In this document: in pieces, positions 1-64,000 of the stretch
How the letters are laid out: each line of letters begins with the position of its first letter
Position numbering within the stretch: the first letter of the stretch is position 1
From: Bacteroidota bacterium
Lineage (GTDB): Bacteria; Bacteroidota; Bacteroidia; Bacteroidales; UBA4417
Length of the DNA stretch: 64,000 nucleotides
Assembly: GCA_013376995.1 (NCBI GenBank)
Contig: JACAAZ010000003.1
Coordinates: 1 to 64,000 of the forward strand
Direction of reading: 5' to 3'
The notes under the pieces: model-generated
Databases searched by the model: none
The model's input: the letters and a program-made list of their open reading frames with translations, nothing else
Told to the model about the DNA's origin: nothing
Program-made: the position numbers and the translations under genes

Positions 1-176
1 TCGTATGACCATCGTATGACCATTGAATGACCATTGAATGACCATCGTATGACCATTGAATGACCATTGAATGACCATCGTATGACCATCGTATGACCAT
101 CGTATGACCATTGAATGACCATTGAATGACCATCGTATGACCACTGAATGACCACTGAATGACTACCGAATGACCA
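1..176. repeat. 11-bp tandem repeat array, main block (16 units)
   Basis: Sixteen contiguous 11-bp units start at base 1, so the array probably continues left of the window. Two versions alternate: A = TCGTATGACCA and B = TTGAATGACCA. Their order is A A B B A B B A A A B B A, followed by three degenerate units (CTGA, CTGA and CCGA heads). Every unit keeps the core ATGAC. Because 11 is not a multiple of 3, and B contains TGA, no frame stays open, so it is not coding. Function unknown. Confidence 0.97.
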
Positions 177-227
177 CCCCGCTACGCCCTATGCGCTAAG
201 CCCTACGCCCCTATGCCCCTTGCACCA
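177..227. repeat. C-rich spacer with a second short repeat
   Basis: This 51-bp insert splits the 11-bp array. It is made of degenerate 7-8 bp units of the form CTAYGCCC (CTACGCC, CTATGCG, CTAAGCC, CTACGCCC, CTATGCCC). It is unlike the flanking repeat and much richer in C. It may be a second minisatellite that arose in or replaced part of the array. No gene is visible in it. Confidence 0.75.
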
Positions 228-282
228 TCGTATGACCATTGAATGATTACTGAATGACTACTGAATGACCATCGAATGACCC
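228..282. repeat. 11-bp tandem repeat, second block overlapping the dinB start
   Basis: Five more 11-bp units follow the spacer: one A unit, then TTGAATGATTA, CTGAATGACTA, CTGAATGACCA and TCGAATGACCC. The last unit supplies the ATG of the dinB reading frame at 276-278. Divergence from the main block suggests this is the older, decaying edge of the array. Confidence 0.9.
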
Positions 283-1466
283 CCCTCCTGGCCTCCCCCC
301 ACACCATCGTCCACTTCGACCTCGACACCTTCTTCGTTGCCGTGGAACGATTGACGAACAGCAAACTCATCGGGAAACCGGTGATAGTGGGAGGCTTTTC
401 CGATCGGAGTGTGGTTGCCAGTTGCAGCTATGAGGCCCGTCATTATGGGGTACACTCTGCCATGCCCATGAAAATGGCACGTATCCTCTGTCCCGATGCC
501 ATCATCGTAAGGGGCGACATGGAGCAATACACCAAATATTCCAATATGGTTACCTCCATCATTGCCGAACAGGCGCCGGTATATGAAAAAGCCAGCATTG
601 ATGAGCACTACCTCGACATTACCGGTATGGATCGCTTTTTTGGAAGCATGAAATGGACCCACGAACTGCGCCAGGATATCATCAACGAAACGGGCCTGCC
701 TATTTCATTCGGGCTTTCCATCAACAAGACCGTCTGCAAGATAGCCACCGGCGAAGCTAAGCCCAATGGAGAACTGGAAGTACGTGGTGACAGGATAATG
801 CCTTTCCTGGGGCCCCTCTCCATCAGCAAAATCCCCGGCATAGGCGATAAAACCTTCCGCCTGCTACGCTCCATGGGAATTGCCACCATCGATACCCTGA
901 GCCGCATCCCACCCGAAATGGTGGAAAAAGTGCTGGGACAAAATGGCCTCGTGATCTGGAAAAAAGCCAATGGCATCGATTTTACCCCTGTAATTCCCTA
1001 CTCTGAACGCAAAAGCATCAGCACCGAAAGCACCTTCGACCAGGATACCATCGACATCCATATGATCAACGACCTGCTGGTACGAATGGTTGAGAAAATA
1101 GCCTTTACCCTGCGAAAGAAACAGAAACTCACTTCCTGCGTAACTGTAAAGATCCGCTATTCCAATTTCGACACCCATACCATGCAGATGCGCATCCCCT
1201 ATACCTCTTTCGACCATGTACTGATCCCCATTGCCAAGGAACTGTTCCGGAAAGTCTACCAGCGTCGTATGCTTATCCGCCTTGTCGGGGTAAAACTCAG
1301 CCACCTCATTACCGGCACCCAGCAAATCGACCTGTTCGACGATACCCCTGAACTCATCAACCTTTACCAGGCTGTCGATCGTATGCGCCTTCGCTACGGG
1401 CGTAAATCAGTCGTAAGGGCCGTGGGAATCAATGCAGGGGTAGAAGATGAAGATGATGAAGACTAA
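276..1466 (+). CDS. dinB: Y-family DNA polymerase IV (DinB)
   Basis: Translesion DNA polymerase of 396 aa. The N-terminal catalytic motif FDLDTFFVAVE (about residues 14-24) and the SIDE motif near residue 110 carry the metal-binding acidic residues of Y-family enzymes. A helix-hairpin-helix stretch (ISKIPGIGDKT) follows the palm. QQIDLF at residues 349-354 is a good beta-clamp binding motif, and the tail is acidic. The ATG at 276 is the first in-frame start after a stop at 255-257 and lies inside the last 11-bp repeat unit. The catalytic block begins only about 13 residues later, so little room exists for another start. It sits 36 bp upstream of a short dnaE, giving a two-gene mutagenic polymerase cassette. 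G+C is visibly higher than in most of the window. Confidence 0.95.
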   Translation: MTPLLASPHTIVHFDLDTFFVAVERLTNSKLIGKPVIVGGFSDRSVVASCSYEARHYGVHSAMPMKMARILCPDAIIVRGDMEQYTKYSNMVTSIIAEQAPVYEKASIDEHYLDITGMDRFFGSMKWTHELRQDIINETGLPISFGLSINKTVCKIATGEAKPNGELEVRGDRIMPFLGPLSISKIPGIGDKTFRLLRSMGIATIDTLSRIPPEMVEKVLGQNGLVIWKKANGIDFTPVIPYSERKSISTESTFDQDTIDIHMINDLLVRMVEKIAFTLRKKQKLTSCVTVKIRYSNFDTHTMQMRIPYTSFDHVLIPIAKELFRKVYQRRMLIRLVGVKLSHLITGTQQIDLFDDTPELINLYQAVDRMRLRYGRKSVVRAVGINAGVEDEDDED

Positions 1467-1491
1467 AGATGGAAACGCCCTGAAAGGGCCG

Positions 1492-1496
1492 GGAGG
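1492..1496 (+). promoter_or_regulatory. Strong Shine-Dalgarno site for dnaE
   Basis: GGAGG lies 6 bases before the ATG at 1503. Clear Shine-Dalgarno sites are uncommon in Bacteroidota, and most starts in this window lack one. It supports 1503 as the start and suggests independent, efficient translation of the polymerase. Confidence 0.6.
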
Positions 1497-1502
1497 TAAA
1501 GT

Positions 1503-4445
1503 ATGTTCCTGAACTGTCATTCATATTATAGCCTTCGCTACGGAACCCTTCCACTGGATAAACTGGTGGAAACTGCCGCTGAATACGGCATTGAAACACT
1601 TGCACTTACCGACATCAACAACAGCATGGGCGTTGTGGACTTCGTAAAGGAATGTGGTAAAAGAAAGATCAAACCTGTTGCAGGTATCGAATTCCGCGAC
1701 GGGAACGACCTGCTGTATATAGGCATAGCCAGGAACAATAAGGGATTTAAAGAGCTGAACGATTTCCTGAGCAGTCATAATATAGGTAATATTCCCCTGC
1801 CATTCAGGGCCCCGGCCTTTAACAACGTTTACATCATCTACCCCTGGGGAACATTGCCGCTAAAGGCACTACGCGACAATGAATTTACCGGGATACGCAT
1901 CCCTGAACTCAACCTGCTTCTCTCATCCGAATACCGATACCGACAGGGAAAGCTGCTCGCACTTTGTCCGCTCACTTTCAAGGATGAAAAAGGATATGAA
2001 CTCCACCGAAACCTCCGTGCAATTGACAACAACACCTTGTTAAGCAAGCTGATACCCCGCCAGGTAGCAGCTCCCGATGAAATGCTGGCTCCGCCTTCAA
2101 CCCTTCGTCAGTCCTTTGAATATTATCCTGAGATCATCCGCAACACAGATAAAATCCTGGAAGAATGCACCATTGAATTTGACTATGTTACCGTTAAGAA
2201 TAAGAAACTTTTTTCCGCCAGCGCTTACGACGATAAGCTTCTGCTTGAAAAACTCGCCATGGATGGCCTGTATTACCGCTATGGCAAAAAGGACAAGGAA
2301 GCACTCAGAAGGGTAAAACATGAACTTGAGATCATTGACAGGCTTGGTTTCTCTGCCTACTTCCTGATCACCTGGGATATCATTCGTTATACTATGAGCC
2401 GCGGATTCTACCATGTAGGGAGAGGCAGCGGTGCAAACAGCATTGTTGCCTATTGCCTGAGAATCACGGATGTCGACCCTATTGAACTCAACCTTTACTT
2501 CGAACGCTTCCTGAATCCAAAGCGCAGCAGTCCTCCCGACTTCGATATCGATTATTCCTGGAAGGACCGCGATGAGGTGTTCGATTATATCTTCAAACGA
2601 TATGGGCATGAACATACAGCCTTGCTTGGCGCCACCTCAACCTTTAAAGGAAAATCCATCCTTCGTGAACTTGGCAAAGTGTATGGCCTGCCCAAGGAGG
2701 AGATTGACATCCTTGTTGAAGAGCCCAACAATCCGCTAAACAACAATGACATTGCCCGTCATATCATGAATGTAGGGGTACGTATGACAGATTTTCCCAA
2801 TATCAGGAGCATCCATGCCGGTGGTGTTCTGGTATCAGAAGAGCCTCTTACCTGTTATACGGCCCTGGATATGCCACCAAAAGCCTTCCCTACTACCCAA
2901 TGGGACATGTATGTGGCAGAAGACCTGGGGTTTGAGAAACTGGATATCCTGAGCCAGCGGGGTCTGGGCCACATAAAGGAATGTGCCGACATAATACGTG
3001 AAAACCGGGGCATCTCAGTGGATGTGCACCGTGTCCAGGATTTTAAGAAAGATGAAAAGGTCCGCTCCCAGTTAAAAATCAGTGAGACTATCGGTTGCTT
3101 TTACATAGAAAGCCCGGCTATGCGCGGATTGCTTTCCAAGCTGAAATGCGACAATTACCTTACCCTGGTTGCGGCCAGCAGTATTATCCGGCCGGGAGTT
3201 GCGCGTTCGGGTATGATGAAAGAGTATATCTGGCGATTTCACAACCCGGACAAGTTCTCCTATATCCATCCCATCATGAAGGAACAATTGGATGAGACAT
3301 ACGGAGTAATGGTTTACCAGGAAGATGTTCTGAAGATCTGCCATCATTTTGCAGGTATGGACCTGGCAGATGCTGATGTACTCAGGCGCGCTATGAGCGG
3401 TAAGTTCCGCTCCCGGGTAGAATTTCAGAAAATCGTTGATAAGTTCTTTGATAACTGCCACGAAAGAGGTTACCCGGAAGAAATTACAAAAGAAGTATGG
3501 AGGCAAATTGAGTCATTTGCAGGCTATTCTTTTTCCAAGGCACATTCTGCCTCGTTTGCAGTTGAAAGCTACCAGAGCCTCTACCTTAAAGCCCATTATC
3601 CCATTGAGTTCATGGTTGCTGTTATCAATAATTTCGGGGGATTTTACCGGACCTGGGTCTATGTTAACGAAGCCAGGCGCTGCGGAGCTCGGGTTGAGCT
3701 TCCCTGTGTGAATCACAGCAGGTACACGACTTCCCTGACTGGAATTACAATCTGGCTTGGCTTCATCCATGTAGCCAACCTTGAATCCCAGGTAGTAAAT
3801 GCTATCATTGAAGAACGCATAAGAGGTGGTCAATATGAAAGCCTTGAAGATTTCACAAACCGGGTAAACATAGGGTTGGAACAAGCCATCCTGCTTATCC
3901 GTCTTAATGCATTCCGTTTTACGGGTAAATCCAAACAAATGCTTCTTTGGGAAATCCACAACCTGCTAAGAAAAAGCGCTCCACCTATCGCAACAGGTTC
4001 ACTATTTACAACACCAGCCCGAAGATTCCAGCTACCTGTGCTGCTGCGCTCTGACAGGGAAGATGCATTCGATGAGATTGAATTGCTCGATTTCCCTGTA
4101 ACGATGAGCTATTTCCAACTGCTCCAAACCAGTTACCGGGGAGAATTAAATGCACTGAACCTCAGAGGGTGCATTGGGAAATCCGTCAGGATGGTTGGGA
4201 TGCTGGTTACAATCAAATATGTCAGGACGATCAAAGATGAGATAATGAACTTTGGGACATTCTTCGACATGGAGGGAGAATTCTTCGATACGGTTCACTT
4301 CCCTCCCAGCCTAAAGCAATATCCATTCAAAGGAAGAGGAGTTTACCTGATACTGGGAAAAGTGGTGGAAGAATTCGGATTCCCCAGTATTGAAGTGGAA
4401 AAATTAGCAAAACTGCCCCTTGTCAAAGATGAGAGATATTTATGA
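1503..4445 (+). CDS. dnaE: Short error-prone-type DNA polymerase III alpha subunit
   Basis: C-family polymerase of 980 aa, shorter than replicative DnaE (about 1,160 aa); the missing length is at the C-terminus, where tau normally binds. Order: PHP domain (about 1-200), polymerase core with catalytic PDFDIDY at residues 345-351, fingers and helix-hairpin-helix region, then an OB-fold (about 885-970). The PHP metal site looks degraded: the usual HxH is NCH near residue 5, and the usual LTDHN is LTDIN near residue 36, so PHP-based nuclease activity is unlikely. Pairing with dinB resembles DnaE2/ImuC-like mutasome cassettes, in which a Y-family partner and a dispensable DnaE bypass lesions. No imuA-like or LexA/UmuD-like partner is visible, but one could lie left of the window. 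Confidence 0.9.
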   Translation: MFLNCHSYYSLRYGTLPLDKLVETAAEYGIETLALTDINNSMGVVDFVKECGKRKIKPVAGIEFRDGNDLLYIGIARNNKGFKELNDFLSSHNIGNIPLPFRAPAFNNVYIIYPWGTLPLKALRDNEFTGIRIPELNLLLSSEYRYRQGKLLALCPLTFKDEKGYELHRNLRAIDNNTLLSKLIPRQVAAPDEMLAPPSTLRQSFEYYPEIIRNTDKILEECTIEFDYVTVKNKKLFSASAYDDKLLLEKLAMDGLYYRYGKKDKEALRRVKHELEIIDRLGFSAYFLITWDIIRYTMSRGFYHVGRGSGANSIVAYCLRITDVDPIELNLYFERFLNPKRSSPPDFDIDYSWKDRDEVFDYIFKRYGHEHTALLGATSTFKGKSILRELGKVYGLPKEEIDILVEEPNNPLNNNDIARHIMNVGVRMTDFPNIRSIHAGGVLVSEEPLTCYTALDMPPKAFPTTQWDMYVAEDLGFEKLDILSQRGLGHIKECADIIRENRGISVDVHRVQDFKKDEKVRSQLKISETIGCFYIESPAMRGLLSKLKCDNYLTLVAASSIIRPGVARSGMMKEYIWRFHNPDKFSYIHPIMKEQLDETYGVMVYQEDVLKICHHFAGMDLADADVLRRAMSGKFRSRVEFQKIVDKFFDNCHERGYPEEITKEVWRQIESFAGYSFSKAHSASFAVESYQSLYLKAHYPIEFMVAVINNFGGFYRTWVYVNEARRCGARVELPCVNHSRYTTSLTGITIWLGFIHVANLESQVVNAIIEERIRGGQYESLEDFTNRVNIGLEQAILLIRLNAFRFTGKSKQMLLWEIHNLLRKSAPPIATGSLFTTPARRFQLPVLLRSDREDAFDEIELLDFPVTMSYFQLLQTSYRGELNALNLRGCIGKSVRMVGMLVTIKYVRTIKDEIMNFGTFFDMEGEFFDTVHFPPSLKQYPFKGRGVYLILGKVVEEFGFPSIEVEKLAKLPLVKDERYL

Positions 4446-4573
4446 TCATTTTGGGCATAGTATCATCATAACAGATCCAAATTGAAATCATAACCAAGAA
4501 ATAAAAGAATTAATAGACAAAACTCTCTCCTATAGACTAATTTTGCTAAAATGATTGTTAATCCTAAATTCCC

Positions 4574-4960
4574 ATGAAACCCTTTTTCTCCAAAATCGTG
4601 AATGCCGGATTCGAAGAATCCATTCAGAATGTAACTGGAATACTGAAAGATTATGGATTTGGGATTATTACGGAAGTCGATGTTAAAGACACATTTAAAA
4701 AGAAGATCGATACTAATTTCCGGCCGTACAGGATACTTGGAGCATGCAATCCTAACTATGCATTCAAGGCACTATCAAAAGATGATAAGGTAGGAATAAT
4801 GCTGCCCTGCAATGTTATCGTTCAGGAGCATGAGGATGGTTCGGTTGAAATCACAATTATTAACCCTGAAGTATCAGTAAAGGCGCTTCATAATCCAGAT
4901 CTGGAAGACTTTGCCTGTGAAGTTACCGGGGTTATGCGCAAAGTAATGGCCAGGCTTTGA
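4574..4960 (+). CDS. DUF302 family protein
   Basis: Small cytoplasmic protein of 128 aa with no signal peptide or membrane segment. The pattern (amphipathic start, GFGIITEVDVKDTFKKK, RILGACNPNYAFKAL, then VGIMLPCNVIVQE) is typical of DUF302, whose function is not well established. It lies 128 bp after dnaE and converges with the TonB receptor, ending 39 bp from it. Its base composition matches the AT-richer genes to the right rather than the polymerase cassette, so it probably has its own promoter. Confidence 0.85.
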   Translation: MKPFFSKIVNAGFEESIQNVTGILKDYGFGIITEVDVKDTFKKKIDTNFRPYRILGACNPNYAFKALSKDDKVGIMLPCNVIVQEHEDGSVEITIINPEVSVKALHNPDLEDFACEVTGVMRKVMARL

Positions 4961-4999
4961 ACATGTCGACTCATCCACTATCATATGGGTATCCTTCAT

Positions 5000-7582
5000 T
5001 TAAAAACTGACCTTCATTGACACATTAAAGGTTCTGCCCTGGGCCCAAAAACCGGTAAAACTATTCAATGAATGATCCGGGCCATCTTCCCCTCTAATTA
5101 TTGCCACTTTATTAAATAGATTCTGACAGCTAAGCTGAAATTCAGCTGGATACTTGCCAATTTCAAAGTTATAATTCAGGTAAGTATCAGTTATTGCATA
5201 AGAAGGGATGCTATATGGTTGAACTCTACTAACGGAGGAAGTCCTGTTTGAAGGCTCAAAATTGGCATAAAGCCTGTCATAATAGACCAGGTTGACTACG
5301 AAATCAAAATGATCCAGGAATGTGTAGCTGACCGAGAATCCAAGCTGCGTCTGAGGTGCACCACCAACAAATAAGCCTTTCGTATAAATCTTTGTTGAAT
5401 CAATAAGAACCTGGTTATCATCGTAAATACTTGCCATAACGTCATTCTGCCATTTCCAGTCACCAAAAGATCCTGTTGCAGTGAGTGAAAGATCTTTGAG
5501 CAATAAAGCATTCAATTCAATTTCGAGACCTTTATGGATAGCATTGAGTCCCCTGACCAATGATCTTGTATAGGAACTATTGGGAAGTTGTATGTTTTCC
5601 CAGGAGAGTAAGGATTTATCTTTCCAATAGGTATAATAACCATTGATTCTTGCATTTACATTTCCTCTTTTCAGTTCATAACCTAACTCAAGTGCACTAA
5701 TTTTCTCATTCCGGAGATTCCGGGCAACGGCATTCGAATAATTTACATAGATAAACTTGAAATATGGCTCACGTGAATAATAACCAACATTAATATATGC
5801 CTGACCATGAGATCCTATCTTGTATCCGAATCCGCTTTTCACATCAAATCCTAGCTTGTTTACCTTTTCACTCAAGGCATTTTCAACATAATTGAACGGA
5901 TCTTTACGCTGGTATTCTGTTGCAGAAATAGTTGAAGTCAGGAACAGCGAAATCAGTTCATTCTTATATTCCAGTTGACCAAAGAGATTACCATAGTTCA
6001 TCATTGAATAATTATCAACGTTAATCACATCCCCGACTCTTTTAATTTGTGAACGTCCCGAAACTCCTCTTATTGAATAATAATAATGTTCAACCCAATA
6101 ATCACCGCCCATAAGGTCAGCAACTTCTTCATAAAGCCTGGATTTGAATTTGCGGAAATGAACACCGGCAATCAGTTTCAATTTAGGGCTAACAGTATAT
6201 GTCAGCGTACTTAATAATCCTGCCCAATAATGAGTAGCTTTATAATTGGTAAGGATGATCCTTGAATAATCCTTAACAGTTGTACCATTTTCAAGACTTA
6301 AAGAGTCAATATTATCCTGGTTGAACTTGAAAATCGCGTCAAAATCAATCTGGTTGTTTTTTGTAAATGTCCATGCTGAATATCCTGGATCTGAAGATTC
6401 TGAATATCGTCCACCTCCTGAACCAAAAGAAACATACGCAGAAGTAGCCAGGAATAGCTTCGGGCTGATATTCCAGTAATGGTTGAGATTAAGTTGAGGC
6501 TTATGATAAAAGTTCTCTGAAAGGTTGAATACCCGGCCTTTATATATACCCCAACTTGGATTATACCGGCTTCCATACCTGAGGTATTGATCATATGTAA
6601 GTCCATAATTCCGCTGTCCATGATGCTCTGGTGAACCCAGCGCAGTAAATACCAGTGTTTGGCGTGGATTGATCTCTTTGCTCACAGAAAGAAAGTAAGA
6701 CCACCCATTCACATAGGTACCCTCTACATAACCTGGACCCGATGACCTTGAACCAAGAAAGGTTATTGCTGAGCCATTTTTCATGCGCCCTGTTGACAAT
6801 TGAAGTATTGCTTTTTGGTTACCATAATCAGAAAGGCTATATCGGATGCTCCCTCCTTTCTCAGATTGGGTGCTCTTTGTAATAATATTGACCGTGCCAC
6901 CTACTGAGTTCATAGCAACTTTTGAAGCGCCCAATCCTCTCTGGACCTGGATTGCTTCAGTTGCATCCGTTAATCCCATCCAGTTCGACCAGTAAACGAG
7001 TCCATTTTCCATACTGCTAACTGGCACACCATTTAGAAGCAGCGCAACATTCTCCTGCTGAAACCCCCGGATCGACAATTGATCATCCCCACTACCACCA
7101 CCTGCTTTAGTTGCATAAATACCTGGTGTTAACTTAAGTATCTCTGGGTAATCCTGGTTCCCGGACTCATGCTCAATAGTTTTGGAACTAATCGTTGAAA
7201 CGGCAACTATTGAATGTTCTTCGGATACGAATGAAGAAATAACATGAACTTCATTTAAGCCTATTACCTTGGGTTCCATGTAAACAGAGACTATATTCCC
7301 ATCGGAGAATGGGTTAATGGGGATAGGGATTTGCTTGTCTTCAAATGAAACATGCGAAAAGGAAAGGCTTCCCTTCAATGATAGTATGTTCAACTGGAAG
7401 GTACCATTTGCTCCGGAAATTACGCTATTCATGGTCCCTGTTTCAGTAACCTCAACCATTGGAATTGGCTGGTTGGTTGAACGGTCAAGGACTACACCCT
7501 TTATAGTGTTTTGAGCTGAAATACAAATCGTTAAGAATAGCAAGGCTAAAAGAAACAGGTAATTTAGCTTGAAGGACTTCAT
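5000..7582 (-). CDS. TonB-dependent outer-membrane receptor under FMN riboswitch control
   Basis: Protein of 860 aa with a signal peptide (residues 1-23, ending ISAQ), a carboxypeptidase-like regulatory domain (about 25-105, KGVVLDRSTNQPIPMVEV), a plug domain (about 130-235, with DDQLSIRGFQQENVALLLNG and VGGTVNIITKS) and a 22-strand-type barrel ending in the aromatic FNVSMKVSF. It imports a substrate across the outer membrane using TonB energy. The leader at 7583-7870 contains an FMN riboswitch with a terminator, so expression should drop when FMN is abundant. The simplest inference is uptake of riboflavin, FMN or a flavin precursor. No SusD-like partner or inner-membrane flavin transporter is adjacent. 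Family is certain; substrate is inferred from regulation only. Confidence 0.93.
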   Translation of the reverse strand: MKSFKLNYLFLLALLFLTICISAQNTIKGVVLDRSTNQPIPMVEVTETGTMNSVISGANGTFQLNILSLKGSLSFSHVSFEDKQIPIPINPFSDGNIVSVYMEPKVIGLNEVHVISSFVSEEHSIVAVSTISSKTIEHESGNQDYPEILKLTPGIYATKAGGGSGDDQLSIRGFQQENVALLLNGVPVSSMENGLVYWSNWMGLTDATEAIQVQRGLGASKVAMNSVGGTVNIITKSTQSEKGGSIRYSLSDYGNQKAILQLSTGRMKNGSAITFLGSRSSGPGYVEGTYVNGWSYFLSVSKEINPRQTLVFTALGSPEHHGQRNYGLTYDQYLRYGSRYNPSWGIYKGRVFNLSENFYHKPQLNLNHYWNISPKLFLATSAYVSFGSGGGRYSESSDPGYSAWTFTKNNQIDFDAIFKFNQDNIDSLSLENGTTVKDYSRIILTNYKATHYWAGLLSTLTYTVSPKLKLIAGVHFRKFKSRLYEEVADLMGGDYWVEHYYYSIRGVSGRSQIKRVGDVINVDNYSMMNYGNLFGQLEYKNELISLFLTSTISATEYQRKDPFNYVENALSEKVNKLGFDVKSGFGYKIGSHGQAYINVGYYSREPYFKFIYVNYSNAVARNLRNEKISALELGYELKRGNVNARINGYYTYWKDKSLLSWENIQLPNSSYTRSLVRGLNAIHKGLEIELNALLLKDLSLTATGSFGDWKWQNDVMASIYDDNQVLIDSTKIYTKGLFVGGAPQTQLGFSVSYTFLDHFDFVVNLVYYDRLYANFEPSNRTSSVSRVQPYSIPSYAITDTYLNYNFEIGKYPAEFQLSCQNLFNKVAIIRGEDGPDHSLNSFTGFWAQGRTFNVSMKVSF

Positions 7583-7619
7583 TTGTTATGATTTTACTTG
7601 TTCAGAATATTTTGGGCAT

Positions 7620-7645
7620 AAAAAAACCCTGACTAAAATGCAGGG
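7620..7645 (-). terminator. Riboswitch-controlled intrinsic terminator
   Basis: Read on the minus strand: CCCTG, a 9-nt loop, CAGGG, then seven U. Plus-strand positions are 7641-7645 and 7627-7631 for the arms and 7620-7626 for the T run. It lies between the FMN aptamer and the receptor start (37 bp away). The 5' arm overlaps CCTGCCCTG (7641-7649), which is fully complementary to the aptamer's conserved CAGGGCAGG (7814-7822), giving a mutually exclusive antiterminator. Confidence 0.85.
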
Positions 7646-7710
7646 CAGGATAGAATACCGAACAAGCAACAGAACAGTATAGCAATGGCTATAACTATCC
7701 TGAAAGCATG

Positions 7711-7830
7711 TCATCCTTCTTCCATCCAGACTTTACTGTCGGTGCCGTAATTTCAACGGTTCAATCCCGCATTTGCGGGAGTCGCGGACTATACCGCCGG
7801 TCGGGAATTACACCCTGCCCTGAAGAATGT
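7711..7830 (-). ncRNA. FMN riboswitch (RFN element)
   Basis: On the minus strand the conserved blocks appear in order: AGGGCAGGGTG, TTCCCGACCGGCGGTA, AGTCCGCGAC, a hairpin CCCGCAAATGCGGG, ACCGACAGTAAAGTCTGGAT, then GAAGAAGGATG. P1 forms between CATTCTTC at the 5' end and GAAGAAGG at the 3' end. This is the complete RFN aptamer that binds FMN. The only gene downstream on the same strand is the TonB receptor. Confidence 0.96.
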
Positions 7831-7867
7831 TGGTTGTCTTTGTTAATCATTTAACAACCAGAAGTCG

Positions 7868-7897
7868 CAAAAATAGTGATTTTTGTTAATAAACAAG
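7868..7897 (-). promoter_or_regulatory. Probable promoter of the riboswitch leader
   Basis: On the minus strand TATTTTTG (7875-7868) fits the Bacteroidota -7 element TAnnTTTG exactly. A CTTG 18 bases upstream approximates the -33 TTTG. Transcription would start near 7860, about 30 bases before the aptamer. Confidence 0.6.
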
Positions 7898-7920
7898 CAA
7901 TTTCTCACTGGAAAAATTCG

Positions 7921-8952
7921 CTAAAAATTCCAGATTGGGTTTGTGAGATGCAGGATTTGTCCGGGGAGTGGTACTTCTGTTGACTTCAGGTGATTATACC
8001 TGTACAAATGACTTAACTTGATACCATAGAACTGCGAAACTGAGAATACTGTTTCATATTCTTTAAATACATGAGTTTTAACAAAAGATTTCCTTTTCTT
8101 GGCTTCCAGGTAAAGAATTTGGCCAATACTCAGTTTATCAGCTTCTTCCATATCATTTTCCTTGAAAAGTTGCGAAGTAGTTAAACTAAACTCTGATGCC
8201 AGGCCATACCATGTATCGCCTTTTTTCACAAAAATGCAGGGAATACCATTATTCTCATAAATAATCCTACCAAGCTTCGAAACATTGATTTGAGTATAGT
8301 TAGCCGGATCCGGCATTACATAATGTTTATCGAAAAGCATGCAATTTTCATGAGTAATACGTTTATTTTCAACTGTTAAACTATTTTCCTCAACCTCTTT
8401 CTGATTTTCTGTAGAGGCAACCTTCTGAAGAGCAACAGTATCATCATATTGATCCAACCTGTTCATCTCTATCATGTGAATAAGCAATCTTGGATATTCC
8501 GGATTTGTTGCATACCCTGCCTGTTTCAACCCCATTGCCCAACCTGTATAATCAGTAAGGTCCAGTGAAAATAAGGCTGCATATCGTTGCTTATTTACTA
8601 GAAAAAGGGAATGATCCCTGTAAGATTCATCAGCTGAAGCATATTTTCGAAAGCATTCCTGTTTTTCATCATCATCGTAATAGTAAGTTTCTCCACCCCA
8701 GTCTTTGTGACATTTTATACCAAAATGATTGTTAGCTTCTGTAGCTAGAGGACTATTTCCACAACTGCTCTCAATAATTCCCTGTGCAAGCGAAATACTG
8801 GCCGGTATGTGATATATTTTCATCTCGCGAATGGCAATATCCTTATAGGTTGCAATATATCCTGCATAATCCGGAGATTTACTGCTTTGCGAATGCAACA
8901 TTCCTGGAAAGGAAAGAAGAAAAAAGAGCTTAAAAAACCTGATCTTCATCAA
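7921..8952 (-). CDS. Glucosaminidase (GH73-type) with C-terminal LysM repeats
   Basis: Secreted peptidoglycan hydrolase of 343 aa. A signal peptide covers about residues 1-22. The glucosaminidase domain spans about 28-170, with the likely catalytic Glu in AQGIIESSCGNSPLA and the NHFGIKCHKDWGG stretch typical of the family. Two LysM-like modules lie about 233-285 (VKKGDTWYGLASEFSLTTSQL) and 292-340, and should bind the glycan strand. It would cleave beta-N-acetylglucosaminyl bonds in the periplasm during wall growth or separation. It stands alone, with the riboswitch leader downstream and a 328-bp gap upstream. Confidence 0.9.
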   Translation of the reverse strand: MMKIRFFKLFFLLSFPGMLHSQSSKSPDYAGYIATYKDIAIREMKIYHIPASISLAQGIIESSCGNSPLATEANNHFGIKCHKDWGGETYYYDDDEKQECFRKYASADESYRDHSLFLVNKQRYAALFSLDLTDYTGWAMGLKQAGYATNPEYPRLLIHMIEMNRLDQYDDTVALQKVASTENQKEVEENSLTVENKRITHENCMLFDKHYVMPDPANYTQINVSKLGRIIYENNGIPCIFVKKGDTWYGLASEFSLTTSQLFKENDMEEADKLSIGQILYLEAKKRKSFVKTHVFKEYETVFSVSQFYGIKLSHLYRYNHLKSTEVPLPGQILHLTNPIWNF

Positions 8953-9083
8953 TTAACATCAATTATTAGGTTGCAAATTTAACTAGTTGAAAGCTACAAG
9001 CTGCATCACTCAAGGGTTTTGATTTTTTATTTTAAAATAAGCGTATTTTTTAATAAAATACTCAATTTGATTAAATCTTATTA

Positions 9084-9091
9084 TATCTTTG
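9084..9091 (+). promoter_or_regulatory. Candidate -7 promoter element for a small RNA
   Basis: TATCTTTG matches TAnnTTTG exactly. No TTTG lies at the usual 19-20 base spacing; the nearest (9066-9069) is only 14 bases away, so the promoter is plausible but not ideal. It lies within an AT-rich stretch and would start RNA near 9098. Confidence 0.45.
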
Positions 9092-9097
9092 CATCGA

Positions 9098-9250
9098 ATT
9101 ACTCGTAGTTACTAACTTTTTTTACAAACACTTGTATTCACTCATTAACTCTTTGGCCATTATATCAAGGAGTTAGAGGTTATCTGGTTAATATTTGGTT
9201 AATACCTTGGTTACGAAAGCTCCATCCTGATGGAGCTTTCATCTTTTATT
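9098..9250 (+). ncRNA. Candidate small non-coding RNA
   Basis: The 328-bp gap at 8953-9280 holds an apparently complete small transcription unit facing a minus-strand gene. It has a -7 element at 9084-9091, an internal 10-bp hairpin (TAACTCTTTG at 9146-9155 with CAAGGAGTTA at 9166-9175, one G-U pair), two near-repeats of TGGTTAATA, and a perfect 10-bp terminator hairpin at 9215-9240. The only ATG lies in the terminator, so no peptide is likely. I cannot assign it to a known RNA family. It is not a leader, since the next plus-strand gene is more than 7 kb away. Confidence 0.5.
9215..9249 (+). terminator. Intrinsic terminator ending the candidate small RNA
   Basis: GAAAGCTCCA (9215-9224) and TGGAGCTTTC (9231-9240) form a perfect 10-bp stem with a 6-base loop, followed by ATCTTTTATT on the plus strand. 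The minus-strand side is followed by GTAACCAAGG, so the terminator works rightward, not for rnhB. Confidence 0.75.
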
Positions 9251-9280
9251 ATCATTCCCTAATAACCTACCGTAATTGAA

Positions 9281-9868
9281 TCACAAAAGGCTTAGTTGCA
9301 TTGAGAAACTCAAACGGTGATAAGGTGTTATACCGTGTTGAGCAACTGCTTTCCTATGTTCTTCAGTCGGATAGCCCTTATTCCTATTCCACGCATAATT
9401 AGGGAATTCAAGAGACAGATTTTCCATATAATCGTCACGATAAGTTTTTGCCAAAATTGAGGCAGCTGCTACTGACATATAAATGCCATCTCCCTTGATA
9501 ATACAATGATGAGGAATATCCTGATAGGAATGAAATCGGTTGCCATCAATAAGCAATACTCCTGGTCGGATCTGAAGTTTATCCAAAGCACGATGCATTG
9601 CCACAATAGAGGCATTAAGTATATTAATTTTATCGATTTCTTTGTTATCAACCCATGCAACTTTCCAGTCTATGGCATCTCTCTGGATAACCTTTCTTAA
9701 TTCAGACCTTTTTTTTAATGACAGCTTTTTTGAGTCATCCAGATCATTATTTTGATAATCAGGGGGCAATACGACAGCCGCTGCAAATACAGGTCCAGCC
9801 AAACATCCTCTCCCGGCTTCATCACAACCAGCTTCAAATTCTCCGCTACCAAATGAATTCTTTAACAT
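9281..9868 (-). CDS. rnhB: Ribonuclease HII
   Basis: 195 aa enzyme that cleaves the RNA strand of RNA-DNA hybrids and removes single misincorporated ribonucleotides. The signature GCDEAGRGCLAGPVFAAAVV (about residues 14-33) contains the catalytic Asp-Glu; LLIDGN near residue 106 and the AAASILAKTYRD motif near residue 134 complete the RNase HII active site. The start is one base after the stop of the upstream membrane-protein gene, so it is probably co-transcribed with purD and that gene. Confidence 0.97.
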   Translation of the reverse strand: MLKNSFGSGEFEAGCDEAGRGCLAGPVFAAAVVLPPDYQNNDLDDSKKLSLKKRSELRKVIQRDAIDWKVAWVDNKEIDKINILNASIVAMHRALDKLQIRPGVLLIDGNRFHSYQDIPHHCIIKGDGIYMSVAAASILAKTYRDDYMENLSLEFPNYAWNRNKGYPTEEHRKAVAQHGITPYHRLSFSMQLSLL

Positions 9869-9869
9869 G

Positions 9870-10856
9870 TCAGGTCAAAAAGAAAAATCGGATACACAGT
9901 AGATAAATAAAATACACTAAGACCATCCAATCCATAACAATGCTTCTCTTTACCAGGCATATATTGATAACAGTGAGAATTGCAAGAGGCAGATAAACCC
10001 ATTGCACTAGCATGACGAGGGGGGAACCTGACATGAACATCATTAGGATTGTCGCAATTACGAAATTAATAAGAACTAACGATTTTCTGCGGATTGAGAT
10101 CAGTTTGTCCTGAATCACATTGTAGAATGCCAGCATTGATAAAATCAACATGAAACCGGTAGCTATAACCCATACTGCTTCGTTCATTGTTAATTCTTTT
10201 ATCGAGAGTCCGGGATCATCTATAGCATTGATTATGACATTGCTTCCTTTAATAAACTCATCGTTCCAAAAGTACCAACTAAACAGGTAAATGAAAGGTA
10301 CCAGGAATCCGAGGAGGGCAATAATCCACTCACGCCAGCTGGTCACTCGGTAAGTAATCAGCGTAATCCAAACCATGAACATTAAATATACAGATGGCAA
10401 ATAAAAAAGTGATGCCATACCCACAAATACAGCAACCATAAACACTTGCCTGAAAGGTTCTGGTTCACCATATAATCGCATTAAAGTCGATATTGCCAGT
10501 ATTACAAATAGTGCAGCCGGAAGGGTGGGATTCATTACAGTTAGCTGAGGGTTCCAGCTTAAAAGGAGTATATAAAAAATAGCTGGCAGAAAGTTTTCGC
10601 GCGGCACGATGTCATTACCTGAACCAAGGAAGTATAAAACGATGCTTAATAAAATGACAATTATTAATGCAATGCTGACAGAAACAGAATCGTGATTTGA
10701 AATAATATTGGTCAGCCAGGTATAAAAAGGGCCTTCAGATGCCAGATGTATAGGCTGGTGGGGATGAAGTATTGCTGGTACCCACAAAAGTGCTAGCAAG
10801 CCAAAATAAATCAGCACCTGAACTAAAAATGTAAGTTTTGAAATTTTTCTAAGCAT
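9870..10856 (-). CDS. DUF6427-like integral membrane protein
   Basis: 328 aa, very hydrophobic, with about nine to ten predicted membrane segments starting at residue 10 (VLIYFGLLALLWVPAIL). No catalytic motif is visible. It resembles the Bacteroidota-restricted DUF6427 family, whose function is unknown. It lies 15 bp after purD and one base before rnhB. The tight spacing suggests a shared transcript without giving a clear functional link. Confidence 0.65.
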   Translation of the reverse strand: MLRKISKLTFLVQVLIYFGLLALLWVPAILHPHQPIHLASEGPFYTWLTNIISNHDSVSVSIALIIVILLSIVLYFLGSGNDIVPRENFLPAIFYILLLSWNPQLTVMNPTLPAALFVILAISTLMRLYGEPEPFRQVFMVAVFVGMASLFYLPSVYLMFMVWITLITYRVTSWREWIIALLGFLVPFIYLFSWYFWNDEFIKGSNVIINAIDDPGLSIKELTMNEAVWVIATGFMLILSMLAFYNVIQDKLISIRRKSLVLINFVIATILMMFMSGSPLVMLVQWVYLPLAILTVINICLVKRSIVMDWMVLVYFIYLLCIRFFFLT

Positions 10857-10871
10857 TTTCTAACAAAATCA

Positions 10872-12167
10872 TCATTTTGAAAGGAGGTCCATTCCAATAT
10901 CCCGCCTGAAGAACATTCTGTCAAAATGAATTTGCTCAATGGCAAGGTAGGATTTTTCCATCGCACTGGAAAGAGTACGTCCTTTTGAAATAACAGCCAG
11001 GACTCTCCCTCCCGATGTCAGAATTTTATTCGTACTCTCATCCATTGTAGTCCCGGCATGAAAGAGCAAACTTCCTTCGGGAGATCCCTTGATCATTATC
11101 TCTTCACCCTTTTCGTAGTCACCGGGATATCCACCAGAAACTAACATTACGCATGCAGCGACTTCATCATCTATCTGAATTTCATATTTTGAAACCTTCC
11201 CCTTTGCGGCAAGGATCAATAACTCGAGAAAATCTGATTTTATCCTGGGGAGTACAACTTCAGTTTCAGGATCCCCCAACCGTACATTGTATTCAATTAC
11301 GTAAGGATCTCCCCCTACATTCATGAGGCCTGCAAAAATAAATCCGCAATACTTAATACCTTCCGATTTCAGGCCTCTGACAGTAGGAGCAATGATCCTG
11401 TCTTCAACTTTCTTCATAAACGCCTTATCAGCAAATGGAACCGGTGAAACAGACCCCATTCCTCCTGTATTAGGACCAGTATCTCCCTCTCCTACCCTTT
11501 TGTAATCTTTTGCTTCAGGAAGTAATACATAACTTTCGCCATCCAATAATGCGAAAACTGAAAGTTCAATACCTTTAAGAAACTCTTCAATCACTACCAA
11601 CTCGGATGCAGCACCAAACTTTTTTCCTAGAAGCATCTCCTTTAACCCGGAAATGGCTGAATCCAACTCTTCACAAATAATGACGCCCTTTCCTGCCGCA
11701 AGCCCGTCCGCCTTTAATACAAATGGAGGATTCAGTTTCTCAAGAAATAGAATTGCCTGATCAACAGTATCTCTACTAAAAGTTCCATAGGAAGCCGTAG
11801 GAATATTATGACGGTTCATAAATTGCTTGGCAAAATCCTTGCTTCCTTCAAGACTGGCACCCTCTTTACCCGGACCAATGATCATAATCTCTGACAGAGA
11901 AGGTTCTAATTCAAAATAGTTGCATATCCCTTTTACAAGAGGCTCCTCTGGTCCAACAAGAACCAAGTGTATTGAACGCTGTATACAAAATTCTGCAATC
12001 GCTTTAAAATCATTTACATTAATCTCAATATTCTTTCCCACTTCCATGGTTCCTGCATTTCCAGGTGCAATAAATAACTCATTAAGTAAATCACTTTGCG
12101 AGATTTTCCAAGCTAACGTATGTTCACGTCCCCCAGAACCAAGTATCAGAACATTGTATTTTCCCAT
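10872..12167 (-). CDS. purD: Phosphoribosylamine-glycine ligase
   Basis: ATP-grasp enzyme of the second step of purine synthesis; it joins glycine to phosphoribosylamine. Length 431 aa is normal. The N-terminal NLxGxGGREH-type motif (VLILGSGGREHTLAWK), KADGLAAGKGV in the ATP-grasp fold and PNTGGMGSVSP are diagnostic. An upstream TTG codon also opens the frame at 12170, but the ATG at 12167 is preferred. It is the first gene of the purD, DUF6427-like, rnhB set. Confidence 0.97.
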   Translation of the reverse strand: MGKYNVLILGSGGREHTLAWKISQSDLLNELFIAPGNAGTMEVGKNIEINVNDFKAIAEFCIQRSIHLVLVGPEEPLVKGICNYFELEPSLSEIMIIGPGKEGASLEGSKDFAKQFMNRHNIPTASYGTFSRDTVDQAILFLEKLNPPFVLKADGLAAGKGVIICEELDSAISGLKEMLLGKKFGAASELVVIEEFLKGIELSVFALLDGESYVLLPEAKDYKRVGEGDTGPNTGGMGSVSPVPFADKAFMKKVEDRIIAPTVRGLKSEGIKYCGFIFAGLMNVGGDPYVIEYNVRLGDPETEVVLPRIKSDFLELLILAAKGKVSKYEIQIDDEVAACVMLVSGGYPGDYEKGEEIMIKGSPEGSLLFHAGTTMDESTNKILTSGGRVLAVISKGRTLSSAMEKSYLAIEQIHFDRMFFRRDIGMDLLSK

Positions 12168-12225
12168 CAAGCTTAATTTAAGTATTAATTGCCGATATTA
12201 ACCAACTAAAAATGTAATTTTCTTA

Positions 12226-13137
12226 TTATGTTCTCAGAGCCCCGATGATTTCAGTTACAGAATTGAAATTATGCCGCTCGAGATAAGTTTCAATTCCATC
12301 AATTATCCCTGAACATACAGAAGGATCAATGAAATTTGCAGTCCCAACCTGCACAGCAGTAGCTCCAGCCAATAAAAACTCAATAGCATCTGTTGCATTG
12401 GAAATTCCGCCCATCCCTATAACAGGAATTTTTACAGTTTTAGCTACCTGCCATACCATCCTAAGCGCAATGGGTTTGATGGCTGGTCCAGATAATCCAC
12501 CGGTTATAGTTGATAATAAAGGCCTCCTCTTTTCTGCATCGATAGCCATTCCAAGTAAAGTATTGATAAGGGAAACTGAGTCTGCACCTTCTCCTTCAAC
12601 CGCCAGGGCAATTTCCTCAATGCTTGTTACATTTGGAGAGAGTTTGACGATTAAGGTTTTTGGATAAACTCTTCTAACCGCTTTAGTAACGGCAGCAGCC
12701 ATTGGACAGGAAGTTCCGAATGCCATTCCTCCTTCTTTAACATTCGGACAGGAAATATTCAACTCAATTCCGCCAATCTTATCCAAAGGAAGTAATTTTT
12801 CAGCGACCTCAACATATCCTTCTATCGTTGAGTCGGATACATTGACTATTATATGTGTATCATAGGATTTAATTCGGGGGTAGATTGCCTCAATAAAATA
12901 GTCAACTCCTTTATTTTGCAATCCGACTGAATTTAACATTCCCATCGGGGTTTCAGCCATGCGGGGATATCGGTTACCATCCCTGTTTTTTGATGTACAA
13001 GCTTTGGTTAGTATTCCACCGAGCTTATTTACATCAAAAAAATCTTCAAATTCGGGGCCGTAGCCAAAAGTTCCTGAAGCAGACATCACAGGATTCTTGA
13101 GGTGCAGCTTATGAATATCGACAGAAAGGTCACGCAT
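12226..13137 (-). CDS. pyrD: Dihydroorotate dehydrogenase B, catalytic subunit
   Basis: 303 aa class 1B enzyme that oxidises dihydroorotate to orotate in pyrimidine synthesis, using FMN and passing electrons to PyrK. The start [17 protein letters not shown], the [11 protein letters not shown] motif (about residues 125-135, including the active-site Cys) and the C-terminal [22 protein letters not shown]-phosphate site identify it. It follows pyrK by 95 bp on the same strand; that gap contains a run of eight C on the coding strand, about 52-59 bases before the ATG. Confidence 0.96.
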
Positions 13138-13232
13138 CTGCTTAATCTGTTTTTTTATTTCAATTTCTTTTTAGTAATATGTATTAATGGGGGGGGATAG
13201 TTGGTCTACCGGCATGAGACTATAAAACTAAC

Positions 13233-14012
13233 CTATGACCAACCTTTCAGGTCACGAATGTTAAATACGGGTCCCTGCACACATGTTGTTTTATTTCCTT
13301 CGGATGTTTCGACTATACAACAAAGGCAGGCACCAATGCCACAAGCCATAAGATTTTCCAGAGACACCTCACAATCAATACCTTTGAATGTGGCAAGTCT
13401 TGCTATTGCCCTCATCATAGCATCAGGACCACAAGAATAAATTTTGCTATAATCCAGTACTTCATCTGCAAATAAAGAATGTTGTGTTACCATTCCCATT
13501 TCTCCCAATGAACCGTCATCAGTAGTTATATATACTGATTTACAATATGTTGAAAATTTTTCAACATCAACAATATCCCTATCTGTTCTTCCACCAATCA
13601 ATGCATGAACAATAACCCCCTTAGAATTAAGCTGCTTCGCAAGTAAAAGTAAAGGAGCGCATCCAACACCACCACCAACCAGCAGAACTTTATTGCCTTC
13701 AGGTAAAGAAAAACTGTTGCCTAAAGGGTATATCAGGTTAAGTGTCAATCCTTTGGTAAGATCGAAAAGCTTGGCAGAACCAATACCGACCTTCTTTATC
13801 AATAGTTTCAACCGATTTGACCTATAATCTACATCATAGATAGAAATGGGTCTCCTCAGGTAAGTCTGCGGTGAGTGATCAACCCGAACTTCAGCAAACT
13901 GACCGGGTAAAATTTCAGGAAGAATTTCAGGACATTCAAGCTCCAATACAAAATAATCAGGCGTGATTCTCCTGTTTTGGATAATCTTAAAATCCTGCAT
14001 GTATTTCTTCAT
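13233..14012 (-). CDS. pyrK: Dihydroorotate dehydrogenase B, electron-transfer subunit
   Basis: FAD and 2Fe-2S protein that carries electrons from PyrD to NAD+. The FAD site includes LRRPISIYDV; the NAD-binding segment is VLLVGGGVGCAPLLLLAK; the iron-sulphur cysteines are in MACGIGACLCCIVE plus a later Cys (TTCVQG). The frame stays open to an ATG at 14060, but that codon lies inside the terminator hairpin of the upstream gene. I therefore chose the ATG at 14012 (MKKYMQDF), giving 259 aa, close to the family norm. Its only electron partner in the window is pyrD, directly downstream. Confidence 0.93.
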   Translation of the reverse strand: MKKYMQDFKIIQNRRITPDYFVLELECPEILPEILPGQFAEVRVDHSPQTYLRRPISIYDVDYRSNRLKLLIKKVGIGSAKLFDLTKGLTLNLIYPLGNSFSLPEGNKVLLVGGGVGCAPLLLLAKQLNSKGVIVHALIGGRTDRDIVDVEKFSTYCKSVYITTDDGSLGEMGMVTQHSLFADEVLDYSKIYSCGPDAMMRAIARLATFKGIDCEVSLENLMACGIGACLCCIVETSEGNKTTCVQGPVFNIRDLKGWS

Positions 14013-14043
14013 GTGGTCAGAATTATGCATGGCTAAATTAGGC

Positions 14044-14071
14044 AAAAAAAAGTCCGCCATACTGACGGACT
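14044..14071 (-). terminator. Terminator of the DUF5606 gene
   Basis: On the minus strand AGTCCG (14071-14066), a 9-base loop and CGGACT (14056-14051) are followed by seven further T (14050-14044). It ends the 14077-14526 gene 6 bases after its stop, and shows that pyrK needs its own start point or read-through. Confidence 0.85.
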
Positions 14072-14076
14072 CTCTA

Positions 14077-14526
14077 TTAAACTTCTAAGGTTTCGTCACC
14101 TGAAGATCCCGAACTGCTTTCATCCGAGTCTTCAACGGGCTCGCTGAAATCTGTTATTCCTTTTGAAACCAAAAGGTTATACCAGCCGACGAGCTTGCGC
14201 ATATGTGAAATGTAAAACTTCTCTTTATCGTATTCAGGAATAATACCCTCAAAGAATTCCACCAATTGTTTATCAGATGCTTTAGTATCCGGGGCCAGTT
14301 CTTCACCCAATTTCTCCCTGATCAACCTGAAAACCTCTCTTAATGCCAATTCTTCACCAGTAGTGTAAATGCTGATTTCACCCAGGGCACTGATCTTATC
14401 ACTGGCAAATACCTGGAACCTTTTCCCATCTATGAGTGATTCAACAATGATCCCTGATTTTGATTGAGCAATGTTTTTGTGCAGGCCAGCTTTACCTGAA
14501 ATTGACATAATGTCTTTTAAATCCAT
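14077..14526 (-). CDS. DUF5606 family protein
   Basis: 149 aa soluble protein with the conserved start MDLKDIMSISGKAGLHK and the DGKRFQVFASDKISALGEISIYT segment of the Bacteroidota family DUF5606. A helical middle (about 65-125, including YISHMRKLVGWYNLLV) leads to a Ser/Glu/Asp-rich tail. Function is unknown. It lies 86 bp after purB and is followed at once by a strong terminator, so it may be the last gene of a purB transcript. Confidence 0.85.
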   Translation of the reverse strand: MDLKDIMSISGKAGLHKNIAQSKSGIIVESLIDGKRFQVFASDKISALGEISIYTTGEELALREVFRLIREKLGEELAPDTKASDKQLVEFFEGIIPEYDKEKFYISHMRKLVGWYNLLVSKGITDFSEPVEDSDESSSGSSGDETLEV

Positions 14527-14612
14527 ATTCTACTAACTTTTTTTGCAAAAATACGAAAATCGATTGATCTGAATCCGATTTAGCTATGCTTAGATTTTTC
14601 CAGCATCAAATC

Positions 14613-15965
14613 CTATAACTTGAATTTACCAGTATAGCTCTCAGGACTTATCTTATGAAGCTCCTTCTTTACCTTAGCATTTACGGATAATTTCTCAATA
14701 AGAGTAAAAATATCCTCTTGAGTTATCTTAGCATTTGTTCTGGTTAACTCCTTAATAGTTTCATATGGCCTCGGATAGCCTTCCCTTCTTAGGATTGTCT
14801 GAATTGCTTCTGCTACAACCGACCAATTATCATGAAGATCAGCTTGAATTTTTTCTTCATTCAGGATAAGTTTCTCTACTCCTTTGATGATTGATTTGAG
14901 TGCAATAAAAGTATGAGCTACAGGAACGCCAACATTGCGAAGTACGGTTGAATCTGTAAGATCCCTTTGCAATCTTGAAACTGGCAACTTCGACGAAAGA
15001 TGCTCGAAAATAGCATTTGCCATACCCAGATTTCCTTCAGCATTCTCAAAATCAATAGGATTGACCTTATGTGGCATTGCTGAAGAGCCAACTTCATTGG
15101 GTTTTATCTTTTGCTTAAAGTAATCCATTGAAACATACATCCACATATCTCTACTGAGATCCAGCAGAATGGTATTGATCCGCTTTAATGCATCGAACAT
15201 TGCCGAAAGGTCATCATAATGCTCTATCTGGGTGGTAGTATGCTGACGCTCCAACGAAAGATGTTCTTTTACGAAATCATCTGCAAATCCTATCCAGTCT
15301 ATCTCAGGATAAGCCACATAATGTGCATTCAGATTTCCGGTTGCGCCTCCGAATTTGGCAGTAACAGGAATGGTCTTCAATTGCTTTAATTGATGTTTCA
15401 GACGTTCTGCAAATACGAAAATCTCCTTACCCAACAAAGTTGGAGAGGCAGGCTGACCATGTGTATGGGCAAGCATCGGAATTTTCTTCCATTCTTTTGC
15501 TTTGCGGGTAAGTTTCAGAAGAAGATCCTCATAGAGAGGAATCACTACTTCATTCAATGCAAGGTTAAAAGAGTATGGGATTGCTGTATTGTTAATATCC
15601 TGTGAGGTAAGCCCGAAATGAACAAATTCCTTGAATTTGCTGAGCCCGGATTTATCAAATTTCTTTTTCAGGTAATATTCTACAGCTTTAACATCATGAT
15701 TAGTTACAGCCTCTATTTCTTTAACTTCCTGGGCATCCGTAAATGTAAAATCCTTACAAATAGAACGAAGTTCTGAAAATTTCTTCTTATCAAAATCTTT
15801 TAGTTGAGGAAGAGGGATCTCGCACAAAGCAATAAAATACTCTACTTCAACAAAAACCCGGTAATTAATTAAAGCAGCTTCGCTAAAGTAATAACTAAGC
15901 CTTTCTACTTGTTTCCTGTACCTGCCATCAACAGGTGAGATGGCATTGATCATTGTAAGGTCCAT
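14613..15965 (-). CDS. purB: Adenylosuccinate lyase
   Basis: 450 aa member of the fumarase/aspartase superfamily. It releases fumarate from SAICAR and from adenylosuccinate in purine synthesis. Visible motifs are NAISPVDGRYRKQ at the N-terminus, LAHTHGQPASPTLLGKE (catalytic His region) and the signature SSAMPHKVNPIDFENAEGN near residue 290. Full length. Starts at MDLTM or, four codons later, at MINAI; the difference does not affect the fold. Confidence 0.97.
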   Translation of the reverse strand: MDLTMINAISPVDGRYRKQVERLSYYFSEAALINYRVFVEVEYFIALCEIPLPQLKDFDKKKFSELRSICKDFTFTDAQEVKEIEAVTNHDVKAVEYYLKKKFDKSGLSKFKEFVHFGLTSQDINNTAIPYSFNLALNEVVIPLYEDLLLKLTRKAKEWKKIPMLAHTHGQPASPTLLGKEIFVFAERLKHQLKQLKTIPVTAKFGGATGNLNAHYVAYPEIDWIGFADDFVKEHLSLERQHTTTQIEHYDDLSAMFDALKRINTILLDLSRDMWMYVSMDYFKQKIKPNEVGSSAMPHKVNPIDFENAEGNLGMANAIFEHLSSKLPVSRLQRDLTDSTVLRNVGVPVAHTFIALKSIIKGVEKLILNEEKIQADLHDNWSVVAEAIQTILRREGYPRPYETIKELTRTNAKITQEDIFTLIEKLSVNAKVKKELHKISPESYTGKFKL

Positions 15966-16068
15966 AAGCTATCTATAGTTACAATCGTTCAAAAGTATGA
16001 AATGAATCATGGTAAATGCAAATTCAGCGCTAAAGATTCAATTAAAAGAAGCTTAAAAGTGATAACAA

Positions 16069-16734
16069 TCAGAATCCCAACTCTTTATTGACAATAAAGA
16101 TGGAAATATCAGTCAAGCTGGGTTTTTTCCGAAGGACCAGGTAAGCATTGCATCCCCTAGTCGGAAGCTTACAATCCATGCATATTCCGCTTTTGGTACA
16201 AGGATTTGGCCTCCCTAACCTTAACATATTCTTTGGAGCAGAAATATTCTTTACACGCTGCCATGCAGAGCTTTCATCAGAGCATATTTTATTCACCCCA
16301 ATAAGGATGATAACTTTCCTGGGGCCAAAAATCATGGCCGAAATCCGATTTCCGTTGCCATCAATATTATAGATTTCTCCATCAAGTGTTAAAGCATTGC
16401 TGCTGCATAGAAAAATGTCGCAAACCTGCTGCTTTCTCATCACTTCAATTTTCTCTTCCTGGCTAAGCCCATCTTTGTTATGGTCCAGAATAACAGCACC
16501 TTTACCGCTGATTAACTCCGGAAGATTCAATTGTTTAACGGTTTGAGAACCACCAAAAGCAACAGAACTACCCTTATCTATAAACTTTAATACTTCCTCA
16601 GCTGCATCCAACTCATTCTCGAAGAACTGGGCATGAAAATTATTTTTCTTCAACGATTCAATAGCTTTCAAAGCCAGTATCCTGCTATGAGATGACTGAA
16701 TTTGGGCAACAAAAAGATCAGATTCTATGTCCAT
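16069..16734 (-). CDS. LUD-domain protein (LutC/YkgG-like)
   Basis: 221 aa from the first ATG (16734); the frame is open to a TTG at 16755. The LUD (DUF162) domain is shown by SSVAFGGSQTVKQLNLPELI, CDIFLCSSNALTLDGEIYNIDG and the NRISAMIFGPRKVIILIGVNKI segment. A Cys-rich part near the end (CTKSGICMDCKLPTRGC, about 176-192) could bind metal. Relatives take part in lactate oxidation with LutA and LutB, but neither is nearby, so the role of this solitary copy is open. Confidence 0.85.
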   Translation of the reverse strand: MDIESDLFVAQIQSSHSRILALKAIESLKKNNFHAQFFENELDAAEEVLKFIDKGSSVAFGGSQTVKQLNLPELISGKGAVILDHNKDGLSQEEKIEVMRKQQVCDIFLCSSNALTLDGEIYNIDGNGNRISAMIFGPRKVIILIGVNKICSDESSAWQRVKNISAPKNMLRLGRPNPCTKSGICMDCKLPTRGCNAYLVLRKKPSLTDISIFIVNKELGF

Positions 16735-16830
16735 TGAAGTAAAATTCAGGAGCAAAAATAGGATTTTATAGAAGTGGTCAACTATGTAACATTGATTATC
16801 TTAATTTTATCGAATTGTTAAAGCTATGAG

Positions 16831-17457
16831 ATGAATTCAATTGTAAGTCACTATTTCCCTGGATTATCACCTCAAATTACCGAACGTTTTGATCATCTGC
16901 AAAGTCTTTATCTTGAATGGAATGCAAAAATCAATGTCATTTCACGCAAAGACATGGACAACTTTTATGTGCATCATGTTTTACATTCATTGGGTATAGC
17001 AAAAGTGATATCTTTCAACCCGGGTACTCTTGTACTTGATATTGGAACCGGTGGCGGATTTCCAGGCATACCACTTGCCATACTTTTTCCTGAATCCGAA
17101 TTTATGCTGGTTGATTCAATAGGCAAAAAAATAAAGGTAGTTGAAGAAATTAGCAAGGAGTTGGGAGTGCAAAATGTGATTCCGCTTAACTGCAGGGCTG
17201 AATCAATTAAGAAGTCATTTCATTTTATTGTAAGCCGCGCAGTTACAGCCCTTCCAGAGTTTGTTGGATACACTGCTAATTTAATAAGGCCAGGATCAAT
17301 TAACAGCAAAAAGAATGGGATTTTTTATCTCAAAGGCGGCAACTTTACAGATGAGTTGAAAGACCTTAAATTGAAGCATAAAATATATGATCTCTCAGAT
17401 TATTTTTTGGAACCATTCTTTGAAACTAAAAAAGTAGTCCATATTTATAGAGGATAA
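16831..17457 (+). CDS. rsmG: 16S rRNA (guanine-527-N7)-methyltransferase
   Basis: 208 aa SAM-dependent methyltransferase that modifies the 530 loop of 16S rRNA. Motifs are WNAKINVISRKDMDNFYVHH (about 30-49), the SAM-binding VLDIGTGGGFPGIPLAILFP and the late FIVSRAVTALPEFV. It diverges from the LUD gene, with 96 bp between the two ATGs, and is followed by a strong terminator. Confidence 0.96.
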   Translation: MNSIVSHYFPGLSPQITERFDHLQSLYLEWNAKINVISRKDMDNFYVHHVLHSLGIAKVISFNPGTLVLDIGTGGGFPGIPLAILFPESEFMLVDSIGKKIKVVEEISKELGVQNVIPLNCRAESIKKSFHFIVSRAVTALPEFVGYTANLIRPGSINSKKNGIFYLKGGNFTDELKDLKLKHKIYDLSDYFLEPFFETKKVVHIYRG

Positions 17458-17483
17458 TCGATAAATGACTTCATTTAAATAAA

Positions 17484-17519
17484 AAATCAGCTGCTTAATC
17501 TAAACAGCTGATTTCTTTA
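17484..17519 (+). terminator. Terminator after rsmG, usable in both directions
   Basis: AAATCAGCTG (17484-17493) and CAGCTGATTT (17505-17514) form a 10-bp stem with an 11-base loop, followed by CTTTA. The opposite strand runs into a long T-rich stretch (plus-strand A run 17481-17486), so it can also end the convergent small gene. Confidence 0.8.
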
Positions 17520-17574
17520 ATATGTTGTCAGTTACAATTACCTGGGATTAAAGAAATTTCAGGTTATACATGGG

Positions 17575-17841
17575 TCACTTCTCTTCGTCCTTTTCCTGGC
17601 TTTTTCTTCTTACCTTATATGTGTGGATTCCATATCCCACTACTAATGTAATCAGAATCCAGGCGCCATCTCCAATTGGAGCACCACTGCCCATAGGGCC
17701 ACGCATATTCGAAGAACCAGAAGTTTCAGCCGGCGGCGGAGGTGGAATACTAAACTGTCCATAAACCAGGTTGGTAAGGAAGCCGGAGTTAAGTAAAATC
17801 AACATGGTTGTAATTGAAAGCAATCTTAGTAACCTATTCAT
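17575..17841 (-). CDS. Small exported protein with a C-terminal sorting-like tail
   Basis: 88 aa from the ATG at 17841 (an in-frame TTG lies at 17862). A signal peptide or first membrane segment covers about residues 1-28 (ending VYGQ). It is followed by a Pro/Ser/Gly-rich linker (IPPPPPAETSGSS), a GAPIGDG motif, a hydrophobic helix (AWILITLVVGYGIHTYK) and a basic and acidic tail. This tripartite end resembles the PID-CTERM class of Bacteroidota tails, with GDG where PID-CTERM has DGG. Other possibility: a small two-helix inner-membrane protein. Function unknown. Confidence 0.7.
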   Translation of the reverse strand: MNRLLRLLSITTMLILLNSGFLTNLVYGQFSIPPPPPAETSGSSNMRGPMGSGAPIGDGAWILITLVVGYGIHTYKVRRKSQEKDEEK

Positions 17842-18167
17842 AATCAATGAACTTTTTTCCAAGTATAAAAGTTAGCTGTTTGAGTTTGCCAATTTGTCAG
17901 TAATTCATCTTTCCTCAATTCTCTGAATTGGCTTCAGAATTGAGGCTTCAATGAACTTGGGTAATTATAGAACTTATTTTAAATGATTTCATTTTATAAT
18001 TAATCTTTATAATGTTAAAAAGTAATAGGTAAAACACAGAATACTTTTTCTTAAAAATCGAAGTGTGGTTTGTATTCTTCATTTTATCTTTCTGAACAGA
18101 ATTAATAGTTGATTTCCATTAAGCAGGGAGTTTTTTTCTACTTTTGATACAAATAAAACTCAAGTAT
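17842..18167. other. Gene-free interval between a small exported-protein gene and pepD
   Basis: 326 bases without a convincing gene. They hold a perfect 10-bp inverted repeat (CCTCAATTCT at 17913-17922, AGAATTGAGG at 17936-17945) with no T run, AT-rich sequence, and a -7 promoter element just before pepD. No RNA gene was recognised. Confidence 0.6.
18139..18146 (+). promoter_or_regulatory. Probable -7 promoter element of pepD
   Basis: TACTTTTG fits TAnnTTTG exactly and ends 21 bases before the chosen ATG at 18168. No TTTG is present at the expected -33 position. The element overlaps codons that a start at 18144 would use, which favours the later ATG. Confidence 0.5.
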
Positions 18168-19628
18168 ATGAACAAGGATATTTTTAATCTTGAACCTAAA
18201 GCGGTTTGGAAGAACTTTTACAGCCTGACGCAAACTCCCCGCCCATCAAATCATGAAGACCGCATTCAGGAATTCATGCTTGGATTTGGGAACTCACTAG
18301 GCCTTGAAACAATCAGGGATGAAGTTGGAAATATTATTATAAGAAAACCGGCTACTCCAGGAATGGAAAATCGAAAGGGAATTGTGTTGCAAACCCATCT
18401 GGACATGGTTCCGCAAAAAAATAGTGATAAAGCCCACGATTTTGAAAATGACCCCATTGAAGCGTATATTGACGGTGATTGGGTTACTGCGAATGGTACA
18501 ACACTGGGAGCTGATAACGGGATGGGAGTGGCTGCAACAATGGCAGTGCTCGAATCTACAAATTTGAAGCATGGTCCAATCGAAGCACTCTTTACCTGCG
18601 ACGAAGAAACCGGTATGACAGGTGCTTTCGGACTGAAACCTGGCCTTTTAAAAGGAGATATATTGTTGAATCTTGATTCGGAAGATGAAGGAGAATTATA
18701 TGTTGGATGTGCCGGCGGTACAAATGCTAATGCCAGCTTCCCCTATAAAGAAGAACCAGTCAGTCAGGGAACTATTGCATACAAGCTTTCACTTACCGGA
18801 CTTAAAGGTGGGCACTCGGGATTGGAAATCATTTTACAGAGAGGAAACTCTAATAAGTTGATGAACAGGTATTTAATGCATGCTGCTAAGAAATATGAGC
18901 TGAGAGTGTCTTGGATTGATGGTGGAAGTCTTCGCAATGCAATACCTCGTGAATCATTTGCAGTAGTTGTTATTCCTTCTGCCTATGAAGCAAAATTCAA
19001 GGAATGCCAGGCAGAATATGCTTCGATTTATAAGAAGGAATTTGCCAGCGTTGAACCAGATATGAAGTTTATTGCTGAACCAACTTCAATGCCTGCCACT
19101 GTTATTGATTTGAAAACTCAGGACACTCTGTTTAAAGCAATATATGCTTGCCCTAACGGTGTTATTCGCATGAGTGATGATATGCTTGGATTAGTTGAAA
19201 CATCTACCAACCTGGCTAGTGTTAAAATGGAAGGTGGCAAGATAAACATTCAATGCCTCCTGAGAAGCTCTGTCCCATCAGCACAGCTGGATCTGGGCAT
19301 CATGACAGAAAGTGTGTTTCAACTTTCTGGTGCTGAAGTTAATCTGGATGGTGAGTATCCTGGATGGAAACCTAATATGAATTCTCCTATCCTTACAACT
19401 ATGCAGAAGGTATACCAGGATTTATATGGTAAGATCCCTGAAATAAAAGCAATTCATGCTGGCCTGGAATGCGGTCTTTTAGGTGGAGTCTATCCTAACT
19501 GGGACATGATCTCCTTTGGTCCTACAATCCGTTATCCACATTCACCAGATGAAAAAGTGCATATCGAGTCTGTTGGCAAATTCTGGAATTTCCTGGTTTC
19601 CACCATGGAAAATGCTCCAGTAAAATAA
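18168..19628 (+). CDS. pepD: Aminoacyl-histidine dipeptidase (PepD, M20 family)
   Basis: 486 aa zinc metallopeptidase that hydrolyses Xaa-His and other dipeptides in the cytoplasm. Metal-binding motifs are visible in order: LQTHLDMVPQK, GTTLGADNGMGVA and FTCDEETGMTGAFGL; near the end LECGLLGGVYPNWDMISFGP and PHSPDEKVHIES complete the site. The start MNKDIFNLEPKAVWKNFYSL is typical of the family, so I prefer 18168 over 18144. A strong terminator follows. Confidence 0.96.
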   Translation: MNKDIFNLEPKAVWKNFYSLTQTPRPSNHEDRIQEFMLGFGNSLGLETIRDEVGNIIIRKPATPGMENRKGIVLQTHLDMVPQKNSDKAHDFENDPIEAYIDGDWVTANGTTLGADNGMGVAATMAVLESTNLKHGPIEALFTCDEETGMTGAFGLKPGLLKGDILLNLDSEDEGELYVGCAGGTNANASFPYKEEPVSQGTIAYKLSLTGLKGGHSGLEIILQRGNSNKLMNRYLMHAAKKYELRVSWIDGGSLRNAIPRESFAVVVIPSAYEAKFKECQAEYASIYKKEFASVEPDMKFIAEPTSMPATVIDLKTQDTLFKAIYACPNGVIRMSDDMLGLVETSTNLASVKMEGGKINIQCLLRSSVPSAQLDLGIMTESVFQLSGAEVNLDGEYPGWKPNMNSPILTTMQKVYQDLYGKIPEIKAIHAGLECGLLGGVYPNWDMISFGPTIRYPHSPDEKVHIESVGKFWNFLVSTMENAPVK

Positions 19629-19657
19629 TTATAAATTACTGTATTTCAATTCTATAG

Positions 19658-19700
19658 CAATATCCTGTTTTATTTTTTAGACAGGATATTGTTTTTTTTT
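19658..19700 (+). terminator. Terminator of pepD
   Basis: CAATATCCTG (19658-19667) and CAGGATATTG (19682-19691) make a perfect 10-bp stem with a 14-base loop, followed by nine T (19692-19700). Confidence 0.9.
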
Positions 19701-19709
19701 AGAATTCAA

Positions 19710-19740
19710 TTTGCTAATAAGATTACTTTTTTTACCTTTG
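19710..19740 (+). promoter_or_regulatory. Consensus promoter of rpmH
   Basis: TTTG (19710-19713), 19 bases, then TACCTTTG (19733-19740). This is a full match to the Bacteroidota consensus TTTG-N19-TAnnTTTG and the best promoter in the window. The ATG of rpmH follows 20 bases later, giving a very short leader. Confidence 0.85.
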
Positions 19741-19760
19741 CACCCCTAAAATAAAGAACA

Positions 19761-19910
19761 ATGAAGAGGACTTTTCAACCATCGATCAGGAAAAGGAAAA
19801 ACAAACACGGATTCAGGAAAAGAATGGAATCAGTGAATGGTCGTAAAGTATTGGCTGCTCGTAGGGCAAAAGGCAGGAAGAAACTTTCTGTTTCTGACGA
19901 AGGTAAATAA
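19761..19910 (+). CDS. rpmH: 50S ribosomal protein L34
   Basis: 49 aa, extremely basic. It starts [18 protein letters not shown] and continues [20 protein letters not shown], the hallmark of L34, with an extra short tail (SVSDEGK). L34 is a late-assembling protein of the large ribosomal subunit. In many bacteria it sits beside rnpA and dnaA near the origin; here it is a single-gene unit with its own consensus promoter and terminator. Confidence 0.97.
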
Positions 19911-19968
19911 TTCCTTTTTCGAAATTTGCTGCTTATTGGCAGCACGTATAATATTTCCAATGTTCAGG

Positions 19969-20001
19969 AGGAGGCATTTGCCTGCCTCCTTTTGTTTTTT
20001 T
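19969..20001 (+). terminator. Terminator of rpmH
   Basis: AGGAGGCA (19969-19976) and TGCCTCCT (19983-19990) form an 8-bp GC-rich stem with a 6-base loop, followed by TTTGTTTTTTT. Confidence 0.88.
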
Positions 20002-20073
20002 AACAGTTTGACAGTCCTGATACCAAAACGGATTATTAGAAAAACATTAATTTAGCTTCTTAAATCTCAACAC

Positions 20074-20361
20074 GTGCAAAACTTGATATATGAAGCATCG
20101 TTGACTGGTGTTTTCAGGATGGTTTTTATCATCTTTATCATCTATGTTGCCATTACTTTTGTTTTCAGGCACATAATTCCACACCTGTTTCGAAATTATC
20201 TTCAAAACTTTCATGAACATAACTTCAACAGGGAAAGTTACAGCAACAATTCCCAAAAGAAGAAAGAAGGTTATGTTTCAGTTGAATTCATTGAACAAAA
20301 TAAGCAGCAATCCCACTCTGGAAATGAAGATGAATATGTAGATTATGAAGAAATAAAATAA
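20074..20361 (+). CDS. DUF4834-like small membrane protein
   Basis: 95 aa with one N-terminal membrane segment (about 14-32, FRMVFIIFIIYVAITFVFR) and a polar C-terminal part ending in NEDEYVDYEEIK, the conserved end of the Bacteroidota family DUF4834. Function unknown. The start used is GTG at 20074; an ATG at 20119 (residue 16) would remove the first part, so the start is uncertain. It precedes the YfhO-family gene by 73 bp and may share its transcript. Confidence 0.75.
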   Translation: MQNLIYEASLTGVFRMVFIIFIIYVAITFVFRHIIPHLFRNYLQNFHEHNFNRESYSNNSQKKKEGYVSVEFIEQNKQQSHSGNEDEYVDYEEIK

Positions 20362-20434
20362 TCAATGAATTACTCGAAAAGTCTTTTTTAGATCTACCCT
20401 CCAAGCAAACAATTAAATTACAAAATACATTCTC

Positions 20435-22870
20435 ATGGCTAATATTCCTATAAAAAAGTACCTTCCCTACCTGGTTGCAATTGCGGTTTTTGTCGTTATC
20501 ATTTTGGCTTACTTCAATCCTGTGCTTGAAGGAAAAAAGATGAAGCAGTCAGATATTACAAATTGGAAAGGTATGTCCAAAGAAATTGCTGATTACCGCG
20601 CAAAGACAGGGAAAGAACCACTATGGACCAATTCGATGTTTGGTGGAATGCCTGCATACCAGATTTCAGTAATTTATAAAGGAAACCTTGTAAAGTATGT
20701 TGATACTATTCTACAGTTGTACCTGCCCCATCCTGCAGGATTGGTATTCCTGTATATGCTTGGTTTTTTTATTCTTATGATGGTAATGGGAATTGATGTT
20801 TGGCTTGCAATTGGAGGTTCAATTGCGTTTGCATTTTGCTCTTTCTTTTTCATCATTATAGACGTAGGTCATGAAAGCCAGGCTCATGCAATTGGTTATA
20901 TGGCTCCGGTATTAGCCGGGATAATTCTTACCTATCGGGGAAAATATCTTCTTGGTGCTTCGTTATCTGCATTATTCCTGGCACTCGAATTATATACAAA
21001 TCATGTTCAGATTACCTATTACTTAATGATAATCATTTTGATATTCATCATCTCCGAATTGATCTTCAGTATTTATGAGAAACGATTGACAGGGTTCTTT
21101 AAAGCATCACTATTTCTTGGTATAGCTGCCATTCTTGCAGTTGGGACTTCAACAGCCAATCTCTGGGCTACCTATGAGTATGGTAAAGAAACGACTCGGG
21201 GGAAGACGGAATTAACTACTGAAAAATCAAACAGGACTAGTGGACTTGACAAGGATTATGCAACGGATTGGAGTTACGGAGTCGGAGAAACTTTCACCTT
21301 GCTTATACCTAATGCAAGGGGTGGTGCTTCCAACGGTAGCCTCGGTACAAATTCTGCTGCTTATAAGGCAATGATCAATAATGGCATTCCTGAACAACAG
21401 GCTAAGGAATACTCCAAAAATATGCCTTTGTATTGGGGCACACAACCTGGAGTGGCCGGACCGGTTTATCTCGGTGCAATTATTATCTTCCTTTTTATCC
21501 TGGCAATGTTTGTTGCTGAAAATAAATATAAATGGTGGCTGCTTTCTGCAACACTTTTGTCGATTTTACTTGCCTGGGGGAAAAACTTCATGCCATTAAC
21601 TGACCTTTTCCTGCTTCATGTACCTGGTTATAATAAATTCAGGGCTGTTTCAATGACTCTTGTTATCGCTGAATTTACTATACCTTTTCTGGCATTACTG
21701 GGACTAAACAAGGCGCTTTCAGGTGAAATAAATAGAAAGCTGCTAACAAAATACTTATTATATGCCGCCGGGGCAACAGCAGGCATCTCGCTCATTTTTG
21801 CATTGTTTGGAAGCAGTTTCTTTACGTTTGTTTCCCCAACTGATGAACAATATAAATCCTATTTCCCGGATTGGTTATTGAGTGCAATCAGGGAAGACCG
21901 CGCTTCTCTTTTACGCTCAGACGCCTTTCGTTCTTTCGCATTTATCGTCCTGGCAGCCGGATTAATATGGGGAATGATAAATGAAAAAATCAAGAAGCAA
22001 TATGCAGTTCCGGGATTGATACTTCTTATGCTGATCGATACATGGGCTGTTAACAGAAGGTATGTCAACAATGACAGTTTTGTGCGCAAGAGTGTCGATG
22101 CCACACCGTTTCAACCATCTCAGGCAGACCTGTTTATAATGAAAGATGTGGATCCCGATTTCAGGGTTTTTAACCAAACTGTTAGTCCATTTAATGACGC
22201 AAGTACATCTTACTTCCACAAGTCAATCGGTGGATATCATGGGGCAAAACTAAGACGATACCAGGAATTGATTGAGCATGATCTTACTAAAGGGAATATG
22301 AATGTATTCAATATGCTGAATACAAAATATTTTATCATACCTGATAAAGCCAATAATAATCAGCCAACAATGCAGATCAATATGGAAGCACTTGGAAATG
22401 CATGGTTTGTTGACAGTGTTAAGCTTGTCAATAATGCTGATGAGGAGATCAATGCATTGGATAATTTCAATCCCGCAAAAACGGCAATCATTGATAAAAG
22501 GTTCGAAGCATTTGTCAAAGGGCATTCAATAAACCATGACAGTTTGTCAACCATTAAATTGATAAGTTATGAACCTAATGAACTAAAATATCAGACAAAT
22601 TCTTCCGGAGAACAATTGGCAGTATTTTCGGAAATTTACTACGAAAAAGGCTGGAATGCCTATTTGGATGGTCAGCTCCTACCGCATTTCAGAGCTGATT
22701 ATGTGCTAAGGGCGATGATTGTGCCATCTGGAAAACACACGTTGGTATTTAAGTTTGAACCAAAGGTTTATGAAATCGGGGAAAAGGTTTCCCTTGCTTG
22801 CTCATCCTTGCTTTTGTTATTAGTTGCAGGATCCTTCTTCATTCAGTTACGGAAAAAATCTTCTGTATAA
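20435..22870 (+). CDS. YfhO-family integral membrane protein
   Basis: 811 aa. About 12-13 membrane helices in the first 530 residues are followed by a soluble part and a last helix (SLLLLLVAGSFFIQL) near the end. The C-terminal domain has EIYYEKGWNAYLDG and VPSGKHTLVFKFEPK, as in YfhO-type proteins. Relatives in Firmicutes help glycosylate lipoteichoic acid; in Bacteroidota the substrate is unknown, but a GT-C-like role in surface glycan transfer is reasonable. A GT4 glycosyltransferase follows 27 bp downstream, which supports a shared role. Confidence 0.85.
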   Translation: MANIPIKKYLPYLVAIAVFVVIILAYFNPVLEGKKMKQSDITNWKGMSKEIADYRAKTGKEPLWTNSMFGGMPAYQISVIYKGNLVKYVDTILQLYLPHPAGLVFLYMLGFFILMMVMGIDVWLAIGGSIAFAFCSFFFIIIDVGHESQAHAIGYMAPVLAGIILTYRGKYLLGASLSALFLALELYTNHVQITYYLMIIILIFIISELIFSIYEKRLTGFFKASLFLGIAAILAVGTSTANLWATYEYGKETTRGKTELTTEKSNRTSGLDKDYATDWSYGVGETFTLLIPNARGGASNGSLGTNSAAYKAMINNGIPEQQAKEYSKNMPLYWGTQPGVAGPVYLGAIIIFLFILAMFVAENKYKWWLLSATLLSILLAWGKNFMPLTDLFLLHVPGYNKFRAVSMTLVIAEFTIPFLALLGLNKALSGEINRKLLTKYLLYAAGATAGISLIFALFGSSFFTFVSPTDEQYKSYFPDWLLSAIREDRASLLRSDAFRSFAFIVLAAGLIWGMINEKIKKQYAVPGLILLMLIDTWAVNRRYVNNDSFVRKSVDATPFQPSQADLFIMKDVDPDFRVFNQTVSPFNDASTSYFHKSIGGYHGAKLRRYQELIEHDLTKGNMNVFNMLNTKYFIIPDKANNNQPTMQINMEALGNAWFVDSVKLVNNADEEINALDNFNPAKTAIIDKRFEAFVKGHSINHDSLSTIKLISYEPNELKYQTNSSGEQLAVFSEIYYEKGWNAYLDGQLLPHFRADYVLRAMIVPSGKHTLVFKFEPKVYEIGEKVSLACSSLLLLLVAGSFFIQLRKKSSV

Positions 22871-22897
22871 TTCAGATAAAGAGAATTAAAACAGATA

Positions 22898-24217
22898 ATG
22901 GAGATTCCTGTAAGGAAAGTGCTTATAATAACATACTACTGGCCCCCTAGTGGGGGATCAGGAGTTCAGCGCTGGCTGAAAATGGTAAAGTATCTTCGGC
23001 AATCAGGATGGGAACCCGTTGTTTATACACCTGAGAATGCCGAGTATCCGGAGATCGATTATACATACCAGGAAGATATCCCTGAGGGTGTGAAGGTTAT
23101 TAAACATCGTATCTGGGAACCTTATAGCTATTACAAGAAGGTTCTTGGAATGAAGGAGGAAGAGAAAATAAGCGCCGGCTTCCTCTCCGAAAAGAAGAAA
23201 AATACTTTTTTGCAAGCTGTTTCAATCTGGATTCGGGGAAACTTGTTTATTCCTGACGCCCGAAAATTCTGGATCAGGCCCTCGGTTAGATTTTTATGCG
23301 AACAGCTCCAAACATTGCATATTGAAGCTATTATTACAACGGGTCCACCACATTCAATGCACCTGATAGGTATGGCAATTCATAGAAAAACAGGGATTCC
23401 CTGGCTGGCAGACTTCTGTGATCCCTGGACCGGCATCGATTTCTATCACGAACTTAACCTCACATATCTAGCTGATTTAAGGCATAAATTACTCGAGAAA
23501 AGAGTTCTCCGTTCAGCTAATGCGGTATCTGCTGTAACTCAAACTATGATCCAGGAATTCAATCTCATTTTCCCAAGAAAATATGAACTTATATCGAATG
23601 GATTCGATGAGAGTGATATAAAGCCGCTTGATCCAAAAAAAATGGATCGAAAATTCAGCATTGCCCATATCGGGAGCCTTGTTCCTAGCCGGAATCCAAT
23701 TATTTTATGGAAGGTACTATCCCTGTTGGTTAAAGAAAATGAAGAATTCGCAAATACTCTTGAAATTAAACTTGTTGGAAAGATTGATGTAAGTGTTACG
23801 GATTCAATCCAAAAATACAACCTTAACCGGTATTTAACCAAAGTCAGCTATCTCTCTCATGACAAGGCAATTGAAGAAACCCAAAAGTCTCAGGTCCTGT
23901 TGCTGTTAATAAATAATACACCAAATGCCCGGGGAATTCTTACTGGAAAACTCTTTGAATATATGGCTACAAGAAGGCCCATCCTATGTATTGGGCCAGA
24001 AGACGGAGATGCCGCTAGTGTTCTTAAGGAAACCTTATCCGGTAAAATTTGCGGTTATGAAAATGAAGATTTATTAAAAAACATTGTATCAGAATACTTC
24101 CTGGAATATCAGAAAAATCAACTATTATCAAGCAGACAGGAAATAGGACACTATTCATGGAAGAACTTGTCGCATAACGTTGCGAAAGTTCTGAATTCAT
24201 TCTCATTACTACATTAA
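22898..24217 (+). CDS. Glycosyltransferase family 4 (GT-B fold)
   Basis: 439 aa cytosolic enzyme. The N-terminal half starts KVLIITYYWPPSGGSGVQRW (acceptor side), and TTGPPHSMHLIG lies in the middle. The C-terminal half has IAHIGSLVPSRNP and GKLFEYMATRRPILCIGPEDG with the nucleotide-sugar-binding Glu. It probably transfers a sugar from an activated donor to a surface glycan. It ends convergently 8 bp from gpsA and lies between the YfhO-like gene and the flippase/polysaccharide genes. Confidence 0.9.
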   Translation: MEIPVRKVLIITYYWPPSGGSGVQRWLKMVKYLRQSGWEPVVYTPENAEYPEIDYTYQEDIPEGVKVIKHRIWEPYSYYKKVLGMKEEEKISAGFLSEKKKNTFLQAVSIWIRGNLFIPDARKFWIRPSVRFLCEQLQTLHIEAIITTGPPHSMHLIGMAIHRKTGIPWLADFCDPWTGIDFYHELNLTYLADLRHKLLEKRVLRSANAVSAVTQTMIQEFNLIFPRKYELISNGFDESDIKPLDPKKMDRKFSIAHIGSLVPSRNPIILWKVLSLLVKENEEFANTLEIKLVGKIDVSVTDSIQKYNLNRYLTKVSYLSHDKAIEETQKSQVLLLLINNTPNARGILTGKLFEYMATRRPILCIGPEDGDAASVLKETLSGKICGYENEDLLKNIVSEYFLEYQKNQLLSSRQEIGHYSWKNLSHNVAKVLNSFSLLH

Positions 24218-24225
24218 ATCAAGAC

Positions 24226-25206
24226 TCAATATTTCAATAGCTTATTAACAAAGCCGGAGACATCATTATTTCCCGAAAAGACGTGCTCAAGTTCACGCAT
24301 CAGGCTATACTCCAGAGGATCAATATTTTGGTCACTCAGTTTCTCAAGAAATACATTCATTGCAATTCTTCCTTCCAGGACCACCTTGCCTGAGATATCC
24401 TCTGTGAAGAACCCCTTCCCTATTAACAATCCAAGTGTCCTGTTACGGCTTAAATCATTTAATGCTGTAAGCCCGAAGTCACCAATCCCGCAGTATTTGA
24501 ACATGGTCTCCTCTTTCCCACCGAACACCATCATAATTTTTCGCATTTCATTGAATGCCTTGGTAAAAATCATGAACCTAAGGTTTGGCGAATTGAAATG
24601 GGCGTCAACAATCCCAATGATTATGGCGTAAATATTCTTAAGGATACTAAGAATTTCAACCCCTTCCAGGTCATTTGATTTGTCGATATAGAGATTGGTA
24701 TTCTTAAAAATTGTCTCAACCTCGTCCAGAATCTTATCATCCTCAGAAGCCAAGGTGAAAGCTGTAGGGATATTACTTAATATTTCCCTGGCAAAAGAAG
24801 GGCCTTTCAAAGTACAAATAGGATTAAGGTGTTGCTCCTTTATGCAGTCTGTTATCAATCTTTTACCGCAGCCAAATCCTTTTGCAAGATTAACAATAAT
24901 TGCATCTTTTGGAAGAAGATGATTTATATTTTTAAGATAATCAACAGCAGCAACAGATGGAATTGCCAATAATACAATGTTCGAATCCTGAAGGACTAAT
25001 TCATTGGAAGTAGCTTGAAGCCTGGAATTTAATCGAATATTTGGAAAATATTTTTGATTTATTTGCTCTTTAGATATTGATTCAACAACGTCCTCTTCAA
25101 CTGATAATAAACTGATCCTTAAGTCCTCGCTCTGAGCTAAGGAATTGCCGATCGCCGTTCCAATTGAACCAGCACCAAGAATTATTACATTTTTTTTATT
25201 AACCAT
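24226..25206 (-). CDS. gpsA: Glycerol-3-phosphate dehydrogenase [NAD(P)+]
   Basis: 326 aa enzyme that makes sn-glycerol-3-phosphate from dihydroxyacetone phosphate for phospholipid synthesis. The Rossmann motif VIILGAGSIGTAIGNSLAQS opens the protein; LKGPSFAREI, the catalytic-Lys region NLAKGF and GDFGLTALNDLSRNRTLGLL are typical. The start at 25206 (MVNKKNV) places the Rossmann strand correctly; the longer frame to 25251 adds an unlikely leader. It is a housekeeping gene placed between two surface-glycan genes. Confidence 0.95.
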   Translation of the reverse strand: MVNKKNVIILGAGSIGTAIGNSLAQSEDLRISLLSVEEDVVESISKEQINQKYFPNIRLNSRLQATSNELVLQDSNIVLLAIPSVAAVDYLKNINHLLPKDAIIVNLAKGFGCGKRLITDCIKEQHLNPICTLKGPSFAREILSNIPTAFTLASEDDKILDEVETIFKNTNLYIDKSNDLEGVEILSILKNIYAIIIGIVDAHFNSPNLRFMIFTKAFNEMRKIMMVFGGKEETMFKYCGIGDFGLTALNDLSRNRTLGLLIGKGFFTEDISGKVVLEGRIAMNVFLEKLSDQNIDPLEYSLMRELEHVFSGNNDVSGFVNKLLKY

Positions 25207-25294
25207 TGTATTGAACTTGATAAAACAAAGTAAAGTTAGCTTTATGAACATGCACTATTTTACAACTTGAAGTTGAAGAAATTACCAATAATTA

Positions 25295-26791
25295 CTATTT
25301 CTTCAATGCTTTCAGATTTGATAGAAGTTCGGCTGGGTGTTTCCATTTTGTCCATGCACCTTGTAATTTTTCTAATTCAACCGGTTCGAAAAATCCCATT
25401 AAATATAACAGTACCGGATAAGAGAAAATTAGCAGTGTTTTTACTAAGATTCTGATCAATATTCCCATTTCATTAATGAAAATTACCGGCAAGTAGAGTA
25501 TGGCCCCGATTAGGATCATCATTAGCAGTTTCTTCATCTCATATTGAATCGGGTAAGCCTTCTGGGAATAATAATAAATTAACCAGAAGAACAGGATACT
25601 CGCAACCAATTTAGCAATTGCTGCACCAAAATTATGTAACCATGGCACAAGTAAGATATTTAAAAGAATCCCAGTAACGGAAACAGTTATAACGATCCCG
25701 GCTATTGAATGAGTTTTTTTTGTAATCTGAAGGCCTATCATCGCCATATCCTTCATCATATTGAAGAGAATAGCAAAACAAAGGATGGGTATTATCTGGT
25801 AAGCTTCATAATATTCTTGTCTATTTGCAAATAATTTTACTATTTCCTTACCAAAAAAAGTCATTCCTAAAACGAAAAACATTACAACCAGGACAAAGTA
25901 GGTCAATAACTTGCTGTAAAAACGTTTGTTATTAGGATCATCCATTTTTTTAAAAATCATTGGCTGTATAGCGAAACTGATGGACGCAACCAAAAGTATA
26001 TTCAAAGTATTACTAAGCCTAAATCCAAGTGTATATAACCCAACGTCGCCTAACTTGTCGAAGTGATTGATAACGTATCTGTCAGCCTGGTTCAACAATA
26101 CTATCGCTATAGAAGAAAGCACCAGGGGAAGGCAGAAACTTATGATTTGTTTGAGAAGAGTCCATTCAAAACGGACCTCACAATTAACTATTATGTATCT
26201 TATAAGAAGCAACAAATAAGATATTAATCCAATAAGTTGTGCATAGTAAATTGCCTCTACTCCCATGTGCTGAAAAACAATTAAATAAACAGTAATAATA
26301 ACCATTACTGCCATTTGTAAGAGATTACTTATAGTATATAAGCCGGCTCTTTCTTGAAGACGAAGCAAGGTTGAGGGCATAATAACAATCATCTGGATCA
26401 GGGATGTAATAACCATCAATCTTAGGACATGAGTATACCCGGAATGACCGAACAGAGAGGTTGAGATATAAGTCCCAAAAGGCCATATGATGATAACACT
26501 TATAAATGCCAATATGACATGTACAAGTAAAAGAGTAAAAAAGAGAGACTTTTTCTTTGTTTCAGCCTGTTTATCAAAATACCATCTAAAAAAACCTTGA
26601 TAAAGAGCTAACCCAACTATTCCTATTATTATTTGCGAAGTGCTGTCAAGTAAACCCAGTATCCCAAATTCACTTAATGGAAAATGCTTTGTATAGATTG
26701 GGATAAGAATGAAACCAGCCAACTTGGGAGCCATAGTTCCAAGGCCGTAAATAAATGATTGACTTGCGATTTTCCTAAGGTCTGCAAGCAT
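25295..26791 (-). CDS. Polysaccharide flippase (MATE/Wzx-like)
   Basis: 498 aa membrane protein with about 14 predicted helices. The N-terminus FIYGLGTMAPKLAGFILIPI and GLYTLGFRLSNTLNILL are typical of polysaccharide biosynthesis (Wzx-type) exporters that flip lipid-linked oligosaccharides across the inner membrane. The ATG at 26791 is used; a TTG at 26803 also opens the frame. It is divergent from the polysaccharide island starting at 26974, so it probably serves that glycan. Confidence 0.9.
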   Translation of the reverse strand: MLADLRKIASQSFIYGLGTMAPKLAGFILIPIYTKHFPLSEFGILGLLDSTSQIIIGIVGLALYQGFFRWYFDKQAETKKKSLFFTLLLVHVILAFISVIIIWPFGTYISTSLFGHSGYTHVLRLMVITSLIQMIVIMPSTLLRLQERAGLYTISNLLQMAVMVIITVYLIVFQHMGVEAIYYAQLIGLISYLLLLIRYIIVNCEVRFEWTLLKQIISFCLPLVLSSIAIVLLNQADRYVINHFDKLGDVGLYTLGFRLSNTLNILLVASISFAIQPMIFKKMDDPNNKRFYSKLLTYFVLVVMFFVLGMTFFGKEIVKLFANRQEYYEAYQIIPILCFAILFNMMKDMAMIGLQITKKTHSIAGIVITVSVTGILLNILLVPWLHNFGAAIAKLVASILFFWLIYYYSQKAYPIQYEMKKLLMMILIGAILYLPVIFINEMGILIRILVKTLLIFSYPVLLYLMGFFEPVELEKLQGAWTKWKHPAELLSNLKALKK

Positions 26792-26945
26792 ATTAACATT
26801 CAAAAGTTTGTGTGATTGAGCAAAAGTACCATAAAATGCCGTTGGGTAGCATTTAGTGCCTTCATGAATGTCAGATAATTTAGAAGTTCAACTTACAGAA
26901 ATTAGCATAAACAGACGCAATTACTCCCATGTTATTGTGATTCTG

Positions 26946-26953
26946 TACCTTTG
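26946..26953 (+). promoter_or_regulatory. Probable -7 promoter element of the polysaccharide operon
   Basis: TACCTTTG fits TAnnTTTG exactly, 20 bases before the ATG at 26974, the same arrangement as at rpmH. The -33 position has no clear TTTG. It would drive the four-gene set to 30914. Confidence 0.6.
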
Positions 26954-26973
26954 TAGTATTATTTGCCAGCATC

Positions 26974-28185
26974 ATGAAGATACTAATGCTATTAGACAGG
27001 GTATTCCCACCAGACATCCGAGTTCAAAACGAAGCATTGAGTCTTATCAAAGAGGGTCATGAAGTTCACATACTTTCATATAACTTTTCGAACAAACCTA
27101 AGTCTGAGCTTTATAAAGGGATTACAATTCATCGATTTCGAATTTCGGAGCAAATTGCCAAAAAATCCTTGGGGCTCATTCATTTGATTCCTGTATTCAA
27201 ACTCATATGGCAATACGAGGTTATTTCTATCTTAAAAAAGCACAAGTTCGAAGCTGTTCACATTCACGATTTGCCATTATGTTTTCTTACTAAGAAACTG
27301 AAATCAAAGGAGGTTAAGGTTGTTGCTGACATGCACGAGAATTATCCTTACTTGGTTGCTGAGCAGAAATACATGAACACAAAGATTGGCAGAGTAATAT
27401 TTAGCAAGCAAATTTGGTTTAAGAAGGAACAGATTTGGTTAGAATTCGCTGATGAGATTGTTTGTGTTGCAGAAGAAATGAAGAAAAGATTACAGAATGT
27501 GATTTCTAAAGACAAAAACATTTTGGTTGTACCTAATACTTATAGCTTTCATTCATTTGGTCAGGAGCAAGTCGAGAACAGGGAACTAAAAGAACGATTC
27601 AAAGAAAAGTTCATCATTTCCTATTTAGGTGGATTTGACGAACAGAGGGGAATTAACAATCTCATAAAAGCATTTGCATTGATGAGGGAACAAATACCAA
27701 CGGCTATGCTACTTTTAGTTGGAGATGGCTCAATAAAGGGTGATCTTCAAGAACTTGTAAGAGAATTGAAAATTGAAGCTATTACAACTTTTGAGGGATG
27801 GCAGCCATCAAAGTATGTAGATGCGTATATCAATATCAGTTCTGTTTGTATTATTCCTCATATTAGGTCGGAGCAAACTGATAATTCCAGTCCAAACAAA
27901 CTGTTTCAATATATGTATGCATCTAAGCCTGTAGTTGTTTCAAACTGCATTTCATTAGAGAGAATAATAATGGAATCGGGATGTGGATTAGTTTATGAAG
28001 ATAAAAATGTAAATGAATTGGCGGATAAGTTGTTATATCTTTACCAAAACCAAAGGGACGCTGAATTAATGGGTCAAAAAGGTCATGATGCTGTGATTAA
28101 GAAATATAACTGGGATGTAACTGTTTTTCCGCTTTTACGGATTTACATGGATATTCAAAATGAGTCATTGTACAAATATCAATAG
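26974..28185 (+). CDS. Glycosyltransferase family 4 (polysaccharide island)
   Basis: 403 aa GT-B enzyme. It begins MKILMLLDRVFPPDIRVQNE, has VHIHDLPLCF in the acceptor half, and in the donor half FIISYLGGFDEQRGINNLIK, LLVGDGSIK and SPNKLFQYMYASKPVVVSNC with the family Glu replaced in position by Gln-Tyr-Met context. It is the first gene of an operon of four. The stop codon is directly followed by the ATG of the next gene. Confidence 0.9.
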   Translation: MKILMLLDRVFPPDIRVQNEALSLIKEGHEVHILSYNFSNKPKSELYKGITIHRFRISEQIAKKSLGLIHLIPVFKLIWQYEVISILKKHKFEAVHIHDLPLCFLTKKLKSKEVKVVADMHENYPYLVAEQKYMNTKIGRVIFSKQIWFKKEQIWLEFADEIVCVAEEMKKRLQNVISKDKNILVVPNTYSFHSFGQEQVENRELKERFKEKFIISYLGGFDEQRGINNLIKAFALMREQIPTAMLLLVGDGSIKGDLQELVRELKIEAITTFEGWQPSKYVDAYINISSVCIIPHIRSEQTDNSSPNKLFQYMYASKPVVVSNCISLERIIMESGCGLVYEDKNVNELADKLLYLYQNQRDAELMGQKGHDAVIKKYNWDVTVFPLLRIYMDIQNESLYKYQ

Positions 28186-29274
28186 ATGCAAACTCACATC
28201 TTTACGTCTGAAAGCATCTATAGCAAGGCATTTCTTCAAAGACTAGGGGATAATCTGGATTTGAGTGATCAAATTATAGTTTTCAGGAAACAAAATGTCC
28301 AATTTCAGTTTCTACCAAAAAGAGATTCTCCGAAAATTATTTATGCTACCACTTTTATAAGTTTCATTTTTAAGGTATTACCAAATTTACTTCAATCCAA
28401 ATGGATTTACATTCATTATTTACCTTATGGGCCATCTTTATTGTTTTGGTTCTTATTTAGGAGACTATTAAAAAAAACATCTTGGATAGTTTGGGGAGGT
28501 GATGTTTTTGTATATAAGGAAGCTGATAAAAGTCTAAAAAATAGATTTCTAGAGTATTTAAGGAAGAAAATCATTCCTTCGTTTCCAGAAATTTGTTCCT
28601 TCATAAAAGATGATGCCCTTGAAGCAATGAAAATTTATGGATCACAGGCTGTTTACACCCCTATTTTGTACCCAATACCTTTAAATATTACAGATTTAAA
28701 AACCACCCAACAAGTAGATGAATTTCCTAATCATATTAAAATCTTAGTCGGCAATTCTGCGGATCCTTCTAATTTCCATTTGGATACTTTAGAAATGATT
28801 TCCAAGTTTAAACACCAACCAATTAAAATTTATTGCCCACTTTCATATTATTACGACAAAGTATACATCAAAACCGTCATTGAAAATGGGCATCTTCATT
28901 TCGGAGAAAATTTTATTCCTATATTAAATATGATGTCATCTCAAGAATATATTTCTCTTTTGAAATGTGTTGATGTAGGGATAATGAATCACAACAGACA
29001 ACAAGCTCTTGGAAACATTTTGCCATTGCTGTACCTAGGGAAAAAAGTCTATTTGAGGAAAGACGTCTCAACTTTCAATTTTCTTACTAGCCTTGGTTGC
29101 ATTGTTTATGATATTTCAGAAATCTTTCCAAGCAAATTTGAAGAATTTATTGAGATTAAATCTGAATTCCAACAATCAAATTTCGAGAAAATAAAAGCAT
29201 TAACTTCTGATGAGTATTTCATAAATCTATGGTCAAACCTAATATTTAGTCATAAAGATGATAAATGTAACTAA
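28186..29274 (+). CDS. WecF/GT56-like 4-acetamido-4,6-dideoxysugar transferase
   Basis: 362 aa. The pattern WGGDVFVYKE, ICSFIKDDALEAMKIYG, ILVGNSADPSNFHLDTLEMI, the CPLSYYYDKVYIKTV segment and MNHNRQQALGNILPLLYLGK matches the WecF family, which adds TDP-Fuc4NAc to lipid-linked glycan. It is much richer in A+T than the flanking genes. Neighbours encode a sugar aminotransferase and an acetyltransferase-like protein, which could make the donor. The identity of the sugar is inferred. Confidence 0.82.
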   Translation: MQTHIFTSESIYSKAFLQRLGDNLDLSDQIIVFRKQNVQFQFLPKRDSPKIIYATTFISFIFKVLPNLLQSKWIYIHYLPYGPSLLFWFLFRRLLKKTSWIVWGGDVFVYKEADKSLKNRFLEYLRKKIIPSFPEICSFIKDDALEAMKIYGSQAVYTPILYPIPLNITDLKTTQQVDEFPNHIKILVGNSADPSNFHLDTLEMISKFKHQPIKIYCPLSYYYDKVYIKTVIENGHLHFGENFIPILNMMSSQEYISLLKCVDVGIMNHNRQQALGNILPLLYLGKKVYLRKDVSTFNFLTSLGCIVYDISEIFPSKFEEFIEIKSEFQQSNFEKIKALTSDEYFINLWSNLIFSHKDDKCN

Positions 29275-30343
29275 GACATTTCTTCCAGATAAAGCAAAGT
29301 ATCAAGCTTATGTGGATCAAATATTTGCTTCGGGTTGGTTAACAAATAATGGCCATCTTGTTCAACAATTAGAAAAAAGACTAGAGAAATATCTGGGAGT
29401 GCAGAATTTGGTATTAATCGCTAATGGGACTCTAGCACTTCAAGTTGCCTATAAAGTTCTTTTCCCGGAAAAGGGTGAAGTAATTACTACACCCTTTACT
29501 TTTGTAGCGACATCAAGTAGTCTGGTATGGGAAGGAAATATTCCAATTTACGCTGATATTGAACCTTCAACTTTAAATATTGACCCATTTAACATTTCTA
29601 AACTAATTAACAGAAAAACAAAAGCGATATTGCCAGTTCATGTATTTGGAAATAGTTGCAATATATCAGACATTCAAGTATTAGCAGAAAACAGTGGAAT
29701 AAAAGTAATCTATGATGCAGCCCACGCATTTGGGGTGAAATATAATGAACAAAGTATTTTAAACTTCGGCGATGCATCAATTCTTAGCTTTCATAGTACA
29801 AAAATCTTTCATACTATCGAGGGTGGTGCAATTATATTTAAAAACAAAAATGATTATGAACTAGCAAAGCTGATGATAAATTTTGGCATTCCAGGATATG
29901 ATCAAATTTCAGTTCTAGGAATCAATTGCAAAATGAATGAGTTTCAAGCAGCAATGGGACTTTGTGTGTTAGATGAAATAGACACTATTCTCCAAGGAAG
30001 AAAAGTTGTTTGGACTAATTATCGATCTGCATTTGAAAATAATTCTAATATTTTACTTCAACAAATAAACCCAAGTTGTGAACATAATTATTCATATTTC
30101 CCAATAATATTGCCATCAGAAAGGGATGCCTTAATTATAAAGGAAGCCTTAAATGAAATTGATATTTGGCCTCGAAGATATTTTTACCCTTCATTAGAAT
30201 CTCTCCCATATTTATCCAATTTACAAAAAATGGGAATTTCTTCATCAATTGCCAAAAAAATACTTTGTTTACCTTTGTACGAGAATCTTGACTATGGAAT
30301 TCAAAACAGGATAATTGATACAGTATTGAAATTTAACTCCTAA
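29258..30343 (+). CDS. DegT/DnrJ/EryC1-family sugar aminotransferase
   Basis: 361 aa PLP enzyme. Visible are the NGTLALQVAYKVLFP cofactor-phosphate loop, TTPFTFVATSSSLVWEG, VIYDAAHAFGVKY (Asp and His stacking on PLP) and SILSFHSTKIFHTIEGGAI with the Schiff-base Lys. Relatives (WecE, VioA, FdtB) transfer an amino group to a TDP-ketosugar. The start overlaps the end of the WecF-like gene by 17 bp. Together with the following hexapeptide protein this suggests synthesis of an N-acylated 4-amino-4,6-dideoxyhexose. Confidence 0.92.
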   Translation: MINVTKTFLPDKAKYQAYVDQIFASGWLTNNGHLVQQLEKRLEKYLGVQNLVLIANGTLALQVAYKVLFPEKGEVITTPFTFVATSSSLVWEGNIPIYADIEPSTLNIDPFNISKLINRKTKAILPVHVFGNSCNISDIQVLAENSGIKVIYDAAHAFGVKYNEQSILNFGDASILSFHSTKIFHTIEGGAIIFKNKNDYELAKLMINFGIPGYDQISVLGINCKMNEFQAAMGLCVLDEIDTILQGRKVVWTNYRSAFENNSNILLQQINPSCEHNYSYFPIILPSERDALIIKEALNEIDIWPRRYFYPSLESLPYLSNLQKMGISSSIAKKILCLPLYENLDYGIQNRIIDTVLKFNS

Positions 30344-30347
30344 AGTA

Positions 30348-30914
30348 ATGAGCATTTCATTCTATGATCAATCTGACTTATTTGCAATTGGATTTAAATC
30401 AGTAGGTTCAGGCTGCTTAATAAGCAGGAAGGCTTCCATATATTCACCTCAGTCAATTACATTAGGAGATCATGTTAGGATAGATGATTTTTGTATATTA
30501 AGTGGTGAAATCTCTATTGGCTCTTTCATTCATATTTCAGCTTATTCAGCTCTTTATGCAAGTTTTGGAATAGAGATAGAGGATTTTGTTACAATATCTG
30601 GTAGAGTAACAATTTATAGTCAAAATGATGATTATAGTGGGAAATATATGACAAATCCAATGTTGCCAGTTGAATTTACAAATATTACAGGAGGTACAGT
30701 AGTTTTGAAAAAACATTCAATAATTGGAGCTGGAAGTATAATACTACCAGGAGTTATATTGAATGAAGGTTGTTGCGTTGCCGCGCTAAGTCTTGTAAAA
30801 ACCAGTCTCTCGTCATGGACAATCTATGGAGGTGTCCCAGCAAAATATTTAAAAAAGAGAAATCAGGATATAATATTTTTGGAAGAGAAGCTTAGAGATA
30901 GTTTTTTAACCTAA
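30348..30914 (+). CDS. Hexapeptide-repeat acyltransferase
   Basis: 188 aa protein with left-handed beta-helix repeats (ITLGDHVRIDDFCILSG, VTISGRVTIYS, VVLKKHSIIGAGSIILPGV) and the terminal WTIYGGVPAKYLKKR typical of sugar O- or N-acetyltransferases. It has no membrane segments. Last gene of the island, 4 bp after the aminotransferase, so it probably acylates the amino sugar (VioB/FdtC-like role) or another glycan position. It converges with the YihY-family gene at a distance of 9 bp. Confidence 0.88.
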   Translation: MSISFYDQSDLFAIGFKSVGSGCLISRKASIYSPQSITLGDHVRIDDFCILSGEISIGSFIHISAYSALYASFGIEIEDFVTISGRVTIYSQNDDYSGKYMTNPMLPVEFTNITGGTVVLKKHSIIGAGSIILPGVILNEGCCVAALSLVKTSLSSWTIYGGVPAKYLKKRNQDIIFLEEKLRDSFLT

Positions 30915-30923
30915 TACACTTTA

Positions 30924-31880
30924 TTATTTCTTCCCCCTTTTCGCATTTTGAATACTTACATTCAATTCAAAACCTATTAGTATTATCATCGCATTGAAAT
31001 AAATCCAAACCATGACAATTATTAGAGTTCCAATTGAACCATAGAGCGAATTGTAGCGAGAAAGATGATTTACATAGTAATTAAAAGCTATTGACAATGA
31101 AGCTGTTAACATAGTTGCCAACGTTGATCCAGCCGAGATAAACCGAAATCTGCTTTTTCTTGCTGGTGCAAGATAGTAAAGAAATGAGAATGCAAAAAAT
31201 AACATGGCTAGCGAAATCAACCATTTAACAGTTGAAATCAGGTAATATCCCAAAACATCTTTAATAATGTGCTCTCTCGCCAAAAAATCAATCAATACTG
31301 GGCCTACTGTCAACATCACAATTGCAAGGACTACAAGTAGCGACAGTATGAATACCAATAGAATTGAAACTAACCTGATCAAGAGCCAGTTCCTGGTCTC
31401 TATAGAATGGTGAGTTTGATTGAATGACTCAATCAGGCTGTGAATTCCATTAGTTGAAAAGTACATTGCCATGATAAATCCAACCGATAAAAGCCCTCCT
31501 CTTGGCCTTTTTACAATATCGAAAAGCGTTCCCTCTACTGCTTCATATGCTTTCCTAGGAATAAAATTCTGGAATAATTCAAGTAGTGAATCCTGAAAAC
31601 CGGCAATTGGCATGTAAGGAATAATAGTAAAAAAGAATATTATTGCGGGGAAGAGCGCCAGGAAAAAATTATAGGAAAATGCAGCAGCCCTCATGCTAAT
31701 AGCCCCTTTCCGAATCCCTTTAATAAAGAAACTTGCCACATCGTATAATGGCATCCCATCAAAGCCTGGAATGATGATTTTCCGGCTGGCTTTTATGATT
31801 ATCACTATAAATTGACTATTAACTAGCTGATCAAGCTGGGTACTCAGATAAATTCTAAGCTTGTTAGCATCTGATATCAT
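30924..31880 (-). CDS. YihY/BrkB-family membrane protein
   Basis: 318 aa with about six membrane helices. The family pattern is RAAAFSYNFFLALFPAIIFF near residue 60, the YFSTNGIHSLIESFNQ segment, YLAPARKSRFRFISAGSTLA and a late YGSIGTLIIVMVWIY. These proteins were once annotated as RNase BN, which is not correct; their true role, perhaps transport, is unsettled. It lies 14 bp after nadC. Confidence 0.9.
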   Translation of the reverse strand: MISDANKLRIYLSTQLDQLVNSQFIVIIIKASRKIIIPGFDGMPLYDVASFFIKGIRKGAISMRAAAFSYNFFLALFPAIIFFFTIIPYMPIAGFQDSLLELFQNFIPRKAYEAVEGTLFDIVKRPRGGLLSVGFIMAMYFSTNGIHSLIESFNQTHHSIETRNWLLIRLVSILLVFILSLLVVLAIVMLTVGPVLIDFLAREHIIKDVLGYYLISTVKWLISLAMLFFAFSFLYYLAPARKSRFRFISAGSTLATMLTASLSIAFNYYVNHLSRYNSLYGSIGTLIIVMVWIYFNAMIILIGFELNVSIQNAKRGKK

Positions 31881-31894
31881 AGAGTCGGCTTAGT

Positions 31895-32731
31895 TTACTT
31901 GATCGCTTTCAAACTCAGATCCAAACTTTTAATCTGGTGAGTAAGAGCACCAACAGAAACGAAATCTACTCCACATTCTGAATAAGCTCTTATTGTAGCT
32001 TCATTGATTCCTCCTGAAGCTTCAGTCTCAAATCTGCCACCAATCATTTTTACAGCACTTTTCAATTCTTCAAATGAAAAGTTATCTAGCATAATCCTAT
32101 CAACTCCTCCTATTGTAAGCACTTCAGCAACTTCATCCAGATTTCTTGTCTCAATTTCAATTTTTAATTTCAATCCTTTCCTATACAGATAATGATGAGT
32201 TGCCTTAATAGCATTATTGATTCCTCCTGCAAAATCAACATGGTTATCCTTAATCAATATCATATCATATAAACCAAATCTATGATTGAAGCCTCCGCCT
32301 ATTCTAACTGCCATTTTTTCAACTTCTCTCAGCACTGGTGTAGTCTTCCGTGTGTCAAGAATACGCGTTGGAAGGTCAATGATCAAATCAGCCATCTTTT
32401 TAGTCTGCGTAGCAATACCACTCATTCTTTGCATAAAGTTCAGCACTGTCCTTTCAGCGGTGAGTAAAGAAACAGAACGGCCTTGAACCTCAAACACAAT
32501 GTCACCTTTCTTTATCTGGGCCCCATCTTCAATAAATGAGGTTAAGACTATCTCCGGGTCAACATAGAAAAAAACTTTTCTTGCTATTTCCAAGCCTGCA
32601 AGAATTCCAGATTCTTTCACAAGTAATTTTGCTTTCCCAATTGCGTTATCCGGAATAGTTGATAAAGAAGTATGATCCCCATCGCCAATATCCTCTCTAA
32701 GAGCTTCAATAATAACTTGATCGATTTGCAC
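31895..32731 (-). CDS. nadC: Nicotinate-nucleotide pyrophosphorylase (carboxylating)
   Basis: 278 aa quinolinate phosphoribosyltransferase, the third step of de novo NAD synthesis. Motifs are EDIGDGDHTS at the start, ERTVLNFMQRMSGIAT, RILDTRKTTPVLREVEK (substrate-binding Arg and Lys), NHRFGLYDMILIKDNHV and EASGGINEATIRAYSECGVD. Full length. nadA and nadB are not in the window. Confidence 0.97.
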   Translation of the reverse strand: MQIDQVIIEALREDIGDGDHTSLSTIPDNAIGKAKLLVKESGILAGLEIARKVFFYVDPEIVLTSFIEDGAQIKKGDIVFEVQGRSVSLLTAERTVLNFMQRMSGIATQTKKMADLIIDLPTRILDTRKTTPVLREVEKMAVRIGGGFNHRFGLYDMILIKDNHVDFAGGINNAIKATHHYLYRKGLKLKIEIETRNLDEVAEVLTIGGVDRIMLDNFSFEELKSAVKMIGGRFETEASGGINEATIRAYSECGVDFVSVGALTHQIKSLDLSLKAIK

Positions 32732-32763
32732 GATTTATTCAGAATTAAAAAGTTTGAGCTAAA

Positions 32764-33171
32764 TTAATTTTCCTCGAATTGCAATTGCTGAATGAGTAAT
32801 TGCTTGTCAATAGGTTTCAGTAATAAATAGGTTTTGTACAATTTATTATTACTCTTATAGGTACCAATAATAAACTGTGAACCACCCGAAGATGAGCCCT
32901 TCTGATTAACCTCAAACGCAGCTGGAGGGTATTTAGTAAAGAAATCCTTGATAATCATTTCAGCCTGTACCTTACTAAATGTTCCTTCCTTTCCAGGCAA
33001 TGTAATTTCTATTGTGGTGCTAAAGTACTGAGCTAGTGCTTTAGAGTTTCCAGCCTTAATTGCAGCAACAATATTCTCAGTAAGACCAACTGACCCATCA
33101 GTAATTAATGGATAAATACTTTGAGAAAAAAAACTTAAGAAAATCAGAAGAAAAAAAACTTTTAGTCTCAT
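32764..33171 (-). CDS. DUF4783-like secreted protein
   Basis: 135 aa from the ATG at 33171 (the frame is open to 33204). The N-terminus is a signal peptide (MRLKVFFLLIFLSFFSQSIY). The body, with IVAAIKAGNSKALAQYFS, VQAEMIIKDFFTKYPP and GTYKSNNKLYKTYLLLKP, fits the DUF4783 family, which has an NTF2-like fold. Function unknown; presumably periplasmic. It lies 33 bp upstream of nadC, as is common in Bacteroidota, and may share its transcript. Confidence 0.8.
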   Translation of the reverse strand: MRLKVFFLLIFLSFFSQSIYPLITDGSVGLTENIVAAIKAGNSKALAQYFSTTIEITLPGKEGTFSKVQAEMIIKDFFTKYPPAAFEVNQKGSSSGGSQFIIGTYKSNNKLYKTYLLLKPIDKQLLIQQLQFEEN

Positions 33172-33265
33172 ATCGTTATTGCTTCCCTTACAAATATACA
33201 ACAATCACACCAATTTAAAGACCAGTTAATGGATTATCTAACCGGCTAAATTCAGTGTTAACCAC

Positions 33266-33273
33266 TATCTTTG
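33266..33273 (+). promoter_or_regulatory. Probable -7 promoter element of rlmH
   Basis: TATCTTTG fits TAnnTTTG and lies 25 bases before the ATG at 33299, in the divergent gap with the DUF4783 gene. The -33 element is not clear. Confidence 0.5.
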
Positions 33274-33298
33274 TTTAATCATTTTGTAGTTATCTCGC

Positions 33299-33772
33299 AT
33301 GCAAATTACAATCATAATGATTGGCAAGACCAATGATTCTTTCATTACTGAAGGAATCGATCAATATAATAATAGGTTAAAACATTATCTATCAATCAAG
33401 TGGGTTACAATCCCCGAACTGAAAGAAAAGAAAAATCTCACTCCGGAACAGGTAAAGGAAAAGGAAGCCAATCATTTGATTGCAAGTATACCTAAGAATT
33501 CATTTATCATTCTTCTCGATGAGAGAGGTAAGGAATTAAGGTCTTTAGAATTCGCAGATTTTATTCAACGACACATGAATTCTGGCGTCAAAGAACTTGT
33601 CTTTATTATTGGAGGAGCTTACGGAATATCTGACCAATTGAATCACCTAACCAGTCATAAACTTGCTCTTTCTCAAATGACGTTTACTCACCAGTTTATA
33701 AGGCTCATTCTGATAGAGCAGATTTACCGATCCATGACAATATTAAGGAATGAACCTTATCATAATGAATAG
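33299..33772 (+). CDS. rlmH: 23S rRNA (pseudouridine-1915-N3)-methyltransferase
   Basis: 157 aa SPOUT methyltransferase acting on helix 69 of 23S rRNA in the intact ribosome. Family motifs: ITIIMIGKTND at the start, FIILLDERGKELRSLEFADF, VFIIGGAYGIS (SAM-binding knot) and LSQMTFTHQFIRLILIEQIYRS near the end, closing with EPYHNE. Normal length. Confidence 0.97.
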   Translation: MQITIIMIGKTNDSFITEGIDQYNNRLKHYLSIKWVTIPELKEKKNLTPEQVKEKEANHLIASIPKNSFIILLDERGKELRSLEFADFIQRHMNSGVKELVFIIGGAYGISDQLNHLTSHKLALSQMTFTHQFIRLILIEQIYRSMTILRNEPYHNE

Positions 33773-33859
33773 ACTCTCAATTTAATTCAGTACACAAGCA
33801 TCCTAGAGTTTTAGTCAGTCCAGAATTTATAAATAAAGTTATGAGGAAAAACTCAACAA

Positions 33860-34456
33860 ATGAAAGATCTTGTTTTCGCGACCAATAACCAACATAAAAT
33901 CCAGGAAGTAAAACTTATCATAGGCAAAACGTTTCAGATTATTAGCCTCTCAGATATTGGATGTACGGATGAAATAATTGAAGATGCCAATACGCTTGAG
34001 GGCAATGCTCTTATTAAATCCAGGTTTGTTTTTCAGAAATTTGGGTACAATTGTTTTGCAGATGACACTGGCCTGGAAATTTCTGCCTTGCACGGAAACC
34101 CAGGAGTCTTTTCAGCAAGATATGCAGGTGAACCACCTGATTTTGAAGCTAATATCGACAAAGTCCTGAGGGAAATGTCTGATATTTCTGATAGAAATGC
34201 TCGTTTTCGGACTGTAATCTCTTTAATATTAGGGGAAAAAGAGTACTTTTTTGAAGGGTTCATTAAGGGAAATATCTTAAACCATCGCCGCGGTAATAAT
34301 GGTTTTGGCTATGATTCTATTTTTGTCCCTTCTGGTTATAACAAAACCTTTGCTGAGATGAAGAATGAAGAGAAAGCAAGTATTTCACATCGTTACATAG
34401 CTTTGTCGGAACTAATGAAATTCCTTAATTCTGTTGATACTTCAGGAATTATTTAA
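33860..34456 (+). CDS. rdgB: XTP/dITP diphosphatase (Ham1/RdgB)
   Basis: 198 aa house-cleaning enzyme that hydrolyses non-canonical purine triphosphates to monophosphates. Motifs are VFATNNQHKIQEVKLI, CFADDTGLEISALHGNPGVF (substrate and metal binding), NNGFGYDSIFVPSGYNKTFA and ISHRYIALSEL. Its last 8 bp overlap the end of ddl on the opposite strand. Confidence 0.96.
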   Translation: MKDLVFATNNQHKIQEVKLIIGKTFQIISLSDIGCTDEIIEDANTLEGNALIKSRFVFQKFGYNCFADDTGLEISALHGNPGVFSARYAGEPPDFEANIDKVLREMSDISDRNARFRTVISLILGEKEYFFEGFIKGNILNHRRGNNGFGYDSIFVPSGYNKTFAEMKNEEKASISHRYIALSELMKFLNSVDTSGII

Positions 34457-35432
34457 TCGCTTGCTCGATCAATTCTGCAAAAAAATCAGACAGGGTAAAA
34501 CCAGCAGTCCGGGCTTGTTTTGGGATAATACTTCCTTCCGAAAAGCCCGGTACAGTATTTACTTCAAGAAACCACCATTTATTGTCAGACAGAAAATAAT
34601 CAAATCTCACCACTCCTTTACATTTGAATTTTTTATACAGGAATGAGGTCATATCGTGACAAGCTATCGATTCATTATCCGAAATATTGGCAGGAGTAAT
34701 TTCTTCAGCCATTCCTGAAGTATACTTAGCTTCATAATCAAAGAAATCTTTCTTGGAAATTATTTCAGTAACAGGTAACACTTTGATTCCCTGAGATGAA
34801 AGGAAAACACCACATGCCATTTCCCTGCCGCTTATGAATTGCTGAACAAGAACTTCATCATCTTCATTGAAAGCTTTCTCAACAGCGGCCTTAAGCTCAG
34901 ACATCTCATAGACTTTAGAGACACCAACACTGGAACCTGATTTATTGGGCTTTACAAAACAAGGCAAGCCAACACTATCGATTAATTCTTTTCCATTCCA
35001 ATCATCACCCTGCTCAATCAAACATGTTTTTGCCACATTCATGCCGTATTGAAGTGCCAGATCATTGCAAAAATATTTATTGAAAGTAATAGCTGAAGTA
35101 GTAAGGTCGCATGAAGTATATGGTACGCCAATCATATCCAAATATCCCTGAAGTTTACCATCCTCACCTGGAGTTCCATGAATCGCAATGAATGCACAGT
35201 CAAATTTGATTTTACCACTTTTAAGAGAAAGGCTAAAATCATTTTTATCTACAGAAATAGTTTCGCCCTCATCATTTTGGTAATTCCAAGTATTATCACG
35301 TACCAGTATAGGGTAAACTAAATACCTGAAAGTATTCAGATGTTTACGAATTACTCCAGCACTTCCAATAGAGACATCAAATTCTCCGGAATCGCCTCCC
35401 ATTAATAGGGCGATATTCAACTTATCTTTCAT
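34449..35432 (-). CDS. ddl: D-alanine-D-alanine ligase
   Basis: 327 aa ATP-grasp ligase that makes the D-Ala-D-Ala dipeptide of peptidoglycan precursors. Motifs are IALLMGGDSGEFDVSIGSAG, AIHGTPGEDGKLQGYLDMIG, CFVKPNKSGSSVGVSKV and, near the end, RFDYFLSDNKWWFLEVNTVP followed by GFSEGSIIPKQ. It is divergent from a PASTA-protein gene, a common Bacteroidota arrangement. Confidence 0.97.
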   Translation of the reverse strand: MKDKLNIALLMGGDSGEFDVSIGSAGVIRKHLNTFRYLVYPILVRDNTWNYQNDEGETISVDKNDFSLSLKSGKIKFDCAFIAIHGTPGEDGKLQGYLDMIGVPYTSCDLTTSAITFNKYFCNDLALQYGMNVAKTCLIEQGDDWNGKELIDSVGLPCFVKPNKSGSSVGVSKVYEMSELKAAVEKAFNEDDEVLVQQFISGREMACGVFLSSQGIKVLPVTEIISKKDFFDYEAKYTSGMAEEITPANISDNESIACHDMTSFLYKKFKCKGVVRFDYFLSDNKWWFLEVNTVPGFSEGSIIPKQARTAGFTLSDFFAELIEQAIK

Positions 35433-35501
35433 AAAAGGTACCTATTGCATTTAGATTGCAAAGGTAGAGAGTAATTCAGATATTGCACCCCGAGAAATTC
35501 A

Positions 35502-35509
35502 TATCTTTG
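35502..35509 (+). promoter_or_regulatory. Probable -7 promoter element of the PASTA operon
   Basis: TATCTTTG fits TAnnTTTG and lies in the 154-bp divergent gap with ddl, 77 bases before the ATG at 35587. No good -33 element is visible. Confidence 0.5.
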
Positions 35510-35586
35510 CATTCCATCACAATAAATAGGGCATAAAAAAGTTAATCAATATCAAGTCAGAGGCTTAAATCAGGTTGCAAGATCAC

Positions 35587-36417
35587 ATGAATTTCATTCA
35601 ATTTATCATTACTAAACGATTTGTTAAACATCTTGCCATCTCGCTTCTTATCACTTTGATAATTAGCTGGATAACACTAATTCTATTGCAACGGTATACA
35701 AATCACGGTGCATCAGTTGAAGTTCCGAACTTCGTTGGCAATTCGCTCAATGATTTAAATAAAATTGAATCTCTTGGAGAATTTGACATATCTGTAGTCG
35801 ACTCTGTTTATGATTATACAAAGAAAGGTGGAACCATAATATCGCAAGATCCACTTCCAAAATCAAAGGTTAAACCAGGAAGGACCATATATCTTTCGGT
35901 AGTGGCATTTCTTCCAGAGCAAGTAAAACTTCCTGCCCTGGTTGATCTGTCATTACGTCAGGCTAAAGCCCTTTTGCAAACATATGGACTCAAATTAGGG
36001 TTTGTAAAAATTATTCCTGACCCTGCTAAAAATGCTGTAATCCAGGTTACATATAAGGGACGCACGATTCAGGCAGGTGCATCTATCCAGAAAGGCTCCT
36101 TAATTGATCTATATGTCGGATCTGGCAGTGGTGGCAATGAATCTTATATACCATTTTTAATTGGAAAGACAAGAAAGGAAGCTATTTCTGATATTGTTAG
36201 AGCTGGTCTGAGTTTAGGCAGCGAAAATTATGACAGCGGTGCTGATTCCTTAAATGCTAAGGTATATATGCAAGCGCCCATGTATGTTTATGGAAAAAAG
36301 ATCCCAGTTGGTACAACTCTCAACCTGACCTACAAAGCGGAAGGCCTTTTTGATTTTGAGAATTACATTCAATCACTGGTCATTGATACTGTCTTAAATG
36401 ATAGCATCCAACCTTAA
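35587..36417 (+). CDS. Membrane-anchored PASTA-domain protein
   Basis: 276 aa. A single N-terminal membrane anchor (about 13-35, LAISLLITLIISWITLILLQ) is followed by three PASTA domains (about 45-105, 112-175 and 180-250), each with a D/N-L-x-x-A-type helix and a VPN- or LP-type strand. PASTA modules bind peptidoglycan or muropeptides; here there is no kinase domain. A TTG at 35575 opens the frame but the ATG at 35587 is preferred. Next to ddl, a role in the cell wall is likely. Confidence 0.9.
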   Translation: MNFIQFIITKRFVKHLAISLLITLIISWITLILLQRYTNHGASVEVPNFVGNSLNDLNKIESLGEFDISVVDSVYDYTKKGGTIISQDPLPKSKVKPGRTIYLSVVAFLPEQVKLPALVDLSLRQAKALLQTYGLKLGFVKIIPDPAKNAVIQVTYKGRTIQAGASIQKGSLIDLYVGSGSGGNESYIPFLIGKTRKEAISDIVRAGLSLGSENYDSGADSLNAKVYMQAPMYVYGKKIPVGTTLNLTYKAEGLFDFENYIQSLVIDTVLNDSIQP

Positions 36418-36428
36418 TCGAACCTAAA

Positions 36429-38423
36429 ATGCCTAGATCATATACTCTCCTGATATTCATTTTACTCCTTGCTGGTAATTTATTTGCCCAGGAGAGATTA
36501 TACAGCATTGAAACCAACTCAACAATTAAAAAGCAATCTGAGAATACTATTAAACAATACAGGAAGTCGGCAAAGGATAACGGATCTATACTTTTACCAT
36601 TCTTCGATGATTTCTCTAAAATTTCTGTTTGGCCATCAACGGCCAGGTGGGTAGATAATTACGCATTCATTAATACTGATTATGCCCTGAATCCGCCTAC
36701 CATTGGGGTTGCTACACTTGATGACCTTGATGCCAATGGAGACCTGTATCCCAATGCAGGACCTTATCAATTTGACGCAGATCGATTAACATCTAGACCC
36801 ATTCGTCTTGATTCAATATTTACTCCTGTTCCTAAGGCCTTAAATGTTAGTGACTCATTATACCTTAGTTTCTATTACCAGCCACAAGGCCGAGGGTCAA
36901 CCCCCTCAAAAAAGGATTCACTATTGCTTGAATTCCATTCACCACTAGAGTTTGACCCGGTATTCGGAACGACAGATACAACCTTTGTCCCACATTGGCG
37001 CACAGTATGGTCGAGTGCCGGAGGTATACAGGTAGATACGTTTGCTATTCAGCAGAATGGGTACTTCAAACAAATATTGATACCCATAACAGATACAGCA
37101 TTATACTTTAAAAACGGGTTTCAGTTCAGGTTCAGGAATTATGGCTCCTTGGCAAATAACTATGTACCTGATTGGCAAAGTAATGGCGATCAATGGAATC
37201 TAGATCTGGTTTACCTCAATATTGACCGAACAATAAAAGATACAACAATTAAGGATGTTGCATTTGCAGATAGAGCACCATCATTACTCAAGAATTACGA
37301 AGCTATGCCTTACAGGCAGTATGCTGATAATTTTGTGGTTGAAATGAAGGATAGCATTGATATTAAGGTAGCTAACCTGGATGCTATCTCTCAAAATATT
37401 TCTTACAAGTTTACCCTTCAACAAGATTCGCAAGCCCCTTATTTCACTTATGATGGAGGGAGTTTTACAATTTTACCTTATAAGCCGAACGGATATTTAA
37501 ACTATCCACCAATTTCTAAACCATCACCGAATATATTCTATTCTCCTACTGTTAAACAGGATGCCGTTGCTTTCAATAGTATTCATTCTTTGACCGTTGA
37601 TCCGGGAATGCTTTACTCAGAAAATGACACTATTACATTCTCACAGGTGCTTAGTAATTACTATGCCTATGATGATGGTACTGCTGAAGCAGGGATCGGC
37701 CTTAATGGTTCTACAGGTTCTTATGCAGTTAGATTTGCGCTCAATAAACCAGACACCCTTATTGGACTGCAGATATACTTTAATCATGTAAAATCGAGTA
37801 TGGAGAGTGCTTATATCGACCTGGTAATTTGGAATGAAAAATATGGCAAACCAGGTTTGGTTATTCATACAGTATCAGGTGCCAGCCCTTTTTATACGGA
37901 TAGCTTAAACTCTTTTCACACCTATTGGTTTGAAACCCCTGTTATCATCAATACTGATCGTTTCCCGGGTTTGATCTTTTATGCTGGCTGGCATCAAAAC
38001 TTAATTGACAACTTAAATGTAGGACTTGACAGGTATAATGACACCCATCAAAACAGATTCTACCTGGTTGATACTGCATGGCAAATGAGCGATTCCCAGC
38101 ATGCGGGTTCGCTTTTACTCAGACCGATTGTTGGAAAGGCAAATCCGCTTTCAATTGCTTCAAATAAAGAAAGAAGTGTACTTAAAATTTATCCCAATCC
38201 TGTTACAAATAATAATATACATATTGAACTTCCATCAAATTGGGATAGAATAAGTCACGAAGATCTTTTGGTTATTGTCTATAATAGCGCAGGAATTGCA
38301 GTCAGCAAACAGGCTTATTCTGAAGAACTTAATCTGAGTGCTCTGTCTCCTGGATTCTATCTGCTAAAATTGATCAATATACACAGCGGGGATAGTCTGA
38401 CCAGCAAGTTGTTAATGCAATAG
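36429..38423 (+). CDS. T9SS type A sorting-domain protein
   Basis: 664 aa secreted protein. A signal peptide (1-20, ending GNLFAQ) and a large beta-rich body without a recognised catalytic motif are followed by a C-terminal sorting domain of about 80 residues starting LKIYPNPVTNNNIHIELPS and ending GFYLLKLINIHSGD and LMQ. Such domains direct export by the type IX system. Position between PASTA and RluD-family genes recurs in Bacteroidota. It may be a surface or attached protein; function unknown. Confidence 0.9.
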   Translation: MPRSYTLLIFILLLAGNLFAQERLYSIETNSTIKKQSENTIKQYRKSAKDNGSILLPFFDDFSKISVWPSTARWVDNYAFINTDYALNPPTIGVATLDDLDANGDLYPNAGPYQFDADRLTSRPIRLDSIFTPVPKALNVSDSLYLSFYYQPQGRGSTPSKKDSLLLEFHSPLEFDPVFGTTDTTFVPHWRTVWSSAGGIQVDTFAIQQNGYFKQILIPITDTALYFKNGFQFRFRNYGSLANNYVPDWQSNGDQWNLDLVYLNIDRTIKDTTIKDVAFADRAPSLLKNYEAMPYRQYADNFVVEMKDSIDIKVANLDAISQNISYKFTLQQDSQAPYFTYDGGSFTILPYKPNGYLNYPPISKPSPNIFYSPTVKQDAVAFNSIHSLTVDPGMLYSENDTITFSQVLSNYYAYDDGTAEAGIGLNGSTGSYAVRFALNKPDTLIGLQIYFNHVKSSMESAYIDLVIWNEKYGKPGLVIHTVSGASPFYTDSLNSFHTYWFETPVIINTDRFPGLIFYAGWHQNLIDNLNVGLDRYNDTHQNRFYLVDTAWQMSDSQHAGSLLLRPIVGKANPLSIASNKERSVLKIYPNPVTNNNIHIELPSNWDRISHEDLLVIVYNSAGIAVSKQAYSEELNLSALSPGFYLLKLINIHSGDSLTSKLLMQ

Positions 38424-38433
38424 TTTCATTTAC

Positions 38434-39483
38434 ATGATGGTTGAGGAAACTGAGGAAAACATCCCCCAAACAGAGGAGAATGATCTCTATGAACATTATC
38501 GTTTCTTAGTTGATAAAGGCCAGGCCTTATTAAGAATTGACAAATTCCTTTTAGGGAAGATCCCGAATATTTCCAGAAACAAAATTCAGAGTGCTTCACA
38601 TGCAGGTAATATCCTGGTGAACAACATTCCAGTGAAGCCAAACTATAGGGTTCATCCACTGGACACTATCTCCATTGTCCTTGCATATCCACCCCGTGAA
38701 ACTGAAATAATTCCGGAAAATATTCCAATACAGGTTGTGTATGAAGATGATGATCTAATGGTAGTTAATAAAGAGGCTGGCATGGTAGTCCATCCTGCGC
38801 ATGGCAATTATACCGGAACTCTTGTAAATGCACTTGCATTCAAGTTCCAGGAAGAAGGAATAATTAGTGAAACCGGACCATATCTCGTTCATAGGATCGA
38901 TAAGGATACTTCCGGATTGTTACTTGTTGCAAAAAATGAAATTGCTCAATCTATCCTTGCGCGCGGATTTTTTGAACACAAGGTAGACAGGAAGTACCTT
39001 GCCCTTGTTTGGGGAGATTTTACACAGGAAGAAGGAACTATTACCGGACATATTGGAAGAAATATCCGGGATCGACTGGTTATGGATGTTTTTGAAGACG
39101 GCAGCCAAGGCAAAGAAGCCATTACTCATTACAAAGTTGTGAAACGATACCATTATGTAACCCTGGTTGAATGTATCCTGGAAACCGGCAGGACTCATCA
39201 GATAAGGGCACATATGCAACACATCGGTCATCCTTTATTCAATGATGCACGATATGGTGGAGATCAAATCCTGAAGGGAACGACATTTACCAAATATAAA
39301 CAGTTTATTCAAAATTGCTTTGAACTTTGTCCTAGGCAGGCATTGCACGCTCAAACCCTGGGATTTAAACATCCCTCCTCTGGAAAAGAAATGCTCTTTA
39401 AGTCTGAATTGCCTAAAGATATGAAATCTGTGGTTGAAAAATGGGATAATTATTTCAAATCCAACCCATTATCTGCAGAATAA
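38434..39483 (+). CDS. RluD-family 23S rRNA pseudouridine synthase
   Basis: 349 aa. An S4 RNA-binding domain (about 27-85: LRIDKFLLGKIPNISRNKIQ) is followed by the RluA/RluD catalytic domain with VVNKEAGMVVHPAHGN, the signature LVHRIDKDTSGLLLVAKN (catalytic Asp) and LETGRTHQIRAHMQHIGHPL. It converts specific uridines of 23S rRNA to pseudouridine, most likely positions in helix 69 as RluD does. It follows the T9SS gene by 10 bp and converges with the pigment operon. Confidence 0.93.
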   Translation: MMVEETEENIPQTEENDLYEHYRFLVDKGQALLRIDKFLLGKIPNISRNKIQSASHAGNILVNNIPVKPNYRVHPLDTISIVLAYPPRETEIIPENIPIQVVYEDDDLMVVNKEAGMVVHPAHGNYTGTLVNALAFKFQEEGIISETGPYLVHRIDKDTSGLLLVAKNEIAQSILARGFFEHKVDRKYLALVWGDFTQEEGTITGHIGRNIRDRLVMDVFEDGSQGKEAITHYKVVKRYHYVTLVECILETGRTHQIRAHMQHIGHPLFNDARYGGDQILKGTTFTKYKQFIQNCFELCPRQALHAQTLGFKHPSSGKEMLFKSELPKDMKSVVEKWDNYFKSNPLSAE

Positions 39484-39494
39484 TCCATAACTAA

Positions 39495-40796
39495 TTAAAT
39501 AGAATTGGTTGTTCGCTTATCTATAAACCGTTGAGGCTTCCTACCAAATCCTGAGAACTGTTTTTGCTTTATAGTTTCAATTTCTGAAAAGATAATTTTC
39601 GGCATCACGCGAAGCGAAGCATGCAAGTAGGAAATCAGTTTTGAAATCAACTTCTCTGAATTATCCCTGGCCGCTATCCAAATTGCAATATCATCCGTAT
39701 CCAATTCATTTGAAGATACTTCAAGGACATAATCAATGATATTGCTGTTCCCATTCAGTATTTCATAAATCACCGATGGATAGATGGATGTGCCTTTAAA
39801 CTTGATTATTTGTTTTTTTCTTCCAAGGATTGGTGAAATCCGAATAGAGCTTCTTCCACAGTTGCAGGGTGAATCGTATATAGCACAAATATCTCCTGTC
39901 CTGTAGCGAACCAGTGGCATTCCTTCCACACCTAATGTAGTAATAGTTAATTCACCCCTATCTCCTATTCCTACCGGGCGTCCATCATCATCAAGTACCT
40001 CAGCAATCAATAACTCAGGATGCAAGTGACCTCCAGCTCCATGCCTGCATTCAGTAAAGGCAGTTTGCATTTCGGTTGAAGCATAGGTTGAGAATAGTTC
40101 AATGTTCCATAGATCCTTGATGCGCTTACCTATGGTGTTGTATTCAAAGCTTTCATTTCGAACATTTTCCCCAATACAAATGGCACGTTTTACGGGAGAA
40201 TCAGCTAAACAAATCTTGTTATCGAGTGCAAATTCAATGAGGTTTAGGATAAAGGATGGAACTACTACCAATGATGTAGATTTTACCCTAGAAATAGTCT
40301 CCCATTGCATGGATGGAGCTCCGGGACCGGTACGGACAACACCAGCTTTGAGCCTGAGAGCTCCCAGATAATAGGCCATTCCTGCCATGAACTGCTTGTC
40401 CAGTGTAAGTGCTAACTGGAATATATCTTTTGATGATGCACCTGCACAATGAAATGACAAATACTCATTATATGCCAACCTCTGTACATCATTTTTCGTT
40501 AAAGCAATAGTAACCGGAGTTCCCAGTGTCCCTGATGTAGTTGTATATTCAGTAACCTTTTGCCGGGGGACACAAAGAAAATCCATATTATGAATCTGAA
40601 GATCTTCTTTTGAAGTTGTTGGAATTCTTTCAAGCTCATCAAGAGTGGAAATCTTCTCCGCTTTAATATCATTATCTTTAAATATAGCAGAATAATAAGG
40701 TGAATGTTGATCCACATAATTTAACAACTGCTTCAACTTAATTTCTTGGAGGGATTTAATCTCCCTGCTACTTAGTTTATCGATGGCCAACATCAT
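39495..40796 (-). CDS. PaaK-like AMP-forming acyl-CoA/ACP ligase (aryl-polyene operon)
   Basis: 433 aa adenylate-forming enzyme resembling phenylacetate-CoA ligase. TTTSGTLGTPVTIALT is the ATP loop, FSTYASTEMQTAF the adenine-contact motif, YRTGDICAIYD the ribose-binding Asp, and CNCGRSSIRI a Cys pair seen in PaaK relatives. The C-terminal lid begins GRKKQIIKFKGTSIYP. As the last gene of the operon that starts with the tyrosine ammonia-lyase, it probably activates the aromatic starter (4-coumarate or a derivative) for loading on an ACP. Such a ligase is a standard part of aryl-polyene clusters. Substrate is inferred from context. Confidence 0.85.
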   Translation of the reverse strand: MMLAIDKLSSREIKSLQEIKLKQLLNYVDQHSPYYSAIFKDNDIKAEKISTLDELERIPTTSKEDLQIHNMDFLCVPRQKVTEYTTTSGTLGTPVTIALTKNDVQRLAYNEYLSFHCAGASSKDIFQLALTLDKQFMAGMAYYLGALRLKAGVVRTGPGAPSMQWETISRVKSTSLVVVPSFILNLIEFALDNKICLADSPVKRAICIGENVRNESFEYNTIGKRIKDLWNIELFSTYASTEMQTAFTECRHGAGGHLHPELLIAEVLDDDGRPVGIGDRGELTITTLGVEGMPLVRYRTGDICAIYDSPCNCGRSSIRISPILGRKKQIIKFKGTSIYPSVIYEILNGNSNIIDYVLEVSSNELDTDDIAIWIAARDNSEKLISKLISYLHASLRVMPKIIFSEIETIKQKQFSGFGRKPQRFIDKRTTNSI

Positions 40797-40864
40797 GATG
40801 CTTACATTTCGTCAAACTTAATCTGAATAACAGATTTAAAAAATTATTTATCCAATTCCAACCT

Positions 40865-42514
40865 TTACATTTTAGATTTTGATATACGATCATTTATCCT
40901 CTTCACTTCTTTCTTGTTGGGAATGATACATTTGAGTGCTTTCCAGTAATTCCTTGTTGCATTAGCATTCTGACCAAGATTAAAATAATAATCACCTATG
41001 AGTTCATATGTTTCATAAGAATTCGGGTTTAACATTTGCAAGCTATCAAGACTCTCTGCCTTAATGGAATGAGCGTACATCCTGGATCTCAACAGTTTGT
41101 ATAGTGAATATCTTACAACTTCATTATCAATTGCTCTCTTATCAGATAAAACATTCAGAGAGTCAATTCTATAGATGCTTACTCCTTTTCCAGGAAGTCC
41201 TGAAGCGAAAACCTTTTTCAGATCATACGCAACATACTCACCTAATTGATAGGGTGAGGTAGATATCCAAAACATTCTTTTCCTGGGGTTAAATACTATA
41301 GAATGATGTGCAATAAGTTGATTAATAGCATCTTCATTCCCTAATCCAATATCAGCATTCTTGATTCCACGCATATTTCTAAGGATGTTAACTACATCGG
41401 GCACATCCAGATCTTTCCTGTTTTCCAACAATTCGTGCATTCTCCTGTACCTGTATCCGGAGGCAGTTTCGAATCGTTGCGAAAGGGATTGAGGCATATA
41501 TCCAAACTGCCTGCTCTGAAAATGATTAGTAGAAATGATTTGATCTGAACAAGGATCAAAAACTACCTGTGAACCAGGTCTCTTTTCAATGATAATAGCT
41601 CTATTATCCAAAGCAGATCCAATCAGAAACAATTCAGAAACAAAAACATCAAAATGAGAAGCTATAGCTACAGCTTCGTTGATATTTGAAGCATATTGAA
41701 GTATTTGCCTTGCTACTATTGCAACCGGAGTTGCGGCTTTCACTTTCACATCAGAGTTAGCGGCATTTATTGTAACAGTGAGCCCCATTTCATTCATACC
41801 TGAAACTGCTCCAATCATCCCTCCCCAAGTTATAAATGCATGTCGGTATCCAGAATCAGGGCGAACGAACTCAACGATCTTCTCTTTTGAAAAATCGTCT
41901 CCTACATAAAAATCGAAATTTCTGCCTATCAGTAAATCCCCATCCACAGTCCTGGAATTCCATACGCCAAATGATGTACATCCCACCATACCAAGATTAT
42001 TAAGCATATGACCCATATCATGCGCGCCATGATAATTCAAAATACGCTGATAGTTTGATGCTATATTGGTAAACTTGGATGAAGCTGAAAATGAAACCCC
42101 ATAAATCTCCTTTTTATTCTCTTCAGGAATTGAGTGATACAGATTATAATCAAAAACGCCGATAACATATTTCAAAAATTTCAAATATGAATCAGAAGGT
42201 ACTAGGTGATGAATTTGTTCTACAAAGGCTTTTTCCTGCCTGAAAACCAGGTCTTTTGTCAATTGTCCTGCTATCAATCCTCTCTCGAATGGTTTACCTT
42301 CAACATACAAGGTCCACAATCCAGGACGTTCTTCTCTTAACCAGTTGGGGCCAATATGGGTTGTTTTGTTATCAATTGAATCTATTTTGAATGTCTTGAA
42401 ATCATACTCTTTAAATTCATTTTTGAAAAGTGCATTGATGTATATAAAGAATCCAAGTATTGATAAGAATATCAACAAGATAAGAATTCCAACTACCTTC
42501 AGTACTCTTTTCAT
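40865..42514 (-). CDS. C45-family Ntn hydrolase/acyltransferase with membrane anchor
   Basis: 549 aa. A membrane anchor (about 7-28) is followed by an Ntn-type domain whose probable nucleophile is Cys179 in MVGCTSFGVWN, followed by DGDLLIGRNFDFYVGDD and GGMIGAVSGMNEMGLTVTIN. This is the peptidase C45 (acyl-CoA:6-APA acyltransferase-like) fold; in that family the Cys becomes N-terminal after self-cleavage. The last 60 residues (YETYELIGDYYFNLGQNANATRNY region) look TPR-like. It may transfer or remove acyl groups of the pigment lipid in the periplasm. Four bases separate it from the upstream gene. Confidence 0.8.
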   Translation of the reverse strand: MKRVLKVVGILILLIFLSILGFFIYINALFKNEFKEYDFKTFKIDSIDNKTTHIGPNWLREERPGLWTLYVEGKPFERGLIAGQLTKDLVFRQEKAFVEQIHHLVPSDSYLKFLKYVIGVFDYNLYHSIPEENKKEIYGVSFSASSKFTNIASNYQRILNYHGAHDMGHMLNNLGMVGCTSFGVWNSRTVDGDLLIGRNFDFYVGDDFSKEKIVEFVRPDSGYRHAFITWGGMIGAVSGMNEMGLTVTINAANSDVKVKAATPVAIVARQILQYASNINEAVAIASHFDVFVSELFLIGSALDNRAIIIEKRPGSQVVFDPCSDQIISTNHFQSRQFGYMPQSLSQRFETASGYRYRRMHELLENRKDLDVPDVVNILRNMRGIKNADIGLGNEDAINQLIAHHSIVFNPRKRMFWISTSPYQLGEYVAYDLKKVFASGLPGKGVSIYRIDSLNVLSDKRAIDNEVVRYSLYKLLRSRMYAHSIKAESLDSLQMLNPNSYETYELIGDYYFNLGQNANATRNYWKALKCIIPNKKEVKRINDRISKSKM

Positions 42515-42517
42515 TAA

Positions 42518-44026
42518 TTAGTGCTTACGAATTTTTTCAAGTAGAGAATCTATTCCGATGAGTTCCCCACAGGTAACCAATGAACTGACTGTAACTCCCA
42601 ATATACCGTGAACATTGAGATTTTGGCCAGTAAGAAGCAAATTGGGGATTTTAGTCCTGGCAGGTATGAATGTCTTAAGTGGTTCATTACAATCCCGCAA
42701 TACACCGTAGAGAGAACCGCTGGGAGTGCCTGTATAATCCCGAAACGAAAGTGGCGTGAGCGTGTGGTAGGCTTTTACTGAACTTCTGAATCCGGGATTA
42801 GTCCTTTCAACAAGTTCAAAAAGCAGTTGTGCTTTATTTTCCTTGAATTCTTCATAGTCGTCTCCCCTGGATCCGGGAGAAGACACAGTGTTATGAGAAT
42901 TAACCCAGGGTTCCAGTTCTGAAAATTGCATATAGCTCATAATAGAAGCTGATTGTGAATATCCATCCTTACCTGAACCCACAAACAATGCATAATTCTC
43001 AGGCCAATTCTTGAGTTGGTAATTTGTTCCCTGCCATACTTTTGAAGGATCTGAATAATAATAAACATTGTGATTGAGATAAGGAAAACTCTCTTTCTTG
43101 AAGGCAACATTCAGAATAAAGGCGCCTATGCTGTTTTCTAATTCTGTAATCCGGTTTATGTAAGCCTTGCGAAACACATCTGTCTGAGTCATTGCAATAG
43201 TATTCGAAGGATGCAGATCAGAAATAAAGAATTTGCCTTCAAATTCGCGCTTATCAGTTGTTTCCACGTTAGTGACCTGGCCATTATACGCAACAATACG
43301 GCTCACTTCAGCTGAAGTAATTATTGTTCCACCATTAGCCTTGATGATATCAGAAAGCAAAGTTGCGATCTGCTTACCTCCTTCAACACAGCGCCATGCA
43401 CTTTCAATATAGCTGTTAAAGATAAGTGCATGAATATAGAAAGGTGTCTTTTCACCAACCCCTGCATAAAGTAAATTATTCGCTGCAAATACATTCTGAA
43501 GGATAGGATCCGAAACGAATGAATTAATTGTCTCCCTGGCATTTATTTCCAACATTTCCAATTTATCTAGGAAGTTGCCACTTTCAAGGTTATAAAGGGG
43601 AAACCGGCGGCAGATTCCCTTCATATAATCACAGAAACCTTCTATACCTGCTCTTTCTTTTGGAAATGCACCAGATAGAGTGTCTATAAAGCCTTCATAT
43701 GTTTGGGCATATGCGAATTTGTTTTTATTGTTGCCAAACCTGATTATATCAAATCCATCGATATCTAACCTACTCAGCTTCAATGCAGGCAATAATCCAA
43801 CATATGAGAAAATCCTATGCAATGTTTGCCCTGAATCCAATCCACCAATATAATGTACACCAGTTTCAAACATGGCACCATCCCTATAATAGCTTTGCAG
43901 GCATCCGCCAACCTGGGCATTTTTTTCAAGAAGCAACACATTATAGCCGTTCTTACTCAGGATAGCACTACTCAATAGTCCACCTAATCCACTACCAATT
44001 ACGACTATATCAAAGCGGTTATCCAT
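42518..44026 (-). CDS. Phytoene-desaturase-like FAD/NAD(P) oxidoreductase
   Basis: 502 aa. The N-terminal dinucleotide motif is VVIGSGLGGLLSSAILSKNG, followed by VLLLEKNAQVGGCLQSY; the C-terminal FAD motif is NLLLTGQNLNVHGILGVTVS. The fold is that of CrtI/retinol saturase-type enzymes. In flexirubin and related clusters such an oxidase is thought to act on the polyene or its precursor. It overlaps the upstream fusion gene by 8 bp. Substrate not known. Confidence 0.85.
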   Translation of the reverse strand: MDNRFDIVVIGSGLGGLLSSAILSKNGYNVLLLEKNAQVGGCLQSYYRDGAMFETGVHYIGGLDSGQTLHRIFSYVGLLPALKLSRLDIDGFDIIRFGNNKNKFAYAQTYEGFIDTLSGAFPKERAGIEGFCDYMKGICRRFPLYNLESGNFLDKLEMLEINARETINSFVSDPILQNVFAANNLLYAGVGEKTPFYIHALIFNSYIESAWRCVEGGKQIATLLSDIIKANGGTIITSAEVSRIVAYNGQVTNVETTDKREFEGKFFISDLHPSNTIAMTQTDVFRKAYINRITELENSIGAFILNVAFKKESFPYLNHNVYYYSDPSKVWQGTNYQLKNWPENYALFVGSGKDGYSQSASIMSYMQFSELEPWVNSHNTVSSPGSRGDDYEEFKENKAQLLFELVERTNPGFRSSVKAYHTLTPLSFRDYTGTPSGSLYGVLRDCNEPLKTFIPARTKIPNLLLTGQNLNVHGILGVTVSSLVTCGELIGIDSLLEKIRKH

Positions 44027-47000
44027 TGGCTGGTTTATTGAACACTAACAAAACATTTGAGGAAATACTTTTCTCTTGAACAATAGTTGAGCTGAGCTTC
44101 AGGTCAGTGGCATATTTGATAAGATCCGCGCTTGAAAAGAAATCTATTTCATTCTGAGTCTTATTGAACTTGATCAATTTGGTTGAGAATAATTCGCTGA
44201 TGCGGGTAATAAGGTGCTTGTTGCCCGGTCTCTTATCAGCATCACGAACGATGATTGTTCCGCCAGGATTAAGAGATTGCACTGCCCTACTAAAAACCAA
44301 ATTTCGCCTGCTTTCTTCAAAGTAATGCAAAACATCTCCAAAGATTATACAATCGCTTGATTCCCAATTATAATCTAATAAGTTCCCTGTTTTAAAATCA
44401 AGATTTTGAGGTTTCCCAAATCCGTTGAATGCGACTGAAATTTTCTCTGAATCATAGTCAATTCCTAGTATTTTCCTATCCGGAGAAAGGCCTGCCAACA
44501 TATACGTCATGAAGCCATAACCACAGCCGGCATCAACGATAGTACCTTTCATTGGAACTAAGGTATGAAATGCAATATAGTTCTGTTCGAGCCTCATTTT
44601 AATCTTCATATACCATTCAAGGACAGGGCCTTTAAACAAATAGTTATCGATGATTTTCCTGCGGTAATTGACTGGATTCCTGAGCTCTTCATTTATCAAA
44701 GCAATATGATACCTGAAAAGAGATTGAACTTTTTTAGTAACCTCCTGGTATGTTAACCCAAACGCCGGATCCATGTATTTAATTCTTGTCAGAATCTTTA
44801 AGGTTATGGTTGAATCCCGTAAAACGAAACTTCCTTTTGCAATTGCATCAGCTGTGCCATTAATAACAACAGGTATAATGTCAAGTTTCAATTGATGAGC
44901 AAGGAAAAATGCACCCTTGTGAAAATGCCCGATACTTCCATCTTGCGAGCGTGTTCCTTCAGGGAAGATAGCAATTGAATAGCCCTGGCTGATCTTTTCC
45001 TTCAGTGCTTCAAGACTGGGTTCAACACCTTCAAAAATAGGATAGTAACCTGCCAAACGAACGACAAAACCGAATAATGGTGAATGCCAGACCCATTTGT
45101 TGGTAAGCAAAAGAATCCTCGGATTCAACATGATCATAGCTAAAATATCTATTACTGACTGGTGATTAGCTACATAAATGCATGGAGAATTAAAATCAGG
45201 CTTTTCTTCAAATATGATCCTCTTCTTTATATTTCCCATTATATAGATCTGAGCCCAGGCTACCTTACTAATCATCCAATTGAAAAGCAATTGTGATTTT
45301 TTCCTGAAGAAAGGATTTATAACGAGCAGCAAAACACCTAGTATTGTCAAGAATATACATCCCAGGATAAAAAAGCCAAATGCTATTACCGATTTGATGA
45401 ATGTCATCATGCTGATCGGCGCCTGCCCCCTGCTTACAGGTTTTGTTATAAAAAGCTTGAACAGTAATGGTTCCAGCACCTGAGAAGTTAATAGTACGGA
45501 AGTAATACCGATCAGTGATACTGCACCTATGGATTGTAAGGCCGGATGCTTTGCTATCAGCATAACTGCAAATCCAAAAAGAGTGGTTAAACCGGATAAG
45601 AGTATGCTTATTCTTATAACCGGCATATGGGTTGACCTGGTCTTGTAACTATTCAGGAGTCCGTCCATTGTAAAAATGCAATAGTCATCCCCCAATCCGA
45701 AAATGAAGGTTGAAAGGATGATATTCACAATGTTGAATGGAATATGGAACAATCCCATCAGTCCCAGTATCCATATCCATGATACAACCATTGGAATGAA
45801 AGCTGTAAGAGCTAGTTCAATCCTACCATAAGTAAGAAGCAAGGCAAAAAAGACCAGCAAGGCTGAAAAGATGGCTATGAAGTTAAAATCATCATTAATG
45901 ACTGAAGTTAGTTGCGTAGCCAGGAATTTGCTATCCATCACCGTATTACCACTCAATCCTGATATGATCCTCTCAATCTTTGGACTATCAGATGTTTTGC
46001 CATAAACCACAGAAACCACTGTTGTTATACCGGGAGAGATTGTAATTGCCTCCCGCCCAACAGAATTAGCAAGCATTTGAAAATCAGATGAATCTATCGA
46101 ACTTTTTTTGGTATTCATTTGAAGAATAAAACCCTCAAATGCATCTTTTGTGAAGCCATACTTTTCTGCGGATTTCTCCAGGTCTGCCCTAATGGATGCC
46201 TTCTTTTCGGGAGTAAAGTATGCATTCCATCTCCGGATCCGGTATTCCTGTTCCTGAAGTGAAGGCAAAAAGTCTGAAACACCTGTATACCTCAAAGGGA
46301 TTCCAGCCAGGTTCATTGAATCAACAGATTTCTTTATCCTATTGGCAGACTTTAGAGCTTCGTCAAAATTCAGTCCCGAGGAAATTATATAAACCGGTGA
46401 ATTCAGAGTATCTGAGGATCGTAGAAACTTTTCATTCTTCTTCAAATCAGAAGACATGTAGTTCAAATGCATCAGGTCTGTGTCGAACTCAATGTATTTA
46501 CAAAAGTAAAGTAAGACTGGTGTCATCAGTATGACTGCACCAACTATATACTTATTGGCATCCAGTTGAAAAGCCCCGAACTTTCCCAGCCAGCGATCAA
46601 CAATGGTTGTCCTGGCGTTTGCAGGCTGATCACCAATCAGGTGTGGTAAAAATATTAAAGAGAACAGAACAGCTCCGATAAGGCCAAAAGATCCAAGTAA
46701 GCCAAAATCATGAAGCAATTCAGATTTAACAAACAAAAGGCAAACAAAACCTCCAATGGTAGTCACACTTCCAATGGTCATAGGTTCAACCATATCGGAA
46801 ATCACATGACGGATATCAGAATCATATAGTCTATGTGTAAGAATATGCAATGGATAGTTTATGGCAATTCCCAATAAGACTGACGTTGAACCAATTGCGA
46901 TTAATGATATTCCCGGTTTGATAAGTGAAATGCAGGCAAGTGCGAATAGAATTCCAAACACAACCGGGGAGAACATTAATAAAGGTGTCCTTTTCTTACG

Positions 47001-47873
47001 AAAAACAAGGGTTATAAGCAGAATCAGTGCAATGCTCATTACCACGATGGTTAGCATGGTATCACGCCTGACCTGGGTGGCATTACCTACTGAAGTGACC
47101 GTAGAACCAATTAAGAAACAATCAATATTTGAAAATTCAGTTTTAGAACCCAATGCTTCAATATGTTTGTTGAGTTGGCTAAGCAGATCAGCATTCTTAC
47201 CTGATTCATTTGGCGGATTTGTAGGCTGGATAAAGAACACCAGGGCATTTTTTCCCTTGAGAAAGAAGTAACCATCCCTGATTTCGTAAGAGGTACCCTG
47301 GCCGAGTTTCTGCAGGCGTAAAACCATCTTCGTTGACAGACCCTCTGGATCGTAAGGTAACCCCTGTTGTATCATCATACCAGCAGGTGTAGCCATAAGT
47401 TTTACACTTTCAGCCAGATGACGGTCCAGATTGGTATTAGAGGTAATTGAATCAAAATTAGCGTAATCACTATCTTCCAGGAAAAAGGGCAGATTCTTGA
47501 GCATTGCCCTGTATATATCGAGGAACGAAAAATCATCAGGACCAGTCATCACTTTCTTTACCAGTGAGCTATCCATTGAATGAATCCTGCTTACCATTGA
47601 ATCGCAATAGTCGATTTGGTTAGACTGATCATGCTTCAGGGTATCTTTTTCCCGCACACAAATTATCAGTCTTTCCATTGCCTTGCTATTCTGAAGCACC
47701 TTGGCAAAGTCTTTTGTCTTGGGGTCAATCTGGAAAATCTTACTGATATCTTCTTCAAATGAAACCCGCAAAGAAAGGACCGCAAGCAATGAGGTACTCA
47801 AAACCAATGCCAGCCAATAAGCCCAGCGATGGCTCCTGAAATAATCATATATGCCGAGTGTAATCGACTTCAT
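44019..47873 (-). CDS. Three-part fusion: MMPL exporter, PlsC acyltransferase, SAM methyltransferase
   Basis: 1,284 aa from the ATG at 47873 (the frame stays open to 47948, inside the upstream gene). Residues about 1-820 form an MMPL/RND-type transporter with two halves of about six helices each and large periplasmic loops. Residues about 870-1075 are a PlsC-like acyltransferase with NHQSVID (His904) and FPEGTRSQDGS (about 970). Residues about 1100-1284 are a class I methyltransferase with VDAGCGYGFMTYMLAG and IIFGDVLHYFEESRR. It would export an aryl-polyene lipid and modify it on the cytosolic face. The same three-part architecture is known in Bacteroidota. Confidence 0.9.
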   Translation of the reverse strand: MKSITLGIYDYFRSHRWAYWLALVLSTSLLAVLSLRVSFEEDISKIFQIDPKTKDFAKVLQNSKAMERLIICVREKDTLKHDQSNQIDYCDSMVSRIHSMDSSLVKKVMTGPDDFSFLDIYRAMLKNLPFFLEDSDYANFDSITSNTNLDRHLAESVKLMATPAGMMIQQGLPYDPEGLSTKMVLRLQKLGQGTSYEIRDGYFFLKGKNALVFFIQPTNPPNESGKNADLLSQLNKHIEALGSKTEFSNIDCFLIGSTVTSVGNATQVRRDTMLTIVVMSIALILLITLVFRKKRTPLLMFSPVVFGILFALACISLIKPGISLIAIGSTSVLLGIAINYPLHILTHRLYDSDIRHVISDMVEPMTIGSVTTIGGFVCLLFVKSELLHDFGLLGSFGLIGAVLFSLIFLPHLIGDQPANARTTIVDRWLGKFGAFQLDANKYIVGAVILMTPVLLYFCKYIEFDTDLMHLNYMSSDLKKNEKFLRSSDTLNSPVYIISSGLNFDEALKSANRIKKSVDSMNLAGIPLRYTGVSDFLPSLQEQEYRIRRWNAYFTPEKKASIRADLEKSAEKYGFTKDAFEGFILQMNTKKSSIDSSDFQMLANSVGREAITISPGITTVVSVVYGKTSDSPKIERIISGLSGNTVMDSKFLATQLTSVINDDFNFIAIFSALLVFFALLLTYGRIELALTAFIPMVVSWIWILGLMGLFHIPFNIVNIILSTFIFGLGDDYCIFTMDGLLNSYKTRSTHMPVIRISILLSGLTTLFGFAVMLIAKHPALQSIGAVSLIGITSVLLTSQVLEPLLFKLFITKPVSRGQAPISMMTFIKSVIAFGFFILGCIFLTILGVLLLVINPFFRKKSQLLFNWMISKVAWAQIYIMGNIKKRIIFEEKPDFNSPCIYVANHQSVIDILAMIMLNPRILLLTNKWVWHSPLFGFVVRLAGYYPIFEGVEPSLEALKEKISQGYSIAIFPEGTRSQDGSIGHFHKGAFFLAHQLKLDIIPVVINGTADAIAKGSFVLRDSTITLKILTRIKYMDPAFGLTYQEVTKKVQSLFRYHIALINEELRNPVNYRRKIIDNYLFKGPVLEWYMKIKMRLEQNYIAFHTLVPMKGTIVDAGCGYGFMTYMLAGLSPDRKILGIDYDSEKISVAFNGFGKPQNLDFKTGNLLDYNWESSDCIIFGDVLHYFEESRRNLVFSRAVQSLNPGGTIIVRDADKRPGNKHLITRISELFSTKLIKFNKTQNEIDFFSSADLIKYATDLKLSSTIVQEKSISSNVLLVFNKPANG

Positions 47874-47877
47874 CCTC

Positions 47878-49038
47878 TTACCTTTTGTTCTTTGAATATA
47901 ATATGAGAATAAAATATGCCATCGCACCGGAGAGAATGGAAGCTGCAAAAGACAACGTTATACTTCCGATCAGGTATTGTTCAATAAAGGGCGTTACTGA
48001 TGAAAGGTTCCGGAAGGTGTCCAGGGAAGGCAGAACAGGGTTTTTGAACCAAAATGATCCAAAGACCAGGCTAAAGTAAATGATCAATGGAATGAATGGT
48101 GGGATGCTAATGTTGACAAAAAGGATAACCAATGCTTTATTTAACTTGAAGAGGAACGCTAAACCAATGGCTATAAGTAGTTGAAAACCCCAGACAGGGA
48201 ATATTCCCATAAATACGCCAACAGAGACTGATACAGAACGAAGAAGAATCGACTCTTTGGGATTAAACAGTAGCTCTTTCCATGATCGATCCCTGAAATA
48301 CATAACAGGCCTGTACCAGGTCAATGCCAGGAATACCAGCACCGTGTTCAGCAAGCTTATCCGCACGAAATCCTGGAATGGCCGGAAATGAGAAACTCGT
48401 TCGTCCTCATCAAAATAATGAACAGTAACAGGGACCTGGCTTACTTTTATTCCTTTCCAGGCCAATCTTACGATTATTTCAATTTCAAATTCGAACCTGG
48501 GAGTATAGAACTTCATCTTTTCCATTGGTGCCAAAGGATAGAGCCGAAAACCAGATTGAGTATCATTGTGTGATATACCGGTTTCCACCCAGAACCAGAA
48601 ATTTGAGAATTTCCTGCCAAAATTGCTTTTTACTGGCACAGAGGATTGCTCCATATTTCGCTCCCCTATTATCAATGCATCCCCCAGTTCATTTAATTTT
48701 TCAGCAAACCGGATTATTTCTGAAGGTTGATGTTGTCCATCCGTATCCATAGATACAGCATACCTGAATCCCTTTTGCATGGCATATGCAAAGCCAGTCT
48801 TCAAGGCATTTCCCTTACCCTTGTTTAGAGGTATTCGTACAACATGAACCGAAGGGAATTCGCTCAATATCCTGACAGTATCATCGGTTGATCCATCATC
48901 AACAACGATCAGGTCATCTGTAAGCTGCAAAACACCCCTGATAACTCCGGCCAGCGTTTTACAGTTATTGTAGGTAGGCAGTATAACACAAACCTGGTAA
49001 TCCCTGAGCAAATTTTGTTTTGTTAAACTGCCTGGCAT
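47878..49038 (-). CDS. GT2 glycosyltransferase fused to DUF2062
   Basis: 386 aa from the ATG at 49038, which overlaps the upstream gene by 16 bp. The first 230 residues are a GT-A family 2 domain (VCVILPTYNNCKTLAGVI, LIVVDDGSTDDT, VSMDTDGQHQPSEII), like dolichyl-phosphate mannose synthases. The C-terminal about 130 residues are DUF2062, with several membrane helices. It may glycosylate the pigment or its lipid carrier at the inner membrane. GT2 proteins occur in most aryl-polyene clusters. Confidence 0.88.
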   Translation of the reverse strand: MPGSLTKQNLLRDYQVCVILPTYNNCKTLAGVIRGVLQLTDDLIVVDDGSTDDTVRILSEFPSVHVVRIPLNKGKGNALKTGFAYAMQKGFRYAVSMDTDGQHQPSEIIRFAEKLNELGDALIIGERNMEQSSVPVKSNFGRKFSNFWFWVETGISHNDTQSGFRLYPLAPMEKMKFYTPRFEFEIEIIVRLAWKGIKVSQVPVTVHYFDEDERVSHFRPFQDFVRISLLNTVLVFLALTWYRPVMYFRDRSWKELLFNPKESILLRSVSVSVGVFMGIFPVWGFQLLIAIGLAFLFKLNKALVILFVNISIPPFIPLIIYFSLVFGSFWFKNPVLPSLDTFRNLSSVTPFIEQYLIGSITLSFAASILSGAMAYFILILYSKNKR

Positions 49039-49400
49039 CTGTACTCTCCTTTCATTTTTAGGGTTTCTACACCCATGCCAGTAACAATACACTTTATCGC
49101 TAAGGAATCTGGTGATTGGTTTAAAACACTTACCTCATATCTTAATTCTCTATATTCCAGCGGATTGACAAGAGTAATGAATTTAATATTATCACTTGAT
49201 ACAAGATGATACTCCTTTCCAAAGTTCAAGGAGAGGAGTTCTCCTATAATTTGAACAGAGCAAACACCAGGAACAATTGGGTTTCCGGGGAAATGTCCAT
49301 TAAATAACTCATGATTTTCATTGATGGTAATTATACAATCCAGCTTGCTTTCAACATAGCTAATACTTTCAACTGAATATAAATTTCCAAGCAGTGACAT
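49023..49400 (-). CDS. Hotdog-fold dehydratase-like protein (FabZ/ApeI-like)
   Basis: 125 aa. The short hotdog fold has CIITINENHELFNGHFPGNP followed by IVPGVCSVQIIGELL, the FabZ-type active-site region with His in HFPGNP and a downstream Glu. It probably dehydrates 3-hydroxyacyl-ACP during polyene synthesis. This would be the second dehydratase of the operon, besides 57743-58189. It lies 3 bp after an unknown exported-protein gene and overlaps the GT2 gene. Confidence 0.85.
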   Translation of the reverse strand: MSLLGNLYSVESISYVESKLDCIITINENHELFNGHFPGNPIVPGVCSVQIIGELLSLNFGKEYHLVSSDNIKFITLVNPLEYRELRYEVSVLNQSPDSLAIKCIVTGMGVETLKMKGEYRCQAV

Positions 49401-49403
49401 GAA

Positions 49404-50003
49404 TTACTCAATCTTTTTCAAGTGAATACTTAAAGGGAAGTTCGTGTGTTCGATGAATATCTTATTGATTTCCCCTGTATCTGTCTGCCTAAAATAATAA
49501 AAGCGGGTTAAAATCCTTGATTTTTTTTGAATGACTGCAGACGAACATTTCATAGATAATTTATCAAAGATGTATGAAATTTTAACTTTTCTCTTCAGCG
49601 GAAATGAATATTCAATTGTTGACAATGAATCATGAGCGATTGGCTTTTCTCCCCAGGTTTGTAGGCCGCAAACGCAACTGAAATCATCATAGAAAGATTG
49701 TAACACCTTCTTTCTCTTAAGCTTGGGATAGGCATAATTAACCTTATATCCATCAGGACTCATCTCAAGATCAAGAAGTTTGGGGCCAAGTTCTGAAGTC
49801 ATTACCAGTCGAAATGTGGAATCACTTATCTTATCCAATATCATTAAGCCGCTGATTCCTGTCTTCCCAATTTTCATATCCAATCCATAATATCCGGCTA
49901 CTTTAGGCGCAATAAACGATCCTAGAGGATTTGACTGTGCTTTCAATCCAGATAAACCCAAAAAACAAAGAAATATTAAGCTACTTAAGGGTAAATACTT
50001 CAT
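49404..50003 (-). CDS. Exported protein of unknown function (aryl-polyene operon)
   Basis: 199 aa. A clear signal peptide (1-22, ending GLSGLKAQ) is followed by a mainly beta-strand protein with GLDMKIGKTGISGLMILDK and a Cys-containing CVCGLQTWG near residue 112. I do not recognise the family. It overlaps the LolA-like gene by 23 bp, so the two are translationally linked. It may help move or hold pigment in the periplasm or at the outer membrane. Confidence 0.75.
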   Translation of the reverse strand: MKYLPLSSLIFLCFLGLSGLKAQSNPLGSFIAPKVAGYYGLDMKIGKTGISGLMILDKISDSTFRLVMTSELGPKLLDLEMSPDGYKVNYAYPKLKRKKVLQSFYDDFSCVCGLQTWGEKPIAHDSLSTIEYSFPLKRKVKISYIFDKLSMKCSSAVIQKKSRILTRFYYFRQTDTGEINKIFIEHTNFPLSIHLKKIE

Positions 50004-50676
50004 CCGAAACCAACTGATTGATCCGTTTATTACTAAATATCAACGTAGTATTATCACCTGACTCTTCCTTCATAATGATTTTCTCAACAGTAAAGTCGTT
50101 TTTGCCTATCAGCACCTCGATCTCGCTAATCAATGACTTAATAGCTTTTAACCTAGGCTTAAGTATGAACTTGTATTTGCTTTCATTCTCAAAAATCTGA
50201 ACATCGAAATCCTTTGAATTTATTACATCACCTGTAACACAATCCATGGTTAGTCGACTAACCATGGAGAATAGCTTATTCGATTTGGCGGAATAATTAT
50301 TTTCCCTTTGTTCATTCTTAATCAATATGTTATCATTATTCAATATAAAAATATAGGAGAATGGCTTAAAGTATTCCATCCTCAGTTTATTATCTTTTTT
50401 AAAGGTAAATTTACCTGAGGAAATCATCTCCTTTTGCATCATGCTCACCTTCTTGTGCTGCTCAAAATCAGACATAAGACTCAAAATCGTCTTAGACTTT
50501 GATGTAAATAATTTGCTAAATGCGGCTTTATCTGTGACAGAGGAATAATTCTGGGAGGAAACCGAAAATGAGATCGAAAAAAGAGAGATCAATACTATTG
50601 AAATTCCTTTTAATCGAAATTCCGGATTCAATAAAAACAGGTTCCTGATGCTATGAGGAAAGGAGGGTAATTGCAT
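49981..50676 (-). CDS. LolA-like outer-membrane lipoprotein carrier-type protein
   Basis: 231 aa periplasmic protein. After the signal segment (about 22-42, ISIVLISLFSISFSVSSQ) it shows a LolA-like order: ILSLMSDFEQHKKVSMMQKE, SGKFTFKKDNKLRMEYFKP, FIFILNNDNILI-like strand, and a C-terminal VEKIIMKEESGDNTTLIFSN. LolA-like proteins are a constant part of aryl-polyene clusters and are thought to shuttle the lipid product across the periplasm. It lies one base after the deacetylase stop. Confidence 0.85.
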   Translation of the reverse strand: MQLPSFPHSIRNLFLLNPEFRLKGISIVLISLFSISFSVSSQNYSSVTDKAAFSKLFTSKSKTILSLMSDFEQHKKVSMMQKEMISSGKFTFKKDNKLRMEYFKPFSYIFILNNDNILIKNEQRENNYSAKSNKLFSMVSRLTMDCVTGDVINSKDFDVQIFENESKYKFILKPRLKAIKSLISEIEVLIGKNDFTVEKIIMKEESGDNTTLIFSNKRINQLVSDEVFTLK

Positions 50677-50677
50677 T

Positions 50678-51412
50678 TCAGTTTAATGATAGATAAGGCT
50701 TCAAAGGTACTATTTTGTAACCATTTGATTCAATATCATCAATTAATTCAGAAAGGATAAGGCTTGTAATACATCGGTTGTCGTGCAGCAATATGATACT
50801 ACCTGGGCGCAATTTCCGTATAATCCTTCGTCTCAGTTTGTCAGGGTCGGTAATAACTGTATCCAAAGACCTGATATCCCAGCCAATACTGAGTAAGTTC
50901 CTTTTTTTTACTGCTTTGGCTATTGAAGGATTTGTCACTCCAAAGGGAGGCCTGAACAAGTTAACTTCACGGCCGATTATAGATTTAATAGCGGTTTCTG
51001 CCTTTTCAAGCTCATTTTCAAATTCATGACTTGATTTGAGAGTAAGAGCCCAATCATGGCTATAAGTATGATTACCAATCAGATGTCCCTCCTCTACTAT
51101 TCTCTTAACCAGACCAGGAGAACTTTCTGCATGATTTCCGATGCAAAAGAAAACGGCCTTAATATCCCTCCTTTTCAATTCATCCAGTATCTCTGCTGTG
51201 AATTGAGATGAAGGTCCATCATCGAAACTTAAGAATACTATCTTTTCGGTTGTCTTTACCCTGCAAAGGCTACGGATAAACAGTGAATGTTGAATCGAAA
51301 AAATACAGTATATCAAGTATATAATAATAAAAACCAGCAAAACAGAGAACATCAACACCAATTCTGTCAAAAGTTTGAGGGTAAAAATGATAATTATTTC
51401 CATCAGCGTCAT
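50678..51412 (-). CDS. Polysaccharide deacetylase (NodB homology domain)
   Basis: 244 aa from the ATG at 51412, which overlaps the previous stop as ATGA. An N-terminal membrane anchor (about 10-35) is followed by a NodB domain: FLSFDDGPSSQFTAEILDEL (catalytic Asp-Asp), GNHTYSHDWAL (His pair for the metal) and LFRPPFGVTNP. SIILLHDNR closes the site. It removes acetyl groups from amino sugars or related esters. A deacetylase inside an aryl-polyene operon suggests the lipid carries an acetylated sugar or that the enzyme acts on envelope glycan. Confidence 0.88.
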   Translation of the reverse strand: MTLMEIIIIFTLKLLTELVLMFSVLLVFIIIYLIYCIFSIQHSLFIRSLCRVKTTEKIVFLSFDDGPSSQFTAEILDELKRRDIKAVFFCIGNHAESSPGLVKRIVEEGHLIGNHTYSHDWALTLKSSHEFENELEKAETAIKSIIGREVNLFRPPFGVTNPSIAKAVKKRNLLSIGWDIRSLDTVITDPDKLRRRIIRKLRPGSIILLHDNRCITSLILSELIDDIESNGYKIVPLKPYLSLN

Positions 51413-52371
51413 GATCTGCACAGGTGGATCAGCGATTGGGAATTACCGGGATATGAATGATGAATGATAACATCGCTCAAATCACTGTCTAAATCCGGCA
51501 TTCCAATTCCCCCATTCAAAAGTTGATTTGCCATCCAAAAAGCAAAACTACTGGATGTAGGGTAATCACCACAATATTGTTTATAATCTATAATCCTATC
51601 ATCTTCAAATAATTGCTTAATCGTTTCATCATCCGGATCCTGCAAATTTCCCGGATTTCCGGACAAGAGAATGGCATCATTCGTATCTACTTTTGCCTCT
51701 ATGTAATTCCCAATATCAGAATGATCACCCATGAATGGCAAGATGAACTCTTTTACAATGACTTTAGATTTGTGTCCAGATAAAGTAAAAAAAGCTGATC
51801 CCTCACCCTGTCCATAGTAGCCATTACTCCTTTTCTCCGCTAAATGCAGCCTTTCAGCTAAATCAAATTTAAGCGTTGTCAGTTCATCAATTCCACCAAG
51901 CAGAACACTGTTATCAGGTTTCTCATTCAGAAGCATAACTGCATCAAACAGTGCATGCTCAAATGACAGACTTGTTTGAGTAAAAGTATTATTATAGCAG
52001 GTATTCCTCAGGAATAAAGAAATCTGGCCGGCCATTGTATTGTGAATGGACTGGATGAAGGATGTTGGATTCATCATCCGGTTATCAGGATCAGATATTT
52101 TGGTTAGGAAAGTACCGGTGTCCTCCAGGCAGCCTAGACCAGTTGCCGTAATAATTGCATCCGGATTGATGTTTCCGTTGTCGTCAATCGCTTTTTTAGC
52201 AGCAGTCAGGGCCATTTTCATGATCCTGCTCATACGCCTGAGTTGCCTTGCATCCAGGATGTTATCATAATCAGGCTCAATGCAGGCGAACCGACCATCC
52301 TTCATCCCTATGAAATTTCGGGAGGAATCGTATGGTGAGATCGCAAATGAGCTATTGATATAGATTTCCAT
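51409..52371 (-). CDS. Ketosynthase-like protein without catalytic cysteine (chain-length-factor-like)
   Basis: 320 aa from the ATG at 52371, overlapping the previous stop as TGATG. It keeps parts of the beta-ketoacyl synthase fold (MKMALTAAKKAIDDNG, ATGLGCLEDTGTFL, NPTSFIQSIHNTMAGQISLFL), but where ketosynthases have the TACSS-type nucleophile it has FTQTSLSFEHALFDA. No C-terminal His pair is seen. It probably pairs with the active ketosynthase encoded just upstream, as chain-length factors do. Confidence 0.75.
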   Translation of the reverse strand: MEIYINSSFAISPYDSSRNFIGMKDGRFACIEPDYDNILDARQLRRMSRIMKMALTAAKKAIDDNGNINPDAIITATGLGCLEDTGTFLTKISDPDNRMMNPTSFIQSIHNTMAGQISLFLRNTCYNNTFTQTSLSFEHALFDAVMLLNEKPDNSVLLGGIDELTTLKFDLAERLHLAEKRSNGYYGQGEGSAFFTLSGHKSKVIVKEFILPFMGDHSDIGNYIEAKVDTNDAILLSGNPGNLQDPDDETIKQLFEDDRIIDYKQYCGDYPTSSSFAFWMANQLLNGGIGMPDLDSDLSDVIIHHSYPGNSQSLIHLCRS

Positions 52372-53561
52372 CAATGTTTTCTTGAAAATAGAAGCGAACA
52401 ACAGTTTCCTCCAAAACCAAAAGAGTTGGACAAAGCATGTTCGATTTTTAATGGCTTGGATTCGGTGACCGGAATAAGGCCTGTTTCAGGCATTGGAGTA
52501 TTAAACCGCAGTGCCGCAATAGATTTTTGATTGACAATTGATTGGACCGTAAATACTGCTTCAATTCCACCGCTGGCCCCGAGGGTATGTCCTGTATACG
52601 CTTTTGTAGAACTAAAAGCCGGAACATTGTCACCAAATACTTTTTTAATCGCAACACCTTCAGCAATATCATTGTTTGTGGTTGCTGTTCCATGCAGATT
52701 AATATAGCCAACATCTTTAGGATGAATGCCAGCTATTTCAAGAGCATTTTTCAATACGAGAGATGGGCCGGTACCATCTTCCGATAATGCCGTCTGATGG
52801 TAAGCATCGCTTGCATTGGCATAGCCACTCACTTCTGCATGAACATCGATCCCAAGCTTCTGGCTCATTTTTTCTGATGCAAGCAACAGATAGCCAGCGC
52901 CTTCACCAAGATTAAGTCCTTTACGGCTGGAATCAAAAGGCCTGCACAATTCGTTATCGAGTAAGAGTAAGGTATTGAATCCGTTAAGCGTGAAAGCCGT
53001 CAATGCATCCGTTCCACCAGCGATAGCGAAATCAAGATACCCGCTCTTAATCATCCTGGAAGCCAGCATAATAGCATTCGCAGATGAAGAACAAGCAGTA
53101 TTGAGAGTTGTAACAAAATCGATTACCCCGATCTCTTTGGCGATCAAATTACTGATCTTTCCACATTCATGATATATAAGATCTGAAAGTTTGCCACTAC
53201 CCTTTCCTTTCATTTCCTGCCGGAAGAAACCTTCAGTTAAATCCATTCCTCCTACAGTTGTCCCTGAAATATATCCTATCCTTGCTCCTGCCATTTCCTT
53301 GATGAAAGGCTGAACTGCCTCCTTAGCGGCGGTCATTCCTAATAAAGCTGTCCTCGGCAAACGATCTGAAACAGTTAGCATTTCAGCCAGTTCGCTATTG
53401 CTTTGCATTACCCTTGCAACGGGTATTCCGCTTACAAAACTGTCAAGGTAGGATGAGTCAGCTGTAATTCCATGTTTGCCATTGGAAAGGGCATGATAAT
53501 TTGCCGCCGAGTTTTCACCCAGCGCAGAAATTACTCCAGTTCCAATAACATGGACTTTCAT
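52371..53561 (-). CDS. Beta-ketoacyl-ACP synthase (FabF-like, active site intact)
   Basis: 396 aa. The catalytic triad is complete: Cys157 in TLNTACSSSANA, His290 in NLHGTATTNND and His325 in TGHTLGAS; the C-terminal SNSFGFGGNCCSLLF motif is normal. It condenses malonyl-ACP with the growing polyene. The start overlaps the ACP stop by one base (TAATG), and its stop overlaps the next start (TGATG), so three genes are translated in series. Confidence 0.93.
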   Translation of the reverse strand: MKVHVIGTGVISALGENSAANYHALSNGKHGITADSSYLDSFVSGIPVARVMQSNSELAEMLTVSDRLPRTALLGMTAAKEAVQPFIKEMAGARIGYISGTTVGGMDLTEGFFRQEMKGKGSGKLSDLIYHECGKISNLIAKEIGVIDFVTTLNTACSSSANAIMLASRMIKSGYLDFAIAGGTDALTAFTLNGFNTLLLLDNELCRPFDSSRKGLNLGEGAGYLLLASEKMSQKLGIDVHAEVSGYANASDAYHQTALSEDGTGPSLVLKNALEIAGIHPKDVGYINLHGTATTNNDIAEGVAIKKVFGDNVPAFSSTKAYTGHTLGASGGIEAVFTVQSIVNQKSIAALRFNTPMPETGLIPVTESKPLKIEHALSNSFGFGGNCCSLLFSRKH

Positions 53562-53818
53562 TAATTAGATTTATGACTTTCAATATATGCTGCAATACTG
53601 GCAACAGATTGCATGATAGCCTTCGCCTCTTCGGCATTTGTTATCTTTATACCGTATTGCTGCTGAAGCAGTACCACTATCTCGAGGGCGTCAATTGAAT
53701 CCAAACCTAAGCCTTCTCCAAAAAGGGGTGCATTATCATCAATACTTTCAGGATTAACATCTTTCAGGTTTAAGCATTCAACGATCTGCTTTTTCAAATT
53801 CGTTTTCAATTCATCCAT
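53561..53818 (-). CDS. Acyl carrier protein 1 (aryl-polyene operon)
   Basis: 85 aa acidic four-helix protein. The phosphopantetheine attachment Ser41 is in GLGLDSIDALEIVVLLQ, matching the DSL/DSID consensus. It would carry the starter or growing polyene. It sits between two ketosynthase-type genes. Confidence 0.93.
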   Translation of the reverse strand: MDELKTNLKKQIVECLNLKDVNPESIDDNAPLFGEGLGLDSIDALEIVVLLQQQYGIKITNAEEAKAIMQSVASIAAYIESHKSN

Positions 53819-53831
53819 GGCATACTGCGTT

Positions 53832-54446
53832 TTAGGATAATATTTTATTTAGACTACTGATATTCAATGGAGTGCTGGACTTCGCCCCTGCTTTGATTCT
53901 ATCAATCAAAAATACTGAACAATCGTAATTTTCATCAAGGATTTCAGCCCATCCTGCAATACAAATATGGGTAGTCTGATCCCTGAAAATCCTTTGGATC
54001 TGTAAAAGGTAAAGTTCCGGGTCGGGTTTCTCAGCTACAAGGAATGTATTTTCACCTTTTAACCCATTTTTAATGCAGATCTCTGCAAGCAGGATATTGG
54101 GCAAAGTATAAACGAAGAGTGACGGGCTTGCCATGGATTGAATGCTCTTATCAAACCGGAGATCTGTATCCAGGCTGCTTGAGGCATTCATAAAAAGCAG
54201 GCTTGTTTCCTCCGTCAAATTTATGTTCTGAGATTTAAGTTTATTTATCAGAATTTCAGTACATGCATATGCTAATTGAGCCAGCCTGTCCAGTTTTCCA
54301 AACCTGGGATGCTGAACCGAAAATTGTTTAACAACCTGATCAAGAAAAGCAGCGAATGGAGCATCAGACTCAAGCAGGCATATCCCATCCTGAATAAGTT
54401 TTCCACCTATCAGTTTACAATAACCCCGAATTTGAAGATCATCCAT
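53832..54446 (-). CDS. Short ketosynthase N-terminal-like protein
   Basis: 204 aa with features of the N-terminal half of a beta-ketoacyl synthase (LFMNASSSLDTDLRFDKSIQ, PSLFVYTLPNILLAEICIKN, GLKGENTFLVAEKP) but no nucleophilic Cys and no C-terminal half. Similar short proteins occur in flexirubin-type clusters, so this is probably a real family rather than a broken gene. It may support a ketosynthase dimer. It lies 13 bp before the ACP gene. Confidence 0.65.
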   Translation of the reverse strand: MDDLQIRGYCKLIGGKLIQDGICLLESDAPFAAFLDQVVKQFSVQHPRFGKLDRLAQLAYACTEILINKLKSQNINLTEETSLLFMNASSSLDTDLRFDKSIQSMASPSLFVYTLPNILLAEICIKNGLKGENTFLVAEKPDPELYLLQIQRIFRDQTTHICIAGWAEILDENYDCSVFLIDRIKAGAKSSTPLNISSLNKILS

Positions 54447-54454
54447 CGTGCAAG

Positions 54455-55519
54455 CTATTTTTTACAAACCAGTAAGGTATGGCATAATCCAATTCCATCG
54501 TGAATCGATTCAATATCCAACCCTGCTTTTTTCACCAGTTGATAAAATGTATCGGAATGGTACATCTGACTGTTCCCATTGGCAATACATGTAAAATAAA
54601 GTGAGGTCATCTGCAGTGAGAATGCTGATGCCTTGAATCGCTGCCGGTCCCACAAAGGCTCAAGAATACATACCCTGGATGAACTTTGCATGGATTGAGA
54701 ACATCTCTCAAGAATAGAAATGATCTGTTCTTCTGAGAAGCAATCCAGGAATTGACTCATCCAGATAATGTCATAGCCCTGAGGCACTTGTTGAGATTCA
54801 TCAAGGATATTAGCCTGTATAAACTGCATACGTTTATCAAGCCCTTTATTCTTAGCCATTTCCTTAGCCATATTCAATTGCCCCGGGAGATCCATGATTC
54901 CAACCTCAACTTCAGAGGAATACTCCAAAGCCTGAAATGCAAATTTTCCTGTATTACCGCCTATATCAAGAATCCTTGAAGGTTTATGTTCGAATAGCAG
55001 AGGTAAAACTGTACCAAAAGAATTATCAGAAAAGTAATGATCGAATTTGAACCAGCTATCCCTCACTTTGGGAGGAAGTTCAGCAAGTGCCTCATAAACA
55101 GTGTTCCATTTCCCAAAGTGCTTTAACCCTTCAGGTTTGCCATTACGGATTGAATCCTCCAGATCAAACAGGCCGTTGTAACAAACATCATTGATAAAAT
55201 CAGTATTCGCTTCGGTTAAGGGATCATTATTGAAAAAACTGGCTGTACGTGTGTTATAGTACTTTCCCTCTTTCGTAAAGAGCAAACCTGCTGCCAGTCC
55301 GGCTTCGCAGAGCACCCTGGCTCCATAGGTACTCAAACCGCATTCTGATTCAATCTCAGAGAGTTCCATTCCTTGTCTTTGCCGCTTTTCAATTGCCGTA
55401 AGGATTCCAAGGTTTCGCAATGCCCTCGAAGCCTGGAATACAACCGGAGCAAATGCAAGCCATTGGGCTTGTTCCATTGCTTCTAATGCTGTCAGTTTAT
55501 CTTCATTATATTCTATCAT
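54455..55519 (-). CDS. SAM-dependent O-methyltransferase-like protein
   Basis: 354 aa from the ATG at 55519, one base after the ketosynthase stop (the frame also opens at 55561 inside that gene). An N-terminal winged-helix dimerisation region (about 20-90) precedes the methyltransferase fold: ILDIGGNTGKFAFQALEY, VGIMDLPGQLNMAKEMA, YDIIWMSQFLDCFSEEQI. It resembles hydroxyindole/acetylserotonin O-methyltransferases. It probably methylates the phenolic head or a ring position of the pigment. Such methylation is known in some flexirubins and xanthomonadins. Confidence 0.85.
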   Translation of the reverse strand: MIEYNEDKLTALEAMEQAQWLAFAPVVFQASRALRNLGILTAIEKRQRQGMELSEIESECGLSTYGARVLCEAGLAAGLLFTKEGKYYNTRTASFFNNDPLTEANTDFINDVCYNGLFDLEDSIRNGKPEGLKHFGKWNTVYEALAELPPKVRDSWFKFDHYFSDNSFGTVLPLLFEHKPSRILDIGGNTGKFAFQALEYSSEVEVGIMDLPGQLNMAKEMAKNKGLDKRMQFIQANILDESQQVPQGYDIIWMSQFLDCFSEEQIISILERCSQSMQSSSRVCILEPLWDRQRFKASAFSLQMTSLYFTCIANGNSQMYHSDTFYQLVKKAGLDIESIHDGIGLCHTLLVCKK

Positions 55520-55520
55520 A

Positions 55521-56660
55521 CTATGATTTTGAAAAGCCAATGGCCGCATTGCATCCGCCAAAGCCAGCCATGGTTTTAATGCAGTTTTTGAAAGGCTTCC
55601 TGATATGTTCTGAACTAATATTCAATTCGAAACTGGTCCCGGGATTACTGTATCCTCTGGAGCCAATGAAAACCTCATTTTGAAGACAGTTTACAGCGAT
55701 TATGCTTTCCAGCAATCCTGCACATCCGAGTGTGTGACCAAAATATGCTTTCAGGCTGTGAATATGACTTTTATCCAGTTTACTATTATTCAACGCCTTA
55801 GACTCCATTTCATCATTAAATACGGTCCCTGTTCCATGTGCTGATATAAAATCGATATCCGAAGAAACTATACCAGCCTGCTTAAGTGTTTGATCAATCG
55901 CCATCGACATTTCAAGTCCGGTACGTGAAGGGCCGGAAATATGGTTGGCATCATTGGTAATTGCACCTCCTATAATTGAAGTGACCTTGAATCCTTTATT
56001 AGTCTGTGACTGGTTTGATATTACCATGGCTGCACCGGCTTCCCCAAGATTTATACCATCCCTGTCACGATCGAATGGTTTGCAATGCCCGGGGCTAAGA
56101 GCTTTCAAAGCATTAAACCCTTCAAGAACAAAGGCATTCACCGTATCAGCACCAACTACAATTACAGTATCGAACCTGCCGGAATCAATCAATCCACAGG
56201 CAATAATCTGCGCTGAAATACCAGATATACATGCATTTGATACAACTATCGGCTTATTCGGATTCTGAAAATGGCTACTGATCTTACAAGCCGAATTGTA
56301 GAGGGAGAGTGATTTTTGATCCCTGATCCCTTCTTCCAGAAGCTCAATATTCCCTTTGGTTGTAGCGATAACGAATAAAGTCCGTGATGAACGTGGGTCA
56401 ATTTGAGAATCTTCAAGAACATTCCTGATCGGATAATACAATAGCTTCTCAAACCTGGTAAGAGTTGCAAAAAAAGGATCATCCAGGATACCTTCCAATG
56501 CTCCTGTTTCAAAATATGAAGCATAAACATCGAAATCAAAGTTTGACCGGGATATGCTTTTAAGGCCTGATTCGCCTTTGAGAATTCTCACAAAATTTTC
56601 ATCCGTATTTATGCCGAGCGGAGATAAAATGGAATCGGCTATGATATATATCCCGCTCAT
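55521..56660 (-). CDS. Beta-ketoacyl-ACP synthase 2 (aryl-polyene operon)
   Basis: 379 aa from the ATG at 56660, overlapping the thioesterase stop as ATGA. Cys144 in VVSNACISGISA, His275 in SAHGTGTVFND and His309 in FGHTLGCAG complete the active site, and GFGGCNAAIGFS ends the fold. Among the three active ketosynthases it is the most divergent in its N-terminal part. Role: condensation, perhaps first or priming step. Confidence 0.9.
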   Translation of the reverse strand: MSGIYIIADSILSPLGINTDENFVRILKGESGLKSISRSNFDFDVYASYFETGALEGILDDPFFATLTRFEKLLYYPIRNVLEDSQIDPRSSRTLFVIATTKGNIELLEEGIRDQKSLSLYNSACKISSHFQNPNKPIVVSNACISGISAQIIACGLIDSGRFDTVIVVGADTVNAFVLEGFNALKALSPGHCKPFDRDRDGINLGEAGAAMVISNQSQTNKGFKVTSIIGGAITNDANHISGPSRTGLEMSMAIDQTLKQAGIVSSDIDFISAHGTGTVFNDEMESKALNNSKLDKSHIHSLKAYFGHTLGCAGLLESIIAVNCLQNEVFIGSRGYSNPGTSFELNISSEHIRKPFKNCIKTMAGFGGCNAAIGFSKS

Positions 56661-57082
56661 ACGTCCAACCCCCATTTCCCTTTCCAATCGGTATAAAAAT
56701 CAGGATTTGCGAGTTGAAGCTGACGATTTACACGATCAAGAAACACCTGGACGGTTCTTCCAGTGGCAACCACTTTACCGGAAGTTCCATGTGTTATGGT
56801 ATAATCGATAATGATCTTGGCAGCCTCCGTGTTTAGAAAGATGGCTTCTATGACCGCTGTATCACCATATGTAAGCGGCAATTTATACTCACAGTGAGCG
56901 CTTATTATAGGAGCAACATATCCCTGATCATACATTTCGAGGTAAGCAAGCCCATACTTGCTTAACAAGGCTTCCCTGGCATCTTCAAAATACTTAAGGT
57001 AATGGCCATGCCAAACAATAGTAAGCGAATCCACTTCACTAAACCTGACCCTGATCTTAATTTTATCTGAGAGCTGAACCAT
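56657..57082 (-). CDS. YbgC/4HBT-type acyl thioesterase (aryl-polyene operon)
   Basis: 141 aa hotdog protein from the ATG at 57082. The motif VRFSEVDSLTIVWHGHYLKYFEDAREALL region (Asp/Trp-His-Gly, about residues 12-40) is typical of acyl-CoA or acyl-ACP thioesterases. It probably releases the finished chain or corrects stalled ACPs. Coupled by overlap to the following ketosynthase. Confidence 0.88.
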   Translation of the reverse strand: MVQLSDKIKIRVRFSEVDSLTIVWHGHYLKYFEDAREALLSKYGLAYLEMYDQGYVAPIISAHCEYKLPLTYGDTAVIEAIFLNTEAAKIIIDYTITHGTSGKVVATGRTVQVFLDRVNRQLQLANPDFYTDWKGKWGLDV

Positions 57083-57093
57083 CAATTTTCCAG

Positions 57094-57723
57094 TTACTTC
57101 GAAAGGTATTTCTTTTCGAGTTTAAGTTGAATATCACTTTTCAGAATGCTATAAATGGAGGCTGCCCAAAAATTCCTGATTCCAAAGCCACCTGGTTTGC
57201 CATATACTTTCTCGGATAGGATTAAATTCCCTTCCGGCATTGAAAAATAAACGAGATAATAAGTCCCAAGTTTCCCTGGTTTATCAAGCGATTCCGCAAT
57301 AAAGACCAAACCAATCCCGGTTTTATCTTTCAGGTTATACTGCCTGACAATGGATTGTATGGTATTTTTATCCAATGGCACTATTTCACTGGATGAATAG
57401 GCTTTAAAATAAGATGTATCAATTTTCTGGTTCAATTCATCCACTGTTCTAAGCTCAACCTTAACGTCAGATTTGTATAGGGCTTTCCCAATATCATATT
57501 TCTGTTGCTCAACGACCATCAATGTATTGATTGCTAAAAAATATTTATCTCTCATTTCGGTTGATGAAGCACCAATCAATACACCTTTTGCTTTTGTGAA
57601 GTCAATGCCAAAGAATGTGACGGCAGACCCTCGTTTTAAAGCATCAGAAACGGTTTGTGCTTTAGCGGCTACAATGATCTGAATGCAGATGGCAACCAAA
57701 AGAAATTTGAACATACCCCTCAT
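57094..57723 (-). CDS. Exported protein of unknown function 2 (aryl-polyene operon)
   Basis: 209 aa with a signal peptide (1-22, MRGMFKFLLVAICIQIIVAA) and a mixed alpha/beta body (TFFGIDFTKAKGVLIGASS, TGIGLVFIAESLDKPGKLGT, YYLVYFSMPEGNLILSEKV). I do not recognise the family. It is placed between dehydratase and thioesterase genes and has no lipoprotein Cys. Presumably periplasmic, perhaps in pigment transfer. Confidence 0.75.
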   Translation of the reverse strand: MRGMFKFLLVAICIQIIVAAKAQTVSDALKRGSAVTFFGIDFTKAKGVLIGASSTEMRDKYFLAINTLMVVEQQKYDIGKALYKSDVKVELRTVDELNQKIDTSYFKAYSSSEIVPLDKNTIQSIVRQYNLKDKTGIGLVFIAESLDKPGKLGTYYLVYFSMPEGNLILSEKVYGKPGGFGIRNFWAASIYSILKSDIQLKLEKKYLSK

Positions 57724-57742
57724 TACTTTTACTGTTTAAAAA

Positions 57743-58189
57743 TTAGTCATTCTTAATGAATATCCTCATTTCGCAGCTGGCAACCTTTTCAGTGCCAATC
57801 AACACTTCAGTTTCTGCAATAGTGATATCAAGTACCTGGTTAACCAGCATTACTGAAACAGTTAATGAAGCCCCTATTTCAGGCATTTGAAAAATCTGCA
57901 AATTCCTGATGGCTGCAATATAGCCAATTTTCACTTCAGTCTCGCTGGCTATGGCTTTGAAACCTGCACCAGCAGCAATTGTTTGAGCCATTGCTTCAAT
58001 GATGCCTCCTTCTGTTAACCTCCCGTCTGATACAAGCAAATTATCGGGCTTTACTTCGAAACTCGCAACGATTTTATTCTCGCTGGCTTCCAGTAGTTTA
58101 TCTATAAATACAAAAGGCGGCCTTTGCGGGATATAGGCAAGGACTTCAGCATTGCTACCGGATATTCTGTCAGGCTTTCCAGAAGTCAT
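57743..58189 (-). CDS. 3-hydroxyacyl-ACP dehydratase (ApeP-like hotdog)
   Basis: 148 aa. The start VLAYIPQRPPFVFIDKLL and the active-site helix region LTEGGIIEAMAQTIAAGAG match the dehydratases of aryl-polyene clusters. It would form each double bond after ketoreduction. Start overlaps the acyltransferase gene by 20 bp. Confidence 0.88.
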   Translation of the reverse strand: MTSGKPDRISGSNAEVLAYIPQRPPFVFIDKLLEASENKIVASFEVKPDNLLVSDGRLTEGGIIEAMAQTIAAGAGFKAIASETEVKIGYIAAIRNLQIFQMPEIGASLTVSVMLVNQVLDITIAETEVLIGTEKVASCEMRIFIKND

Positions 58190-59054
58190 AATAATTGAAC
58201 CATTGTAGTGGAAATTGTCTCAGTCTGTTTTCGAGTTCAGCAACAAAGGAGCCTGACAGCTTTTTTAATTCATCATCGCGATCACCATCGAACTGCATGA
58301 TTTCTGTGGCTGAAAAATGATAGGAATTTGCAGATTCTTTAAAGGAAAAGACGAAGCTAACAGGAGCTTGCAACATAATTATCATCCTGAAAATACTATA
58401 GGGAAATTCAGCATTTTTACCCATGAATGGGATTTGCAGACTTCTCTTACTTCCAGGCAACAGCCTGTCCGCATGAATACACACCAACTCTTTGTTTTCG
58501 AGAGCTGTTTTAATTTCAAAAAGATGAGACATATCTTCCTTAATAGGAATTACCCTGGTCTTGCGTTTTCCTGTGACCCTATCAAGATATTCCTTTATTG
58601 CTTGATATTCTGCATCATACATAACAATGCTTACAGCAGCATCAATCCTGTCTAGGTAGTGGCCAGCGATTTCCCAATTCCCAACATGAGCACTTAACAG
58701 TATTCCACCTTTTCCCTGGTTAACCATTTTGTGCAGGTTCACTTCCCCTTCGAAATCGAATTTGAAGTTGGTTTTGATTCCTGCCATGGCAGCTATTTTA
58801 TCCAGCAAGCATTGACCGAATACAAAGTAATTCAAGTAAACCGAATAACTACTCTTCAGTTTCCCAAATCCAATCTGCCGAAAATACTGGTAAATAGCCC
58901 GGTTTGAATTCCGGGAGGTAAGCAGATAATAAAATGCAACAAAAACGAGCAGAGAGTAAGCAACTCTCAGACCCGAGAAACGAAGTAAAAAGACAAATAT
59001 CTGGTATCCAGTTTTTTTCCCTTTGGATTTTCCTGTCCAGTCCTGCTCAGCCAT
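58170..59054 (-). CDS. LpxL/HtrB-like lipid acyltransferase
   Basis: 294 aa. One or two N-terminal membrane segments, then the family's catalytic motif GGILLSAHVGNWEIAGHYL (His-x4-Asp/Glu) and HADRLLPGSKRSLQIPFMG. Relatives add acyl chains to lipid A; in aryl-polyene clusters the homologue probably adds the polyene or a fatty acid to the lipid carrier. It overlaps the dehydratase gene and follows the second ACP by 9 bp. Confidence 0.9.
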   Translation of the reverse strand: MAEQDWTGKSKGKKTGYQIFVFLLRFSGLRVAYSLLVFVAFYYLLTSRNSNRAIYQYFRQIGFGKLKSSYSVYLNYFVFGQCLLDKIAAMAGIKTNFKFDFEGEVNLHKMVNQGKGGILLSAHVGNWEIAGHYLDRIDAAVSIVMYDAEYQAIKEYLDRVTGKRKTRVIPIKEDMSHLFEIKTALENKELVCIHADRLLPGSKRSLQIPFMGKNAEFPYSIFRMIIMLQAPVSFVFSFKESANSYHFSATEIMQFDGDRDDELKKLSGSFVAELENRLRQFPLQWFNYYDFWKA

Positions 59055-59063
59055 GACCGCAAT

Positions 59064-59330
59064 TTAGTTTGCATTGGGTTCTTCCGGAGCGTTGATCCTG
59101 GTTTCTACATAGTTATAAAAATCATCAAAGGTGGAGATATTCTGAAAATCTCCCTGTTTTACTTTAAATCCAAAGTTGCTTTCAATTACTACAACCAGGT
59201 CTACAAAGTCAAGACTATCAAGTTGAAGCGTATCACGCAGATTCGCATCGGGCACAATTAAACTCTCATCTATTTCGAATTCCTCAACAAAAAAAGGAAT
59301 GATCTTTTCTGCTATTTCTTGTTTTGTCAT
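59064..59330 (-). CDS. Acyl carrier protein 2 (aryl-polyene operon)
   Basis: 88 aa. The prosthetic-group Ser39 is in LQLDSLDFVDLVVVIE. It differs from ACP 1 in both ends, so the two probably serve different partners, for example starter loading against chain extension. Confidence 0.93.
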   Translation of the reverse strand: MTKQEIAEKIIPFFVEEFEIDESLIVPDANLRDTLQLDSLDFVDLVVVIESNFGFKVKQGDFQNISTFDDFYNYVETRINAPEEPNAN

Positions 59331-59343
59331 ATGCGATTTTCAT

Positions 59344-60573
59344 TTAATTACTTTTCCATTTTCTGACGATCAGTGTTGAGTTAGTTCCTCCAAAACCAAA
59401 TGAATTTGAAAGAAATACATCAATATCTTTCTCCACAGTTATTGGAGTGATATTTAACAAAGCTGAATCATCGTCCGGGGTATCAAAGTTAATATTTGGA
59501 GCGATAAAACCATGCTTCATCATTAACATTGAATAAACAATTTCACTGGCACCAGCCATCCAGCATTCATGGCCCGTCATTGACTTGGTAGACGAAATAA
59601 AAGGCCTGGATCCGCCCAGGACATTAGAGAGTGCCCTGGCTTCAGATGCATCTCCGGCTGGTGTAGAGGTGGCATGTGCATTTACATAATCAATCTCAGC
59701 TGCCTTGATCCCTGACTGCTTAAGAGCCATTTCCAATGCTTTCTGAGGGCCTTCAATGGTAGGGTTCGATATATGTGATCCGTTTGAAGAGAAACCATAT
59801 CCAATTACTTCGCCCAGGATGGTTGCACCTCTTTTAAGAGCATGTTCCATACTTTCCAGAATTACTGTTGCGGCTCCACCACTGGGTACCAGGCCATCGC
59901 GGTCCTTATCGAAGGGGCGGGAAGCCTTGTGTGGCTCATCTTCACGGATGGAAAAGGCACCAAGCGCATCAAAGTTACCCATTGAATAAATATTTATTTC
60001 CTGGGCACCTCCGCAAATTATGCAATCCTGGTAACCATGCTTGATAAAAAGGAAACCCAGTCCAATGGAGTGAGATCCGCTTGCACATGCGGCACTAATC
60101 GTAAAATTGACTCCCTTTAACCTGAAAATGGTAGAAAGGTTCATTGTAACAGTTGAATTCATTGTCTGGAAAACAGAGCCTGAACCCACCATGATAGTAT
60201 CACCCTTTTCGCGAATGAGGTCATTCGCTGCAATAACAGGTTCGGCAGAACTATCATTACCAAACAGAATACCTACATCATGACTATCAAGAAAATCCTG
60301 GTCAATTCCAGCAACTCTTAGAGCTTCAGCAGTTGACATATAGGCAAATTCACCCTGTTCAGGCAGCATAATCCTGGAACGCCTGTCTAGAATTCCTTTC
60401 AGATTGGGAGATTCTACAAATCCTGTCAAACCACTCCTGTATCCATATTTTTTACGTTCAGGATCCAGGATAATCCCAGACTTTCCTTTGTATAAAGAAT
60501 CAGCTGTTTCGGAAAGGTCTTTCCCAATTGAAGAATAAATTCCAATGCCGGTGATAACAACTCTGTTCAGCAT
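59344..60573 (-). CDS. Beta-ketoacyl-ACP synthase 3 (FabF-like, aryl-polyene operon)
   Basis: 409 aa from the ATG at 60573 (MLNRVVITGIG); the frame is open to 60687 inside the upstream gene, but those 38 residues lack any conserved feature. Catalytic Cys163 in SAACASGSHSIG, His300 in NAHATSTPAGD and His335 in MTGHECWMAG are present; SNSFGFGGTNSTLIV closes the fold. It is the most canonical FabF-type enzyme of the operon and likely the main condensing enzyme. Confidence 0.94.
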   Translation of the reverse strand: MLNRVVITGIGIYSSIGKDLSETADSLYKGKSGIILDPERKKYGYRSGLTGFVESPNLKGILDRRSRIMLPEQGEFAYMSTAEALRVAGIDQDFLDSHDVGILFGNDSSAEPVIAANDLIREKGDTIMVGSGSVFQTMNSTVTMNLSTIFRLKGVNFTISAACASGSHSIGLGFLFIKHGYQDCIICGGAQEINIYSMGNFDALGAFSIREDEPHKASRPFDKDRDGLVPSGGAATVILESMEHALKRGATILGEVIGYGFSSNGSHISNPTIEGPQKALEMALKQSGIKAAEIDYVNAHATSTPAGDASEARALSNVLGGSRPFISSTKSMTGHECWMAGASEIVYSMLMMKHGFIAPNINFDTPDDDSALLNITPITVEKDIDVFLSNSFGFGGTNSTLIVRKWKSN

Positions 60574-60583
60574 AAAACAATGG

Positions 60584-61309
60584 TTAATATAGTCCTCCGT
60601 TAATGGAAATGGTCTGCCCTGTGATATAGGATGCTTTATCAGAAGCAATGAATGAGGCCAAATCAGCAACTTCCTCTGCAGTTCCAAAACGTTGCATTGG
60701 AATTACACCTTTTAACTCCTTCTCATCCAACTCTTTGGTCATATCAGTCCTGATAAAGCCGGGAGCAATCGAGTTAACAGTAATACCCCTCCTTGCTACT
60801 TCCTGGGCCAGCACTTTAGTTGCCCCGATAATTCCTGCTTTTGCAGCTGAATAATTCACCTGTCCGGGCAGGCCTCTTAAACCTGACAAAGAAACAATGT
60901 TGATGATCCTTCCATATTTCCGGGTGATCATTTTATCCAGTACGACCTTAGTAACATAAAAGAAGCTGTTCAGGTTCGTATCGATAACATTTTCCCATTG
61001 ATTATCCGTCATCCACATCATTAAAACATCATCCCTAATCCCTGCATTGTTTACAAGAATCTCAATTTCCTCATCAGGATTATTAAGCGTCCAGTTTCCC
61101 AAAACTTCCTTAATTTCAGTCTTATCAGCAACGTCAAATTTAAGGAGAACAGCTTTTCGGCCAAAAGCTTCTATTGCAGACTGTGTGGCCAGAGCTTCCG
61201 CTTGATTTGAATTATAATTTAAGAGGATGTTATATCCCAAAGCAGCAAGTTTTAAAGCAATAGCTTTTCCAATTCCTCTTGAACTACCTGTCACCAAAGC
61301 ATATTTCAT
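60584..61309 (-). CDS. 3-oxoacyl-ACP reductase (FabG-like)
   Basis: 241 aa short-chain dehydrogenase. NADPH motif LVTGSSRGIGKAIALKLA, NNAG motif LVNNAGIRDDVLM, catalytic YSAAKAG with Ser upstream, and the end YITGQTISINGGLY. It reduces the 3-oxo intermediate in each cycle. It is the second gene of the operon, 66 bp after the ammonia-lyase, and 10 bp before a ketosynthase. Confidence 0.94.
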   Translation of the reverse strand: MKYALVTGSSRGIGKAIALKLAALGYNILLNYNSNQAEALATQSAIEAFGRKAVLLKFDVADKTEIKEVLGNWTLNNPDEEIEILVNNAGIRDDVLMMWMTDNQWENVIDTNLNSFFYVTKVVLDKMITRKYGRIINIVSLSGLRGLPGQVNYSAAKAGIIGATKVLAQEVARRGITVNSIAPGFIRTDMTKELDEKELKGVIPMQRFGTAEEVADLASFIASDKASYITGQTISINGGLY

Positions 61310-61375
61310 ATTCCTTACATTAGAACGCCGGTCGATAATTCAGTAATCGACTCTCAATGGCAATTAACAAAAAAA

Positions 61376-62914
61376 TCAGTTCAAAATTTCCTGCCGCGTG
61401 TTTTTAAGATAATCTTTTATGGCCTCCATTTCCTGGCTGGTAATCCTATCACTTCCAATGACCGGAAACAGGTTTCGCAATTCCTTGTAAACATTGTTAC
61501 TATATGAAGACAATTTACCTTGAAGATCAAGGGCATCAACTGCCTGAATCACAGCTATAGCTTCTATTGCCAGTACCTCAAATGTATTATCAATTACCCG
61601 GGCTGCAATAGTTGCAGCATTAAAGCCCATACTAACAATATCCTGGTTATCATTGTTGCATGAAATGCTGTGAACATATGATGATGCTGAGAGAGTTTGA
61701 TTTTCAGCCGTGGTGGAAGTAGCTGTAAACTGCATTCCCTGTAAACCGAAATTAAGCCCTAGAACTGATAAATTGATAAATGAAGGCAGTTTCTGATTTA
61801 ACCGGTTATTCAACAGATAATTCAACTGACGCTCTGAAAGCATTGTAGCCCTAGTCATTACGAGTTTCAACTTATCCATCTCCAGGGAGATATAATCACC
61901 ATGGAAATTCCCTCCATGGTAAATATTACTGCTTTCAATATCTGTAATCGGATTATCGTTTGAAGAATTTAATTCATCTTCAATAATCCTGTTTCCGTTC
62001 AGAAGTGTGTCGTAAATGGGACCCAGTATTTGGGGGATGCATCTGAGCGAATAATATTCCTGGACTTTTTCCCTGAAAAACTCATCAGATTGGTCCTTTT
62101 CCCAGAAATTATTGCGTGAGCGGACCAGTGGAGAGTCTTCCAATATTTTTCTTGCTGCAGCAGCAATGATCATTTGGCCCTGATGTTTCTTTACAGCATT
62201 AAGTTCAACTGAATAATGATCATTAAAAGCTTCCATCAATTCATTGATCATTACTGAGAATGCCAGGTTCCATCCGAGAGCTGTAAATGCAAATTCCAGG
62301 TTAATGGCAGCAAGGCCTGTCATAGCGGAAGTTCCATTCATCATTGCAAGGCCTTCCCTCAACACAAGCTTTTTAGCTGTCAACCCACAGAGTTTATAAG
62401 CTTCTTCTGCTTGAATGATATTCCCATTAAAATAGCAGATACCCTCTCCTATCACAACGGCAGCTAAGTGGGCCAGCTGCACAAGATCGCCACTTGCACC
62501 TACACCTCCGTGAAGAGGAATGCAGGGAACGATACCTGAGTTGAACATAGAGACCATATGGAAGATCAACTCCTTGCTGACGGCAGAATGCCCTCTAACA
62601 AGAGAATTCAAGCGCGCCAGAAAGACGGCTTTACATTCAGCCGGCCCTAAATAATGGGGAAACCCGGTGTGATGACTCCTTATCAGGTTATACTGAAGAT
62701 CAAGCAATTGCTGCTCCTCAATGCTATATTGAGCCATAGGGCCCAAACCAGTATTAATTCCATATATATTGTACCTGGAATTTACAGCTGAAAGAAAATT
62801 AAAGCTTTTTTCGACCTTCTCAATTGTCAGATCAGATACACCAACTTTATCGTCGCCAAAGCAGAGTTTAAATAATTGTTTAGCAGATAAACTATAGCCA
62901 TCAAGCAGCACCAT
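61376..62914 (-). CDS. Tyrosine/histidine ammonia-lyase family, probable tyrosine ammonia-lyase
   Basis: 512 aa from the ATG at 62914. The self-forming MIO cofactor triad Ala-Ser-Gly is at 140-142 in GGVGASGDLVQLAH; the catalytic Tyr is in YGINTGLGPMAQYS. The selectivity pair is Ser-His in YNLIRSHHTGF, as in tyrosine ammonia-lyases of flexirubin-producing Bacteroidota. Further family segments: YYSLRCIPQILGP, NDNPITDIES, YHGGNFHGDYISLEMDK and NNDNQDIVSMG. It would turn tyrosine into 4-coumarate, the polyene starter. Histidine activity is not excluded by sequence alone, but the cluster context argues for tyrosine. First gene of the 23-gene operon. Confidence 0.87.
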   Translation of the reverse strand: MVLLDGYSLSAKQLFKLCFGDDKVGVSDLTIEKVEKSFNFLSAVNSRYNIYGINTGLGPMAQYSIEEQQLLDLQYNLIRSHHTGFPHYLGPAECKAVFLARLNSLVRGHSAVSKELIFHMVSMFNSGIVPCIPLHGGVGASGDLVQLAHLAAVVIGEGICYFNGNIIQAEEAYKLCGLTAKKLVLREGLAMMNGTSAMTGLAAINLEFAFTALGWNLAFSVMINELMEAFNDHYSVELNAVKKHQGQMIIAAAARKILEDSPLVRSRNNFWEKDQSDEFFREKVQEYYSLRCIPQILGPIYDTLLNGNRIIEDELNSSNDNPITDIESSNIYHGGNFHGDYISLEMDKLKLVMTRATMLSERQLNYLLNNRLNQKLPSFINLSVLGLNFGLQGMQFTATSTTAENQTLSASSYVHSISCNNDNQDIVSMGFNAATIAARVIDNTFEVLAIEAIAVIQAVDALDLQGKLSSYSNNVYKELRNLFPVIGSDRITSQEMEAIKDYLKNTRQEILN

Positions 62915-62932
62915 CAAACAAATAATTTAGGG

Positions 62933-62940
62933 CAAAAATA
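62933..62940 (-). promoter_or_regulatory. Probable -7 promoter element of the aryl-polyene operon
   Basis: On the minus strand TATTTTTG (62940-62933) fits TAnnTTTG, 18 bases before the ATG at 62914. The expected -33 TTTG is missing, which may mean the promoter needs an activator. No other promoter-like gap occurs in the operon; its largest gaps are 66-68 bp. Confidence 0.55.
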
Positions 62941-63013
62941 ATGATCTTTAGGTAATATTATGAATTTAAAACATATCTATAGAACTGAAACTGGATAGAC
63001 CTATTAACTAGAA

Positions 63014-63043
63014 AGCGATCCCGGGTATCTACCCAGGATCGCT
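63014..63043 (-). terminator. Terminator-like hairpin upstream of the aryl-polyene operon
   Basis: On the minus strand AGCGATCCTGGG and CCCGGGATCGCT form a 12-bp stem with one G-U pair and a 6-base loop, followed by TTCTAGTTAATAGG. It lies 42 bp after the stop of the 63086-63679 gene. The T run is short, so it may be a weak terminator. Confidence 0.6.
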
Positions 63044-63085
63044 GACATGGCTTACATGTATTATATAACTACTTGGTATTCTTGA

Positions 63086-63679
63086 TTATATATTTTGCAT
63101 AAGCTTTACCAAGTTTTGCATATGCTTCTGAGATTCGCCAGCACTATCAAAATCAAAACCCATAACATCAGAACCAGGAACCCTGGTAACAGTGCTTTGT
63201 GATAAAACCTTCCCGGGATTTGCTGTTTCCATGAGCATAATATCGGCTTCAATCATAGCAGGCCTTCTGACAACTCCTACATTAAAGCCTGGTTCAATCA
63301 TCAGGGTTTTTACCAGGATAGTGTATTGGGCGTCTGTAGCACCAGGTTTAGCTATCATACCAACTTCTCCAAGATATTTATTGAACAGTTCTTCAAATTT
63401 TGGTTGATACCTGGTCTTCCTGTCGTTAGCCCAAGCTACTTTCCAGGTATCACCTTTACCAGGTTCTTTAGAATTGTATTCTGAAACTTTCTTATTAATG
63501 TAATCTGATTCTTTCATATCACCAACCAAAACGCCATCGTAGGAATATTCCAGGTTGATAGTCTTCTGGCCTTTTAAAGGAGTAAGGTTGCCGGAGATTT
63601 GCTTGATCTTCTGGCTGTAACCGGCTAATGCCAGGAACATGGTCAGCAGCAATAAAATGGTTGAATTTTTCATAATCAT
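63086..63679 (-). CDS. Exported protein of unknown function
   Basis: 197 aa. Signal peptide (1-22, ending LAGYSQ) and a body with LEYSYDGVLVGDMKESDYIN, YQPKFEELFNKYLGEVGM and VVRRPAMIEADIMLMET. I do not recognise a named family; the pattern suggests a Bacteroidota lipoprotein-like or periplasmic protein without the lipobox Cys. It is separated from the pigment operon by the hairpin, and is probably co-transcribed with the gene to its right. Confidence 0.75.
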   Translation of the reverse strand: MIMKNSTILLLLTMFLALAGYSQKIKQISGNLTPLKGQKTINLEYSYDGVLVGDMKESDYINKKVSEYNSKEPGKGDTWKVAWANDRKTRYQPKFEELFNKYLGEVGMIAKPGATDAQYTILVKTLMIEPGFNVGVVRRPAMIEADIMLMETANPGKVLSQSTVTRVPGSDVMGFDFDSAGESQKHMQNLVKLMQNI

Positions 63680-63751
63680 AAGTATTTAGATGAATATTGA
63701 TTTTAATTTTCTTGTAAGGTGGTTCGTTGACCCAGACTTGATAATATGTAT

Positions 63752-64000
63752 TTAAAAACGATAAGCCAGTGAAAGTGTTTGATAGGGATTAGGCTTTAGA
63801 TTCAGGCTGAGTGCATTTAATTTTTTGATATACTTGCTTTTCTTTGACCCTCCTACCGCCCAAAGGACTACTCCACCACCAAATGCCACACAACCCAATT
63901 CCGTGCACAACAGGCCTAAGGTAGCCTTGCCAGCAGCATTTTCAGTTACAAGGTCCGGGTCTTCAGCCACGGCATTTGAAAATGTGCTTATCCCAACAAC
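63752..64000 (-). CDS. Exported protein, 5' end beyond the window (partial)
   Basis: The frame is open to the right edge, giving 82 codons. The first residues read VVGISTFSNAVAEDPD, which looks like the end of a signal peptide with cleavage after NAVA, so an internal GTG at 63970 is not the true start. Then comes a hydrophobic segment (ATLGLLCTELGCVAFGGGVV) and a tail ending NPYQTLSLAYRF. Function unknown. Confidence 0.7.
   Translation of the reverse strand, partial: VVGISTFSNAVAEDPDLVTENAAGKATLGLLCTELGCVAFGGGVVLWAVGGSKKSKYIKKLNALSLNLKPNPYQTLSLAYRF

Follow-up and report, generated by a model that had tools for sequence, protein, structure and literature searches.

The minus strand of the window, a 64,000-nucleotide stretch at the start of one contig of a Bacteroidota genome, carries what we read, on balance, as an intact flx operon without a dialkylresorcinol module, its predicted product being a coumarate-primed aryl polyene set on a membrane lipid. 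The pigment is probably not a standard flexirubin, since searches of the genome revealed no way of making the resorcinol half through DarA and DarB. What makes the observation notable is that DarB, DarA, and a dar-linked BtrH-type protein were not found anywhere in the genome, not their absence from the window.

Gene content and identity of the operon

The operon consists of 23 consecutive open reading frames (ORFs) on the minus strand (39495-62914); all 23 frames are open, and adjacent ORFs are spaced by -104 to +68 nt. The ORF list and family searches confirmed the preliminary description of a one-direction, 23-gene operon with a tyrosine ammonia-lyase gene first. Its gene functions were supported by Pfam or NCBIfam for 21 of the 23 proteins, the remaining two being without a match. 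From upstream to downstream, the features are as follows.

63015..63042, minus strand, terminator-like hairpin, then TTTC, separating flxA from the 197-aa gene upstream of it (by eye)
62933..62940, minus strand, TATTTTTG, possible operon promoter (by eye), which fits the Bacteroidota -7 box consensus TAnnTTTG
61376..62914, minus strand, flxA, tyrosine ammonia-lyase for starter formation (NCBIfam NF053541, 707.9 bits, cut-off 700; Pfam Lyase_aromatic; ASGD, SH, and Gln motifs)
60584..61309, minus strand, flxB, SDR ketoreductase (NCBIfam NF053542, 386 bits, cut-off 340)
59344..60687, minus strand, ketosynthase 1 (Pfam ketoacyl-synt N and C)
59064..59330, minus strand, acyl carrier protein 1 (Pfam PP-binding)
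58170..59054, minus strand, LpxL-type acyltransferase, likened by function to ApeD (Pfam Lip_A_acyltrans)
57743..58189, minus strand, dehydratase 1 (Pfam ApeP-like, 20.4 bits, under the cut-off of 27; NCBIfam FabZ weak)
57094..57723, minus strand, 209-aa protein of no assigned function with a signal-peptide-like N terminus by eye (no Pfam or NCBIfam match)
56657..57085, minus strand, hot-dog thioesterase (Pfam 4HBT_2)
55521..56687, minus strand, ketosynthase 2 (Pfam ketoacyl-synt)
54455..55561, minus strand, FlxJ-family methyltransferase (NCBIfam NF053543, 494.7 bits, under the cut-off of 560 but the best match by far; Pfam Methyltransf_2)
53832..54446, minus strand, 204-aa protein kept across flx clusters, with homologues at the same place; a ketosynthase-like fragment by eye (no Pfam or NCBIfam match)
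53561..53818, minus strand, acyl carrier protein 2 (Pfam PP-binding)
52371..53561, minus strand, ketosynthase 3 (Pfam)
51409..52401, minus strand, ketosynthase-like protein, perhaps chain-length-factor-like (Pfam Ketoacyl-synt_2)
50678..51421, minus strand, polysaccharide deacetylase (Pfam Polysacc_deac_1)
49981..50676, minus strand, LolA2, periplasmic carrier (NCBIfam NF053544, 192.6 bits, cut-off 125)
49404..50003, minus strand, LolB2 (NCBIfam NF053540, 88.6 bits, cut-off 60)
49023..49400, minus strand, dehydratase 2 (Pfam FabA)
47878..49092, minus strand, glycosyltransferase 2 with DUF2062 (Pfam)
44019..47948, minus strand, 1309-aa fusion of MMPL/RND exporter, glycerolipid acyltransferase, and methyltransferase (Pfam MMPL, Acyltransferase, Methyltransf_25)
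42518..44026, minus strand, phytoene-desaturase-type FAD oxidoreductase (Pfam; scores with NCBIfam carotenoid models far below cut-off)
40865..42514, minus strand, C45/AAT-type acyltransferase or hydrolase (NCBIfam NF040521, 190.7 bits, cut-off 85)
39495..40796, minus strand, flxY, 4-coumarate-CoA ligase (NCBIfam NF053551, 611 bits, cut-off 520)

The true start of ketosynthase 1 may lie downstream, because its domain begins only at residue 41. No lipobox cysteine was seen after the signal peptide on inspection of LolB2, and the LolB2 of Flavobacterium johnsoniae has a predicted lipoprotein signal. A promoter and terminator scan of 39300-58000, a range that ends before flxA, gave counts near those of shuffled sequences.

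Judged by its sequence, the operon is the known flx (flexirubin polyene) cluster and no new cluster type. The preliminary description had set it apart from flexirubin, a view at odds with the scores of FlxA, FlxB, FlxY, LolA2, and LolB2, all above the cut-offs of the five flexirubin equivalog models of NCBIfam, and with its gene order, which is that of the Flavobacterium-type cluster of genome G025 (a label of our own, after F. johnsoniae, that also covers the cluster of G182). Twenty-one of the 23 genes are collinear with G025, the methyltransferase and 209-aa genes being without a match there; the shared genes are also collinear with G182 and, over the stretches fetched, with the congeners G204, G208, and G212, all three of which have a homologue of the 209-aa protein. 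The order differs in Chitinophaga tropicalis L060, G012, and G099. FlxA has the ASGD motif and the specificity residues SH (motif 1) and Gln (motif 2), as does a Chitinophaga homologue, whereas Glu takes the motif 2 position in a histidine-ammonia-lyase-like protein that the genome also encodes; the meaning of these motifs is taken from section 4 and the supplement legends of PMC3992019. Clusters of 4-hydroxybenzoate-started aryl polyenes are not known to have an ammonia-lyase, whereas FlxA heads this operon.

Three tailoring genes had been taken as signs of a different chemistry. Of the 80 FlxY-bearing genomes sampled, 24 had stretches broad enough for marker genes to be counted (7 with DarB, 17 without; kinship uncorrected), and in these the deacetylase and C45 genes each occurred in 6/7 DarB-bearing and 9/17 DarB-less clusters, so that neither points away from flexirubin; a dar-specific acyltransferase role for the C45 protein is likewise not favoured by these counts. 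The FlxJ-type methyltransferase gene was commoner without dar (13/17 versus 1/7, the one being G376) and came nearest, among the 24 judgeable genomes, to marking every dar-less cluster, which no gene was seen to do. An O-methylated product, also put forward earlier, is not implied, because the enzyme is of the FlxJ family and the methyl group of flexirubin is on the ring (PMC3992019).

Distribution of the dialkylresorcinol genes

DarA and DarB have no match among the ORFs of the operon, in agreement with the preliminary description. The lack of darAB in the window carries no weight alone, because in Chitinophaga pinensis the dar genes lie apart from flx (PMC3992019). We therefore rely on the genome, a 5.05-Mb draft assembly of 43 contigs that is 96.66% complete. 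Profile searches of it found neither gene: the best DarB score was 41.5 bits, at a FabH gene, compared with 499-694 bits for the DarB matches counted elsewhere, and DarA was not found with a profile that detects it in 39/40 DarB-bearing genomes, three of which had served to build the profile. A dar-linked BtrH/DUF4872-type protein, whose use as a mark of complete flexirubin clusters rests on the dar linkage found here and not on a published criterion, was also not found in the genome. Two FabH-like proteins were considered as a hidden DarB and rejected: L002 and L004 scored 228.8 and 71.3 with the general KAS III model (cut-off 249), with no DarB model listed for either, and both lay outside the DarB search matches.

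The arrangement is common and not unique to this operon. Searches of the open-access literature brought up no paper that describes flx clusters lacking dar. DarB was present in 44 of the 80 sampled FlxY-bearing genomes (37 above the curated cut-off and 7 at 499-550 bits) and absent from 36, of which 35 are at least 90% complete. The threshold of E 1e-60 is not specific alone, because a Caulobacter control genome was also admitted; the matches below the curated cut-off comprised 6/33 in one search set and G017 in the other. The first DarA and DarB candidate ORFs of G017 resembled DnaJ and thiolase by eye and were dropped, and its counted DarB match (518.7 bits) is on another contig. Among the 76 genomes given both searches, DarA occurred in 39/40 with DarB and 0/36 without, and BtrH in 39/40 and 7/36, respectively (Fisher p 2.6e-13), counts that include a partial DarA match in G460, a partial BtrH match in G295, and a BtrH match with an internal stop in G368. 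Over 10 tree-independent pairs, BtrH went with DarB in 7.5 on average and against it in 0, with no difference in 2.5. The tie is not strict: a BtrH homologue is retained in seven genomes without DarB, and DarA and BtrH are both absent from G376 despite its DarB-like protein (499 bits). In the genus of the window, all three proteins are absent from 6/6 FlxY-bearing genomes.

This co-variation names the BtrH-type protein as a candidate ester-forming enzyme of flexirubin, a role for which a 2014 paper suggested FlxW. Cys, His, and Asp residues that could constitute a papain-like triad are invariant in 17/17 BtrH homologues, and PMC10318531 places BtrH_N in an acyl carrier protein:aminoglycoside acyltransferase. 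We infer that the BtrH protein forms the flexirubin ester.

Predicted product and alternative explanations

In the proposed pathway, FlxA would convert tyrosine to 4-coumarate and FlxY would activate it, activities known for C. pinensis from the literature. While bound to the carrier proteins, the coumarate would then be lengthened into a 4-hydroxyphenyl polyene acid by the type II set of ketosynthases, reductase, and dehydratases, and the FlxJ-type enzyme may methylate the ring. In standard producers, the resorcinol is made by an added module, which comprises DarA and DarB together with an ABC transporter and a BtrH-type acyltransferase; the BtrH protein would transfer the polyene from its carrier to the resorcinol. 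Where dar is missing, a membrane glycerolipid or glycolipid is the most likely acceptor of the polyene. The LpxL-type acyltransferase, the glycosyltransferase, and the exporter fusion, through its acyltransferase domain, would attach it there, and MMPL, LolA2, and LolB2 would deliver it to the outer membrane. PMC8253772 proposes a comparable route in E. coli, with ApeD, ApeJ, ApeM, and Lol-like proteins handling attachment and export. Of the product outlined in the preliminary description, the missing DarA/DarB genes hold genome-wide and lipid attachment and export are a sensible guess; a cluster type separate from flexirubin does not stand. The lipid-attachment genes do not prove a changed acceptor, because they are present in DarB-bearing clusters too. 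The acceptors of the cluster enzymes are themselves predicted, and E. coli mutants without attachment genes still build up polyene acids (PMC8253772); we nonetheless think it unlikely that the polyene acid is free, or carried on sugar or protein with the acyltransferases serving another step, as LolA2, LolB2, the MMPL exporter, and two genes with acyltransferase domains point to a hydrophobic product destined for the outer membrane.

The other alternatives concern the missing module. A flexirubin cluster in decay, already without dar and on course to disappear, would explain the failed searches, but it is extremely improbable given the 23 open frames, the gene order retained across the fetched stretches of G204, G208, and G212, and dN/dS values of 0.02-0.18 between the congeners G204 and G212 for the 21 genes, out of 23, that could be compared; the flx genes there are under purifying selection. 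Type III polyketide synthases can make alkylresorcinols, and the genome has an operon with such an enzyme, a UbiA-type protein, a methyltransferase, and an FAD monooxygenase (G000:C1, near 443 kb). Esterification of the polyene to a different resorcinol from this source is very unlikely, however: the genome lacks a BtrH-type acyltransferase, the synthase occurs in 0/15 other genomes of the genus (three only 64-74% complete) though 5 have FlxY, and the 6 other genomes in which it was matched, out of 44 searched, all carry DarB. The synthase was also rejected as a stand-in for dar common to the genus, having been found in 1/16 of its genomes, the window's own. We also give little credence to a standard flexirubin producer with dar genes in the unassembled part of the genome. 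The draft state of the assembly and the distant dar locus of C. pinensis would allow it, but DarB, DarA, and BtrH are likewise missing from the five remaining congeners with FlxY (95-100% complete), three module genes would have to be missed jointly, and no remnant remains at their position: in G025 and G182 the darB-darA pair separates the LpxL-type acyltransferase gene from a dehydratase gene, whereas in the window these two genes overlap by 20 nt.

The lipid-borne polyene thus remains our preferred reading, and dar-less relatives probably make a flexirubin-like pigment joined to something other than resorcinol, as the same gap recurs in many of those sampled. The DarB label switches at least 17 times on the FlxY tree. 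More tentatively, and at somewhat less than even confidence, we propose that flexirubin is a two-module product, in which a self-sufficient coumarate-primed polyene lipid pathway, widespread without dar in Bacteroidota, is supplemented by a detachable unit for the resorcinol. This unit, acquired or lost on many occasions, would comprise DarA, DarB, an ABC transporter, and a BtrH-type polyene-ACP:resorcinol acyltransferase. On the same reading, the window sits on a separate branch of the FlxY tree with the first module alone, and its product would form a third class of pigment, intermediate between flexirubins and aryl-polyene lipids. Flexirubin-type pigments serve as a taxonomic marker, and genome reports label such clusters 'flexirubin'; if 36/80 sampled FlxY-bearing genomes cannot make the resorcinol half, many of these calls would be wrong in kind.

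Comparison with known systems

The flx cluster of C. pinensis (Cpin_1853-1877) shares with the window genes for tyrosine ammonia-lyase, 4-coumarate ligase, ketosynthases, dehydratases, reductases, deacetylase, LolA, glycosyltransferase, and exporter, and is unlinked to darBA (Cpin_6850-6851) elsewhere in that genome (PMC3992019), whereas none was found in the genome of the window. In F. johnsoniae, darAB are inside the flexirubin cluster (PMC3992019). The Flavobacterium-type clusters of G025 and G182 have the shared genes collinear with the window from flxY to flxA. They differ from it in including darB-darA and in lacking a counterpart of its methyltransferase; G025 also has a BtrH/DUF4872 protein and an ABC transporter in the cluster, and a BtrH protein was found in G182.

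The aryl polyenes of E. coli and Xenorhabdus start from 4-hydroxybenzoate, and their clusters are not known to have an ammonia-lyase. PMC8253772 describes these polyenes as lipid-borne and their clusters as having, like the window, FAS-like elongation, ApeD- and ApeJ-type transferases, an RND-type exporter, and Lol-like carriers. Arcuflavin of Azoarcus sp. BH72 is likewise an aryl polyene from similar machinery, differing from the predicted product of the window in its xanthomonadin-type starter and its dialkylresorcinol ester, with a dar cluster that includes a BtrH-like gene and an ABC-transporter gene (PMC3949708).

Composition and assignment of the operon

In the window, 23 consecutive genes run on the minus strand from the start of flxA at 62914 to the end of flxY at 39495 with intergenic spacing of -104 to +68 nt; these ORFs, together with their Pfam and NCBIfam identities, confirm the 23-gene operon proposed in the preliminary description. 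Two of the 23 proteins match no model in either library.

Genes of the operon by function (window 39495-62914; Pfam and NCBIfam identities)
minus strand, starter and activation: aromatic ammonia-lyase; AMP ligase
minus strand, elongation: four ketosynthase-type proteins, SDR reductase, two dehydratase-like proteins, two carrier proteins
minus strand, further enzymes: thioesterase, methyltransferase, deacetylase, FAD oxidoreductase, C45-type protein
minus strand, putative attachment and export: LpxL-type acyltransferase, glycosyltransferase, LolA and LolB homologues
minus strand: 1309-aa exporter/acyltransferase/methyltransferase fusion

Visual inspection shows a hairpin, tailed by TTTC, between the operon and the upstream gene for a 197-aa protein, and ahead of flxA a TATTTTTG box that fits the Bacteroidota -7 consensus. 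The 197-aa protein (window 63086-63679) has no Pfam or NCBIfam match; in three congeners (G204, G208, and G212) its homologue is found past the opposite end, adjoining or near flxY.

Curated NCBIfam models exist for flexirubin genes, and their cut-offs were used for family assignment. FlxA (707.9 bits, cut-off 700), FlxB (386, cut-off 340), FlxY (611, cut-off 520), LolA2 (192.6, cut-off 125), and LolB2 (88.6, cut-off 60) pass; the FlxJ model match, at 494.7, is below its cut-off of 560. FlxA contains the ASGD motif, and its motifs 1 and 2 carry SH and Gln, respectively; a homologue from Chitinophaga tropicalis shares these residues. In a histidine-ammonia-lyase-like protein from the window's genome, motif 2 has Glu instead. 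The functions listed for Chitinophaga pinensis flxA-flxY match those of the operon, including deacetylase, LolA, glycosyltransferase, and exporter; there, FlxA was shown to convert tyrosine to 4-coumarate and FlxY to form 4-coumaroyl-CoA (PMC3992019). From the model matches, the FlxA motifs, and this list of functions, the operon is, by sequence, a flx cluster.

On contig C34 of the same genome, two adjoining histidine-ammonia-lyase-like genes (L036, L037) sit beside a gene that, by eye, resembles one for histidyl-tRNA synthetase. In the LolB2 homologue (window 49404-50003) no lipobox cysteine was seen after the signal peptide; Flavobacterium johnsoniae LolB2 is predicted to carry a lipoprotein signal, and in F. 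johnsoniae and the species compared with it, lolA2 and lolB2 are described as always located in flexirubin-type loci (PMC11885536).

Distribution of DarA and DarB

The Flavobacterium-type clusters of G025 and G182 have the shared genes in window order, with genes for a FabH-like 377-aa protein and a 300-307-aa protein between the LpxL-type acyltransferase and a dehydratase; a third pair was taken from G099. The two FabH-like proteins scanned, those of G182 and G099, score 654 and 635 bits against the NCBIfam DarB model (cut-off 550). The 300-307-aa neighbor was taken as DarA by position because it matches no model. A search of the whole genome of the window identified no DarA, and the best DarB score was 41.5 bits, at FabH. 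The preliminary interpretation is half right: neither gene was found in the rest of the genome, and a cluster type apart from flexirubin is not supported, as five flexirubin models pass.

FlxY exceeded its cut-off in 13 of the 198 genomes sampled across the phylum, in 64 of 295 from the order, and in 6 of 16 from the family, all six in one genus. In the first set (n = 13), DarB was above cut-off in 10 genomes and at 518.7 in G017, with none in G118 or the window's genome; in the second (n = 69), 33 genomes reached E 1e-60, and 27 of these were above cut-off. This threshold also picks 2 of 14 controls, Caulobacter vibrioides and Bacteroides ihuae, both below cut-off; in B. ihuae, FlxY too is above its own cut-off. 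Since G118 and the window's genome are common to both sets, there are 80 distinct FlxY-bearing genomes, with DarB in 44 and absent from 36, 35 of which are at least 90% complete. DarB is found in none of the six FlxY-bearing genomes of the window's genus. Within genus g196, whose flx clusters are alike, G406 and G491 have DarB, DarA, and BtrH, and G305 (99% complete) lacks all three.

The window's genome also contains, on contig C1 (about 442-446 kb; L003), an operon for a type III polyketide synthase, a UbiA-type protein, a methyltransferase, and an FAD monooxygenase. None of the other 15 genomes of the genus was found to have the synthase; its nearest match (51%) is in G457.

Co-variation with BtrH and cluster gene content

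In G025, G397, G434, G457, C. tropicalis (G505), and Crocinitomix catalasitica (G506), the neighborhood of DarA and DarB includes a BtrH_N/DUF4872 protein and an ABC ATPase and permease (Pfam names derive from the G025 proteins). Among the 76 genomes given to both searches, which leave out four DarB-bearing genomes, the profile identified DarA in 39 of the 40 DarB-bearing genomes and in 0 of the 36 DarB-less ones (three positives supplied the profile; the G460 match is partial). The corresponding BtrH counts were 39 of 40 and 7 of 36 (four positives supplied the profile; the G295 match is partial and an internal stop interrupts the G368 copy). The DarB-bearing genome with neither is G376, whose DarB, at 499, is below cut-off. 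The seven DarB-less genomes with BtrH are G239, G251, G312, G359, G411, G475, and G495. In G251, G312, G411, and G495, the BtrH-type protein is encoded beside flxY together with an ABC permease and a carrier protein, a set that perhaps serves another acceptor.

A FlxY tree of 80 rows was built by a quick method; 32 of its 77 inner branches are starred, and G017 is a long branch. The DarB label switches at least 17 times on this tree, and starred branches force at least 10 of the switches. Gains and losses of dar are indistinguishable here because the root was not inferred. One starred dar-less set unites the window with G204, G207, G208, and G212; the congener G203 is placed elsewhere. Across independent pairs on starred branches, BtrH changed with DarB in a mean of 7.5 of 10 and against it in none (sign test, median p 0.008, range 0.004-0.06).

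The flx genes are kept without dar and are not decaying. Gene order is conserved in G204, G208, and G212 over the fetched stretches, with flxA and the SDR gene outside them; the G207 contig is short. For 21 of the 23 genes, dN/dS (Nei-Gojobori, G204 against G212) was 0.02-0.18, rough values given that several dS exceed 1.

Gene content was compared wherever the fetched stretches span the core of the cluster, in 24 of the 80 genomes (7 with DarB and 17 without). The C45 and deacetylase genes were each present in 6/7 and 9/17, and the FlxJ-type methyltransferase (window 54455-55561 and relatives) in 1/7 and 13/17, kinship ignored. This methyltransferase may be a genuine distinction of dar-less clusters; C. 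pinensis, which is dar-bearing, makes a methylated flexirubin (PMC3992019).

Seven genomes (G318, G406, G434, G305, G491, G232, and G389) have a 455-461-aa gene near the usual FlxJ place, and no FlxJ match in the cluster; the three proteins read (G318, G406, and G434) resemble, by eye, B12-binding radical SAM proteins, perhaps an alternative methylation route. In G203, G313, G396, and G411, a 424-435-aa gene, again radical SAM-like by eye, separates the FAD oxidoreductase from flxY, with a gene of matching size and place in G484 and G496; an esterase-like gene comes next in G203, G313, and G396, where no C45 gene was seen.

Proposed pathway and comparison with known systems

Elongation would follow the scheme proposed for flexirubin. 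We infer that flexirubin BtrH, in which we read a putative catalytic triad, would couple the polyene to the resorcinol, a joining for which FlxW was proposed in the 2014 C. pinensis paper (PMC3992019). A polyene made without dialkylresorcinol and BtrH would require a different acceptor.

Flexirubin-like arylpolyene clusters are reported in Bacteroides xylanisolvens (PMC12940132) and, as antiSMASH predictions, in groundwater Bacteroidales bins (PMC5383146); flexirubin clusters of Flavobacteriaceae are reported to be widely diverse (PMC10734526), and a Dyadobacter cluster has darA and darB (PMC9606717). The literature covered, which takes in few subscription journals, was not found to state that genomes with flx clusters frequently lack dar altogether. 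In C. pinensis, darBA (Cpin_6850-6851) is separate from flx (Cpin_1853-1877) (PMC3992019), so that dar missing beside flx has a known precedent. For the aryl polyenes of E. coli, ApeD and ApeJ are proposed to act in attachment to the lipid anchor, and ApeM and Lol-like proteins in transport (PMC8253772); the operon has functional counterparts for attachment and transport, matched by annotation rather than by sequence.
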